Below, piece after piece: positions 1 to 64,000 of a DNA stretch of 64,000 nucleotides. Within the stretch, counting starts at the first letter, position 1, and each line of letters begins with the position of its first letter. Origin of the DNA: Norana najaformis (taxonomy: Eukaryota; Annelida; Clitellata; Crassiclitellata; Hormogastridae); assembly GCA_964023275.1 (NCBI GenBank), contig OZ029927.1, positions 8,913,720 to 8,977,719 on the forward strand. The letters run 5' to 3'. The notes under the pieces were generated by a model that saw only the letters and a program-made list of their open reading frames with translations, had not been told where the DNA came from and did not search any database. Position numbers and translations under genes: made by a program.

Positions 1-615
1 CACAATTACTTATGGCTGAAGCAGGGCTTATCATCAGGCCTGATTTTCGCCTTACTCAGGAATGTGGGAACAACAATAAAAATTTAAAAAAAAATTAAAT
101 AAGACAAGCCAATAGACAAACAGAACAACTAGTCATCTTCAAGGAGAAAAGTTATATCGTAATTGTAAACACAACTGCACATTTATATAGCACCTCTTAA
201 AGAAATCTCCTCAGAAGTACTTCTAAGAAGAAGTCTTGCTGAAGCTCACTTTTGCTCATCATGACTATGGGAACAACAGATGTTAGCCTATTGTTCCCTT
301 CTACAGTAATAACAACTGACCACATACAAGAAAACATCTGAAGAAAGAATTTTAATTTCACAAATCTAGCACAAATTTCAGTAAAAATCTTAATTATGAT
401 TTTCAATGAAAACAGCTTGGTCAACATCTTTCTGATCCAACTGGGAACTAGTGCACTGTGATTGCTATGGGCAACAACTTACCAACATACCAAATATTTT
501 ACCCTGGTACGTACACAACTCTGTCTTGTCCTTAGCAAACATTTACAAGCTCCTCAGATTTTCTTACTTTTGTGCACATAATAATACTTTAAATAAATAA
601 GAATTAAATAAATAC

Positions 616-1514
616 CATCACTATCACTGGAACTGCAGCTGGTCAGAGTTGGAGGATCTTCAGTCACAGCATCTGGTGTCTCTTCCTCATCTCTCTCTCC
701 CTGCTTCTTCTTTGTTTTATCATCTTTCTTCACCGTAGTTTTGCCACCTGCATTCAGACAAAATACAGCAAGAGCACCAAATAAGCTGCTGGAAGGATTA
801 TAAAAAGGAAGGATTATATAAAATCGGAAGAAGGAAAAGAAAGCTGAAGAACATCAACATCACAGAAGGACCATAGCCAAAACATTTGATTTGATATGCA
901 GTGGCTATATGTAAGCAGCTTTACCCCATCATGACCAAAAAAAATCAAAAGATGTACTTTTCTTCTTCCTTAGGCAGGTTGAAGAATCCAATGATGCCCC
1001 TCTTCTCTGTTCTGTGCCCTTTTCTTAACTTCTTTGTAGCCCTGTCTTCTTTCTTTATCGATCATCCAGTTCAACAGCGTATTCCTTGGTTTTCCTGGAA
1101 CTTTCTTTCCCTCAATTCTTCTGTCAATCACTGTCCTCATGAGAGAATTTATATGCAGTATATGACCAATTCAGTTCATTTGTCTCCTCCTTATTGTATT
1201 GACTAGTGTCATTACTTCCTTTATCAAGTTCAACACTTCATCGTTTGTTTTATAATCCTTCCAGCTGATTTTGGCCAGTCTACTCCATATGTACTGATGT
1301 ACTGCTTGACTGAAATAAAGCCCAGCATAAATCATTGTGTTCTGAGTTCATACGATACAGCACAAAACAAGAAAATACATCCAATGGATAGCAACACACA
1401 ATCAGTAATTTCTGATAAAATAATGTAATAAATAATTTCATTAGTTGGCTTCATACCTTTGCCAGTGTCTTCATCTGCACTCCCAAAAGACACATCTTCT
1501 TCAGAGTCTGCCAT
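616..1514 (-). CDS. Unrecognised acidic protein, first two coding exons
   Basis: Two exons join in frame on the minus strand. Exon 1 is 1514-1457, beginning ATG and reading MADSEEDVSFGSADEDTGK, then a GTATGA donor. Exon 2 is 747-616, after a TGCAG acceptor and before a GTATTT donor. It encodes a lysine-rich stretch (KKDDKTKKKQGERDEEE) and a serine-rich acidic end (SCSSSDSD). Phases match (1 to 1) and the joined frame has no stop for 63 codons. The composition, an acidic SADE-type N-terminus followed by charged low-complexity sequence, is disordered and carries no domain. A FAM114-like or other trafficking protein start is possible, but this is a guess. The gene is head to head with SMG7, 2.36 kb away, and continues beyond the left edge. 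No further exon could be supported in 1-600. Confidence 0.5.
970..1310 (-). mobile_element. LINE reverse transcriptase C-terminal fragment
   Basis: Read on the minus strand this intronic stretch gives a decayed non-LTR polymerase tail. It starts with a W-K-D-Y-K-T-N-D-E-V motif, continues through T-I-R-R-R-Q-M-N-W and a G-K-K-V-P-G-K-P-R segment, and ends with N-R-E-E-G-H-H-W. The order IRxRQ-W...GRxR...NREExxHW is the usual end of LINE ORF2 proteins. At least two internal stops are present. It lies in intron 1 of the acidic-protein gene. Confidence 0.6.
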
Positions 1515-1904
1515 TAAGGCAGTAGGGAACGAGTTTCAAATACAGCAACTGATTAGTCAGATTCAAGCCAATTCACTAGAGATGCAAAATAAAGACGTGT
1601 CAGTGTTCCAGCAGGCACTAGACTCTACTTAGATTTTATAGCCTGAAGGAGCAGTTCTATACCTCTCCAACAGCAAAAACTTGAAAGATTTTGGTTTTTT
1701 GTAATATATTAGATAAATGAAAAGTTCAATCACAACAGTACTTAATCATCACAGCTTAAAAACACACAAATCTATCAACACTTGCAACTCAAATGTATGA
1801 GCCTGTATTTGGGGACTGTTACAGAACCTCAGAAAATTTTATCTGATGATGATATGTCCAAAGCCATCAGCAGGAAAAAATTGGTGAGATTCGGTAACAG
1901 TCCC

Positions 1905-2135
1905 CAAGTCCCGTACCCAATCGGACCCTTCCTGCCTATCGATTTTGTTTTGACTCAGCGTCTGTGAATAACCTGGCTCCCGTGACTTAGCTTTCTTTGT
2001 GCGCTGTAGAAATCTTCTGTTTACATGAGTTTACGACTGCGATCAACACCCAGTCTAAGAGGCCACTATAATAGCCAAACAGTAAAAATCATAATCTCGC
2101 GATTTCTACAGCGCCCAACGAAAGCTAAGTTTAAT
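1905..2135. mobile_element. Two LINE-A 3' UTR fragments, head to head
   Basis: Bases 1905-2035 match the plus-strand LINE-A 3' UTR (CTATCGATTTTGTTTTGACT, then TGTGAATAA, then GCGCTGTAGAAATC). Bases 2083-2135 match the same tail on the minus strand (ATTTCTACAGCGCCCAACGA). Both are truncated, and together they form an imperfect inverted pair. Confidence 0.6.
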
Positions 2136-2514
2136 AATACAAGCAGCAAAACAATCGTTTAAATTTGGTCACATTGCAAATGAAATCGTAGACTGCGGTA
2201 AAGCCAAACTTGTGATAATTATTTAATCCAATAAAATGACGCACCGTTAACGTCCAGCTGTATCGACCATGGACTAAAACATACGAGCATACGCTCACAC
2301 GCTGCATATTCGTACAGAGTATGGTTGAAGTAGATGGTCACAGGGCTATGGGCCCTACGCACCATAGGACGTTGGTAAACTAATAATCATAATGTTAATT
2401 TAGTTTAACGCTGTCTATTCTTAAGAACATAAACTATTAAGTACTCTCCACTTCCAATTTCAACGACTTCCCGACGACAGTCAGTTCTATTACCGTAGAA
2501 AAACTACTTAGAAA

Positions 2515-3240
2515 CTGCTTGAGGGAAGAGGAGGAGTCAGGATAGGATTTGTGGAAGAGGACACGTAATCCACAAGTCGTGTTCACGTTTGGGCAAATCA
2601 GCAGATCGCAACAGCGAATCAACGGATCTCCACTGATTCTGACAGGGTCTAGTTCATGGTTTCTACAGCGCCCAAACAAATCTAAGATGCAGGAGCCAGC
2701 TTATTCACAGCCAAAGCAAGATCTATAGGCAGTGTAAGGTCAGGTTCGGTTTCATGTCAATATCCATTCAAAGGTCATGCAGGTTAATAGGTTATACAGT
2801 CAGATGGCTACGATGGATGGTGTTTAGAATTGGAGCTGCGACAGAGCAGATGAAGTGGAGGAATTAGAAGAGGACTTGTGAAAGAGGAGTTTTGTCAATT
2901 TTGAGTGATAGACATGCGCAGGAATTGCAAAGGGTGAAGTGTTTGTGAGTTTGTAGGATGGGTCAGATAATTGTCGTAATTCTGGCAGAAGTTTATATTC
3001 TCGAGGAGTGGATCAGCTGTATAATATGGCTATGGAGCAATTTCCAAATGTTCCGAAAAGAGGTTACGGGAAACGTTAGGGTGGAAGAGGAATGGTTTGA
3101 ACGGAGTGATTGAATTGTAATCGACAAAGGTAGGAGAGTTGGGATGATTGATGTGTGTTGTACGTGAGTGTTAGAACTTTGTAATCTGTCAGCGGGGCCC
3201 ATGCAATTGCATATGCTGCATACTGGCTGATCCAGCGATG
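2515..3240 (-). mobile_element. LINE-A 3' half, diverged copies
   Basis: Minus-strand LINE-A sequence. The 3' UTR signature (TTTCTACAGCGCCCAA) begins near 2657. Toward 3240 the reverse strand reads decayed ORF2 C-terminus with Y-K-V-L-T-L-T-Y-N-T, S-Y-L and later W-K-L-L motifs, matching the better copy at 35720-36380. A separate short fragment of the same element (H-K-S-Y-P-D-S-S-S) lies at about 2515-2560. Diverged and broken, so an old insertion. Confidence 0.65.
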
Positions 3241-3300
3241 GTAACGCCAACAAACTGATGACTTCTTCAATTTAAAACCAGATATTACTGGGTGGGGACT

Positions 3301-3303
3301 TTC

Positions 3304-3354
<51 letters not shown>

Positions 3355-3436
3355 AAGAAAGAGAGAAAGAGAGAGAGAGAGAAAGAAAGAGAGAGAGAGA
3401 AATAGCGAACAAGCGAGAGAGAGAGCGAGAGAGAGA
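3301..3436. repeat. (GA)n microsatellite
   Basis: About 135 bases of GA dinucleotide with GAAA interruptions, 440 bp upstream of the SMG7 start. It explains the long low-complexity serine/leucine reading frame on the minus strand here. Confidence 0.9.
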
Positions 3437-3804
3437 AACTGGGCCAATTCGACTCCAGATTTAAAACTCGCTAGCCTAGTGTACACAGTCCGCGCAGTAG
3501 GCCTATCCAGTCTGAAGTTTTTCATCGGCACAATCTTTGGGTCTTGGGATATTGAACTATTGGGTGCAGATAATGAAAATATGTCTTTAAACTTTTAATT
3601 TATCGCCTTATTTGCGTCCTTTTGGATAGTGCTGTTCGGGGCGGCCGTACCACTTGCCTCCACTAATTATAGCATTTTAGGCGCTTATGTTTTCGCTTTA
3701 TTTAAGCTCTGTATTGTGTTTAATGAGAATGCCCCTCTAAAGTATTTGAAATCGTCATAGATCAGATAAACGTTGTTATGATACTGCGCTATTTTTAGTT
3801 TGTT

Positions 3805-3874
3805 ACACCGGAAGTAAATGGCCTCCTACAAAATGTCGAAGCCATCGAAGTGTTTTGGCTAACAGCGGTGAATA
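3805..3874 (+). promoter_or_regulatory. SMG7 proximal promoter / 5' leader with ETS motif
   Basis: An ACCGGAAGT core, a consensus ETS/GABP site, lies at 3807-3815, 60 bp 5' of the SMG7 initiator. No TATA box is seen. ETS sites close to the start are usual for housekeeping genes of this kind. The transcription start itself cannot be placed from sequence. Confidence 0.4.
3818..3862 (+). CDS. Upstream ORF in SMG7 leader (14 aa)
   Basis: ATG at 3818 with A at -3 and G at +4, a strong context, then MASYKMSKPSKCFG and TAA at 3860-3862. The stop is 12 bases before the SMG7 ATG at 3875. A second in-frame ATG lies at its sixth codon. If the mRNA begins upstream of 3818, scanning ribosomes meet this uORF first. 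Whether it lies in the transcript is not known. Confidence 0.4.
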   Translation: MASYKMSKPSKCFG

Positions 3875-6800
3875 ATGAGCGCTGCAGAAGTTCTCAGGTA
3901 GTTTGTTTCATCATTTGAAATGTTACGCACAGGTTTCTGATTCCCTGTAACGCCTATCACTGCTGATTCAGTCCATCGTTACCAAAGTTTTTTTTGCGTT
4001 GATTGCAATCTTCGCTAATGTTTAGCTGAATTATTTGTTTCGATTTGTGCTTTCGTATGTAGCTCCTCCATAAGTTGAGTGGCGAGCCCAGGCACGTAAT
4101 GGTAATCAGGACCAGGAAAATAATCATTCCGTGGTTTGAGAATATGAATTCGATTGTGGCGTCCTAAAAGAGATGCCCTTTAATGTATTGTCATTTGTAG
4201 GTCACACGATACTCGTGTATACATCGTAAATAATGAAATTAATTTGTCTTTGTTTTGCTGTAATAATATTTCTTCGTGACTTGCATGGATTATTAGTAGA
4301 CTAATACTGAGAGTGATAATGTAGGCATGTTTATGCTGCTTTTTACCATTAAAGTGCCTGCAGCATGTTTCATATTTTGATATATTTATTGACAAGCCTT
4401 TCTAGTGAGCCAAAGACTGTGGGGCATGATTCGAAAATCGTGATAATATGCAATATTTATTAACTAAGGAGCACATTTGGTAATATTTGAGAAACGTCCA
4501 CTTGCAGTCGCCCTTCTGTAAGCAGTATGGCCAACCCCAGATTTTGAAAGTAGAGCACTGAACGCTACATAAAAGAACTATCGAACGAGGTAGATCAGGT
4601 CCCTTAGCAGCGGTTGGTGTATGGTGGATGTCATTTTGTGTGGAGTAAATCGTGAGCTTTAAAAATTCGTTAAAAATCGCTAGATTGTTTCCCCAAGACA
4701 GGAATAGGCGCTTTGGAGTACTTAAGTTAAGGTAAAATCTAATCTCTTTCTGTGTAAGTGAGCAAATCTGGAGTCTTGCTGAAGGTTCTTTGTCCTCAGT
4801 GATATAAGAGAAAGAACGTTGCTAGGGGACCTCAAGAAGGTCGCCTAAACTGGAATACTAGAGGGCCTCAAGGAGGTCGCCTAAACTGGAATACTAGAGG
4901 GCCTCAAGGAGGTCGCCTGAACTGGAATACTAGAGGGCCTCAAGGAGGTCACCTAAACTGGAATACTAGAGGACCTCAAGGAGGTCGCCTAAACTGGAAT
5001 ACTAGAGGGCCTCAAGGAGGTCGCCTAAACTGGAATACTAGAGGGCCTCAAGGAGGTCACCTAAACTGGAATACTAGAGGGCCTCAAGGAGGTCACCTAA
5101 ACTGGAATACTAGAGGGCCTCAAGGAGGTCGCCTAAACTGGAATACTAGAGGGCCTCAAGGAGGTCGCCTAAACTGGAATACTAGAGGGCCTCAAGGAGG
5201 TCACCTAAACTGGAATACTAGAGGACCTCAAGGCATTTGCCTAAACTGATATACTAGGGCGTCAGTGTGAATGCGAATGTGAACTTAATTATAAATGCCG
5301 TATGGGTCAGAATCTGACCCTAACCCTAAACCCAACCCTAAATCCTAACCCTAAACATAACCAATTTTGCGGTCGATTTTTCGCGTCCTGTGCAACCATG
5401 TTCAGAAGCATTTGCAGTTGGTCAAAGTCAGGCAAATGACAGTTTGAATCTATTATTTTGTTACCGAACATAATGATGCTGTTCGTGTGTTTGCTTTGCA
5501 GTTTGTAACTCTTTAATTTCAAACAAAACGTTCATCCCAACAGAAAACTCAGATTCAACGTTTGCAGCCATTTTGACTGTTTATAATAATCACGTGAGAG
5601 TCTGCGAGATCTCGCGCAGTTGAGGCTCCCTAGTGCGCGCAATTACGAGGCCTCCTTGAGGTCCCCAGACACTTTGTAAGAGAAAATGCCTCAAAATGTA
5701 ATGGAATTATAGTGCTTAAAGCAGGTGGAAAGGCACTGGAAAGGGAATTTCATCATGCGAGAAAGCTTCATATCAAGCTGAGGGCAGGTGGTGTGATGCT
5801 CTACATAACCATTCAAAATTATTCAAAGCGACGATAAAGTTACCCTTGAAATTCCATTAGCTGAGGATAGAAGCAGCATGACAGTCCCATGCGATAAAAG
5901 CAAGACGAAGCCATGGGTGTGAAGCATTATCGACTTCATTTTCTTAGCCTCTGTGTATGAGGGCAGGTGGCCAGTCCTCTCCCTAGCTGTCTGTGTAGTC
6001 ATTCTATATGTGAGTTTGTTAGAGGGTCAAGTGAAGCAGAAATCTCAAAACATCTTTCTGCCCTAGCTGGAATTTGAACCTCTGACTCATGGGTTGATTT
6101 TCTAACGTGCTAACGACTATAATATGTTGCACATTCTGAGGACAATGAACGTTCTATTAAAAGATAATTTATTGTATTGGTTCTGACGATCTTTGGTGTT
6201 CGTTTTCGTTACAGACAAGCAGAAGAGCTCAAGGAAGCCGTGGCAGGTAAACAGAACTTTCCGACTTAGATGGAGCTGTGTTGTAATAATATTTATACTG
6301 CTGAAGTCATGATTTATGGCCAGTTGAGTAAACTAGCCTTTCTTGCACAGAGCATCGGTGCGCTGTTTCAGCAAAATTTCCCTTATGGGAAAATCCTCTG
6401 TTGCTCCCCTCCCCGTCTATCCTGTTTCATCTCCCTCTCCCTGCCAAGTGTATTTTGTTCTCATATTATTCACAAGATGCCACAGGAATTATCTTGCTTG
6501 TACTAAATCAGGGGCCACAACACACACGGCCCGCATACCCCATGCGGCCCGCTAATAGTTTCCTGCAGCCTGTGATGGTCTTGAGAAGTTTTCAAATAAT
6601 TGACAGCACAAAATTGCACTTAATTATTTTTCCTTTTATTAATAATAAGGCTTGCTGCTTATATTTACTTACTGGTACTTTGTCTTTCTAGTATTAGAGT
6701 TTGCTGTTTTTTCCAGTGATTCTGGCAGTGTTATCAAAAGTGGATTACTGAGCATTTGGGTTCATAATGGTGTATAATCGTAGTAAATTAAGACCCATAA

Positions 6801-9800
6801 AAATGATCAGGGTGGAAGAAAGGGAAACGTTTTCTTGCTAATAAAATTCATGCCTTATCTCTCTGCAAACAGTTGCTGTTCCAAAACAGTGTTTCATGTG
6901 TCGGCACTATGATATGATGCATTATGTGAAGATATGAAGCAATCACAGGCAAAGTCCGAGAGGCAAATAGGAGTTTAACAAATTGCTACTTAAAGCTGGA
7001 TTTGCAAAGCAGAGAAATTTGTATTTTTAAAAATCTTATTAAGTCTAGCAGTGTTCTTGTGTGGGAGCTGTAGTCTAAAAGTTGTCCTACCCAAGGACCT
7101 GACTCTTGAGGACTTTTTTGAGACATCTGAGCTAGACTTTTGTCAGGTCAGAACAACTGATTTCACTAGATTATCCAACTATGTTATGCAACTCTGCAAT
7201 GAGGCTTTCTGGGCCTAGTATTTACTTATGATTGTGATATGTTTTAATAGTTTGTATGAATAATATTTTATTGCTTCTTTTAAGTGCTTTTTAAATTGAT
7301 ACTTTTGGACAAGATTAATGTACTGTATGTTTGGTGAGCAAGACTGGTTGAATTTTGAATCACGGATTTGGTTTCAGACACAACACGTAGCGCGAATGAA
7401 GTCTGGGTGTCAAGACAAGCACTTCAGGACAGTTACCAGAAGCTGCTGGTGATTGACCTTGAATTTGCTCTTGACAAGAAGGTGGAACAGGATCTGTAAG
7501 TGTCTAGGTTTCAAATTCTATCTAACCTCCTTTTTTTACATAGAATACACTGACTGGATTTAGTTTTTCTTCTGGGCATTTCAATCTTGGTTTGTTGCTG
7601 TTATTAGGTATTGCCATTTTACAGCCTTTCATCATTCCTCGTCCAGTTTGGTCCAGGTACTCTGAACGCAGTGTCGTCTGTCATCTCTGGATAGATACTT
7701 GTGGGTTGGGCTGTGTGTGTGTGCGCTCGTGCGCACAGGCGCATGTGTGTAAGAGCCCACAACTGGTGACATTTATAGTTATTTGAGCATTTCTTCCAAA
7801 GTTATGAATTTTCTGTTCATTTACTGCTGTTTAGGTTAGCATATTGAGCACCTCTGCTTAGTTACTCATGAAACAGTGCTATCCAAATTACTAATTAATA
7901 TAATTATTGACATTTTACTGTTAAGGTCAGTGGCCTTCAAGAATAGGTCACTTTTGTGTCAAGAGTCGTCTAGGGAATTAAGTCTTTCCTGGCACATTGC
8001 TGCGGTTGTGAAGCTTAGTGATGCTTGGCTCAATCTGTTTGAAAGTTGTTGTCATCAAACCTTCTTGGTTATTCTGCAAAAGGCAGCTGCACTGGACTAT
8101 TCCTTACTGACCAAAGCATTATTAATAATAATAATAATAATTACAATAATAATAATAATTATAATAATAATAATGAGACAATTTATATAGCGCCGTAGAA
8201 TGGCCAAGGCAGAAGAAAAGGGTGCTGTACATGAGTTCAAAAATCAACAATAGTCATAAGATGTTAAAAAGATGCCTTGAGCCATGACTTGAATGTGTCC
8301 ATGGATGGGGCATTTGTCACATGGTCAGGTAGGCTGGTGCACGCAGTGACAGAGAAGGAACATTTGCTGAAGACTGCGGGACATGCAGTTGATTCCTCAA
8401 TGAGGACCGCAGCTGATATGTGTTCTGGTTGTCTGCTGTTCGAATGCAGAAGTCGGATATATAGTCCATTATAAGACCAATCAGAGCCTTTTATGTGATT
8501 AGGCACAGCTTGTAGGTGATCCCCTGAGGAACGCGAAGCCAGTGTAGGTTGTCACGCAGCAGATTGGCATTGCCGTACTTTACCTTGTACACCAGTGTTT
8601 GGAACTTTGGACTGTCCTTACTTATCCGTTGTGATTACAAATGTGGTATATGCATTGTCCTGTGTGATTATAAAGGAGTTTGTAGTCAAGTGATGCTATT
8701 AGGGCATTCTAATGGCCTCCTGTGGTGCACAGCACAATTAGCTTAAAAGATGATATATCAAGTGTCTTGGTACATACATACAAACATACATACATACGTA
8801 CGGGCATATATACGTACGCACATTTGTACATAAATACGTATGTACATACATACATGTATACATGCATACATGCGTATAAGCATGTAACAGAATATAAGAT
8901 TCTTTATTATAGTAAGTCTTTCCAATTCTTGCGTAATATATTTTCAGTAATAGCACTGACAATACATTCTCCAACACAAGATTCGTTTGCTGAATTTGGC
9001 GGTGTTGGTGGGAAAATCCACCTTTCACTGTGATTGATTGAGACTTACACCCAGCTATACAGCCATTTCATTGATGGGTGGAATTGTCCACCACAAAGCC
9101 ACCTTTTATTTTGCAGTGTGGTTACTGTTGATAAGTTATTAACTTCGTACTTGTTCAGTATTTAAATTCGTGATTGGTGCACTAGTTCAGATAGGTGCTG
9201 CAAACACAGTGATAACCAAACCTGTTTTTGTTGATAAAATAGACTAAAGATGCTGTAATCCCATTAAAAACAGTTTGACATAAAGCGTTCAGAGTTATTG
9301 CCTGACCTTGTAGCAGTTATGGTTTTTGAATGGGTGCAAGGGCCATTGCATACAGAACTATGCAGCATAAAAGTGGCTAATGTAGATCTGCAAATAGGAA
9401 TTAAACCTGGCAGTTTTTGTTTAATTGAAATGCCATTTTTACTTTCTGTTTTAAGCTATTTATTATACTGTGCTAAATGAATTTTGTTCTGGATTTATCT
9501 CTTAGCTGGAACCATGCTTTCAAAAAGCAGATCAGTACCTTACAGAACCAGGCCAAGGACAAGCAGGTAACCAGTGGTCATATGTTTTGCTGTTACATAT
9601 AAATGTACTGGTACCAATAACATGTTTTTATCTGCTTCTGTGATATCATGTTTGTGTATGAACAGTTTTTCTCAAACTTTTCTTAAAATGAAAATTTATT
9701 TGAGCATAATATATCAATTACTGTTTTCACGATATCATGCTAACAAGACTGAATTGTAATATTGAAGCTTCAGCTTTCGTAAGTTTTAATTTACTCAGTT

Positions 9801-12800
9801 TGGTGTGATTTTGAATATTTTAATGAGCTCAGAAGAATATAAGGAAGTTCAGTTAATTAAATCTGATGTTTACAAATGATATGATTGCTGATATTTGCCT
9901 CATTTGTGTGAGTCTATTCTGTTAAGCACTTTTGAAATTGTTTTGTTTTTTAAAATTGTTTTGTTTTTGACTTGCATTGTAAAAAATTGTCCTCTTTACA
10001 CGCTCACATTTTATTACATTTTGCATAAGAATCAGAAACGAGGAGAGGTACAGTCCAGCCTTAACTTATTCTTGGAAACAGCGAGTGGATTCTACTTACA
10101 AGTGAGTTTGTGTTTATGTTACCTGGAAGTTGTTTTTGCTTCATGGATTGACTTCATTTTATTAGAAAAATTTTGTGGTAATTAAACCGACAGTTCTGAA
10201 TATTAATCCAGTATTTGTAGTTTAACATTTTCCCTGATTGTACTCCTGTATACGCGTCTATAGTTACTGTAGTAATCTAAAAACATACTTTATATTATTG
10301 GATGTAATATTGGATGTACAGTAATGCATGCTTTTTATGCAGAGTGATTGTGCATGTTATCAGTGGGAATCATTTATGAAATTTTTTGTCATATGAGAAG
10401 GCTGCAAAATCAGTTAACGTGAAATAAGGAGGAACAGGCTGAGATTCAGAGAATGTTTGGATTTGTAACATTGATATGACTATTAGTTTTAGAACAACAA
10501 GGGTTCTGGATGTGATAGAATATCTGTTGTTGGCGTTTTTATAACAGTAAACAAAGAGCGTTAATGGTTGTTTTCAGCTGTTGCAAGTTATCTGCAGTGC
10601 TTTTAATTTGGACCTTCCCTTCCGCAAGAAATCGTCAAATTATGGAATCATGCAAGGTCAGTCATTCCCTCAAATTGTTACATTATTTGTGGCTACTGAT
10701 ACAAGCGCTGAGTGAATTTATCTACGGGTCAACTGTCATTCTGGTCTAAACTTGAGACTTGATGATTCTGATTGTCCTGACATATTGGATTTTGAATACA
10801 CTTTTGCGGTGTATTATGATTTTTTATTTTTGTTTCACCTGAAGCAGCCATTGATTTCTGCTGTGCATTATGATAAGGATGCTATGGAAGGCATTTGATT
10901 AGATTAGATACAGAATTTTTGTACTATATATTAAATGTAACTTGCTTATGCAGTATGATAATAATGCTACAGAATCATTTGATTAGATTAGATACAGAAT
11001 TTTTGTACCATATTAAATCTGACTTGCTTGTGCTTTATGATAATGATGCTACGGAAGGCATTTGATTAGATTAGAAACAGAATTTTTTGTACTGTATTAA
11101 ATCTGACTTGTGTTTGCTTTTAGAATATGGACCAGTTATGACAAAGATTAAGACACCGAAAAGAAGTTCCTGTATGTACATATGCCAGGATTGTCTAGTT
11201 CATCTTGGGGACATAGGTATGTGTTCTTTTGCACTAAGTGCTAAGCTTCAGCCGAGTTTAATGTCTGGTAAGACTGTTGTTGTTTAATGCTTAAACGTGC
11301 CGGATCCCAGTCTAATCTCTGAACTGTACTAATGCACAAGACTTTAGTTCAATGGCACATCAATGCTTATCTGCAAATATGGTAAATTCCAGGAGATCAG
11401 AGAGGCAGCCTAAGACAAATCATGAAATGAGTAAGTCTTAAGTGTTAAGTGAGTCTTAATGATTAAGACTTATTTAGTTTAGTATGCTTAAGACTTACTA
11501 AAGACTTAAGTCTTGAAAATTTCTTAAGAATTACCTATTTCAGTATGCTTCTGGCACACTGAAATAGGTAAATCTTAAACACTGATAAGAGAGACAAGAG
11601 AAACTGGGCAGAGTGGACAAACTGAGAAATGCTTTCCAGAAAGTCTATCCTGATACTGGAAAAGCTTGACTTGAAAATGTTGTAGATGGGACTGATTGTT
11701 GATGCCATGGTGGTGATTGATGAAATGTAGAATAGGCAAATTCAGTATCACGTTTGAGTGGTTTATGCAATTGTCCACTGTCACATTTGTAGCTGACTGA
11801 ACTGATGCTAAAATATTAGACAAATTTTATTGCCCCTGCGAGAGAAAGTGATAGTTATCAAATCATTCTAATTTTTGACCAGAGATTTTTAGCAAAACAT
11901 TTGACTGCTCATTGTGAATCATTGCAATACATTTCCTTACATGTGAAAAACAATGTGCTGTGTGGAACATGACTGGAAACTGTGAGAATGGCTCAGTTAC
12001 TGCAAACCACAAAGTGTATTTGCATGATTTAATATTATTTCATTAAATGGCATCGATTTTGTTCCTTTAAATGAAGAACCAGTTAAGACTGTTCAATAAG
12101 GCTTTTAATGTTGTACAGATTTGAATATAATTTGGTTTATTGTTTAACCACTAAGGTTTTCAAGCACATAAGTTTTACTGAAGATTTGAATAAAAAGTGC
12201 AGTTTTGTAAAATTCATGTCTGTATCTGGACCTGCGGTTCTTAACCCATTTCACAGGAAGTTTGTTTTTTCTTCAGCTCGTTATCGCCAACAGATTGATC
12301 AGGCTCAGTCATACTATCGACATGCTGCGCATTTGGTTCCATACAATGGTAAGTTTCAGATTCACATTGCTGCATGACTACATGCATTCCACTTTTTTGT
12401 GATAATAATAATAATGATAATGACAATAATAACAATATCTTCTTGCCCAGTGCTACGGCCAAACAAGCTGTCTTGCATAAATCTGCGAAGTACTCAGGGT
12501 TGCCATCTACCAATCTTATTTGTACCCATTGCCACGAAAACTCTTGATCCTTTCAGCTCAGCTGGTACTGAACTTTTGTGGTATTGGTTACCGTCTTTCT
12601 TCTACATCCAGCGAGCCACAAGAGCCGAAATTCCACTTTCAGTGTCTTTACAGCTATAGTCAGCTTTACGTCGCTGCTGCATTGTAAGGCACTTTCTTAG
12701 ATGTCACTGAACACAAGGCTTGCTACTCCAGAAAGGTTTAACCAGCTCCTAAAGCAGTGGTTCCCAAACTTTTTCAGAACAAGGCACCCTTACTAAAAGT

Positions 12801-13655
12801 CATTCAGCCAACGTCATCTATGACTTAGATATGCCCCCCAGGCAAATATCAGCGACTGAAGTAAATAGTAAGTAAATATGAAGTAAGAACTACAGATTGA
12901 TCACTTTCAGGCAGACCTGACCACGTCAATGATAGTAATACAACTGTAAGTGAAAGCTTTTAGGTTCTGCCTTTCTGCCATCCAGCTGTGGCACCCTTGG
13001 ATGTTGTGGCACCCAAGATTGGTAAACACTGTCCTAGAGCAATTTGTGATAGTGCCATGTTGGTATTCACTAGTTGTATATCAGGTTCTAATCCTCACAT
13101 ACTGTGTGAAATTTTCGATTTGTCGTTGAGCCAAAAACACCCGTAAGTTAAAGATTTCCAGTTGCGGAACTGCTATTACTGTGTGTTTTGAAATTACCAG
13201 CATCTTTGTTTTGCAGGTCAACCATACAACCAGCTGGCGATCCTGGAGGCAGCAAAAGGCAACAAACTCTCGACAGTTTTCTTCCACATCCGCAGTATTG
13301 CCGTGAAACACCCGTTTCCTGTTGCCATGACAAACCTGGAGAAATTCTATGCAAAGATCAGCAAAGACATGTAATGCATTTGCCTTATCTAGAATTAATA
13401 ATCTCAATTTCCTGTTGTTATAATTTTTTAAAAACTTTGCAAAGTAGATGCTTTTTTACCTGGATGAACTTTTCAAAGTTACTTCCAAAACTGAGATCTT
13501 TTTGCCTAACGTTCCGGTTTTCCTTCAGCCATTTATGCATTATTCTGAGACATTTTGTTGTCTGAATTTTAGCCATGATTATCGAGCAAAGTTGACTGCA
13601 AATGAACTGATTGGGATCTTTTTACAGCTGCACGCATTTGTGTTTCTGTGCATTG
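3875..13655 (+). CDS. SMG7: SMG7 exons 1-10: 14-3-3-like and TPR region
   Basis: Ten small exons (23-154 nt) encode residues 1-262. This is the helical 14-3-3-like module that contacts SMG5 and phospho-UPF1. Conserved blocks in order: ALDKKVEQDLWNHAFKKQ (residues 49-66), ETASGFYLQLLQ, a cysteine-bearing ICQDCLVHLGDIARYR with the phosphate-binding R161, and the TPR-like SYYRHAAHLVPYNGQPYNQL. Exon 1 has only 23 coding bases. The 2.3-kb first intron and 1.9-2.0-kb intron 3 are mostly repeats. The split codons agree at every junction. Confidence 0.95.
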
Positions 13656-16600
13656 GTGAGTAGAAGTGAACCACTCTCCACTGTTGTCAAAATATTTCCC
13701 GTACATTTTGAAGGTGAATGTTTACTTATAAGCTTTCAGAATATGATGATGATGTATTAACAGCTGTGAGTAGTTGCAGGTTCCAAGTTTAAACAAGTAA
13801 GTGTGTTATTGCATAACAGAGTTACCAAGGTTACCACAATTTGTAAAACAATGTGCTTCTACATACGACTACTTGATTGTGAAATATATGTTGAGCACCA
13901 TCATCCAGTTGGATGGAAGGGAAGCTGAAATTCTGCCAGAATGATATAAATGACATATCTCATAAAATTTAGGGAATGTCCTGGCCTCTGGCTTTTTTTG
14001 GACTACCCTAGTAGTTGGAGCATGTGCTTGTGTGTAATGGTGTTTAATGAGTTCTTTTGTATTTTCTACAGTTTAATGCATATTTACACAGACTACAGTG
14101 GAGAACATGGCATCATGATAGTTATAAGTTATACAGATTTGTTATACCCCAGGAGTTCCTTCAAGCACACATTGTTTTAACATAAATTCTGATATAATGT
14201 AGTTATGGCATTATTATTTTTTATTATTATTATTATTTTGTATTATTATGCATGCAAGATGAGTAAATCTTAATCTGATGTGTGAAGCAATTGGGAATGA
14301 AGAACTTGCTCAAGGTCCCTACACAGTAATCATCTAAGGGGAGGTTCAAACCTGTACTTGCCGTGTTACAAGCCAAGCACTCTACCCAACTGACTACCGT
14401 GCCCCACAATCAGCGACTGTGCTGCACATGGATCTCAGATTAAATTTGGTTTTAGAAAATGACCTCGTTAAATGGGTACGTGAAATGGCAGCCAATGGCT
14501 GCTCCTTTTGTCATACATTGTCATAAAGTAAATTCTGATGAAAAGTGATCGTGGCATGGAGCTTGGATTAAGTTTAACGTCTAGCATGTTAATCTGTTGT
14601 CATTATTATTAGGAGCCATGGGAAGGCTTGCAATGAGTTATAGCATTTTAAGAGCAGGATTATGTGGTGCAGAGTGGTGCGGTTATTTCTTGAACTAAAT
14701 TATGCCATTTGGTGACAAAAGAATTGTATGTTAAAAAACAGCCAAGAATTGTAACGTGCCATCTGCCTTAACTAGCAAAATCTTATTCAAGCCCCTTGTA
14801 AATTTTAGCTTTTGAAGTATCATATTAAATATTGTGTTACAATGTGTTTGTGTTATGAAGTGGTTGTGTTCTACAGGCAAATTGGGAGTCATGAACATGT
14901 TGTTTCAGAAAGTGTCTTATAGTGAAGCATGTTATAGGCAAGTTTCAGTGTAGTTTCTGTTCTGTATGAAACAACAGTGAATCAGATATCTACGCTCAAC
15001 TCTGCCACTGCTGTACTCAGGTAGTGCCAGTCCCAAGCCTGGATAAAGGAGGTGGGCGACGTCAATGGCCTTTGATGCCAGAAGATGTCGTTAAACACTG
15101 GAACTACTAGTACTACTACTAACTGCTCTGCTGCACAAGGTGACCTGACTAAATTTCCATGAGTTTCATGGACCATCTTTCTGGAATAGGTTGCCTAATA
15201 ACTTGCGACATAAACTCCTTAGTCTTTCACTGGCTGTTTTCTGTAACTGTTGGAAAAGCAGTCTGCTTGATCGTGCATGGTCTTGTTTTGTCAGATCAGG
15301 AGTGCCTCTGAACAACTAATACAAGGTATAAGCTTAATAACCTTGAGCAAGTCCTTCACTAAGAAGTGTTCATTGCCATTAATTGATGCTTAGTCATTAA
15401 ATTTTCATTCTTTGTAAATGCCTCTTGAAGATGCGCCGTACAGGTTCGTGATGATGATTATCGTCATGGATTTGCTTTTGTTAGACCTCACGAAGGCAAA
15501 GTCACATGCAGAACGTTTGCTGGCCAGTTTGCCTGCTCACATCACCTCCAACAGTTTCAGCGCACACCAGCTGGTCCAGATGGTTACCGTCAATCTTTTC
15601 TCACTCTACCACTCGAAGCGCAAGCACAGCAGCAGCAGCTCTGGTCAGCCAGGTGTTGTGAAGAACGGTAACGACAAGAACGGCAACTCGGAAGCTTCGG
15701 CCGACTCGAGAAAGCCGAAAGAAAAGGGTGGAGGCAACCAGAAGACGTCATTTGATTTGCTGTTTGAAATTAATTGTAAGTCATGTCTGATTTAATATGC
15801 TTATCACTTGAATTTTTGTCTTTTTGAAATGTGAAATTGTTTTTTATTTGCTCTTTCACTGTGTGTTTCCTCATTACAATGTAATCAGTTAATAATATTG
15901 AAATGAAATGAAACAACTTTACAATATTAATGTCAAACCCCAGTCAGGTAAGAAATCAAAGTTTTAGGATAGCAGTTTTATGCTTTCAGAGATTCGGCAC
16001 CACAGAGATTTCCTGAAGTTGTGCTAAATAAGCAGCTTAATTATGATCCTTTACAATTATGTTCACAGTTTGGCTGGACATAGAAATCTTCATTCTGCAA
16101 CCGGAGTCCAAATTGTTGTCCCTTTTGCACTAGAACAATACAATGTTGCGCTTTCTCGATGGTTGGGCCCTCTATGTGGAATGGCCTCTCTCTTAATCTG
16201 CATGTCCTTCTAACGAGGGATTCTAGTTAAGCTTTTCACCAGCAGTTAAAACTCTCTTGTCTTTTGCCAGAGCTGGTCTGGAAGTGCCTCTGGGTACACT
16301 ACTTGAAGGGACGCTATATAAATGTTGATTGAATGAATGAATATTGCTAAAATTTCCGTTTCGGATTGTCTGTGTTGCAGTGTCCATGTTCGAGGTCTTT
16401 TTGCAGTCGACGCCAAAGGATGAGTCAAAGACCAGAGACTGTCATACGCTCGCACCCATCAAAGTTCTACTCGACTGGCTTCACACCGATCCAGACTCTA
16501 TGTCAAATCCAGCTTTCAAGACATCCTCGTTAGTCTGAACGTTCTTGTGCAGTAGTTTACTCTTCAATATCCAATTCATTGTAAAAGGGCTGACCTTCTA

Positions 16601-19600
16601 TTTAGGGTTTGAATTGGTGTGTGAAAACTTCAACACATCAGTTGCAAAAGATTTGTTCTTTTCCTTAATTTTTTTACTAATTGAAAACATAAGTTGCATA
16701 ACTTGCAGTGATGAAATGTTCTTTCAGGGTTTGGATGAATCTGAGTGAACTTCTCAATAACCTGCAGTGTTTCTTAAACCAGTCAGAATTCATGAATGAT
16801 CTTCAAAAACGTAAGTTCTCTGTGCTGCCTAGGTGGCGTGCATCAGTTTAAGAATTAATTTTATTTTATGTTATGAATAGTGTTCTTAAGTGATGTAATG
16901 CAAATAGCCTTTTTGCATAAATACATTTATATTGCACATCTTTAAAACTTTAGATACAATACTATGGATTGTTTTATGCAATAAATAAAAATGAACAATA
17001 AATAAAAGTCCCTCTCTCTCTTTTTCTCCGGAAATTTTTGAACAACCAAGGGATTATACTTACCTTGGTTAAAAAAATAAATAAAATAAATAAATAAATA
17101 AATAAAATAAAAATAATAATAAACGGACTAAATTCTAAAAGTGCTAAGCGTTTCATTTTAAGGAAGTCTTGATGAAGTTTTTAGTTTTATTAAAATTTAT
17201 GTGTGATACCTTGTACATGTTGGACTTTTGAAAAATGAACTTTTGTTTACTTGCTGTGGTGAGATATGAGTGTGAGTGAATAACCTGTCGATGTTTGTTA
17301 CTGTAGGAGATTTTGCAGGTCTTGTTTTTGAGTATAATATTCAAATTTTTTCGGTTTTATTTGTCCAGATATGTCGACACCTTTGCCTGAAGACTGTGAT
17401 TTAGAGTGTTTTTTACCCGTTTGTAAAGCTCACAGGTAACAGTTAATCGCTTGTTTTGTTGAATCGTACGAATTCTGTTGGTTGTAGGGAATCATGATGA
17501 TCCTAATTGTTAAATAGGCTTTGGTGGACAAGTGTTTCTTGTTTTAGGAATTTGAAGGATTCTTCTGGTCTGCACATATCTAGAACTTTTGAAATTTAAA
17601 TGTTATTCTGTGAGTTCTAATTTTTTGCTTCAGTATTATAATTTATTTTAACAAAACAAATCTTAAGTATTATTATTGTTATTATTATTATTAGCATTAG
17701 CAGCAGCATTATTGTTACCATTTATTAACGTTAGCATTAACAAAACACTAACACTAATATTGATTAGTGTTAGTGTTTTGTTAGGATTGTTATTAATACA
17801 TATGTATCATCATTATTAATTGTATTATTAATATTAGAATTAGTGTTATTAGCATTGTTATTCATGTATTTATCATTATTATTAATAGGATTATTACTAG
17901 TCTTATTGCTAATGGTTGTGTTGTAGTTTGTTTTATTTTATGCAAACAGTGATTGTTTTTATGTTTAATGCAAGATAATTTACTTTGAAAGTATATTAGG
18001 ATTGGTAAGAAAATATGTTGTTTGTTTCTTTTCAGTGATTTGACATATTATTCGACGTCATCTGAAACAATGACTGAGGAAATGGAGATGAGGCTGCGAT
18101 GTCACAAATTAGTCATGAGCGGATTTTGGATTGCCGAGAAGTTCCCGAGGTCTGTCATCTGAGAACACTTTCAGCTTTAAACCTCTTTGCTTCTATTCTA
18201 TGTAGCATGGATTTAGTTTCCATTTGATCTCAGACTTTTTAAAATCCATTTAGCTTACGAGTATTTGAAAGAGAAATTTTAAAAGTGTTATCATTATTGC
18301 TGTTGCATTATTAATGTATTAATTATTTTTATCAGTTTTATCATTAGCATTGTTTTTTAGCTTTATTGTTATTCTTGTCAGTTTCTGTGCTGAGGGTCAA
18401 AGTGTGAAGTTCTGATTTCACTTGGTTTGTCTCAGTGTGGATTATGATTTAATGGAGATGGAATTTGTCCTTAGGCTTAGACTCTGATTACTGCTTCTTG
18501 TAGTTGCATTCATTTTCAGTAACATCTTGGAGAGCACACATGTATGTATGTATGTACATATGTATGTATGTACATATGTTTGTATGTACATATGTATGTA
18601 TGTAAGTCTGTTTTGTATAAATATATATGTTTGCATGTATGTTGGCCTATGTATATATGTATGTGTGTATGTATGTAGGTCCGTGTTTGTGTGTGCGTAT
18701 GCATGTATCGTGTGTATGTAGGCCTATGTATGTATATATATTTATATATGTATGTATGTTGTCTTATGTATGTGTATGTATGTATTAATGCAAGCATGTA
18801 TTTATGTCTTTGTGTATGTATGTATGTATATCTATGTATTTATGTATCAAGACACTTTGCATTATGTTTTCAAGCAAAGTATGATTACTGCATTATATGG
18901 CATGGTATTGTGTCGTTTGGTGATATATTGTATTGATATTTGTTTGTACAGCTTAAATCTGCTCAATGTACAGCAGCTGGCAAATGGACATTTAGAGTTC
19001 TCAACACAAATCAAACCAGTACAAGGTAATAGAGCTTTTTAAAAATAGACCTATATTCAACACATATTCGTATTTTTCAGTAAATGTTTTTTCTGCTTGT
19101 GTATTTTTATTACTCATAAAGGGTTTTGAGCATGAATGAAACTTGTGCCCAGCAAACAGTGTAACAACATGGATGTAATTGCAATTGTAATCACAACAAT
19201 TTATACATCATCTCCAGTAGCAAGCTACTTCAGAGGTGCTTTACAATGTCAAATGATTAAGGAATAGAACGTGCTGTGCAACAGTTTTGTTGAAACAATG
19301 CTTTTGTTGCCAGCAAAATCTTTGGTTGGTTATTACGCAGCTAAGTGTGTTTGCGTTTCATTTCTAGGCTGTGTCCATTGAGTTTGGAAGCTCATATTTG
19401 AACCATGTAGCTTATTAGAAAAAGGTTATTTACATTTTGGATTGCTGTTTGTTGTGTTTTTGCCATGGATGGATGGATGGGTGGATGGATGGATGGAATA
19501 GCCTTCACTCCTGGATTGCGCCTTTGAGATCCAGTGTTGGAAGAGGCTTGCAAGATAAATAGTAGCAGTTCCAATGTTTAACGACTTCTTATGGCATCAA

Positions 19601-20931
19601 AGGCCGTTGACATCGCCCTCCTGCTTTATCCAGCCATTCTCTTATGGCTCAATGCCACTACCCAACTAAAGGCAGCGGCAGAGTTATTATTGCGAGATAA
19701 TGTGATGATGCTAAGATTTGTGATGTTAAAGCGATTCTGTGGCGTAATTGCTCTGTCTCCATGTGACTTCTGCTGCTGGCTTCATGTGACACATGATATT
19801 TCACTATTTCAATAAATATAATATTCATTTGTTATTATTTATTATTTTTATTTTATTTCTTATTTTATTACAAGCATTACTAGCTAGATGTATTCAGTGT
19901 AGAGTAAGTACGTAATGCGTTTGTTAACACATCATATGTCCATCAGTTGGGCGAGCAATCGTAGGTGTGCATGGGTCGCAGTGGTCATACGACAAATGCA
20001 AGATAGTACATACAGGTCAGACAAGCTGCTTTGTGAATATTTCTAGCAAGATATTGTTGAGTAAGGTAGATTATTGTTACCCATCATGATGTGTGAGTTT
20101 ATTATTATTCTTATTATTTCTGCATTGGTTAAGCGTCAATATCTAATGACTGAACATCAGTCAGTGGCAATGCAAGATAGATTTAGTGAGTGAGGGACTT
20201 GCTCAAGTTTATGCCTTGTATTAGTTCTTGTTCCATTCATGTAAAAAATATCTTTTGTTCATATATAAAAATGTCTACTGATTGCTTACTCAGAATTCTC
20301 AAAATTGTTTTTAAGATTTTTTAAAAGTAACATTTAAATGGATAATTTACTGTTATTCTGCTGCTTATTGCCTCTGTTTCAGTTTAGCATAATGTCTGTT
20401 TCTTGATATATTTAGGAAATAGTGGTGACCACAAAGCCACTAGACAGAATGTAGCCATTCAGGTAATTACGTACTACAATTAAGTTACTTTGAGCAGGGA
20501 TGATAATGTATTAGCTTCCATTAAAGATGATTATGATGATAATGATGATGGAGACATATACAATGAAGGATTCATATCTTATGTAGGTCCACTGCAGTTA
20601 CTGAACAAAGCAAAGCAATGGCTCAGTGTTAGACAAAGAATTGGGACACGAGCATTTCTTAGGAGATGCCGGAGAAATCAGCTGTACTTTCAATGTCTTG
20701 CACTAAAATTTCAGTTTTTCAATGCTGTTGCGTTTTACAATACCTTCTTCGTGCCAGAACTAGGTGTAGCCTTTTCAAATGTCACTAATAGTCGCTGGGT
20801 GGTTTATTCTTTCCTGAGGGATTACGCTTTGCTTGGGTTAAAATAACAATAATAATAATAATACAAATAATGCTGATAATAAAAAGATCAGAATATCAAT
20901 ATCATCCCGAAAGATTGCATTTTTGGTGTGC

Positions 20932-20964
<33 letters not shown>

Positions 20965-23900
20965 TGATGGGTGCGTCTGATTAGTTGCTCTTGAAGAGAT
21001 TCTAAGTTACAATTAAAATTACTATGTGACTGGGTAAGTTTTACGCATAGCTGATTATGCACAGGAGATTTTAATTTTGGTATGCTGTAAATCATTGCTG
21101 TTCTTCCACCTCTGATGACAGGCTATCATGCAGAAGGGTAACAAAGAAGTGATTGACAAGAAATGCGATGGTGTGATAAGCAAGTCATTACGAACAAGTT
21201 CCAGTTCCAAGACAATAGCCACAGAGGCAAAGGTACGTGCTTCCTCTTTGAATAATATTCACATTCTTGCTGAGCATGCAAGGAGTTTTTTAAAGATATG
21301 ATAAGAAACTACCATCTTAGTCCCAGAAATTACAAAAACAGTAGTTTTTTGGAAATGGTACACTGATGTAATGATGGGCATATGATGACCATATTTTTTA
21401 TAATAATAAGACAATTTAGAGCGCCATAGCACGGGCCAGGCCAAAAAAGGCGCTGTTGATGTACGGTTATTCACTGACTGCAGCCACATGCAGCACAAGT
21501 GTCAGCATATGCCCTGGTGGCACAAGTGTCAGTATATGCTGTGGCGGCACAAGTGTCAGCATATACCCTGGCAGTACAAGTGTCAGCATATGCCCTGTAA
21601 AAACAAGTAATTGGTTAGAAGTTCCAAACTCCTTTCAGATGAAGTATTTTATGTGTGTAGGTTGGTCGTTATGGGTGTACGACAATTTGGCAACAACTTT
21701 GATAGTAATCATAAATTCGTATTATGCTGCTTTAAGAGAAATTAAACTGAGGCGGTCTCTGTGCTTACCTACATGATGTTGAAGTTCATCAAGAACATAA
21801 CATTCACCTGTAAGCAATCAGTGCTCAGATAACCAGAAAAAAGTAATTGGCAGGTGCCTGTAAACATGGACAGCCCAACCAGTGGTGTAAAAAAGGGCAA
21901 AAACCCTGGAAGAGACAGATTGTCCCACTAATTGGGCCACCCAGTTCCTGACAAATTTCTATGGATAGGAATGTTTGAACTGTACTAACAAGTGTAAATG
22001 CAAGATGCCAGTGTTAACTAAAAGTGCAGAACGTTAACCGTGTGATTGCAGAAACAGTTATCCTACACATGAATCTTCATTTGGTGCACATGATTTGTTA
22101 TAACATAAATTCTGATACATGGTTAAGAATAGGGATCCCAGTTTTAATTCAACTTGCTTTAGGATGTTATTTGTTATTTCTGCATTTATTAAGTGCCGCT
22201 ATCTGATGATTAAGCCTCAGTTGATGGCTCTGAGCAATTGTGAATGAAGAACTTGCTCAAGGTCCCTACACAGTAACCACCTCTGGGGAGGGTCAAACCC
22301 ATACTGTCAGCATTACGAGCTGAGCACTCTAACCAATTGGCTACTGTGCTCAATAGTGTAGCACAACCTCACTATTATGTTACTTGCTACTGTTCCCAGT
22401 GGTAGTTGATTTGACGGCACTGGACTTTGAGACATTCACTTTGCACATGAACAGTATTGTTGTGAAGCCAGCCCGATAAAAACCACAAACTCACAACTGC
22501 TGCTTTATCAGAGTTCACTGGTTACTGTTAAATAGCTCTCAATGTTAATAGCAAGTGGTGTCATTATCAAACACTACTGAACTCTCAGCAAACACTTGAA
22601 CACAAACCAAATTAGAACTGAACAGTCAAATACAAGATGATCCCTCAACTAACAGCTGACGTGATAGAGGGCACAAATGATAAACTCGGGACAGAAGTTT
22701 ATATAGCACCTTTAGACAAAGTGCTTTATCTAGCAGAGACTATTATTAAGGTATTTGGTAGACATTTCTTTGAGAGTTTAATTGGATGAAGTGGCTTATG
22801 TGTAGGATTTGCCAGAGAAGCTGGATGCGGGCGTGATGGCTCACGCACTTATGGGAGTTGGAGATGGTGAGCGACTGAGTGAAAAGAGTTTCGGCAGCTG
22901 GTCATCGATGGAACGCCTGACTAACAACAGTCAAAGCACAGCCGCTGGATCTCCCGGTTCCTCTCATTCCGTCTCGACAGAGACGAGCTACAAACGGGAA
23001 TTTCATCAGAGCACAATGCCTTCCATCGGAGTCTCCGCTTCACAGCAGACGCCGCAGCAGGCATATCCATACTTTCTTACACAGCAGGGTACCAGTCCAA
23101 TGTTCGTGCGGTCGCCATCAAGCGAAGCTCAGATGATGCCACCAATTCCATCGTCGACAGCACTGGTTCAGCAGCAGCAGCAGCTGGGTGGCATCATCGG
23201 ACAGCGGATGATGAGTCCAGTTGAACGGGAAACTATTCTGAACGCTCAGCAGAATGGCATCGGATTCTCTGGACCTGGTAAGGACACCCAGACAGGCCAT
23301 TTCGACCAGCTCGCTACGCTCTACAGTCCAGGAATTCGGGGTTTTGGTCCACGAGAGCCGCTGGCACCTCCGCAGCCGCAGGGCCAGGCCTTCTTCCGTA
23401 TCGGGCAGCCATTCTCTTATGGCTCCATGCCTCCTCCTCCACCGCAAAATATGATGCCGATGTACATGGCCCGACAGGAGGATCCGTCGTCGAGGGGCAT
23501 GCCGGTGCCTATGGGGATGATGCCGTTACAGTGGTCAAGACAACCAGTGGTGGCCCCACGCGTGCCCTTCGTCCCATATCCGAGCCTCAATGAGCCACCT
23601 CCGAAGCTGTCGCAGAACCTGCCGTGTGATGATTTTTCTTCGGCCGGGGCACGAGGCTCCCAGCTTGGTTACTCCCAGACATCACCCGGCGGCCTGGCAC
23701 ATGATCCGGGCATCCTGGATGGAATGAGTCATCAGGCTGTGCAGTGCGCTAAACACGACGGATTCCTTTTTACACCGGGAGTTGGAGCTGCCAGATTCCC
23801 AGCTGCTCAGTCTCACTTGCAGTCTGTCCTGATGAATGGTGCAGATCGTGTGACTGGAATTCCCTTTTCTGGCCTCAGCTATGGGGAAATAGAGGCCAAC

Positions 23901-26900
23901 CTTGACCAGACACATGGAACGAGGCCGCGATTCAGTGGCCAACAGGGACCCAGAATGTACAACATGGGAAACGGCGTGCACATGTCCGACATCCTGGACA
24001 GCATTCCGGCTTCAGGTCCCCCTCAGCCGTCGGGGATGTTCCAGGCAGAGAAGAGGATTTTAGACGAACTAGACTTGATGAAACAGAATCCTGACATGAA
24101 GGTAATTAGCAAGTAGTTTGATGGTTGCTAACATGGTAACTTACTGCTAATGGGTCGGTCCTGCAGCTTTTTAGCTGGAATTTGAATTTTAATATGTCAT
24201 CAAGAAGAGAATAGTAATTGGTTGCGCTTCAACTTATGGGAACTCTGGGTACCAGCTTTCAAATCCCTGGCCACAGATTATTACAGTCAGTGGTTCAGGG
24301 AGACCAGGTCATCCCTCAGACTCGAACTGTTATGGCAGTTTCATAGTTTTGCTGTCGTTGGCCCCACCTCATGGAACAACATGCCTGGTGATATCTGGTG
24401 GGAATCCCCCTCTCTCTCCCTCTCTTTTCCACAAGCACTTGAAGACTGCTTTATTTCCTGCTAGTTCTGGGACATCAGGCCGGGAGCGCCTCTGATGAGT
24501 CTATCTCTTTGTGGCGCTGTATAAATTCTAAATTACAATTACAGTTAACCATGCAGTTTGTAAGGGAAGGTTGTACAGCTGATTCTGCTGTTGTCATGTT
24601 TTTACTTGACTGTCGAGTAGCAAAAAGTACAAAGCTGGATCTTTGAATACTCACAGAACTAATGAAGTTGTAACAGTTATTGGTTGTTTCATCATGACAG
24701 GGTTTTAGTAAAGTATCCCATATCCCACAAGTGAAACGTAGGGGAGGTGCTCATCTCCTTTTCTTTAGGCCCTTGAGCCGGCAATGGATGAATCCCAAGG
24801 TCATGGATATGGGGCCAGTGCATCACAGGACTTGCCATTTACTTCCCAGGTTATGCTGATACTAAACTATACTGCTTGGTGACAGAGGCAAGGTGTGCAC
24901 TAACAACTTGCCCAGGATCGTTACATGGAGTGGAACCTGCAACTGCATGATTATTGACTGCATCCAGTTTAAAATTCTGGCCCTTGTGTGCAGCTGCCTT
25001 GTTGGCAGTGCACCTATTTATCTAAGGGAACTGTGTGTCTCTGTTTCTTCTGTCCCTGGCCGCCGACTGCTGCGATCGGCAGTCCAGGGAGACCTGGTAG
25101 TTCCTATGGCTCGCACTACTACTGCACAGCGTCGCAGCTTTGCCGTTGTTGGCCCTGCCTCATGGAACAACCTGCCTGGTGACCTTAGACCGTGTTTTTC
25201 CCCATTAGTCATGGGAAATTGGGCTGGGAGCGCCTCTGATGAGTTTCATCTTGAAGTGGCGCTTTATAAGTTCTTGATTACGATTACGACCAAACACTTT
25301 ACCAGTAGACTGCCATGCTGCACTCAGGGTTTTAGGTTTGAGATGAAATTTCTGGAATTGTTTACATTACTTTTGAAATGCCTCTTCCACATGTAACGTT
25401 GCTTTATTGCACTCGTTGTCCTTATAGATTTTTGTTGCTTTGCATGTTGGTTGATGAGGTACTTGTTGTTTTTAGTCAAACCCTGACACGATCTTGTCTT
25501 ATCCAGCTTCGTCTGGCATTGGAATGAACAATTTCTCGTGCAGAACTGGGGTAAAGTATTATTACCTCTGCAGAGTTAGCATTTGATAAAGTGCTGCAGC
25601 CCTTTTGTAGATTGGACTAGGAATGTAAAGTTTTGTTGCAATGTTTTTCATTTTCTTATTACTTTTGTATTAGTAACTGAAATGACTACAATTTGTTTAT
25701 TGTATTTTGAGCAGAGTGAGCTGCTTCTAGGCTGCTTTACATCATTTAGCAGCACAGGCTGAGAGTTGAATTGACAACAGTTTCGGTTGTTTTTGAAAGT
25801 ATGAACCCTGTGATTTGATACTGGAAGGCTGTTCCACACGTGGCCAGTGACGTGAAAGGCTATATAACCAATTTTTGTCTCAGTCTCTGAAGTTGGCTGT
25901 TGCTCATTTGAGTGTGTATGTGTTTATTTAGTTATTCGTGTGGCAGATGTTAAGGCCTTCACTGCTTCTTGCATTTTCCAATATTGAAAGCAAGAGTCTG
26001 AAGTAGTCTGATCTTTGTTAATTACTTGTTTTGTAGGATATTCTGAAATCTGACAGTCCTCAGCCAATTGGCGCTCGCTCGCAAAGGTCAGCTTTTAAGT
26101 TTTGTGGCAATACGTTGATCAGTAGCTGTAGATCTAATGGAAAAATAATATAAATAAATCTTATGCTTGTTGTATTGCCTTATTTTGATAAACAGTTCTT
26201 TCTCTTTGGAACCAAAATGCTATAGATATTAGTGAAGGCTGTGTAGCCTTAATCCTAATACTGTATTGAATTGGGGGAATTTATATAGTGCCTTTTATAG
26301 AAAAAAGTACTAAGCAGAGCTTCTAACAAATGTCCTGGTTCATATTTTCCTACATGAGCATACAGCCTTGACCCTGCTCAGTTTTGAAGGATTTTACTGG
26401 GTGAGATCATTTGCTATTGTTGCCTGTTTAAATGGGTACTACTCCTTTTCAGTTGCTTTAAACAAATCATGTGAGAGTATTCTTTGAATTCTTCGTAATG
26501 CCTGCAGTCTAAAACTAAGTAGTTTTATATTCTGGTTTGGTAAAGAGTGTCCCAGTTACTCTGGACATGTTCCAGGCATACGTTCTTTATGTTATTTGCA
26601 TGAGAAATATCCAGAATTTGTAGATGCGTACACTGACGTAAATGTAAATGTTTTTCTATAGCGACCATATGGCCTTGACCCTGCTCATCTGTCAATGAAT
26701 TTATTGAGTGAGATCCTTCATCACCGCTACCTGTTTGATTAGGTGCCACACCATTTAAAGTCCCCATGTACGAACTGAAGTAGCTAGCGTGACGTCTGCT
26801 TTATTTTCTAATTCGGTTTTTCAAAGATGTTTTAATAGGCATTTTGTTTATGAATCTGCTTTTTACAGCTCCATTTTCACGGCATCGGCTAATACTAAGA

Positions 26901-28390
26901 GGGAACAACTGCCCGCTTCAAATACCTACACTCTGTTTAGTCAGACTCCATGGGCTGTGGGCATTGCCAAGTCTACAGATGGCAACAGTAAGTGAGATGA
27001 TTGTTTAATGGTATTTTGTCTTATTTAAATTTCCCTTATAGATTAGGATTTTGTCTTTTTTTGTCTAAATTCGACAAAGATAGAGTTTGATTCATATACT
27101 AGTATGTCTTTTAAGTTTCTTTCTTGTAAAAGCCTGTTTTTACAAGTAGGCTAGTCCCAGTGACTAACGTTTACAAATTATTTGCTACATGTTGTAAAGC
27201 AGCTAAACCTGCTGTACAAATTATTTTAGAAGTAAAAGTATTGCACTGATATACTTTGTACATGTAAAATACTAAAACTGAATACTGCGGTGTGTTTCTG
27301 AGTGTTGGCAAAGTTGAATGTCTTTCCATTTGATCATAATCTTGCTTTTTCAGGTTGGAAGCACCTCAGGAGTTTTCTTGAAGAGATGCTATGTAAATGT
27401 GCACTGTTTTATTTAAAAATCAATCAGAATGTAAACAGCATCAAGTATGTCTACTTTCTCATCCCCTCTACGTACAACACCTTGTTGCACTAACTTCACT
27501 GGCAGCTGTGGTCTTTCTGTGCCCTTTCCTCATCACTGCATTGCACAAAATAATGATACTTTGGAGACAAAAGGTATCAAGGAACAAAACTTTTTTATTG
27601 TTTGGTAAATACGAATACTCTGATGTTGTAATTGCTTTCCTATAGGTCATGCGTCATCGACATTTGGGTCAAGCAACAGTAGCCTGCGGACGACCCCTGA
27701 CCCAGATGAGCGTTCAAGCGTGTCCAGTGGAGGCGGGTACAGGGTGGGGCTATTCAGTCGGCCCTCGACTTCAGCCAGTAACGAAGGGCCTTGGAATACC
27801 CCGACTTTGGCCAATAACTCTACTACTGTGGCAGGAGGCGGTGCCCAGCTGAACAACAGCCTACAGGTTAGTGTCATGAATTGTGAGGGAAGGTTATCTG
27901 TGATATTATGTTACATTACAGCTGAAAAGCCTTTGAACAAATAATTAGCATATCATCTGTTTCCGACATTGAGAAACAGATGCTTTGCTTTGCTTTATTG
28001 ATTTACGATTATTCTGTCCCATGAGATTTTTACTTTATTCTATTCTCTGAACATGGTTATTCTAGTCCATGAGGTTTTCATTTATTTATTCTCTTCTCTG
28101 ATTATTCTGTCCCATGAGGTTTTCATTTATTTATTCTCTTCTCTGATTATTCTGTTCCATGAGATTTTTACTTTATTCTATTCTCTGAGCATGGTTAGTC
28201 TAGTCCATGAGGTTTTCATTTGTTTATTCTCTTATCTGATTATGATTATTCTTATACAAGGGATTTTTTACTTATTCTGTTTGGGGTTTCTGTTATTTTT
28301 CTGTTCCAGTCACTGTGGAATAGCGGACTTTCTCCACTGGAGAAGCTTCTGGAGCAGCAAAGACAGCAACGCCAGTGTGAACCGCGCTGA
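3875..28390 (+). CDS. SMG7: SMG7, nonsense-mediated mRNA decay factor (24 exons)
   Basis: SMG7 binds phosphorylated UPF1 with SMG5 and recruits deadenylation and decapping to nonsense-containing mRNAs in the cytoplasm. Coding exons: 3875-3897, 6215-6246, 7378-7495, 9506-9566, 10030-10101, 10578-10656, 11124-11216, 12277-12348, 13217-13370, 13573-13655, 15485-15775, 16381-16528, 16728-16810, 17369-17435, 18036-18149, 18952-19025, 20416-20462, 21122-21232, 22806-24101, 25476-25550, 26037-26086, 26869-26987, 27646-27866, 28310-28390. All introns are GT-AG. The joined frame is 3564 nt, 1187 residues plus TGA, close to human SMG7 (1137). The N-terminus reads MSAAEVLRQAEELKEAVA. VEQDLWNHAFKKQI, SYYRHAAHLVP and GQPYNQLAILEAAKG are near-identical to vertebrate SMG7. 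The phosphoserine-binding lysine and arginine of the 14-3-3-like fold (human K66, R163) are present as K64 and R161. No frameshift or stop was found. Confidence 0.96.
4828..5233. repeat. 36-bp minisatellite, about 11 units
   Basis: Tandem units of exactly 36 bases with core GGCCTCAAGGAGGTCGCCTA followed by AACTGGAATACTAGA. Neighbouring units differ at one or two positions (GTCGCC or GTCACC). It sits in SMG7 intron 1. Because 36 is a multiple of three, one frame stays open as a 12-residue repeat (GPQGGRLNWNTR), but it has no start codon and is bounded by stops. Confidence 0.95.
5317..5362. repeat. Interstitial telomere-like CCCTAA tract
   Basis: About seven degenerate CCCTAA units (CCCTAACCCTAAACCCAACC and following). 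CCCTAA/TTAGGG is the common metazoan telomere repeat. It lies 85 bp after the minisatellite in SMG7 intron 1. Confidence 0.75.
6058..6122 (-). mobile_element. tRNA-derived SINE remnant
   Basis: A minus-strand B-box (reverse of TGGAATTTGAACC) plus flanking tRNA-like sequence. Too short and diverged to be a tRNA gene. Confidence 0.35.
6509..7240 (+). mobile_element. hAT DNA transposon fossil
   Basis: Begins CAGGGGCCACAAC, followed by paired CGGCCCGCAT and GCGGCCCGC blocks, a terminal signature typical of hAT elements. Downstream the plus strand reads decayed BED/GTF2IRD2-type transposase: K-V-D, then A-V-P-K-Q-C, a C-x-R-H-Y motif and later Q-S-R-E-I. There are many stops and frame changes, so only the N-terminal third is recognisable. 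It fills most of SMG7 intron 2. The right end and target duplication were not found. Confidence 0.55.
8119..8175. repeat. (AAT)n microsatellite
   Basis: Near-continuous AAT repeat in SMG7 intron 3, directly before the repeat unit at 8176. Confidence 0.9.
8176..8580 (+). mobile_element. Non-autonomous repeat with TATATAGCGCC start
   Basis: Starts GACAATTTATATAGCGCCGT. A related start (GACAATTTAGAGCGCCATAG) lies at 21411. Shorter TTTATATAGCACC/GTGCC relatives occur at 182, 22690 and 26280. No coding content, no clear inverted ends, family unnamed. Confidence 0.4.
8775..8885. repeat. (ATAC)n microsatellite
   Basis: Degenerate CATACATA/CGTACATA repeat in SMG7 intron 3. It produces tyrosine/histidine-rich reading frames on both strands that are not genes. 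Confidence 0.85.
10862..11115. repeat. Three ~85-bp tandem units ending at SMG7 exon 7
   Basis: Three units contain AAGGCATTTGATTAGATTAG followed by ACAGAATTTTTGTAC and TTAAATCTGACTTG. They start at about 10868, 10953 and 11036. The block is preceded by a LINE 3'-tail motif (GCATTATGATAA). The third unit runs to within a few bases of the TTTTAG acceptor of exon 7. Confidence 0.8.
12755..13031. mobile_element. hAT-type MITE with 8-bp target duplications
   Basis: A 277-bp element begins CAGTGGTTCCCAAACTTTTT and ends GGTAAACACTG. Its ends match inverted (CAGTGgTTcCC versus CAGTGtTTaCC). It is flanked by TCCTAAAG (12747-12754) and TCCTAGAG (13032-13039), an 8-bp duplication with one change, as hAT insertion gives. 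Non-coding; lies in SMG7 intron 8. Confidence 0.8.
14207..14406 (-). mobile_element. tRNA-derived SINE copy
   Basis: Minus-strand copy. The A-box side (reverse of ACCCAACTGACTACC) is at about 14380-14400 and the B-box (reverse of AGGTTCAAACCT) is near 14345. A shared body reads ACTTGCTCAAGGTCCCTACA, with an ATT-rich 3' tail at 14207-14245. Same family as 22163, 30372 and 54091. Confidence 0.7.
14990..15130 (+). mobile_element. RTE-like 3' tail repeat
   Basis: Contains GTGCCAGTCCCAAGCCTGGA and AAAGATGTCGTTAAACACTGG-like sequence. An inverted relative lies at 19565-19690, shorter ones at 36595 and 59025. The motif resembles the 3' end of RTE-type LINEs and their SINE partners (from memory). 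Confidence 0.5.
15337..15402 (+). mobile_element. Partial tRNA-derived SINE body
   Basis: ACCTTGAGCAAGTCCTTCAC and TAGTCATTAAAT match the 3' half of the SINE family. The promoter half is missing. Ends 80 bp before SMG7 exon 11. Confidence 0.55.
15485..21232 (+). CDS. SMG7: SMG7 exons 11-18: helical hairpin domain
   Basis: Residues 263-574. Exon 11 carries SFSAHQLVQMVTVNLFSLYH, matching the vertebrate FNSQQLVHVTVINLFQLHH segment. It then has about 38 low-complexity residues rich in S, G, N and K (residues about 311-348) that the vertebrate protein has only as a short loop. Exon 12 holds LAPIKVLLDWLHTDPDSM (vertebrate LPAVKVSMDWLRLRP). Exon 14 holds STPLPEDCDLECFLPV (vertebrate ATPLPEEFELQGFLAL). 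Exon 15 ends FWIAEKFPR. Exons 17-18 are short and polar and start the linker to the C-terminal region. Confidence 0.93.
16135..16340 (+). mobile_element. LINE 3' end (LINE-B)
   Basis: Decayed ORF2 C-terminus F-S-M-V-G-P-S-M-W-N-G-L-S-L, then a 3' UTR with GGGACGCTATATAAATGTTG and a GAAT tail. Its end is about 40 bp upstream of the SMG7 exon 12 acceptor. Confidence 0.6.
17071..17930. repeat. A/T-rich microsatellites
   Basis: (AAAT)n at 17071-17128 and degenerate (ATT)n with ATTAGCATT variants at 17665-17930. SMG7 exon 14 (17369-17435) lies between them. Confidence 0.8.
18540..18845. repeat. (ATGT)n microsatellite
   Basis: About 300 bases of GTATGTATGT and variants in SMG7 intron 15. It causes overlapping tyrosine/valine-rich and histidine/threonine-rich frames with no gene content. 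Confidence 0.9.
19565..19690 (-). mobile_element. RTE-like 3' tail repeat, inverted copy
   Basis: The reverse strand matches 14990-15130 over about 120 bp (CATCAAAGGCCGTTGACATC; TTTAACGACTTCTTATGGC). A GGAT microsatellite (19465-19498) precedes it. Confidence 0.55.
19900..20045 (+). repeat. Dispersed repeat E, copy 1
   Basis: About 140 bp (GTTAACACATCATATGTCCA; GAATCGTAGG-like; GGTCAGACAA) also found at 45585-45735 in the same orientation. Family unknown. Confidence 0.5.
20098..20215 (-). mobile_element. Partial tRNA-derived SINE
   Basis: The 3' tail (TTATTATTTCTGCATTGGTT) and body up to GACTTGCTCAAG. The tRNA-like half is absent. Confidence 0.5.
20932..20962. repeat. (AAT)n microsatellite
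   Basis: AAT tract in SMG7 intron 17, with a second short one at 20844-20862. Confidence 0.85.
21494..21601. repeat. 27-bp tandem repeat, four units
   Basis: Unit CACAAGTGTCAGCATATGCC plus CTGGTGG, four copies with a few substitutions. Nine codons long, so it also reads as a short TSVSICPGG peptide repeat. It lies in SMG7 intron 18 and is not a gene. Confidence 0.85.
22163..22352 (-). mobile_element. tRNA-derived SINE copy
   Basis: Nearly full minus-strand copy: tail TTATTTCTGCATTTATTAAG, body ACTTGCTCAAGGTCCCTACA, B-box reverse GGGTCAAACCC, A-box reverse CTAACCAATTGGCTACTG. Confidence 0.7.
22806..24101 (+). CDS. SMG7: SMG7 exon 19: long low-complexity C-terminal region
   Basis: One 1296-base exon encodes residues 575-1006, the disordered proline/glutamine/methionine-rich half of the protein. 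Visible features are a QQQQQ run, PPPPPQNMMPMYM, many serine-proline sites and a final acidic helix LDELDLMKQNPDMK. In vertebrates the corresponding region is also low complexity, and the C-terminal PC-rich part recruits the CCR4-NOT nuclease. GC and codon bias are clearly higher than in the introns, which explains the minus-strand shadow frames. The acceptor is TGTAG at 22805; the donor is AAG/GTAATT. Confidence 0.95.
24225..24545 (+). mobile_element. LINE-B 3' end
   Basis: ORF2 end F-A-V-V-G-P-T-S-W-N-N-M-P-G-D-I, then GGGAGCGCCTCTGATGAGT and GGCGCTGTATAAATTC with an ATTACAATTACAG tail. In SMG7 intron 19. Confidence 0.7.
24955..25291 (+). mobile_element. LINE-B 3' end, better preserved
   Basis: Plus-strand ORF2 C-terminus is readable: F-K-I-L-A-L-V-C-S-C-L, A-P-I-Y-L-R-E-L and R-R-S-F-A-V-V-G-P-A-S-W-N-N-L-P-G. 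It is followed by GGGAGCGCCTCTGATGAGTT, GGCGCTTTATAAG and a GATTACGATTACGAC tail. This is the usual A-G-P-x-x-W-N-x-L-P end of CR1/Jockey-like LINEs. A SINE-like scrap precedes it at 24835-24955. Confidence 0.75.
25476..28390 (+). CDS. SMG7: SMG7 exons 20-24: conserved C-terminal motifs
   Basis: Residues 1007-1187. Exon 22 contains YTLFSQTPWAVG, equivalent to vertebrate YSLFEGTPWSPS. The last exon reads SLWNSGLSPLEKLLEQQRQQ and ends CEPR-TGA, equivalent to the vertebrate end SLKSIWSSS...ALEQLLMQQKQ. These two tryptophan motifs anchor the C-terminus and show the gene is complete. Between them is a serine/glycine/asparagine-rich linker in exon 23. The poly(A) site was not located; no clear AATAAA follows within the first 300 bases. 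Confidence 0.93.
25640..25860 (-). mobile_element. LINE ORF2 end fragment
   Basis: The minus strand reads M-W-N-S-L-P-V-S-N then H-T-F-K-N-N, the conserved W-N-S-L-P end of LINE ORF2. Between SMG7 exons 20 and 21. Confidence 0.5.
26350..26770 (+). repeat. Dispersed repeat G, two direct copies
   Basis: About 26350-26440 and 26655-26770 share GCCTTGACCCTGCTCA and GTGAGATC...CTACCTGTTT. A third copy is inverted at 46473-46580 and ends in a better-kept GGTGCCACACCATTTAA. No coding or terminal repeats seen. Confidence 0.55.
27995..28262. repeat. ~45-bp tandem repeat, about five units
   Basis: Units share CCATGAGGTTTTCATTTATT and TCTCTGATTATTCTGT. In SMG7 intron 23, ending 47 bp before the last exon and adding to its pyrimidine-rich upstream sequence. 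Confidence 0.8.
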
Positions 28391-30296
28391 GATCACAATG
28401 AGCTGATATTGCGTCCCTTCGGTTATGTCTCCTGTCTTAAATTTAAACTACGGCGCATACGATAAAGAAGAAGCCGGCAGACGACAGGCAAACGGCTCGT
28501 CACCTTAGCATGTTTCTAGTGCACAATTACTGAAGCCGTAACAATATCTGCTATTCTGACCTGTCGGAGCACGGCGATAGCTAATATGAAATGACGCGAG
28601 TTGTGTGTACACCAGTTTGACGTTTGCACATGCCAAGTTTCCATCGTTTATCCGGCATTGACTCTATATACTTCTCTACAGGCTTCTAGGGAACTGACAA
28701 AGGTATTCTTGAAAAGGAACCATTGCAGGGCTTCATAGACTGGTTCTCTGGTACATGCTTGGCGTTTACTATTGACATACACTGAATATCTACAAAAAAT
28801 GCGTGTTTGTGTTAGTCTAGTTTACCTAGCTTACCCTGGTGGAATGATTTTTTGTGATATTTTCTTTTGTTATGCGTTACAGTTGAGGACGATGCTTAAT
28901 TGCAGTAAATTTCTCGGGATATCTCTGCTCTGTGATCCCTTTAACACGAGTCGTTTTGTCGGCATTTTTGAGTTGTCGCTAGAAACATTTGAAATCTTGC
29001 CCCAGAACTCTGATGACGCTGACGAGTCATTGACTTTGATTCGCGTGAACTGTGTATTATTAAATTCCAGTTGTTGCATTAACATTAACTTCGGAACTGC
29101 ACGTTGAGTAAATTTCTAGGAGCTTTCTGTTCTGGCCAACTTTTGCCAGATAAGGCATTTGAACATGTTATGCTGCACAAACCTAAAATCTTCTAACTTA
29201 GCTTCTAGCTTAGTCAGAATGTAGTTTTGCAACACAGAAAAGCAAGAAATTTGATTTCATTTGTCATTAGTAGCTGTTGCCAAGACGATAAGCATATGAC
29301 TCCTGGTTTTTTCTACAAGGCCTATTTTGTTGAAGTGATTGAGCATGTTTTCCTAGTGCTGCTATGGAAACGAAATGCTGCCATGTGATGATACATACGT
29401 GATGGCATGCTGGTTTTTCTCTTTTGATTGTCTTTGATCCCCAAGTTATGGACTAAAGTTTTGTCAGCATCTTGTCTCAATGTCTGTTGCATATATACAT
29501 TAAAAACTTGTTGATGTATATGATATACATTATGTGCATGTATTTTAGACTAGAAGATGAGGCTAATCATATAATGTTTGTATATATATTATTTTTTAGG
29601 TATATATACACTGTGTATGGATGTTCTGAATATATATACATATATATATGTGTGTATATATATATATCTGGTATGATTAAATTCATCAATTACACACTTC
29701 AAAAGAATGTCTGCTAAGAGCAAACGCTTGTGCGGCTTGGACAGTAGCAGGCTTAAACTGTCTGATGCGAAAGCATTCATACTCGCCGGCTGTCAGACAC
29801 TTTTGTCAAATTACTTCAGCAGGCCATAATAATGCTTGGCTGCGCTTTATTTCCAGACATCTTATGTCTAACAAGCATTCTGGCTAATTAGTTCTCCTGC
29901 TTCCAGGCATTGCTTACAAGCGTGTTGTAGTGCACTGTTCGAGAGAACCGTAGGTGAGAAGAGAAACGCGACCTAGAAACTGTTGCTTTGTCACCGACGT
30001 AAATTGGTAAATTGGCATTTTATAGATTTAAGAATGTCACAACTGTTATGCTTGTTTATTGATGTCTGGAAACGTGTAATTGGCAGTGTCATCTTTTCAG
30101 TTAGTGTCTCATTACTTTTGCCTTAGACCTTAGATACAGTTTGGTGTTGACGAGTTTCATCCAAGTCTTGACCAAGTGTTTTTAAATCCGAATTAGATGG
30201 TTTTGGTAATTTACTGCACTTTGTCAGTTGTGTTTTTTGTCCGACATATATCATTAACTTTGATTTTTTCTTTTAGTTTTTCAGTTTTCTCCAATT
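28391..30296. other. SMG7 3' side and intergenic sequence
   Basis: The SMG7 3' UTR must begin here, but its end is not marked by a clear poly(A) signal. Apart from an (AT)n tract at 29580-29670 nothing was recognised. Short reading frames here lack coding character. Confidence 0.4.
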
Positions 30297-30321
30297 CAGA
30301 TATATAGATATATAGATATAT

Positions 30322-30363
<42 letters not shown>
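30297..30363. repeat. (AT)n microsatellite
   Basis: ATATAG units followed by a pure AT run that abuts the SINE at 30372. Confidence 0.9.
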
Positions 30364-30367
<4 letters not shown>

Positions 30368-30371
30368 ATAT

Positions 30372-30555
30372 TCGTGGTAACCGATTGGTTTGAGCACTGG
30401 CCTTGTCACACGGAGTGTGCAGGTTCAAGCCTCCCATGAGACGGTTGCTGTGTAGGGACCTTGAGCAGGTCCTTCACTTATAATTGCCGAGTGTCGTCGA
30501 TTGATGGTTTATCATAAAATAGTGGCACTTAATAAATACAGAAATAATAATAATA
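30372..30555 (+). mobile_element. tRNA-derived SINE, full-length reference copy
   Basis: A-box region TGGTAACCGATTGGTTTGAG at 30375 and B-box GGTTCAAGCC at 30422, at the tRNA spacing. A shared body contains ACGGTTGCTGTGTAGGGACC and CTTGAGCAGGTCCTTCAC. A 3' end of TTAATAAATACAGAAATAAT runs into AAT repeats. It would be transcribed by RNA polymerase III; mobilisation would depend on a partner LINE. The anticodon arm is not recognisable, so this is not a tRNA gene. Confidence 0.8.
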
Positions 30556-30589
30556 TATGGCTATTTGTGGATACTCAATCCATGTACAT

Positions 30590-30745
30590 GCCAAATGTTT
30601 AAGCGTCGAGCTTTATGACATGGATCCTGTGGTTTTGAGCCTCCCCAGGAGATAGTTATTGTGTTGGGACCTTGAGCAAGCCTTGACACACAGCTGCACT
30701 GCGTTATCGACTGATCCATGTCAGTAAAACAATAAATAAAATTCA
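30590..30745 (+). mobile_element. Diverged tRNA-derived SINE copy
   Basis: Same family as the preceding element and in tandem with it. Decayed B-box GGTTTTGAGCCTCCC, then GGGACCTTGAGCAAG and an AATAAATAAA tail. Confidence 0.6.
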
Positions 30746-31949
30746 TGCCTGTATGTGTATTTTATTTACTTTATCATATATTTAGAAAAAATTCTCTAAT
30801 TTGTTGGGCTTCGCCTTTGCGTCCTGAGTTGAATAATCCTGGTCTGTCATGTGCAACTGGCAATTGGTTGTCGAGTCTTGCAACGTCTTAGGAAAGACTA
30901 GTCGAGTTGTTGAGTCGCTGTTGTTAAGTTTGAGCTTCTACCACTCCTTTGCTGCTTTTCACTACCTTTACATTACATTACATTACCTTGTTCTGCTTTC
31001 CTGATCCAGTCCAAAGCATTTCCACTACTATTCGTACCTTGAGAAATCATTTGTTCAGTCTCACATGATGGTACTTTGGAGAGGTTTGTAGAAAGTATCG
31101 TGAACGTCCCAAATTACACGCACGTACACATACACAATCCATGCATTCATAAACTGCTGAGGAGTTTTTATGTGAATAAGTGTGTGTTACCTTTACTTTT
31201 TTATGCATACATACAAATGCATACATAAATGCACACAGACGTACATAATATGCTTATAAATATGACTCATTCTCCTGCACCTGTCACAGACATGTACTGG
31301 TGAATACGCGGATCTTGTATCAAATGCAGTGTGTTAAATTTATTGCACATTGTGTTATTGAAATACAGATTATTTGATAAAACTAATAGTTGATGACATA
31401 TTTTGACCCATTATCAGCAGCAGTTCTTAATGATACTTTTCAGCTGTTAAAGAATTCTAAATTCTATTTAGACGCCAGTCTGTATTTGGTGTAGCCAGGA
31501 GTTTGAAGTTTTATTTCCTCTGTATGCATAGTTTTCTAATGAACTTGGCAAGAAATGAAAACGTTTTTCGATGGTAGTTGAGGCAGGGAGTGAACTATCT
31601 GCTCATTCATATGCAGAGGCTGAGAAAATGAAGGCATTGAGGAAATGCAGTGGCTACTCAACATCACAGCTGAGGAAGAAACGAACACTTTGCCACTGTT
31701 GGTGCCTTTGTTGGCATTCAGGATTCAGCTGGTTTTGCTTCAGTGCTTGCAACTGTTTCGTTATTATTATCCATTTCAGAGAAAGTTTTTTGGCTGGATG
31801 TCCTAATCTTTCGTGTCTCATTTTGTACTTTCCCTTGAGCCGCTGGGGCTTCGTGTTTCTGGTTAAAGTTTGTGAATGAAAATTAGACACAGAATGTTTT
31901 CTCAGTTTCATTGTCAGCTTAGACTCAGTAGGGCATAAGCAGTCTTGTT

Positions 31950-32125
31950 GATAAACTTTAAAATCTTACCAGTGGGTCATATGTCAAAGGTACAGAGTTC
32001 AAATCCTAATAATTACTGACTTTTTTAATTCAGAAACATTCTTATAAATGACATGGTAATACATTTGGTCAGAACAGCACCTTAAGGTTCTTAGAAAGGT
32101 GCTATACAAACGTTCAAATACATGC
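31950..32125 (+). mobile_element. Possible SINE remnant
   Basis: A B-box-like GAGTTCAAATCC is followed by AAAGGTGCTATACAAACG, a tail form like that of the LINE-B ends. No clear A-box. Confidence 0.3.
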
Positions 32126-32934
32126 CTGCTATATATGTATATATAATGTATATATACCATACATATATTTAGATACATGCACATGTAGTGTAGATGTATG
32201 CAGTTCAAAAAATGTGACACATGACTGTCTCAGTTACTTGTTTATTGATTTTGTTTTACTTTCAGCTTCTTTCAGATATTTTTCTTTTCGGAGGCCTTTC
32301 AGAACATAACTCAGAAACATTAAAAAGCAATACATCTTAACTCATTATTCAGGAAATTTCCAGGAATGTTTCTGGCATTTGTCAGTCTGGCAAGGATAAT
32401 TCCCTCCTCTTCTTCCCACCTGCCTGTCCACTCTACCTGTAAATAACCTCGAGCATGTAACCTCACCAGACCCCAAGCTCCCACCTCTTCTCTCCCATTT
32501 CTGTATGATGGTCCCTAGTGATTTGCCAATAGTTAGTACTTGGATGGTTGACAGTCTGTGGATTGCCATGCCAACCACGTGTAGCCGAAACTACTATTGT
32601 GAATTTAAATGATGTGCCACAATCATCAAAAACATTTTTAGTTTATGTTTGATTATTTTCATGCAAATGTCATGTCAAAAGGCCTACGTGTTTAAAATTT
32701 GTTAACATTTCTGTGAGAAACACTCGCCGAAACCGGATTGTGACGAAACTTAAATGACGGTCAAACTTCCCACATGGATGATGTGGGTTTCATTATGTCC
32801 TACAGACAGGCTCACGTGTAGGGCATTTAAAGCCCATAGCCTATAGGAGTATTGTCATGTGAGTTTCATATAAAGTAGGAAGTTGTTGTTTGGGATTATA
32901 TGGTTTTAATTAATAAGTTTGGCCTATATTTATG

Positions 32935-33200
32935 ACTAACTTCTCAATAGCTGGTCTAAAGATTTGGAATTCACTGCTCAGTTCAGTTTGTGCTGTCAGT
33001 TCTTTTATGTCATTCAGGTCTATACTAGACTCGTCACTTTCAGCTTGCTTACCCACTGTAGCCTGGCTTCTGGTTTCTCTGATCTATTGGAATTTGACCC
33101 AGCTTCTCCAACAGATTATGATTTTGATTCTGCTTTTGACTTGATTCAACCATCGACTGATGCCTGAGGAATTATGATAACAGTGCTATTGAAGTCATTA
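32935..33200 (+). mobile_element. LINE-C 3' end
   Basis: ORF2 end F-S-I-A-G-L-K-I-W-N-S-L-L-S, then a 3' UTR closing with CCATCGACTGATGCCTGAGG and ATTATGATAACAGTGCTATT. This tail recurs at 10847, 44590, 46292 and 56098. Confidence 0.65.
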
Positions 33201-34208
33201 GATTAAATAGATTATGTGCAGTGTTTAGCAACTCACTCAAAGCATGCACACATTTCAGCACAAGTTCAGATTCAAATAGATCATGCCAAGATTTAAATTT
33301 TGAGGGCAAAAGTGAGACCTGCTCTGAGCTCATAGGGCTTTCTCGTGAACTGGATCTTCTTCCTGTTGTAACAGTCTTCCTTAAAATATGCGTACAATTT
33401 CAATTAATTCAGCTCAGAACACATTTTCCATTTATCTTAAGTTTCACTTGTTTAGTAGATCAGTTGGAAAGCTGTGCAAGCAGCTTTTGGGAGGTGCTTA
33501 AAGGGTTCCATATAATTTAGTTGTTACATTACATTGTTACATCTGTATATGTATATAAGTATATTTATATGCTGGTGTGACTGTGTATCTTTATATGCGC
33601 ATATACGAATGCATGTATGTATGGAAGCATGGGTACATGTATATTATGTGTAAGCACCAAAGTCCAGCAAAGAAAATATAGTAACATAATTTCGATAATC
33701 TTCAGAGTTGCATGAACGAAACGTTTACAACCTAGCGAACTAACACAGCTAATACTAGAGAGACAATGACGAATTTGTCTAAATACCATCCAGGGCAACG
33801 TCATCAGAGTAAACTTACACAGTAGCCTGTTATAATTATTAGTAAGTCTACTTTCAAAACTAGTGCGTCGCAAAGTAATTTGACTTGAATAGTTAGGGAT
33901 AACCAAATTGTATTGTATGCATACATACACACATACATACATATATGCGCAGCGTATACACATATACAAACATGCATGCATGTGTCAGACTATATGAAAG
34001 CGAACAGCGTAGGTCTACACACCACAGTTTTACAACTACACATAGGTTTAACGGCAGGTTTTTTATTTTTAGTTTTCAAATCACTTATTGCTGACGTGCG
34101 GCGAAAGGGTTTAGCCATTTCTTGAGTTTTGTTGTAAGAAAGTTTCGTATGTTTCGATTTGTTTTCTTATGTCTGTCATTTGATGCGAGTTGTGATCGCA
34201 TTTCTTAC

Positions 34209-34284
34209 CAACGAGCTTCTGTGAATAAGCTAGTCCTCGTGACGTGATTTTGTAGAAATCTCGGAATTACGATTAGGCCTACGA
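34209..34284 (+). mobile_element. LINE-A 3' terminus, short
   Basis: TGTGAATAAGCTAGTCCTCG, TGTAGAAATCTCGG and ATTACGATTA match the last 70 bases of LINE-A. Confidence 0.55.
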
Positions 34285-34732
34285 TAAATGGAAAACAAGA
34301 AAAAACGCTTGTTTGCAGCGGCATTCGTTAACGGCGAACCGGAACAACTTTTGGCACTTAAAAAATAATAACCTCTCACGCGGTGTTTTTTAAAATTCAT
34401 AACAACGCGCCCGAACAGGCTCGGAACATTTTTGGAAACGCCGACATGGAACACAACCAAGATGGCTCAATATTTTCGACTACAGTATGGAAACTGGTGT
34501 TTCATCGCCGTTTCTGCAATTTGAATGTGAACTACTGGGTTGTGGAAAAGTGACCTCAGTTTATAATTTCCGTAAAATAATCACCGACATCAGCATTCAG
34601 CATTCAGCCTTTTTCTCGCTAAACAACTCTGGAACGTTCCGTTGTCATGCGCACAGAGCGTGCGGTTCAAGAGTAGGCCCAGTATACTCGCACATGGTGC
34701 GCAGTGCGATACACTTAAACGACCACGCCAAG

Positions 34733-35064
34733 TCAGTGGGTGAATGGTGGTGGGTCATGGAGGTCGACCGACTGCTGCAGGCGGCGGAGACGACGTCTTC
34801 CCGGAGGACTGCGTCTCCCGCGGTAGATGTAGAGGGGTCGTGGGTGCTGCTTCTGGACGCAGGTCGGCTTGTTTTCCGGACTCCACTGTCCGTCTACGCA
34901 CGTAGCAGCCGCTGGTCCGACCAGCTTGTACTCTTTGTCGCAGTGGTACTCGATCTGGACGTTGTGTACGATGCTCTTCGCGTACGGGCGATACTCGTAC
35001 TTACCGATCACGCCAACGAGCAGTACTTGGCCGTTTTCTATCGTTCCTGGGTACTTGCAGTGAA
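34733..35064 (-). CDS. Hasp: Hasp-like last exon: seventh sushi domain and basic tail
   Basis: Begins after a TTTACCAG acceptor. Sushi domain C445-C511 has a long insertion (LLVGVIGKYEYRPYAKSIVH) before the second cysteine, resembling the last CCP of the Hig/Hasp group from memory. The tail carries YRGRR (524-527) and RRRLRR (532-537), both fitting the furin rule R-x-K/R-R, and ends PPPFTH-TGA at 34735-34733. GC content is well above the neighbouring DNA. Confidence 0.9.
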
Positions 35065-38000
35065 CTGGTAAACGAAACAGTATACAGTTTTCTGTAGCTT
35101 CAACAACAGCTTGTAGTAACTCAAGGCGCATTTTGCTTTGCATTAATTTCATAACGAGATAGCTCAGATAGGTATATAGATATATAGACAGATGGGTAGG
35201 TAGGTAGGTAGGTAGACAGATAGATACATAGATGGATAGGTAGGTACGTACGTACGTAGGTAGGTAGATGATAGAAAGATAGACAGATGGACGGGCAAAC
35301 AGACAGATGGATAGATAGGTAGGTAGGTAGGTGGTTGGTAGGTAGGTAGGTAGGTAGGTAGGTAGGCTTATTTGAATACTTTACGTGGAGAACCTGTTTG
35401 GGCATTTGCGTGAGACAAGAGCCCATGCACAATAGGCAACAATTTATAGCCCCACAATGCAAATAGGCTTTAACAGTCAGAGACCTTCACACTGGGTTGA
35501 GTGTTTCTGGCGGTAGCACCTGCATTAAAGTATTGTATTGTGCTGTATCGTTCTATTGCAGTACAATCAAATAGGATCCAACAAGAAGAACCTTACAAGG
35601 CTCGACTACTGTCATTCAATAAAAATGACGCACCAATTGAACACCAGACGCACAAGTGAAGGCAGATACCGTAGTAGTTCAACCGCACGACCAACCATAA
35701 GGTACAGTTAAACTTTAATCGTAATCGTAATCGTAATCGTAATCTCGAGATTTCTACAGCGCTCAACGAAAGCTAAGTCGCGGGAACCAGCTTATTCACA
35801 GGCGCTCAGTCAAAACAAAATCGATAGGCAAAAGGGTCAAGATCCAGGAGTCAGGCACTCAGACAGTCGGACGGCTACGGTGGATGCTGTTTGAAATTGA
35901 AGCGAGAAAAGAGATAAGAGGAAGAGGAAGAATCAGGATAAGATTTCTGGTAAAGAAGTGTTTTCAGTCTTGAGTGAAAGACCTGCGCAGAAACTGAAGG
36001 AGGTGAAGTGTTGGTGAGTTCGTATGATTGACCAGACAACTGTCGCAATTCTGGCGGGAGTTTATTCCAAAGGGGTGGGGCAGCTATGGCTATCGAGCGA
36101 TTTCCAAATTTTAAGGATGAGGTGACGGGAGGGCGAAGAAGTGTTAGGACAGATGAGGAGCGGGTTGAACGGAGTGGTTGGATAGTAAATAATTGACGAA
36201 GATAGGAGGGTTGGGAGGATTGAAGTGTGTTGTAGGTGAGGGATAAGACCTTGTACTCTATTCGTTCTGGTATTTTAAGCCAGTGCAGTGATTTGAGAAC
36301 AGGGGTGATGTGATGGTGTTTGGGGGTTTTGGTGACAGCACGTGCGAGAGCATTCTGGATAGCTTGTAGGCGATGTATCTGGGTTGTGTAAAAAGGTGGC
36401 GTGATGGCCGAGTGGCTAGGGTTTCATATGTGCGGCCTAATCGTATTGTCGAACTACTATGATCCATAGTTTGACAATGCTAGCCTTTGTCTGTTCATAT
36501 CCCAATCGTACACAGGCAGACCTGATTATACCTATGACCTAAATTCCAAATACTGTACAGTATAACTCCGCTACATATTTATCTGTGCCAGTCCCAAGCC
36601 TGGATGAACGAGGAGGGTTGGTCGGTAGGGTGCAGATTCTACCGGCCGTAAAACAAAACAAAAAACGACAGAAGACGATTGAATTTTGATTCTTCCTGTT
36701 CCCCTTATCTCACTTTCCGGTTCAGTTCCAAGCACCATCCACCGTAGCCATCTGGCTGTCTACCTGCCTTACACTTGGATCTTGACCTGGAACCGAATCT
36801 GATGCTACCTGCCTATCGCTTTTTTGACTGAGTGCCGTGAATAAGCTGGTTCCCGCGACTTGGCTTTCACTGGGCCCTGTAGACATCTCCAGCTTACGAT
36901 TACGATGTCAGGGGCACAGGGTGAGCCTGTTGGCACAGGACAGGGAAAAGTGGAAATCTACATTGAAGCGTGCGATCGCCACCAACTGGAGATGAGCCCA
37001 TGGACTTAAGACTTCCTCTTATCCTTCTTTCCGCTCCAATCCCAAACCACCCACCGTAGCTGCCACGTTGTCTCTGCCTGACTCTTGGATCTTGACCTGG
37101 AACCGAACACTTTTGCCTATCGATTTGTTTTCACTGAGCGCCTGTGAATAAGCTGGTCCCCGTGACGTGGCTTTCGTTGGGCGCAGCAGAAATCTCGGAA
37201 CGACGATTACGAAAAGAAGCACATTATCTAACCTTCCTTGCACGAAGGCGTGTGTCCTGTCCAGTTGCCGTACTGACACGTGAGATAGGTGTCGCCAGCT
37301 AACTTGAACCCAGTGTTGCACTTGTACTTGGCTCGGTCTCCGTGATTCAGCGAATGGAACCGGACAATACCGTTGTTGATCTCAACTGGACGTTTCGTGC
37401 ATGGAGCTGCAGTGCATGCCGGGAAGAATGGGTGACCGGAAACAAAACAAGAAACGTCCGCCACTTGTGATTAGATATAGAAAAAAACGAAGTCCAGACC
37501 ATAGCAAATATGGTTGAAGTCGTGATCGTGATCGTAGTAATTATCATCATCATCGTCGTCGTCATCGTCATCATCATCATAATCATCATCATCGTCATCA
37601 CAGTCATCGTCATCGTCATTATCATCATCATCTTTGTAATAATCATGATCGTGAACATGTTGATTGCCTAATGATTGTCAGTAAGAGAAGATCATGATGA
37701 TATGATGATGATTATTTCTGTCATGATGACTCATGATAATTCGTTTTTCGTTTCGACTTTCAGTTTATCTGTTTTCACTTTCGTCTCAAACTACCGGATA
37801 TAGTTTTCATTTTGACTTTCTATTTGGCTCCAATTTGTTATGGCTAGTTTCGATTTGTAATTTTTCAATTTCCTCTTCCGGTGAAGCTACGATTTCCACT
37901 TCTGGTTTCGGTGTCTGTTTCAATGTGAAAAAAGTAAATATTCGACAATGAATGCTGCGTAAATCATTCAACTTTAGCAACCGCATACCTGGAAGACACA

Positions 38001-41000
38001 TCGGGAGTCGTGTCCAAGTACCATTGTAGCAATCCGGATATTCATCGTCGCTCACGAATCCACTGCTGCAAGTATAGCGGAGCCGACTGTTGTGGGTTAT
38101 AAAGTTGCCGACCTCATAGCCTTGGTCAAGGGTACCATTTGGTATCAATGGCAACTCGCATTTACCTACGAAGAAGCATATATGTATGCACCGGTATAGG
38201 TTATCAGTATGTTTTGGCCAAGGAGAACAATAGTCTTATCAATAGTCGTAATCGTAATCTCGAAATTTCTGAAGGGCTACTTAAAAGCTAAGCGCAGGGC
38301 ACTAGCTTATTCACGAGCGCTGCGTGAAGCCAGTGAGATTGTCCAAAGATGTCATGTCAAGAACCAATTGCGGTTGCCAGAAGACCAGAGAGAGAAGGGG
38401 AGAGGAGCCGTTAGGGAGGGTTGTGTTTAAGCTGAGAGAAATGGAAAGGCGGCATATTCGATGGATCAGGGTGGGATTTCATGAAAAGGTGATACATATA
38501 CCAACTAAGGCATATACGTACTGTTTCATTTGACTATGCTCAACATAGGCCTACATTTGCAAATACAACTAAATTTTAGTATGCCAAATTTAGGGGCTAC
38601 GGCAACCATTACGCCTTCTATGAATCGCCATTGATAACCTAATAAAGAGTAGGATTGTAATCAATTGATTACTGCTACCGTACAATTATGCTAGTTATTG
38701 TTGTGCGCTGGGTCTGCATGGCTCGACGAAGGTGCCTCGGTACGTAGTTTACCAAGTACTGGTACAGTTATATCATTTTCTTATTTCCATTTATTTATTT
38801 GTGCTGTCCATTAATTTCTTCCGGCAGAGAAAACCTGGTAGTTCGAAGCTTTTCACAAAATATAATGTTTTTACATAAAATACCCGAACTATTTGTGAAT
38901 TCACGATTAGTAAGCCTAAGCCTATACCAGGCAAATCGTTCGAGTGGCTTGAAGTGGAACCGAGTGACTGGATTTGATTAGTTTAGATGACGATGGATGA
39001 ACGTGGGGGCTTACTCCAGCACTTTGGAATCGGGTGTGACCATTCACCGGTCTCCTGACAAGTCGACGAGGGTGAAGTTCCTTCAAATGTCGTGCGACCA
39101 AAACACCTGGAAAATGTATCATGAACTCCAAAGCATCTGGGAAAAGTATTATAAACTCCAAACCATAACAGAATTGTACGTGTAGAGATCTTTTAATCAG
39201 ATGCGTTCTTTAAACAGGGGCTCAGTTTTTAGCAAGTTTAGCTGTCTACCTATCTATCCACTTTAGATACATATGTACGAACGTTTCTGAATACCTGCCA
39301 TCAACACCAACTCCATAACTAACTAGTAACAGAGAGATCAAGCGAAATATACACCCACTTACCTACAATTTCCACCTACCAACCCACCCACCCACCGACA
39401 CACGCACCCATCTACTCATCTACCATTCCCAGCTAGCAGGCATTCTAAAGCGCCATCTCTTGAACTATCTGTACAGGGGATGGCTCACCGGAAGACAATG
39501 ACGGATCCAAAGGTTGTCTTCTCACCGTCCAAGTATCCGTTGTAGAAAGGACCAGGTCGACCGCAATTCACCGCTAACGGTAAACAAAAAAGTACAACCT
39601 ATTAAGTTATATTCGGCAGTAGCAGTAGTGGTAGTAGTGGGAGTGGGAGTGGTATTAGTGGTAGTTCTTGTGGAGGCGGCAAATGGAGAATCGCGTATTA
39701 CTACAACCTCATAAACGGGAACCGCGATAACCGGGAAAGTCCCCGTTTCGGAATTCCATTAATTTCACCTTTCTGGCATGCCAAATGGGTACCTAAGGTT
39801 GAAACTATGCTTTTTTAACTGTCCCCGTTTTCAGCCAAAATTTTTCATTTCACTATAAACGGTTGTATTTTCTGATGCCAGACTGTTCCAAAACGGAGAA
39901 CTGAAATACCACGTTTCTCGAAATTCTTACGGTCACGTGATCGATGACATCACCCCATGCGATTGCAGAAGTAAGCGTGCAAGTAGGCAGGCATTGCATA
40001 TCCACTGATAGCATAAGTAAGGAGCTATCTAAAAGATAAATTATTGGCAAATATGTTTATAATTTTTTATAACCTGCACTTTTTCTCTTTCTTTTTTCTT
40101 TCACAAATTTAGAGCGTCTTACACTTAAGAAAACTAACTTTACGACAACAACTGAATGATCCATAGGCCTATCAGTTGCATTTTATGATGAGAATTGCAA
40201 ATTCGTCAACAGAAATATCAAAATAATCTAGAAAACAAAAATTAAACTTCTCTACACCACACGCATACGACTACAAAAAATGCGAAGTAGATTTCCGTTA
40301 CAAGAACTAATGTCTTCGTAACAAGCCTCGAAACTTCCTAGCTTTAATTGTAATCGTAAACTCGAGATTTCTACAGCGCCCAATGAAAGCTAAGTCGCGG
40401 GAACAAGCATGTTCACAGGCCCTCAGTCAAAGCAAAATCGATAGGCAGGAAGGGTTTATTTCCAGGTCGAGATCCAAGAGTCAGACTTCTACTGTTGGTG
40501 TGTTTGGAATGGGATCGGAAGATAAATCGCGACTGCGACTACCGCAACTGCGACGACTGCGAAGACTGCGACTACCCCGACTGCGAAGACTGCGACGACT
40601 GCGACTGCTAATACTGCGACTGCGGACTGCGACTGGAATGGAATCGGAAGGATGAACAAGGGGAAAAGAGGAATCATGACTGCGACTGCGACTACCACAA
40701 CTGCGACTGCGAAGACTGCGACTGCGAAGACTGCGACTGCGAAAACTGCGACGACTGCGACTGCCACTACCGCGACTGCGACTACCGCGATTGCGACGAC
40801 TATTGCGACTGCGACAACTGCGACTGCGACGAATACTGCGACTGCGACGACTACTGCGACTGTGACTACCGCGACTGCGAAGACTGCGACTGCGACGACT
40901 GCCACTACCGCGGCTGCGGCGACTGCGACTGCGACCACTACTGCGACTGTGACTACCGCGACTGTGACTACCGCGACTGCGACGACTGTGACTGTGACTA

Positions 41001-44000
41001 CCGCGACTGCGAAGATTGCGACTGCAACGACTTCGACTGCGAAAACCGACTACCGTGACAGAGACGACTACTGCGACTGTGACTGCGAAGACTGCGACTG
41101 CGAAGACTGCGACTGCGACTACCGCGACTGCGACGACTGCATTTATTGAGATGATGTTTCTGCACAACTCCATTAATAGAGATAATGTTTCTGCACAACT
41201 GTAACTGCAACTCGCACGTAGGTCCGTGCTGCGGGCCTGCGACCTAGCCGGAAGGCCGTTGCTCCGCACGAATCTGTGTATATGTGTACATTCAAAGTGA
41301 CCACAGTACTGTCTGAACTATGTGGTAGATATATATATATTTATATATATATATATAATGACTACAATTCTGTTTCTGAACTATGCGGTAGAAGGTCTCG
41401 AGTATGTGTATATATATATGCTTTGTATATAATAAGTATATATGTCACCACTTTTACGGTGGACAGTTATGCTGTATTCATAGACGTTAACTTCCTCTAG
41501 CGAATGCCAGTGAAAAACCGATTTTGATATTTCGATTAGTGACAGCGTGCAAAGGTTGTATTTCCGTTAGTAAATCTCGCTTTTTGGTCCTTTTCAATAA
41601 ATCGCGTATCGATGAGGGCACCATGCAAATGTGGATACGCACATTATTCAATCTGTCTGTCAGGCGTTATTTATAGGCCCAGCTCTGGATTTAGAAACCG
41701 TGGAGGCGAGGTGGGTGAGTGGTAAGGCGTCGGTCATTTGTCCCTTGGTACCTAGTTCAATTCCTGGTATATCACTCTAATACCTATATACATAGATACG
41801 TGCATACAGTCATACATACTGCTGTCAGAAGAACTTCGGGTTTGACGTTATAAAATGATTGTGGAGAGTTACCCTTAGATTTAAGACGAATGCAAAATGC
41901 TCTTAAACTCAGTTCAAAAATTCTTGTCAGTGATAATCATCCTACTTTAGGAGCTCTTAAAGATCATTGGATGAACTTGTATCGTACTAAAAATACCAAA
42001 GCGGCTAATACTTTCCTGATTCACAGTAGAGTATTACACTCATCCAACCGATGTTTATATATATTATGCCCTACAAAAACCCTAGGCCTGCTGGCTGCAT
42101 TTATAACACTCTATGAGGTAACTACGGTCGATGACTTCAATAACACCAGCCACTCCTTCACTCTGCGTTGTATCCATTAAGAACTGCGTCGTAAGCGCCG
42201 CGTCTTATTAAAGCGGTTATTTATTTATTTATGTAGATGTAAATTTTATTTCGCCACAAAAATCGGGCAGCGCACAAACCTACTGAACACAAATACGAAT
42301 ACAAAGAAAACTTTGACTACAAACTAACTAATAGAATACCGTCCATAAACATTAGCACAGAAGTCAGGAATATAGAAATTTTGCAAAACATTATAATAAT
42401 CACAAAGCATCCCTTTCTGTGGTTGCGCAAACAATTGTTTGAAAGAATACTGTTTCACATTAATATCAGCCTGAAGCGACAAACAGCCAGCATACATGCA
42501 AATGTCTCTCGGACAATGAATGTTATTTACTTTGAAAAGCCTCCAAAATATTCTGTTCCATGTATTTGTCAACCTTGCATACTCACTTTTGATGAGTGTA
42601 ACACATTCACATGCATAGATAAGTATTGGTTTACAATGTGCCTCGAATAAACTTAAAGGACCATTTCATCCATGCTTCCTTTAGCTTTAGAAAGAATATT
42701 ATTAACAGCCTTATAAAATTTGCAAATTGTTTCAATAAAACTTAGTTTAAACTGTTTTCCGACAGTCAAATAGACTCTTAAGTATTTTTTCTTTATCAAC
42801 ATACGGTGAGCTTAAACCAGAAACAATCAAACATTCACACAGCTGTTCATAAGCACTACCCATCCTGAGCAACATTTATTTTGCTACATTGAACTTTATA
42901 TCCAAATAGTATGCTTCTAATTCGCAAGTGATAATCATTTTATTATTTATTTATTTATGATTATTTATTGGTATTTTATCAATTTATTATTTATTTATTT
43001 ATTATTATTTATTGTTATTTATTGTTTATTTATTTCTTATTTAAATATTTCTTTATTACTCGATTTATTTGTGCATTTATTTTAATATTTTGTTACAAAG
43101 GTGAAATTCACGATGACTTACGAGATATCTAAAAATATATAACATCAGATCAACAGCTATTTTATTATATGTATGTATATATATATAATCAGCCTCGTCA
43201 TCATCATCATTTTCGTCATCACAATCATCATCACCATCATCAATTATTCTAAGTTAGGCGCATAGATGATTTCCGCCCTAGGGTAGCATCCCTTTATATT
43301 TATAAATTCCTGAAAAAAGCCTCAGTAGATCGCGATCTCCATAACATAAGCATGCCAAATATGTTAAGATATTGATTTTATCATCAGAAATAAAAAGATT
43401 TTAAATACCCCGATTTCCGTGTTCAGGGACTAGGTCCCCTGTTTGTGGGATATACAGGTATAGTAGTAATAGTAGCGGTAACAGTAGCGGTTGCGGTGGC
43501 GGTGATGGTAGCGGGAGAAGCAACAGTAGCAGCAGTAACAGCAGTAGCAATAACGAATTCCAGAAAATGCTCCTTTTACTATTTTTTTAATTTGGAAGGT
43601 TCATTTTTTCCTGGGGTAAAATATAAATAAATTAATAAATAACAATATTTAAAATGCACAGAAAAAGATGTTATAAGCAGTTTTGTACGACAGTAAATCG
43701 CTGTATATTTCTGTAATGGAAAGTAATTGTTAGCCTGCTCTGTTGCAGCCTTGATTGTGATTCCAGAATGCAGTTGTTAGAAGTCCTTGTGCACCCCAAT
43801 AGCGGCGCTATAGAAGTTCTAGATTAGCTCAGATTTGATAACCGTACTCACTGACGCACACGGAGTCATTTCCGCTCCACCTGCCGTCCTGCTGGCACTT
43901 GCGCACAGGTGATCCTTCCAGCTGGAACCCTCGCAGACAGGTAAACGTTGTTATGGCGCCGTACGTGGAATCGGTGCCATGGATCTGTCCGTTGTTTGGT

Positions 44001-47000
44001 GCCTGCAGCCGCGGGCATCTCACAGCTACAGCAGACAACAAATGAGCACTTCAAAATCATGTCTTCGAAATCAGCGCTTTTCTTAGGTGCCCAAAAGGAG
44101 CAATATAAATGTCCCCATACATACTTGTTTGCTGATAACTAAACATACCGTAACACACTCAGTCGGGCAGCATCTAATCTAATCTAATCTAAATTCTAAT
44201 CTAATCTAAATTCTAATCTAATCTCGTCAGATCCAATCTAGTCAGATGCAATCTAGTCTAGTCTAGTTTAATATGATCTATTGAATCGAATCTATACTTA
44301 AAATTAGTCCTTATTCCCCAGACTGACCATCATTCTGCAAGGTCGTCTGATTGCCTTTCTCTGGTCATATTTAGGACTGTTCTCGATTAAGGGGCTTTTT
44401 CGTTTGCTGGACCTAAAGTTTGGAACTCTCTCCCTGTGTCTGTTCTTTTTGCTCAGTCGCTTCTGTCATTTCATTCTCAATTTAAAACTTGCCTTTTTCA
44501 AACTGCTTATCCGCCGTAGGCTGCCTTTTTGTCTTGTGGACTGACCTTCTGGATATTAACCTGATTTCGACTTGGCTTTGGTGCTCCATCGCTTGATGCC
44601 TGTGCATTAGACACGATCCAAGAGTGAGGCGGCTACGGTGGATGGTGTTCAGAATTGGAGTGATAAGATAGACAAGAAGAGGTGGAATCAGAATAAGATT
44701 TGTGGAAGAGGAGTGTTTTCAGTTTTGAATGAAAGAACTGCGCAGAGATTGCAAGGGGAGAAGTGTTGGTGAGTTTGTACGATGGGCCATTTAATTGTCG
44801 TAATTCTGGTGTGAGTTTATGCAAAAGGAGTGGGGCAGCTATGGCTATTGAGCGATTCCCAAATGTTAAGGATGAGGTGACTGGAGGGCGGAGAAGTGTT
44901 AGGGCAGAAGAGGAGCGAGTTGAACGGACCGGATGAATTGTAAATCACTGACGAAGATAGGAGGGTTTGGGGGATTAATTATGTTGTAGGTAAGCGATAG
45001 AACTATAGCGGTGCCTGGAACATTTAACTCTGAGTTCAGTGATACGGCGCACGCTGCTTAAACATCGCAATCGCAGCTATGTTAATTACAACTTGTTTTT
45101 CTTCAACTAAAACATATAGAAACAAAAAAAAAGTTGATTTTCTTATTTCAATTTCTACCAAAAAGCTAATTTTGGACTCTCATAAGCTTTAATTGTTTTT
45201 TAAAGCTCAAAAATTTACTTCTTGAACTCTTCGTTGGATACGTAATATACTCATAGAAAATGATTGACTTACGGCGACACATTGGTAGTGTCCCAGACCA
45301 CTGTCCGTCGGCGGCACAGACTCTGTACGGCCTCCCAACGAGTTCATACCCCTCGACGCAAGTATATTTCACCCGGTTCGGGTAGACGAACACATTTCCT
45401 TCTCGCTGCCCGTTCGGGGTGTCTCCCGGATGGCCGCAACGACGAGCTGTAATGGAAACAATCGGGAAATAGACAGTTAAGATTATTTCATCATTTTGTT
45501 TGTGGATTTACCACATAAAATCGCTTTTATTCAGAATGCTATGAAAATCTTCGTTTCTAAGTCTAGTTAGTCTCGACATGGAATCAGAAGTAAGTAAGTT
45601 AATAATGCATTCGTTAACACCCCATGTGTGTCCATCGGTTCAGCGCGGAATCGTAGGCATGGATGACTTACAGCGGTCAGACAATAAGAGCAAGACGGTG
45701 CAAATAGGTCTTAAGCCGCTTTACAGAAATTTATGGAGGGGCTCTGTCATTTCGTATGCGACTAATGTAGAGAGGTAGTAAATAAGAATATCAAATGGGA
45801 CAAACGTCTTTAGTGTTGATTTCGTCGATTCGTGATCATCATTATCGTTCTTCATCAACGTCGTTACATAAGAGCCTAATGGCCCTTATAGACCCTATCG
45901 GCAAATCGTAATCGTAATCTCGAGATTTCTACAGCGCTCAACGAAAGCTAAGTCGCGGGAACCAGCTTATTCACAGGCGCTTAGTCAAAACAAAATCGAC
46001 AGGCAAAAGGGTTCGGTTCCAGGTCATATTTCATTCATATTTCTCCAAACCTCGCTTCATTTGGCCACTTGCATAGTGTTGCGGTAACTTAATGCAATAG
46101 GCCTACACTGAAGTGCAATGCACAATCCAATCAGTGCAGTTTACAACAATGTCATTAACTGAAATGTATTGCAATGTAGGTCAATTGAATGTACTGCAAT
46201 AGATTGTAATGTGTGCCCTGTTCTGTTTGTTTCCCTGACCTATCCGATTTCGACGGGGTTTCTTCAACGGATTATAATTTTTTACTACGATTTCACTTGA
46301 AGCGACAATCGATTGATGTCTTTTGCATTATGAAAACGGCGCTATATAATTCATTCTATTAAAATTGTGTAGGGCCTACTGCAGTTAACTGAATGCACTG
46401 CATTGAGAAATGCTACGCAATCAGGAAAATATAATCTAAAGGCATATATGCGAATATACGGTCCGTGCACCTGGATCTTAAATGGTGTGGCGCCCATTCA
46501 AAGGGGCAGCGATGGTTAATGATCTCGTCCGATTAATTTATTGAAAAATGAGCAGGGTCGAGGCCATACGGTCGCTTTAGAAACACATGCACATTTGCAT
46601 TTACATTTTACATTTAGCCTACATATGTGTGTGCGTATGTACATTTACGTTTTGCATGTACATATGTGTGCATATAGGCATCTTTAATACAGTACACTTA
46701 GCTGAAGGTAAAATGCGAAAAGGTAAAACGTCAAAAGGTAAAAAGGTAAAGATTTCTCACGTGAACACGTCATCCTGGGTCCCACCCATCGTCCCTCTCC
46801 GACGCACATGGCTCGGAAGAATCCGTCGAGGCTGTAGCCGGCCGTGCACGTGTAGGTGAGCTGGGTGCCGAGAGGAAAGACCTTCTGGCCAGTGGGTCCA
46901 TCGTGCACTGCATGGTCGACGACCGGAGGATCTCGACACTTTCCTACACCACGTCCGTCGAAAGACAACTACATTCAGTTCTGTTTGTTTATATAGCGCA

Positions 47001-48085
47001 TATATTGCATATGGATGCAATTTATTTTGTCAAAATAATCCTTTTAAGCTGGCAAAAATTAAGTAAATGTAGCTTTTAATTATAAATTTTTATATAGAAA
47101 AGAAATTATTCAGAGGTGCTCTCTACCCTAGCCTAATTGTAATCGTAATCTCGAGATTTCTACAGCGCCCAACAAAAGCTAAGTCGCGGGAACCAGCTTA
47201 TTCACAGGAGCTCAGTCAAAAGTCGATAGGCAAGAAGGGTTCGGTTCCAGATCGAAATCCAAGAGTCAGACAGGCAATCAGACGGCTGCGGTGGGTGGTG
47301 TTTGGAATTGGATAAACGGTGCTAAATATCAGAAAGTTCATAAGTTAGGAAGCAGTGCTCAGGTAACTAAAAGAGTCAACACTGGAGGTCTCCCGCATAC
47401 ATATAGAGCCAAAGCAACGAATTTAATTAAGAGTTTACATATGACATCGTGTTTAGAGTTCCTGGACCGCGTTGCCTCAACGACGAGGAAAGACGACAGG
47501 CGATGAGGTCCGTCATCCGGTTTCCTCACCATTTTCCACAAATTTAGTTCATTAGGGCGCGATTTGTGATTAGTCACAGTGGGTTTAATTTAAGGTATGA
47601 CCCTTCTTGTCTATCCATTTTGTTTTGACTGAGCGCCTGTGAATAAGTTGGTTTCCGCGACTTAGCTTTAGTTGGGCGCTGTAGAAATCTTGAGCTTACG
47701 ATTACGAAAATAGTTCCATATGAAATGGTAAACTACAGCACATACAGATACAACACAGCACTAAACAAGTCAATATAACACAGTACAACAGAAGAAGTAC
47801 AATACAATGATCCTACAGTACAATACAATGCAGTAGCGTACCTTCGTATTTGTACGTTGAGGAGATGCTGTGGTCCTGGTGGCAAGTGGGAGCGTCTCCG
47901 TTCCAGTATCCGTCGCCCTGGCAGATCCGCTCGGCCAGTCCCACGAGCCGGTATCCGTCGTCGCAGTGGTAACGGACTTTGGCACCAAAAGTGTTGTATG
48001 GAATGATCTCGAACTTCCCGTTTAATAACGTCTTCAGACTCTCGCACTTAAGGGCTTCGAAAACAGTCGAATATTTCAACATAAT

Positions 48086-48146
<61 letters not shown>

Positions 48147-50242
48147 GTTTGCCTTATATGCAAAATCTTCCGCCAGATCTTGACGATTTCTAGCCGTCCC
48201 AGAATTTTTCATTCTCCGGAGAATTTTTTAAATCCTGAGGGATCATGTATACCTCGGCTAAAAATAATAATAATTAGTAACTTCTAATGCGCCGGTGTCT
48301 TATGCACAAGGCCTCAACCGATAGCGCACCAAAGCCAAGCCGCAATCAGGTCAGGATCGAGAAGGTCAGTCCACAAGACAGAGAGGCAGCCTACGGCGGA
48401 TAAGCAATTTGAAAAGGCAAGTTTTAAACTAAGAATTAAATGACAGAAGCGACTGAGCAGAAAGAACAGACACAGGGAAAGAGTTCCACAATTTAGGTCC
48501 AGCAAACGAAAAAGCCCCTTCAATGAGAACAGTTCTAGTCCTAAGTATGAACAGAGAAAGGCATTCAGATGACCTTGCAGATGTAATGCAATGCGATGAA
48601 TCAAATCCAGTCTAGTCTGGAAACATCTGTAGTGGCGTTATCATACAACAAAAGGCAGAAATCGATGGATATCTCAGCAAAAATCGCTTATAAGTAAATC
48701 GTATTGCAAAAGCGTGATCCACAGGACAGAATAGTGGAGATAATGAAATGCAATTAATGTAAATTAACGCACATTTTTATTTATGTTTATTGTTGTAATG
48801 TAAGCCTTTCTTAGGTTCAATCTTTGAATCTCTCAAATAGCCATACATCAGCGCTGATTTGTTTATTCGTTCGTTCTTTCATTCGTTCATTCTTACAATC
48901 GCACATACTTTATTCTTTTATTCTTTCATTCATTATTTACTCATTCATCTTTCTTAGTTCATTCGTTCATTTAACCACTGATTCGTTAGTTCATTCATTC
49001 GTTCGTTGATTCGTTCATTTATTCATTCGTTCACTCATTTCTTCAGTCATTCATTCATTCACTGGGTGGGTTGATAGTTCAGTGAAGAGTGAGGTTGCTC
49101 ACATGGTTTGACGCAGCTTTTTCCGCAAACGTCGTCACAGAGGCATCGTCTGTTTCGGCCTCGGCATTCGAGGTCCGAGCGACACTTCTTGAGACACTTC
49201 CGGTTTCTCACGAGGTCCGGCTTCCGGGGACATGTCGGATGGTCAATAAAAGGACGATTGGCGTCACCTGCAACAACAAAAATGACATTGCTAACTGCAT
49301 ATGAGCAACACAGCGTGACAGACCATTCGTGACACGACGCCTGTCTCCATGAACTCTGGTCACGCTGGTTCTCTGCCTGACTCTTGGATCTTGACCTGGA
49401 ACCGAACACTCTTGCCTATCGATTCTGTTTTGACTGAGCGCCTGTGAATAAGCTGGTCCCCGTAATGTGGCTTTCGTTGGGCGTTGTAGAAATCTGGGGA
49501 TTACGATTACGGTTACGACTATTGCACATAGCATGAAGCTGCCAAGCTATACACAGAAAGGTCTTTATTTCGTTTTCTCTTCTGTCAGACTGTCCGATTG
49601 TGCGTTCGTCAGTAAGTAAATAAGTCATTCATTATTTGTCTGTACCTTTGTATGTATGCATACGTGCGAGATCTGTATGTGTATGTATGTATGTACGCTT
49701 GTATGCATTATGCATGCATGTCCATCAGAACCTCTCTGTTTCCATCGCTGCTACAGTTCCTTATGTCTCCTACCTCCGATGCCTTCTTTCCTTCTAGCAG
49801 TGCCTCAATGTATCTCTTCCTGCCTTACTCGTTTACTTCCTATCTCCCTTTATTCATGCCTTCCTTCCTTCCTTCCTTCCTTCCTTCCTTCCTTCCTTCC
49901 TTCCTTCCTTCCTTCCTTCCTTCCGTCCACCTCCCATTCTTCTGGCCTCTGTTGTTCCTCTGCGTTGGACTCTTCTGGTTTTAATCCATCCGTAAATCTA
50001 TTGATAAATGGATTTACCGGCGGCTGAGACAAAGAGAACCGAACCAAAGACGCCGCCTGAACGACCGACGAACCGAGATAACACCTGACACTTCCCGTCG
50101 ACCTATGACTGACTGACTGACTGACTGACAGACTGGCTGGCTGTCTTACTGGCTGACTCGCCTGACTGGCAGGCTGGCTAGCTGAAGTTGAACGTTGTAA
50201 AATACTGGCTGACTGACTGACTGACTGACTGACTGACTGACT

Positions 50243-50285
<43 letters not shown>

Positions 50286-53200
50286 TGACTGACTGACTGA
50301 CTGACTGACTGACTGACTGACTGACTGACTGACTGACTGACTGACTGACTGACTGACTGACTGACTGACTGACTGACTGACTGACTGACTGACTGACTGA
50401 CTGACTGACTGACTGACTGACTGACTGACTGACTGACTGACTGACTGACTGACTGACTGACACGCTATATTCACAACCATAAGATCACACTCGCTTCGTT
50501 CGTCCATCCGTCTTTCCGTCCGTCCCCCCGAAGTCGATGTGACGCGGGGACCAATAATGTATAATGGACCGTTTTATACATCATGGGGTGAATATAAATT
50601 ATTATTCCCTACTGTTTTCTGACACTGTCCGGTGCACACGAAGAAATGCTGTTTCTACATATACATATATAAGGCCATATACATATTGTGTGTGTGAAGA
50701 AAGTTAATTTTGGGGGTTTATTTAGCTCATGTTCACAACAGTAGCAATGAAAACAATGAAAATCACACACGTTAGCCAGTTATGGTAAATATGGATACTA
50801 TGGCTGCATTTCCATGGTTTTGGGATTTATTGTAATTATGATAGCCATGTGACACTATAGTAGCAGATTACAGCGATAGCCATGATGAAGAAATAACGTA
50901 ACTAATCGCGCGATTCTGTGAATCAAAATTAATATTATAAACAATTGTAACTATGGCTACAATGGCTTTGCAACTTAGTAGTAGTGATGTAGGCTTTGGT
51001 AGCTATAACCACGTGTAGATCTTTAGAACATGTATATATAAGCCTAGCATACAAAGTTACACAGTAATTAATTAATTTAGTAAGTAAGTAAATAAGTAAT
51101 TAATTGCATTTGTGATAACATGTTATTTCAAATATATCTCTTACTCCTTATGTTACCTGCTGCCGTGCAACTTCCAGCATGAAATTCTTGTCCTTTCTAT
51201 CCCTCTATTTTTTCGCCAACGGATCTTTGAAGACCATTTGCTTGGAATACGGTTTTGTGTTGTCCGATAGGAAACACCTCGGAGGAGGTTTCTTGAAGAG
51301 GCGCTACATAAATGTGTGCTTGCGATTACGATTACGACATATCTACATGGAGACATTATTATATACATGTGCATTTGCATATGTATATATGTAATGTACG
51401 GTAACGTACAAGAGCCTTTATGTATGAAGATACCAAAGTGAAAGCAAGCATACACACGCATATCACTGGCCAACACATAATTTGTTGCCTCAAATGTTAG
51501 AACTGTTTCTGGGTATATTTGACCTGCTGATTCCAGAAAAGGCACCAGTTTTCTCCCAGCAGGTCTAGTTTTCGAGATATAGAACATTATGCCATATACC
51601 AGTCCTTGCCTCTGCTCGCCCATAAAACATAAGGCTATAGCTATAATTATGTAGTGCTCAATTTATTATGTGATACACTAAATAAACATAATAATACAAA
51701 TACTTAAAAGAAAATGGTAGTACCTGAAACTGTACTTATATGATACCAAACAGAACAAGTTTGTTATAAAAATTTCAAGTCATTCGACACCGAAGAAGCT
51801 CCTTTTGTACGATTTCCGAGTGTGGCATCTGCCGGAACAATCGCGCATAATATTCCAGCAATAGTCTGCCATCATGTGTGCATCCCATCTTCCTTGATAT
51901 CGATTTTCCATTGTTTTGATGTCTTGGTGAAATCTTTCACCTTGCTCTTCGCTGAAGTCACCAAGATTCTCTGGAAAGCGATCTAAGTGACTGTGGAGAT
52001 AATGGACTTTAATGCTCATGTTGCAGCCAAGCTTGTTGAAATGAAGAAGCATATCCTCTACTAGTTGTGCATAATTGTCTGCCTTCTTGTTGCCAAGAAA
52101 ATTTTTAGTTACAAGAACAAGGGAAGACCAGGCACAAGATTCGATTTCATTCATTGATGGTATGAAAAGTGGGTCATTCATAAGTTGCCTGATCTGTGGA
52201 CCATCGAAGATTCCAGCCTTCAATTTTTCCATTGTAATTCCTGGTAACTTGTGTACTATGTATTCGAAGCATGAACCTTCTTTATTCAAAGCCCTGACAA
52301 ATTGTTTCATCAGGCCTAGCTTTAGATGTAGTGGTGGCAGTATGATCCTATCTCGTGCCACCAAAGATTCCTTGATTACATTTTGAGCTCCAACCACCAT
52401 GTCTTTCCTCGAAGGCCAATCTTTTCTTGTCCAATGTTCATGCTTGGCTCTACTGTCCCAAAGACACAAAAAGCAGGGATACTTTGTGTAGCCACTTTGT
52501 TGACCAAGGAGGAAATTTACCATCTTCAAGTCTACACAAATTACCCATTGATGTTCTTTGTATTTTATCTTTTCCAGTACTAAAGAGATGGCATTGTACT
52601 CTTCTTTCATCCTGGTGGAGTGACCGATTGGAATAGAACCAAATTTGTTGCCGTTATTTAAAAGCACACATTTCAGACTACGTTTTGAACTGTCGATAAA
52701 AAGACGCCACTCATCTGGGCTGTAATCCGACAGACCAATTTTCTTCAATAAGTTGCTGATGTCATTACAGAATACTAGGTTGTTGTCTTCGGTAAAGAAT
52801 GGCAGCAAATCCTTTTCTCTGTTTCTATAAATTGTAATTTTCGTTCCAGGCTGAAGTGCATTCTTTTCCTTTAGTCTGGACGCAAGCAATTCAGAGGACT
52901 CTTTGGAAAGATTTCAGTCCCTGATCAGATCACTCAACTCTTTTTGGTCAAAACGTTCACTGTGTGAAGTTGATTGGAAATCACTGTCACTGCCCCCACT
53001 TTCTTCACTTTCGTCATCTTGTCCGATATTGGACATGCAAGTGTCATCGTCTGAGAGCTGAGGTAGTTCGCGAAAAGGTGGAACTGGTACAATATCCGAA
53101 TGCGGAACAGGTCTCCTGGCTGAAGGTATATCAGGGTAAGACAACTTGTGACGATTATTTCGATTGATGCCTATGATATTAACCATACAAAAGTAACAGT

Positions 53201-56200
53201 CGTCGAAGTGGTTTATCTGTTCCCTCCAAACCATCGGTACACCAAATTTCAGGCAGCTTCTCTTTCCAATTGTCCAGTGGTGCAATTGTTCAATACAAGT
53301 TTTGCATACTGTATGAGGAGCCCATTGCTTATCTTGATCTCCAAGTTTGACACCAAAATAACCTACATATGCTCTTTTTACAAACTCAGAAATCGGTTTC
53401 CTGTTTGCTATTAGTGTGTATTCCCCACAAATGTAGCAGAATATGTCTGGATGGTTAATGCAGCTCCGTCTGGAAGTAGCCATAACCTTAAGGATGTTCG
53501 CATCTGAGGAATTAAATGACTAACCTAAAAAATAGTAAGAACATGTAGTTATTTAATGCTCACATTCACAGATTGTTCTTGCGACCAACTCTTAATATGC
53601 CCTAAGACGACTGCGGCTGCTCTAGCTTTCAGGAGGCGGTTTATATAGGCTATAAATGCTGACTTCAGCATAATCTATTTACACATTTCGAAACCATGAA
53701 ACGCTGTATAAGCACAAATAAATTCTAAATGAGGCCATGAATTTAGTGCTGAGTAAGCTGTAGGCTACGGAATAGTTATTTCGTTGAATCAGCAATATCT
53801 CAGCACGCGGCAAGATATGCTGATTTTACATTATAAGGATGTAGGCATTATATGAATCAGCAAGAATTATAATTAGCCATAAATAAAGCTTATTATGACA
53901 TTTTAGTTTTGCCAAATACATCGTTTAAAGAGTGGACTGGGTTTTCTTTACAAAATCGACGATATCTCAGAAACTAGACCTGATGCAACACGCATATCTA
54001 TTAATTATAGGCCTAGGTTACACTTTATAATAATATAAAAAGTATAAAACATACATAAACATAAAACATAGACATAAAAGTATAAAACGTGGGCCACGGT
54101 AGCATATCGGATGAAGCAATCGGCTACTTAAGCCCGAGAGTACGGGTTCGAGCCTCCTCCGAGACGGTAACTGTGTAGGGACCGTGAGCAAGTCCTTCAC
54201 TCACAATGCTCGGCGCCATCGACTTAGGCTGAGTCATTAAATAGTGGCGCCTAATAAAAGCAGAAATAATAATACCCGGCTACATTGCAGTATGTTACAA
54301 CCAGTGGCCTACCTCACCGGGGGGTTCTGGAATCCTAATCCCCCAACCCGGAGGTTCAAGACCATCACCCTTCGTGTAGATCCGTTGAGATTTTTTAGGT
54401 GTAGGCTACCCCAGTCTATCGGTGGCTCTACTTTGGATACGAGCACCATACAATAAAGAGCATTTTCGAGGCCGAAATCAGTCATGCGACATGAAGTCAA
54501 AAGATGTAAAACAATCCTTCATAATGCGCCAAGCGTGTAATGGAAAATATCATTCGCGTTAACAATGCTATGCTGTATGACGGATTAAACTTTTCTGAGT
54601 CGAAAATAAAGCATAGAGCTGCAGCGAAGTCGATGTGACTGCGGGCTAATTCCAAGAACTACGGCGGTCATAATTCATTCATAGCGTCGGTAGATTGCAC
54701 AACAGAATAGTCAAATCCCTGCAACATCACATCTGTTTATCACGTCACGCGCGTTCGGGTCTTGTATACGTGGTCTGCACAGGCGTCGCCTTAAGCCTAA
54801 CCCTGCAATTTATCTTTGCACCAAATGACACTTTTGTGCAACGATTTTACATACATGCATGCATGCACTCATGTATACTCAGATACATATATACATACAT
54901 ACATACATGCATAGTTGCATTCATACGCTTATGCATATATGCGTGCATACATTTATACTTATATAAATGCATGCATGCATGCTTACATATTTGCATGCAT
55001 ATATTCTCATTCATGAATGCATACATACCTACATATAGATTAAAAAATGGTAAAGTAGAGTAAGACAATGGAAGGCAATGTAAGATAGGACAAGATAAGG
55101 TTAGATTAGGAAAGGTGGGAAAGAGCAATGCTAAGTAAAGTCAGGTAAAGCAAGGCAAGGAAAGTAAGATGAAATAAGGCTAGGAAAAGTAAGCTAAGGT
55201 GAAGAAAAGTAAGGTAAAGTATAAGGCGAGGTAAGGTAATGTAATCGTTCACTTATTACACACCTCTTCGTTGTCCTCAGGACAGCGGATCTTCGGCTGA
55301 AGCGCTTAAACAACATCGACATCCAACAACACCAATAAATAGGCTGATTTGCACACGTGACCGAGCGGTAGGCTGATAGTTCCATAAATGGACTAAAGGA
55401 AGTGTTTGCGCGAGAGTACTGTCCAGGCCAATAAATGGATTGGGAGAAGTGCCTGATACATATGGCGCTTCCCATTTATGGACATGGCCACTCTTTCGAG
55501 CTGCTTGAGTAATGTTTGAATTGGGGAAGCGTTTACGTCAGACTTTGTCCATAAATAGAATGGAAAAGCACTTGAACGAGGAAAACGCGGAGTAAGGTCT
55601 ATAAATAAGTTAGGTAAATGTTTAGAATGAGATTGATCTATTATTGGATACAGATAAATGTTTAAGTAATTAAATATAGTGTAGATTTATAAATACAACT
55701 ATAGAAGCGTTGAAATCGAAGTGTGTACATTAAAGAATTTTCAGATAAGTGTTTGATCAAGGGCAAGATCTAAAAATAAAATCTGATAAATGTTTGAATA
55801 TTGAAATAGAGTATAGATTTATGATTAGAATTGATTAGAAGAACATTTTAACTCAAAATATGTCTTTAAAATAACTAAGAGAATTGTTTGAATGAGGGAT
55901 GCAGTGTAGATCTCCAAGTAAAACAAAAATATTGCATGAACTCGTGAACAAGTCAACGATAACGCGTATAGGCCTTGAGACAGTAAAAGGCTACAAAGCG
56001 TGATGGTTTTTAAGTTGTGGGGTAGATATGGAGAGGAAAAAAAGGTAGACTTAATACAGCAGTAAAAAAATCAGTCGATTTTTAACTAAGGCTCACTTAA
56101 AGCGACCATCAACCAATGCCTTGTGCATTATGATAACGGCACTATAAAAGTCTTTGTATTATATCCCGCCTCTGATTCGTATTTCTGTGTGGCTTTGAAC

Positions 56201-56344
56201 GTGCTAAAAATATTTTGTAATATTAATAATAATAATAACGCCGTCGCTTTCGCGGTACCTTCTCTCTGCCAGAATCGGATGAGACGTAGCCGTTCCAGAT
56301 GCTCATTACTGTCTCCGGACAAATTTATTCACCACCTGAGAGAT

Positions 56345-56384
<40 letters not shown>

Positions 56385-59300
56385 TCAGATAAAACTGTTA
56401 ATTATTTACTCACTGAAAATTGAATTCTTTAATTTACTGCCCATCACTTCTACCCGCTTAGGCTAATCCTACGTGTAGGCTTGACATGGGCTGCGATTTA
56501 AATTCGGAGAAACCATCGATTGAGGTCTCGTGTGTTACGATACAGCGACGCCGCGGAAGTCTCGAAATGACAGATTAGAGAATAAAACAAGCGTCATTGT
56601 GAAGTTAAAGAATGAAGAAGACTCCGAATATGTTGTCTACTGTCAGCTGTCTATGTGGAATCCGTCGGTTAGGTTTTGCGTGTTTGCAGAAGTCCTTCAT
56701 TGCATGGCGGCTCTTCTAGTTACCTGAAAACACTGTTTGCTTACTCGCGAACGTTTTTCCTAATGAAACTCAAAACTATTAGCACAGGAAGCGCTTTTCA
56801 GGTACTTAAAAGGCGCTATACTAAGTGTCTAGGTAATAAACTAAGATGGTACGAAAACACGTGAAAGTGTATTATTGTTGACATTGTTGTTATTGTGCTT
56901 CCATTCTGTCAGCCGAGTGACTGACCGAGTAGATTGTAAAATTACTTTATGGCTCGTTTTTGTTAGCATAGGCTACAACCGTCCTAAATGGGCGGATTCT
57001 TATAAACATCGTAAATGGATCGGACATGCTTGATGAGCCTCGCTTATAACGCCATAAGTGTTTATCAGTTCCAAATGTTGGCTGTAGTTAGCATGAAGGA
57101 AAGTATCAATACTGGAAGCAAGGACGAAGGACTGACAAAAGGAATATTATAAACACAGTTTTACTATGCTTACGAATTGCGTGAGTGCATGGCTAACGTC
57201 CTGTGAACGATGTGTTCTCTGTACTATGTATTGTGTACTACTGTGTAAATACTCTATACTATGCACACTGACAACATATGCTGTTGTTCAGGGCATTCGA
57301 TAATTACAAAATCCCTAAACCATTCAATAGTCTCTTATTCATTTAGACCCCGTCTAAGGTAATTAATAAGTGGTACGGTGGCTGAACATATTACCCGTCG
57401 GCAATTCAGCTCTACGACCCGATTTGAACTTTGATCATGCTGTGGAAGTGTGCCTAAACTCGAAAACACCTATTTTCACTATTAATGCCTTCATACATGA
57501 TAGTCTACATGGAGTCGACCGAGCGTGTTAATTTAAAACTTTCGGACACGTCTTTCTTTAAATTCATTGTTTTTAACGCATAACTACTCAAATTTCTCAT
57601 TTAATTTTACGACTTCTGTTGAGTTTGTGATTTTGTGTGCTGACAGGTAGGGACAGTGAATCCCAAAGCTTTGACCATCTACCCAGAAGGACTGAGAGCC
57701 CAACACTGTTAGGGTACAGGGTCATAGTGTCCACATAATGCCCTGAATAAGATAAATGAATAAGAGACTATTGAATGGTTTAAAGATTTTGTAATTATCG
57801 AATGCCCTGAACAACAGCATATGTTGTCAGTGTGCATAGTATAGAGTATTTACACAGTAGTACACAATGTAGAGTAAACAGTACTCTAGTACACACCTGC
57901 ACTTGGGTTTATGAACTTCGTGCCTAATTTCGTTAAACAGTTGGTCGGCCGATTAACCGTTTAGTCTCCAATCAAGTTGAAAGAGATGGGTTCTTAATTT
58001 AGACCCGAATGACATCAGAGAATTGACAGAACTACCTGAAACGGACAGTGAATCCCAAAGCTTTGACCATCTACCCAGAAGGACTGAGAGCCCAACACTG
58101 TTAGGGTACAGGATCATAGTGTCCACTGATCGAGTGCAATATCTATTAGTGTGAGAGGTGAGCATGGAACGAAGATAGGACGGCTGATTTAAATGTAGAA
58201 CTCGGTGAACTGTAAGACAGATTTTGAAATGAATTCTCTGCTCAATGGGCAGCCAGTGCAATGAATGTAATATTGGCTCAATATGCTGATATTTAGGGGT
58301 CTTTAGAGAGAGTTTTAAGCGATTTGTAGTTTGGGGAAATTTCCCTTAGCGATACCAATAAATTGTAAGTTACAGTTAATTCAAAGCATTATTTATGAGT
58401 AGGCTAAACTGTGTAATTCATGTCAAATAGGACTTAGAACCTGAATATCTTGCTAAATATTCTTCTCCACTGGCCCATCGTGGCTTCCGTCGGTTTCTTT
58501 TCCTCTCCTACTTTAGTCTATTCTCTCTTTTTCCCAGGTCCGTGTTCTCGCTTCTGCGACCACGATCTTTCCATTTCATATCCCATGATTAAATGCCCTC
58601 TGCATCGAGCAAGGTTGAGTCGAAAGGCTATCGAGACGTAGGCCCAATGAAACTCGTGTGGACATGTCTGAGCAGTATATCTCGCAGACATACAGATGCA
58701 CAAACAAACAGGCAAACCCCGCAATGCGTGTCTTCTTTCCCACGTCGCCACACCTAGCTTATACAATACAAACCGCCTGACCAACTTGAACAAAAGCACT
58801 AGGACAATAAATCCGGTGATGAATTGTAAAGGCGATGACGACGACAACAGAATATGACGATTATGATGATGATAACGGCGATGATTAGGCTTATGAGAAC
58901 AAGGTTGAAATAAAATGACAAGAAATACACCTTTTCAAAAAGATCACACGCGCATAAGACCTGAAGACTTACAGAGTTACTAAATAAACTAATATGCCTG
59001 TATGAGCCAAACGGAAGGTAAGGTAAGTTCAATGGCCCTGTAGCCACAAGATGTCGTTAAAGTACCGTGGTATACTAGAAAATACTGATACTAGACCTAT
59101 GTTATTTATTTATTTATTGCACTTATTACGTGCTCAAGCTCAGTAAATGTGAATGTGAAGCGCGATACAAGTTTGCGCGAACTAGTTGTCCAGATTAGTT
59201 ACATGAAGTCCGTTCAGCAAGCTCTAACCCGCAATCGTTGGATTACAGATCCAAAGCTACCTAAGAGTTCACCTTGCCGCACGGTGATCTATTCGAATTA

Positions 59301-61773
59301 ATTATCCATAAATATATCGTTAGACCCTCGTAACTATTAATGAATAATGTCTTAAACGAACAAAAGAAACACGTGGTAATGGTGGTGGGAGTATAGTACA
59401 ACCAATACCACTAGTAATACACTGCTAATACTGTTAGTACTACTACTAGTACAGTAATAGTAGCAGCAGTAGTAGCATTAGCTAGTAGCAATATTCGTTC
59501 CAAACACTTTCAGTTTTTCTAGGCCTTTTTTAAAATCCCGAGGGATAAATTTTACCTCGGGTTAAAATTAATTGTTCTATCAACAGTCCTACTACAACCG
59601 CACTTAGTCATTAAGACTTCTAACAAAATACTTGTACTTGCATGCTGTGCTTTAAAGAAATATGAATTTCCTGTACTGGTCGATAGCACCACAACTGTAA
59701 ATACTGTAGTTTTTAAGAAGCTTCTAGATTGCGTTGCTTTTAAGAAACTGCGTGCCATGACACGACGGTTCGTCTAAACAGAACGTTTCGACAAGGGCAG
59801 CCAGCGAAAGAGCGAGTGAATAACATTTGCGGAAGTTTATTTCCGCTGCCTAGAATGACGCGGGGTATGATTTACACACCGAAATGGCGGCCGCCTTCGA
59901 TGACACGTAGGAGCAGAGGCGACTGGAGAGAAATTAAACAAACGACGGCGTGACATTTGAGACCGGGTGGTTGGGCCCGATAATGTGCCTCGTTGGCAGC
60001 CGAATAATCTTTCCGATATCCGAGCAGGACTTCGCCTGCCCGCCCTCATCGATCCATCACCATTTGCCATGAATATGGTTCTCGGATTCGACGCCAGCGG
60101 CAGAAAAGGGGTGGAAGACCGCAGGGTGTCGTATTCGCAATAATGGCTCCGATCGAACGGGGCGTGGGTGCGCAGCCTTTTTTGCTTAACCCCCTTAATG
60201 AGCTTTGAGATTTTGGGTCGTAAAGATTAACACGATTTTTGCGAGGTTCATAAACGAAACAGACGCACTTTAGGCAATGATTGAAACGTTTTGAGATTGG
60301 ACTTTGAAGGTTAAGGGTCTAAGTGCCGACTGGGACTACTCCCACTTCTATCTAACTCCGCGTATAAAAATCGATTACTTCATAATTATAGTTATAATAA
60401 TAACAATAATAATAATAATAATAACAACAACAACAATAATAATCATAATAATGATGTTAAAAAATGTATAATTATACAGATATTACTTTATTTCACAGAA
60501 TCTCTCGAAGTTGCTGAAGTATAGCTATCTTCAAGATAAAAACGCGCCACAAAAGTTAGATTCTTTCGACTGAAAACTCTTATTAAACGCTTATCGGGCT
60601 TGTGATGGAACATTTCGTATTTTCAGTGAAAATTGTCGCAGAGGGAGGGATGGTCCGATGCTCGGTTAGGATGGTCTAATGTTAACTTTGCTATTTAGCT
60701 ATATCCGTTACAGCATGCTGACAAGAACATTAGTTATTATATTTACAACGACGGCAACAATATGGCTACCATGAAAGCTACAACAGTGATGATGACCAGT
60801 AGGGTTCTACAGATGAGGCCAAATGGGTCACGGCCTTCCATCTGAGCCGTTGTCCCAGCCCCCAAAATATTAAAACACTCCTTGTCATTTTGAAATAGCT
60901 CACTGCGAGAAAAGAAAAGATCGCTAAATCTAAGAAACTATAAAAATTCAGCAAAAATTCTGTTTTAAGGAAAAAATCTTCAAAATCTGGCGATGACTTT
61001 TAAAAGGTTATCAATCTCAATGACTAAAATCCTAATGACTAAAAATAACTCATGAAAAATTTAGCAAACAAAATGGTCGCAAGAGTCCTGATGACTAACA
61101 GAGGGTTGTTATTAAATTTGTTTCAAGTTTTAAATACGGTATTACTTAAATTGAAGTTATCTACGGTCTTGATTGCGGTCTTGGTCCCTGTTTCTTTGTA
61201 ACGTTTTGGATCAGTCACTGATCTTGACCATGAACAGAAGTTTATTGTGGACACTGTCAGAAAATCCTTCCCTTGACCCCATATCGGCAAATCTAGTGCC
61301 GCCAATAATGATGTTGATGATGACAATTACGATGCTAATGACAATGATGATGCTGAGGATGATAATTATGATGACGATGACATGAAGGCGCCCACCGTAA
61401 CGCCCCTAGCACTTCTGTTTGTTGCAAGTCCCGCAGAATCTCGTTGCAAGTTGCAAAAAGACGAAGACAACCGGAGTCAACCGAACCATATCGAAATGAA
61501 CCGCATAAAACGGGATCCGACCAGAACCGGGTCCAACCGAACCAGATCGAATCGAACTGAGCAGTGATGATGATGACAGTTTTTGATGATGATAATGATG
61601 ATAACGATAAATATGATGATGACGACAATGATGATGTTGATGGTGACAGTTATGATTACTCTGATGAGAGCAATATGAGAGCAGAAGAAGAATTGAAAAC
61701 ACTGACTGATCTCGAGCTGAAGCGCAGAAAAGACCAACAGGCAACCAAAGACAACAGCTCTTGTGTCCATCAT
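34733..61773 (-). CDS. Hasp: Secreted WAP plus seven-sushi protein, Hasp/LEV-9-like
   Basis: Exons in transcript order: 61773-61707 (inferred), 49267-49103, 48054-47842, 46943-46761, 45446-45273, 44025-43852, 38165-37989, 37406-37233, 35064-34733. Every intron is GT-AG and phase 1, so domains are cassette-like. The joined frame is 1659 nt, 552 residues plus TGA. Domains: signal peptide 1-22, WAP-like 35-77 with eight cysteines, sushi/CCP domains starting at cysteines 81, 151, 213, 271, 328, 387 and 445, each with four cysteines and a W near the third loop, then a basic tail 512-552. One WAP plus seven CCPs is the reported layout of Drosophila Hasp; C. elegans LEV-9 has one WAP and eight CCPs. 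Both are secreted scaffolds that hold acetylcholine receptors or matrix at synapses. A similar role here is inference; a generic sushi protein is the alternative. Confidence 0.8.
35190..35370. repeat. (TAGG)n/(TAGA)n microsatellite
   Basis: Tetranucleotide tract 130 bp 5' of the last sushi exon in the intron. Confidence 0.9.
35720..36380 (-). mobile_element. LINE-A, best-preserved 3' half
   Basis: Read on the minus strand: ORF2 C-terminus with L-H-W-L-K-I-P-E-R-I-E-Y-K-V-L, L-T-Y-N-T, S-Y-L-R and P-L-W-N-K-L-P-P-E-L-R, then K-T-L-L-Y-Q-K-S-Y-P. The 3' UTR follows: CTTGGATCTTGACCTGG-like, CCTATCGATTTTGTTTTGAC, GCGCCTGTGAATAAGCTGG, GCGCTGTAGAAATCTCGAG. It ends in about four GATTAC units (plus strand 35717-35745). 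This copy defines the family and shows that the many short fragments are its 3' UTR. CR1/L2-like by the LHWLPxxxRxxxK motif. Confidence 0.8.
36390..36665 (+). mobile_element. SINE with tRNA-like head and RTE-like tail
   Basis: GTGATGGCCGAGTGGCTAGG is a good A-box of leucine/serine-tRNA type. The 3' part reads GTGCCAGTCCCAAGCCTGGA and TCTACCGGCCGTAAAAC, the tail also seen at 14990 and 59025. Confidence 0.5.
36680..36910 (+). mobile_element. LINE-A 3' UTR copy
   Basis: CTTGGATCTTGACCTGGAAC, then GTGAATAAGCTGGTTCCCGC and TTACGATTACGATG. Plus strand, 5'-truncated. Confidence 0.7.
37013..37213 (+). mobile_element. LINE-A 3' UTR copy beside a sushi exon
   Basis: Full 3' UTR from the CCACCCACCGTAGC region to GACGATTACGAA. 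The 3' end is about 20 bp from the splice donor of the sixth sushi exon. Confidence 0.75.
37233..37406 (-). CDS. Hasp: Hasp-like exon 8: sixth sushi domain
   Basis: Residues 385-443. Cysteines C387, YKC, LTC and SC440 with the W of NWTGHTP and an N-linked sequon (NWT). Acceptor CACTGCAG at 37407; donor GAAG/GTTAGA. Phase 1 at both ends. Confidence 0.9.
37525..37635. repeat. (CAT)n microsatellite
   Basis: TCATCATCGTCATCATCATC tract in the intron between the fifth and sixth sushi exons. It gives a methionine/threonine-rich minus frame that is not a gene. Confidence 0.9.
37989..38165 (-). CDS. Hasp: Hasp-like exon 7: fifth sushi domain
   Basis: Residues 326-385. KCELPLIPNGTL opens the domain, then LRYTC, YPDC and LPMC with W in NGTWTRLP. 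Sequons NGT occur twice. Acceptor TTCGTAG; donor CCAG/GTATGC; phase 1-1. Confidence 0.9.
38240..38350 (-). mobile_element. LINE-A 3' UTR scrap
   Basis: AATCGTAATCTCGAAATTTC and AAAGCTAAGCGCAGGG match the LINE-A terminus on the minus strand. About 75 bp 5' of the fifth sushi exon. Confidence 0.55.
38350..40340. other. Intronic sequence, nothing recognised
   Basis: Part of the 5.7-kb intron between the fourth and fifth sushi exons. Only a GTAGTG-rich patch (39605-39690) stands out. No further sushi exon was found on either strand. Confidence 0.5.
40345..40500 (-). mobile_element. LINE-A 3' UTR copy
   Basis: TTTCTACAGCGCCCAATGAA, CTAAGTCGCGGGAAC and AAAATCGATAGGCAGGAAGG. Its upstream (5') side is lost where the GACTGC array begins. 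Confidence 0.7.
40535..41145. repeat. (GACTGC)n hexanucleotide array
   Basis: About 600 bases of GACTGCGACTACCGCGACTG and variants. Five or more overlapping open frames arise from it (alanine/threonine, alanine/valine and arginine/serine). No start context, splice sites or domain supports any of them. Confidence 0.95.
41690..41790 (+). mobile_element. tRNA-like SINE head
   Basis: An A-box-like GGTGGGTGAGTGGTAAGGCG and a B-box-like AGTTCAATTCCTGG at near-tRNA spacing. No acceptor stem pairing seen. Confidence 0.35.
42930..43080. repeat. (TTTA)n microsatellite
   Basis: TTATTTATTTATTATTTATT with variants, 770 bp from the fourth sushi exon. Confidence 0.85.
43852..44025 (-). CDS. Hasp: Hasp-like exon 6: fourth sushi domain
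   Basis: Residues 268-326. RCPRLQAPNNGQI, then FTC, RKC and VC324 with the W of GRWSGNDS. Acceptor GCTGTAG; donor GTCA/GTGAGT; phase 1-1. Confidence 0.92.
44175..44225. repeat. (CTAAT)n pentanucleotide repeat
   Basis: TCTAATCTAATCTAAATTC units directly upstream of the LINE-C copy. Confidence 0.8.
44310..44612 (+). mobile_element. LINE-C 3' end
   Basis: A-F-S-F-A-G-P-K-V-W-N-S-L-P-V-S-V, then Q-F-K-T-C-L-F-Q-T-A-Y-P-P and a stop. The 3' UTR follows, to CCATCGCTTGATGCCTGTGC. A close inverted copy is at 48295-48610. Confidence 0.75.
44620..45005 (-). mobile_element. LINE-A ORF2 end, broken
   Basis: The minus strand reads P-E-L-R-Q-L-N-G-P-S-Y, L-T-N-T-S-P and F-H-S-K-L-K-T-L-L-F-H-K-S-Y. Lacks the (GATTAC)n tail. 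It abuts LINE-C at 44612. Confidence 0.7.
45273..45446 (-). CDS. Hasp: Hasp-like exon 5: third sushi domain
   Basis: Residues 210-268. RRCGHPGDTPNGQREG, then VKYTC, YRVC and LPMC with the W of GQWSGTLP. Acceptor CATTACAG; donor CGCC/GTAAGT; phase 1-1. Confidence 0.93.
45585..45735 (+). repeat. Dispersed repeat E, copy 2
   Basis: Matches 19900-20045 (GTTAACACCCCATGTGTGTC; GGAATCGTAGGC; GCGGTCAGACAA). Confidence 0.5.
45903..46025 (-). mobile_element. LINE-A 3' UTR copy
   Basis: AATCGTAATCTCGAGATTTC through AGGGTTCGGTTCCAGGTC; short, close to the consensus. Confidence 0.75.
46205..46350 (+). mobile_element. LINE-C 3' UTR tail
   Basis: GAAGCGACAATCGATTGATG and CATTATGAAAACGGCGCTAT; ORF2 part missing. 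Confidence 0.55.
46473..46580 (-). repeat. Dispersed repeat G, inverted copy
   Basis: The reverse strand matches 26655-26770 (GGTGTGGCGCCCATTC; GAGCAGGGTCGAGGCCATAC). Confidence 0.55.
46761..46943 (-). CDS. Hasp: Hasp-like exon 4: second sushi domain
   Basis: Residues 149-210. KCRDPPVVDHAVHDG, then LTYTC, RAMC and MTC208 with the W of GRWVGPRM. Acceptor GTGTAG; donor TCAC/GTGAGA; phase 1-1. Confidence 0.93.
47135..47310 (-). mobile_element. LINE-A 3' UTR copy
   Basis: TCGTAATCTCGAGATTTCTA, AAGTCGCGGGAACC, through the ACGGCTGCGGTGGGTGGTGT end. Confidence 0.75.
47600..47707 (+). mobile_element. LINE-A 3' terminus
   Basis: TTTTGTTTTGACTGAGCGCC, GCGCTGTAGAAATCTTGAGC and TTACGATTACGAA. Confidence 0.7.
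47842..48054 (-). CDS. Hasp: Hasp-like exon 3: first sushi domain
   Basis: Residues 78-149. LKCESLKTLLNGKFE, then VRYHC, ERIC and PTC with the W of GYWNGDAP, and a 12-residue linker QDHSISSTYKYE. The acceptor TTTTCGAAG is weak in pyrimidines but gives the only frame that joins the WAP exon. Donor GAAG/GTACGC; phase 1-1. Confidence 0.92.
48085..48147. repeat. (AAT)n microsatellite
   Basis: Uninterrupted AAT run 30 bp upstream of the first sushi exon acceptor, in the place of the branch point region. Reads as polytyrosine on the minus strand. Confidence 0.9.
48295..48610 (-). mobile_element. LINE-C 3' end, inverted copy
   Basis: The reverse strand is about 90 percent like 44310-44612 by eye, including GGGGCTTTTTCGTTTGCTGG and GTCTTGTGGACTGACCTTCT. 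Confidence 0.75.
48845..49065. repeat. (ATTC)n microsatellite
   Basis: TTCATTCGTTCATTC variants; ends 38 bp before the WAP exon donor. Confidence 0.85.
49103..49267 (-). CDS. Hasp: Hasp-like exon 2: WAP-like domain
   Basis: Residues 23-78. Eight cysteines at 35, 47, 51, 57, 64, 66, 70 and 74, in the order of a WAP four-disulfide core: CP...KC...C.SDLEC...RCLC...CGKSCVKP. The usual KCC pair is spread as C-L-C, a variant seen in invertebrate sushi proteins. Acceptor TTGTTGCAG; donor CCAT/GTGAGC; phase 1-1. Its phase requires an upstream exon ending with one base of the codon. Confidence 0.88.
49370..49525 (+). mobile_element. LINE-A 3' UTR copy
   Basis: CTTGGATCTTGACCTGGAAC through GGGGATTACGATTACGGTTACGAC-type tail; 100 bp from the WAP exon. 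Confidence 0.75.
49858..49924. repeat. (CTTC)n microsatellite
   Basis: Uninterrupted CCTT repeat of about 65 bases. It gives SFLP and EGRK shadow frames. Confidence 0.95.
50105..50462. repeat. (GACT)n tetranucleotide array
   Basis: About 60 near-perfect GACT units from 50206 to 50460, with a degenerate lead from 50105. It reads as S-V-S-Q repeats on the minus strand. No gene. Confidence 0.97.
51180..51346 (+). mobile_element. LINE-B-like 3' tail
   Basis: GAAGAGGCGCTACATAAATG followed by GCGATTACGATTACGAC. ORF2 end decayed. Confidence 0.5.
51560..53982 (-). mobile_element. Transposase-like element with short inverted repeats
   Basis: CAGGTCTAGTTTTCGAGATAT at 51560-51580 recurs inverted at 53962-53982 with two changes in 21. 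The pair brackets the 568-codon reading frame 51780-53483. The arms do not extend further, so they may be subterminal rather than the true ends. No target duplication was found. A 14-base hairpin (AATCAGCAATATCT with its complement) lies at 53788-53829 on the 5' side. Confidence 0.45.
51780..53483 (-). pseudogene. ZAD plus RNase-H-like transposase gene, one in-frame stop
   Basis: One continuous minus-strand frame of 568 codons. The N-terminal part (53483-52914) begins MATSRRSC and has a ZAD-like zinc site C16-x2-C19...C60-x2-C63, then a further DDCYFC motif and an acidic serine-rich linker. A TGA at 52916-52914 interrupts it between LSDLIRD and NLSKESSELLASRLKEKN; a leucine codon is expected there. 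The second part runs 377 residues with FIDSSKRSLKCVLLNNGN, WVICVDLKMVNFLL and EEQGERFHQDIKTMENRYQG. Their spaced D, D and E suggest an RNase-H-fold transposase (inference). I recall a multi-copy uncharacterised family like this in cnidarians and arthropods. It lies in intron 1 of the Hasp-like gene on the same strand. The otherwise intact frame implies a young copy. Confidence 0.7.
54091..54276 (+). mobile_element. tRNA-derived SINE copy
   Basis: B-box GGTTCGAGCC at 54145, then CGGTAACTGTGTAGGGACCG and AGCAAGTCCTTCAC. Tail CTAATAAAAGCAGAAATAAT. The B-box matches the consensus better than the 30372 copy. Confidence 0.75.
54845..55030. repeat. (ATGC)n/(ATAC)n microsatellite
   Basis: ATACATACATGCATGCAT variants in Hasp-like intron 1. 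Confidence 0.85.
55035..55245. repeat. Degenerate AAGGTAAAG purine-rich repeat
   Basis: GTAAGATAGGACAAGATAAG and similar, with a 5-6 base period; no pyrimidine-rich interruption. Confidence 0.7.
55375..55930. repeat. Old ~45-50-bp tandem array
   Basis: Diverged units contain CCATAAATRGA followed by an AAGTGTTTGAATGAGG-like half, near 55377, 55424, 55470, 55548, 55597 and onward. Identity falls toward 55930. Confidence 0.45.
56070..56155 (+). mobile_element. LINE-C 3' UTR tail
   Basis: AAGCGACCATCAACCAATGC and TGCATTATGATAACGGCACT. Confidence 0.55.
56222..56386. repeat. (AAT)n microsatellites
   Basis: Short AAT run at 56222 and a longer pure one at 56346-56386. Confidence 0.85.
56630..56830 (+). 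mobile_element. LINE-B-like 3' end
   Basis: L-S-M-W-N-P-S-V remnant, and later CAGGTACTTAAAAGGCGCTATA, the common LINE-B tail form. Confidence 0.45.
57230..57868. repeat. 116-bp near-perfect inverted repeat with 407-bp spacer
   Basis: Arm 57230-57345 and arm 57753-57868 are reverse complements with about two differences (both contain CAACATATGCTGTTGTTCAG). The spacer ends with an 84-bp piece of the neighbouring LINE (57651-57734) that also occurs at 58043-58126. Confidence 0.9.
57953..58261 (-). mobile_element. LINE ORF2 C-terminal fragment
   Basis: An open minus-strand frame reads HWLPIEQRIHFKICLTVHRV, then P-S-Y-L-R-S-M-L, K-L-W-D-S-L and S-K-L-R-T-H-L-F-Q. This is the CR1/Jockey-type end, L-H-W-L-P to the W-x-S-L motif. 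It is intact over 100 codons, so fairly young, but truncated. Confidence 0.8.
59025..59085 (+). mobile_element. RTE-like tail scrap
   Basis: CAATGGCCCTGTAGCCACAAGATGTCGTTAAA-type sequence, as at 15065. Confidence 0.4.
59835..60330. promoter_or_regulatory. GC-rich block, candidate regulatory element
   Basis: About 500 bases of CpG-bearing, non-repetitive sequence inside AT-rich intron. Visible words include GGCGGCCGCC, GGGTGGTTGGGCCCGATAAT, TCATCGATCCATCACCATTT and TGCCATGAATATG. No frame is supported by splice sites. It lies 1.4-1.9 kb 3' of the inferred first exon of the Hasp-like gene, so an intronic enhancer is the likeliest reading. Confidence 0.35.
61310..61670. repeat. (GAT)n microsatellites
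   Basis: TGATGATGACAATTACGATG at 61310-61385 and GATGATGATGACAG at 61562-61670, separated by the inverted-repeat arm at 61379-61560. Confidence 0.85.
61379..61560. repeat. Inverted-repeat arm, left
   Basis: The reverse complement of 62817-62994 at roughly 80 percent by eye: GCCCACCGTAACGCCC, GACGAAGACAACCGGA, GGGATCCGA, ACCGGGTCCAACCGA, CCAGATCGAATCGAA. Confidence 0.75.
61707..61773 (-). CDS. Hasp: Hasp-like inferred exon 1: signal peptide
   Basis: ATG at 61773 (second ATG follows at once). It reads MMDTRAVVFGCLLVFSALQL then EI and one base before GTCAGT. The hydrophobic core with a preceding arginine is a good signal peptide. Its phase-1 end is what the WAP exon needs, and the join gives LQLEI-S-DANRPF. 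The 12.4-kb intron is long, and other hydrophobic frames exist near 58.8 kb, so this is inference. CRE, NRF1 and ETS motifs 0.5-0.9 kb upstream support a promoter here. Confidence 0.5.
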
Positions 61774-62224
61774 TTTCTGCTCCACAATTGCTTTCTCGGT
61801 CAGGTCAGTGAAATGTTGTCCTCATCCGGTCAAAGGTCATGCTGAAATTCTGTGCGATATTCAGGTGTTCTCTGAAAGTCTTCGAACCTTTTTAATCGCC
61901 AAAAGACCAGAAAATTATCACGCTATTGTATGGCTGAAGGTAACAATGTCTGCGGCTGAAAACCAGGCTTATACTGTCCATAAACACGCCAGCCACATTA
62001 GTGACTGCTTTTAGCCGACATTGCCTCTACTATCGTGATGTCCACAGACCACCAATTTTAAGGTGAGCTTTATCGGAGTCCAGTCTATTATCGGCGTTTA
62101 CTACTGACCGCGATTTGATACATAAGTGCTTTAAGAAGCCGCTAGAATTCCGCTAACCCTTCCTATCTGCGTCGGAAAGGTTCATTACAATGTGCATTAC
62201 CAATAATTCTTCATCCGGATCCTC

Positions 62225-62645
62225 CTCAAACCAGCGGATGTGACGTCAGTTCCGTTTCCGGCGCAGCCCTCGGTTCACTGTCCAGACCCGAGGGAGCAAT
62301 AAAGACCGATGCTCATCTGCAAGGCACCAGATAGAAAGAACAGGGCAGCCTTCCCTCCGGCGGAAGGGTTCACGGTCTCATCTGGAGTCGTCGAACCGGA
62401 AAATGAACACACGCAGACGGCGTCTATATCCGGTCTTCGTCCAGCTGCGTCTCGCGACCAAGTCGTCAATTTACTGTCTCACACCAGTTACGGATCTCCT
62501 CGCCGAATGCGCTCTGTACTGCTCGCCTGACGCTGTATCTGTCATCTTCTCTCTCCCTCTTTATCGTGAGGTAGACGGAGAGACATATACCGACCGTTGA
62601 GTCTGTTGAGAAACGCGCATGCGCATACAGCCACTTCCGGTTGTT
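62225..62645 (-). promoter_or_regulatory. Candidate promoter of the Hasp-like gene
   Basis: CpG-rich stretch with three consensus words: TGACGTCA (CRE) at 62241-62248, CGCGCATGCGCA (NRF1) at 62614-62625 and CCACTTCCGG (ETS) at 62631-62640. NRF1 and ETS sites five bases apart are typical of TATA-less promoters. They sit 5' of the inferred minus-strand first exon. Direction is not proven. Confidence 0.45.
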
Positions 62646-62816
62646 CGAGCGGTCGCAGTAGAGGCGACGGAACTGCCGCATGCGTCCAGTTAGGTGCGAT
62701 TGTGTGTGGTTCGATTCGGTTCGGTTTGGTTGAATTCGTTTCAGTTTGGTCCCATTTGGTCTCGTACGGATGAATCCGATTCTGTTCAGTTCGATTCGGT
62801 TAAATCCGGTTATTTT

Positions 62817-62994
62817 CGGTTCGATTCGATCTGGCTCGGTTGGACCCGGTGCTGCTCGGATCCCGATGTATGCGGTTCAATTCGGTATTGTTCGGCTGAG
62901 TCCGGTTGTCTTCGTTTCCGTGCAACTTGAAACGATATTCTTCGGGACTCGCATCATTTGGGGAGCTATGGGCGTTACGGTGGGCACCTTCATG
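62817..62994. repeat. Inverted-repeat arm, right
   Basis: Partner of 61379-61560. GTTCGGTT-type imperfect 10-bp periodic sequence (62695-62830) continues on its inner side. Confidence 0.75.
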
Positions 62995-63000
62995 TCCAGC

Positions 63001-63215
63001 TATTGGATGGATGGATGGATGGATGGATGGATGGATGGATGGATGGATGGATGGATGGATGGATGAATAGATGGATGGATGGACGGACGGACGGATGGAC
63101 AGATGAATGGATGGACGGATGGATGAATGGCTAGATGGCTGGTTGGCTAGATGGATAGATGGACAGACTGATGAATGGATGAATGGCTGGATGGTTTTAA
63201 GGACGGAGAGACGGC
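63001..63215. repeat. (GGAT)n microsatellite
   Basis: Pure GGAT for about 60 bases, then degenerate GGATGGAC/GGCT units. Confidence 0.95.
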
Positions 63216-63639
63216 TAGATGGATGGAAAGCTCCTTATCGACCCAACCTTGCTTTGTGGCCGCCATGCTGTGCTCAGCAGGCGACTCTCTCACCGCACCC
63301 TTTTATGCGTCCCTCCTTTAGAAGCCACCCTTCAGACCGGTATGCCGTTATTCGATTGACTCTCAGCTTCTGTTTGTATCTCTACCTGTCTCCTCTGCCT
63401 GTCTATCGTTCTGTATGTGTCTCTGTCTCTTGGCCTGTGCTTTGTATCTATGTCTGTTCCTCTTGACTACTCTCGCACAATTAGCTACATATATGTCTGT
63501 GTATTTATACGTTTGTCCCACAATTCGTCTGCTTGTATGTCCTTTCATTCCTCTGTGTGACCACCTGCTGTCTTTTCGTATCACATTCCCTAATTGGGTT
63601 AGGTTCTATCTGTTCCTTGGACCTCTATTGTCTTTAAGG

Positions 63640-64000
63640 ATTTGATTGTCTGTCCGTCTGTCTGCCTACCTCCGTCTTGCTGTATGTCTGTTCACTTGTC
63701 CATTTGTCTGCCTGTATCTCTTCATATGTCTGTCTATCTGTTTGTGTGTCCGCCTTACTGTCTCTTCGTCTGTTAGCATTTGTTTTTCTTTTATCCGTCT
63801 TTCTGTCTGCATGTATTTATGTTTCCTGTGTGTGTGTGTGTTCCTGTCTGTCTTTCGGTCTACCTGTCCGAAAGACAGACTTGGGTCTGTATGTAAGTTT
63901 TCATGTCAATGATCTGCCTGTCTGTTGGTGTTTATTTGCATATTTGGCTGTCTGCCTTCCTGCTTGTCTGTATGTATGTTTGCATGCATGCTTGCTTGCT
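63640..64000. repeat. Degenerate (TGTC)n to window end
   Basis: CTGTCTGTCCGTCTGTCTGC and variants, thinning out leftward to about 63360. Serine/cysteine/leucine frames here are artefacts. Confidence 0.85.

Follow-up and report, generated by a model that had tools for sequence, protein, structure and literature searches.

The minus-strand gene at 34733-61773 of the window, the whole stretch of 64,000 nucleotides of Norana najaformis DNA that was analyzed, probably encodes, in intact form, a LEV-9/Hasp-type extracellular-matrix protein that is secreted and scaffolds cholinergic synapses. This explanation was based on the order and number of the domains, a splice structure that keeps the frame open, purifying selection, the occurrence of two paralogs that share the layout, and an R-G-K/R-R sequence in all three gene copies. 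According to the proposed mechanism, the protein would be secreted, and its tail would be trimmed by a proprotein convertase after the eighth sushi (CCP) domain, CCP8. The CCP array would then bind partners in the synaptic cleft, namely, a CUB-type protein such as LEV-10, or Hig, together with nicotinic acetylcholine receptors, and the receptors would thereby stay clustered. The WAP domain would be accessory, as reported for LEV-9.

Gene structure and domain composition

Base-level reading and assembly of the exons gave one uninterrupted reading frame of 611 codons and a stop, distributed over 11 exons whose GT-AG borders were picked by hand to preserve the frame (Table 1). Ten of the exons were well supported, and the remaining one was a plausible signal-peptide exon. 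The protein comprised, in order, a candidate signal peptide, the WAP domain, CCP1 to CCP8, and a basic tail ending at 34733. Nine of the 10 introns were in phase 1, while the other, 382 bases long and located inside CCP5, was in phase 2.

All reading frames of at least 25 amino acids in the window were searched with six of its sushi domains as seeds. Apart from these six, which match by construction, the search returned a seventh sushi domain (E 6e-5), together with weak half-domains at two places (39488-39598 and 38986-39192), and all other matches in such frames of the whole window scored 7.2 bits or less. The half-domains correspond to CCP5. In the original prediction, eight exons, all of phase 1-1, were described as encoding 552 residues with exactly seven sushi domains. 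As the present model without CCP5 has 552 residues, CCP5 was evidently skipped in that reading; the sushi count is corrected to eight and the exon count to 11, including the signal-peptide exon and with one phase-2 intron. The minus-strand GT-AG exons encoding a WAP domain, sushi domains, and a basic tail were confirmed, with 28 bits for Pfam WAP and E = 5.4e-70 for Pfam Sushi.

Table 1. Exons of the gene at 34733-61773, listed from the 5' end, with the supporting evidence.
Feature	Position	Strand	Evidence and remarks
Candidate exon 1: start ATG and signal peptide (MMDTRAVVFGCLLVFSALQLEI)	61707..61773	-	Phase-1 donor A/GTCAGT; putative
WAP exon, eight cysteines, CLC at the usual CC position	49103..49267	-	Pfam WAP 28 bits, cut-off 20.8; related exon in both paralogs
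CCP1 exon	47842..48054	-	Base-level reading, Pfam Sushi
CCP2 exon	46761..46943	-	Base-level reading, Pfam Sushi
CCP3 exon	45273..45446	-	Base-level reading, Pfam Sushi
CCP4 exon	43852..44025	-	Base-level reading, Pfam Sushi
CCP5 first half, exon ends in phase 2	39489..39573	-	Half-domain of the seed search; counterpart in paralogs
CCP5 second half, exon starts in phase 2 and ends in phase 1	39015..39106	-	Joined CCP5 Sushi 30.1 bits, cut-off 20.7; paralogs
CCP6 exon, divergent	37989..38165	-	Sushi 21.6 bits, cut-off 20.7; paralogs
CCP7 exon	37233..37406	-	Base-level reading, Pfam Sushi
Last exon: CCP8 with long insert, basic tail, R-G-R-R site, stop TGA	34733..35064	-	Sushi 32.6 bits; paralogs

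Pfam Sushi recognized eight stretches in the 611-residue protein, and among the CCPs that were scored individually (CCP5, CCP6, and CCP8), CCP6 was the weakest. WAP domains usually have CC where CLC is found here. Pfam WAP (PF00095) fell to 21.3 bits when the whole protein was scored instead of the exon alone. No Ig-like domain was matched by Pfam in the protein at E values up to 1. In the case of CCP8, the best of five predicted models, of middling confidence (pLDDT 70.3; range 39.6 to 70.3), resembled CCP modules; its best Foldseek match had an E value of 1.5e-3, so that no match reached 1e-3, and the top three included a zinc-finger entry that was not a CCP. For the predicted WAP model, which was poor (pLDDT 64.8), Foldseek gave two matches, with E values of 4.5 and 9.8, neither of which was a WAP. 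Similarly, the WAP profile gave six matches among PDB sequences (E 0.12 to 0.87), four of which were trypsin-inhibitor peptides and none a WAP protein. Relatives were also sought in viral contigs and prokaryote genome contigs, from which own-genome records were possibly left out; 36 and 23 pattern matches were obtained, respectively, and none was confirmed. Such an absence says little about an animal gene.

The candidate signal-peptide exon lies 12.4 kb upstream and has a hydrophobic core and a weak donor. With a looser donor filter, 25 ATG/donor pairs were obtained, many of which share one ATG; when these were ranked by hydrophobic core, the candidate came second, after a long frame at 49534. 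With a stricter filter, no candidate was obtained for the present gene (copy A) or for copy C, and one was obtained for copy B. The signal peptide of copy A matched only itself in the whole-protein search of the genome. From its sequence, the protein is probably secreted.

Other reading frames were observed in the introns. The long first intron holds, on the minus strand at 51783-53519, adjoining frames of 377 and 201 amino acids, which look transposon-derived; in one of them, a zf-AD match remained below threshold (19.1 bits, cut-off 28). The intron before the last exon holds a minus-strand frame of 182 amino acids at 35878-36423 with no Pfam match, which resembles the end of a LINE reverse transcriptase.

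Paralogs and purifying selection

The genome comprises 608 Mb in 17 contigs, in which the window occupies C15:8913720-8977719. Searching it with the whole protein returned 54 matches, and besides copy A, two sets of exon matches occurred in the same order, namely, copy B at C15:25.093-25.099M and copy C at C1:2.790-2.805M. By base-level reading, each encodes a WAP and eight CCPs, and they span about 6 and 15 kb, respectively. Moreover, in each of the three copies, a phase-2 intron interrupts CCP5 immediately ahead of its second cysteine. The identity to copy A was 54% for copy B and likewise 54% for copy C, the copy C row lacking the first half of CCP5 (CCP5a), which was located after the alignment. 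The 3' end of copy C is unsettled. The 5' end of the copy B WAP exon, which was placed by hand, does not coincide with an AG acceptor, and the first WAP cysteine was not found in the frame read there (L019:753-857).

Copies A and B differed over 525 codons at 182 first, 150 second, and 298 third positions. The corresponding dN and dS were 0.40 and 2.22 (dN/dS about 0.18), and those of copies B and C were 0.52 and 2.06 (dN/dS about 0.25), dS values near 2 being close to saturation and dS between copies A and C not being computable. The third-position excess was found in the second half of CCP5 (CCP5b) in all three comparisons and in CCP5a between copies A and B, the sole comparison made for that half. 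The three copies are old and under constraint (purifying selection). Chance or decayed exons were ruled out by the Pfam Sushi E value, the third-position excess, and the low dN/dS, with the two paralogs likewise speaking against chance, and in terms of its sequence, the gene at 34733-61773 is a real, intact-looking animal gene.

The individual CCPs were also compared, using the 24 CCPs of the three copies and 44 CCP stretches from three loci on C3 and one on C13; for CCP5 of copy C, the first residue was taken from the unspliced frame. The CCP at the same position was the best match outside the own gene for 23 of the 24. The exception was CCP4 of copy C, which best matched a CCP of another gene; the margins of CCP4 were small throughout, and CCP4 of copy B favored its counterpart narrowly (62.8 vs 61.2 bits). 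As the same position was matched so consistently, the array looks like an old fixed unit.

C-terminal tail

After CCP8, copies A and C both read R-G-R-R-S, while copy B reads R-G-K-R and then stops at once. R-G-K/R-R is the sequence form cut by furin-like convertases, and R-X-K/R-R sites occur in many secreted proteins. It is conceivable, although rather doubtful, that the three copies are ancient LEV-9-type scaffolds in a lophotrochozoan lineage, in which the tails of copies A and C would be removed after R-G-R-R and copy B is made as if ready-cut, so that receptor clustering could be divided between triggered and constitutive scaffolds, respectively. According to the accessible parts of two reviews (one being PMC4220116), receptor clustering by LEV-9 depends on cleavage at its C terminus and does not require its WAP. 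The likeness of the tails is that of a putative site after CCP8 here to C-terminal cleavage as reported there.

Other features of the window and genome

The window gave no Rfam match at the gathering score and no tRNA gene. Its plus strand carries, at 15418-27941, the reading frames of an apparently unrelated gene, including one of 436 amino acids at 22806-24113 with no Pfam match and one at 15418-15792 in which an EST1_DNA_bind match stayed below threshold (16.5 bits, cut-off 22); as a guess, this gene is perhaps SMG7-like. Elsewhere in the genome, a single open frame of 2562 amino acids at C3:41.258-41.268M (L001-L005) consists of tandem CCPs.

A homeodomain query of the genome gave 102 matches, with 150 of 198 candidates scored, and groups were found at C3 3.4-3.8M and 7.7-8.0M, C4 29.7-29.9M, and C1 62.8-62.9M. 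Fourteen of the loci were read, four of them on the wrong strand, where no homeodomain was seen. Two nearly identical homeodomains at C3:3.62M and C3:7.88M (L036, L037) are presumably Lox2/Lox4-like, and the Hox genes look duplicated. As a guess, several Hox groups would suit an annelid whose Hox genes are duplicated, for example an earthworm. One Hox gene carries the KLTGP motif of Lox5. In the source text available, this motif is reported from Lophotrochozoa and Platyhelminthes and is described as not observed in ecdysozoans or deuterostomes. Accordingly, the motif marks the animal as a lophotrochozoan or platyhelminth, outside flies and nematodes, and the earlier claim of a gene outside these groups held.

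A search of the genome for COX1 returned four matches, all of which contain stop codons when translated with the standard code. With the invertebrate mitochondrial code, the matches, including L023 and L026 (C15:410569-414226), were broken pieces and were therefore taken as decayed nuclear copies of mitochondrial DNA.

Family assignment and alternative explanations

Assignment to the LEV-9/Hasp type is supported, and the putative orthology rests on architecture. In the review text available, LEV-9 of Caenorhabditis elegans has one WAP and eight CCPs, which agrees with the count given in the original prediction and fits the corrected eight CCPs here. Hasp of Drosophila, in contrast, is credited in that text with a WAP and up to seventeen CCPs, and the seven-CCP Hasp architecture to which the gene had been likened did not hold, whereas the proposed kinship with the LEV-9/Hasp type was supported by architecture. 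LEV-9-like with eight CCPs is therefore a more fitting description of the gene than seven-CCP Hasp. LEV-9 itself is described in the accessible sources as secreted and dependent on C-terminal processing, both of which are predicted for the Norana gene, and it is likened to that gene by layout; the differences are that three gene copies are present here and that copy B stops right at R-G-K-R. Hasp is described there as a processed matrix protein of cholinergic synapses and, as here, places its WAP before the CCPs. Hikaru genki (Hig) of Drosophila is another CCP protein located in cholinergic synaptic clefts, but it has an Ig-like domain and five CCPs, with no WAP mentioned in the portion of the review consulted, whereas here a WAP and eight CCPs occur without an Ig match. 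In abalone, a gene named 'Protein lev-9' (HDH_G06399) differs between ovary and testis, as stated in the accessible part of PMC11989308. This lophotrochozoan gene was compared by name, and by that name the family is known outside flies and worms; a gene of this kind there is not obviously new. No other lophotrochozoan mention of LEV-9 was met among the papers listed.

A role other than receptor clustering is possible, though distinctly less probable than a synaptic one: the gene would belong to the LEV-9/Hasp family by descent and serve in the extracellular matrix generally, in reproduction, or in immunity. Three diverged copies leave room for new roles, and the abalone gene, which in the same source is one of the top-ranked genes that distinguish ovary from testis, counts mildly against a purely synaptic role. 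The words WAP and CCP also appear in some mollusk shell-protein papers, as far as their searched text goes, although CCP may have a different meaning there. However, all three copies kept the order of their domains, the split in CCP5, and the site at the C terminus, which suggests a conserved shared mechanism.

It is improbable that the protein is an unrelated complement-like sushi protein that gained its WAP by exon shuffling and resembles LEV-9 by convergence. The WAP exon and all CCP units are in phase 1-1 and therefore easily shuffled, and the copy A protein is matched at up to 120 bits by a CCP-rich gene on C3. In addition, complement regulators were the best matches in the PDB sequence search, and no LEV-9 structure was among the best 60 of 75 matches. 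The vertebrate regulators concerned (factor H, CR1, CR2, and CD55), which were among the best sequence and fold matches, share tandem CCPs with the present protein, but a WAP is present here, and nothing here points to complement; these regulators are not known to carry a WAP domain. Convergence also accords poorly with the presence of exactly one WAP and eight CCPs, with the positional matches of 23 of the 24 CCPs across the three copies, and with the C-terminal site common to them. Even less credible, to the point of being negligible, is an origin of the exons from two or more separate genes or from a decayed copy. The transposon-like frames in the 12.4-kb first intron could be taken in its favor, but all exons are open, in phase, and ordered as in the two paralogs. 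The LEV-9/Hasp-type synaptic scaffold is retained as the preferred reading.

The finding is of moderate interest, mainly owing to the three copies and their differing tails. The presence of three copies in one animal offers a natural test of which domains matter, and two simple markers, the intron that interrupts CCP5 and the site that follows CCP8, may be looked for in other phyla. If the orthology is confirmed, the extracellular clustering of acetylcholine receptors by WAP-CCP proteins that are activated at the C terminus would be at least as old as the common ancestor of protostomes.
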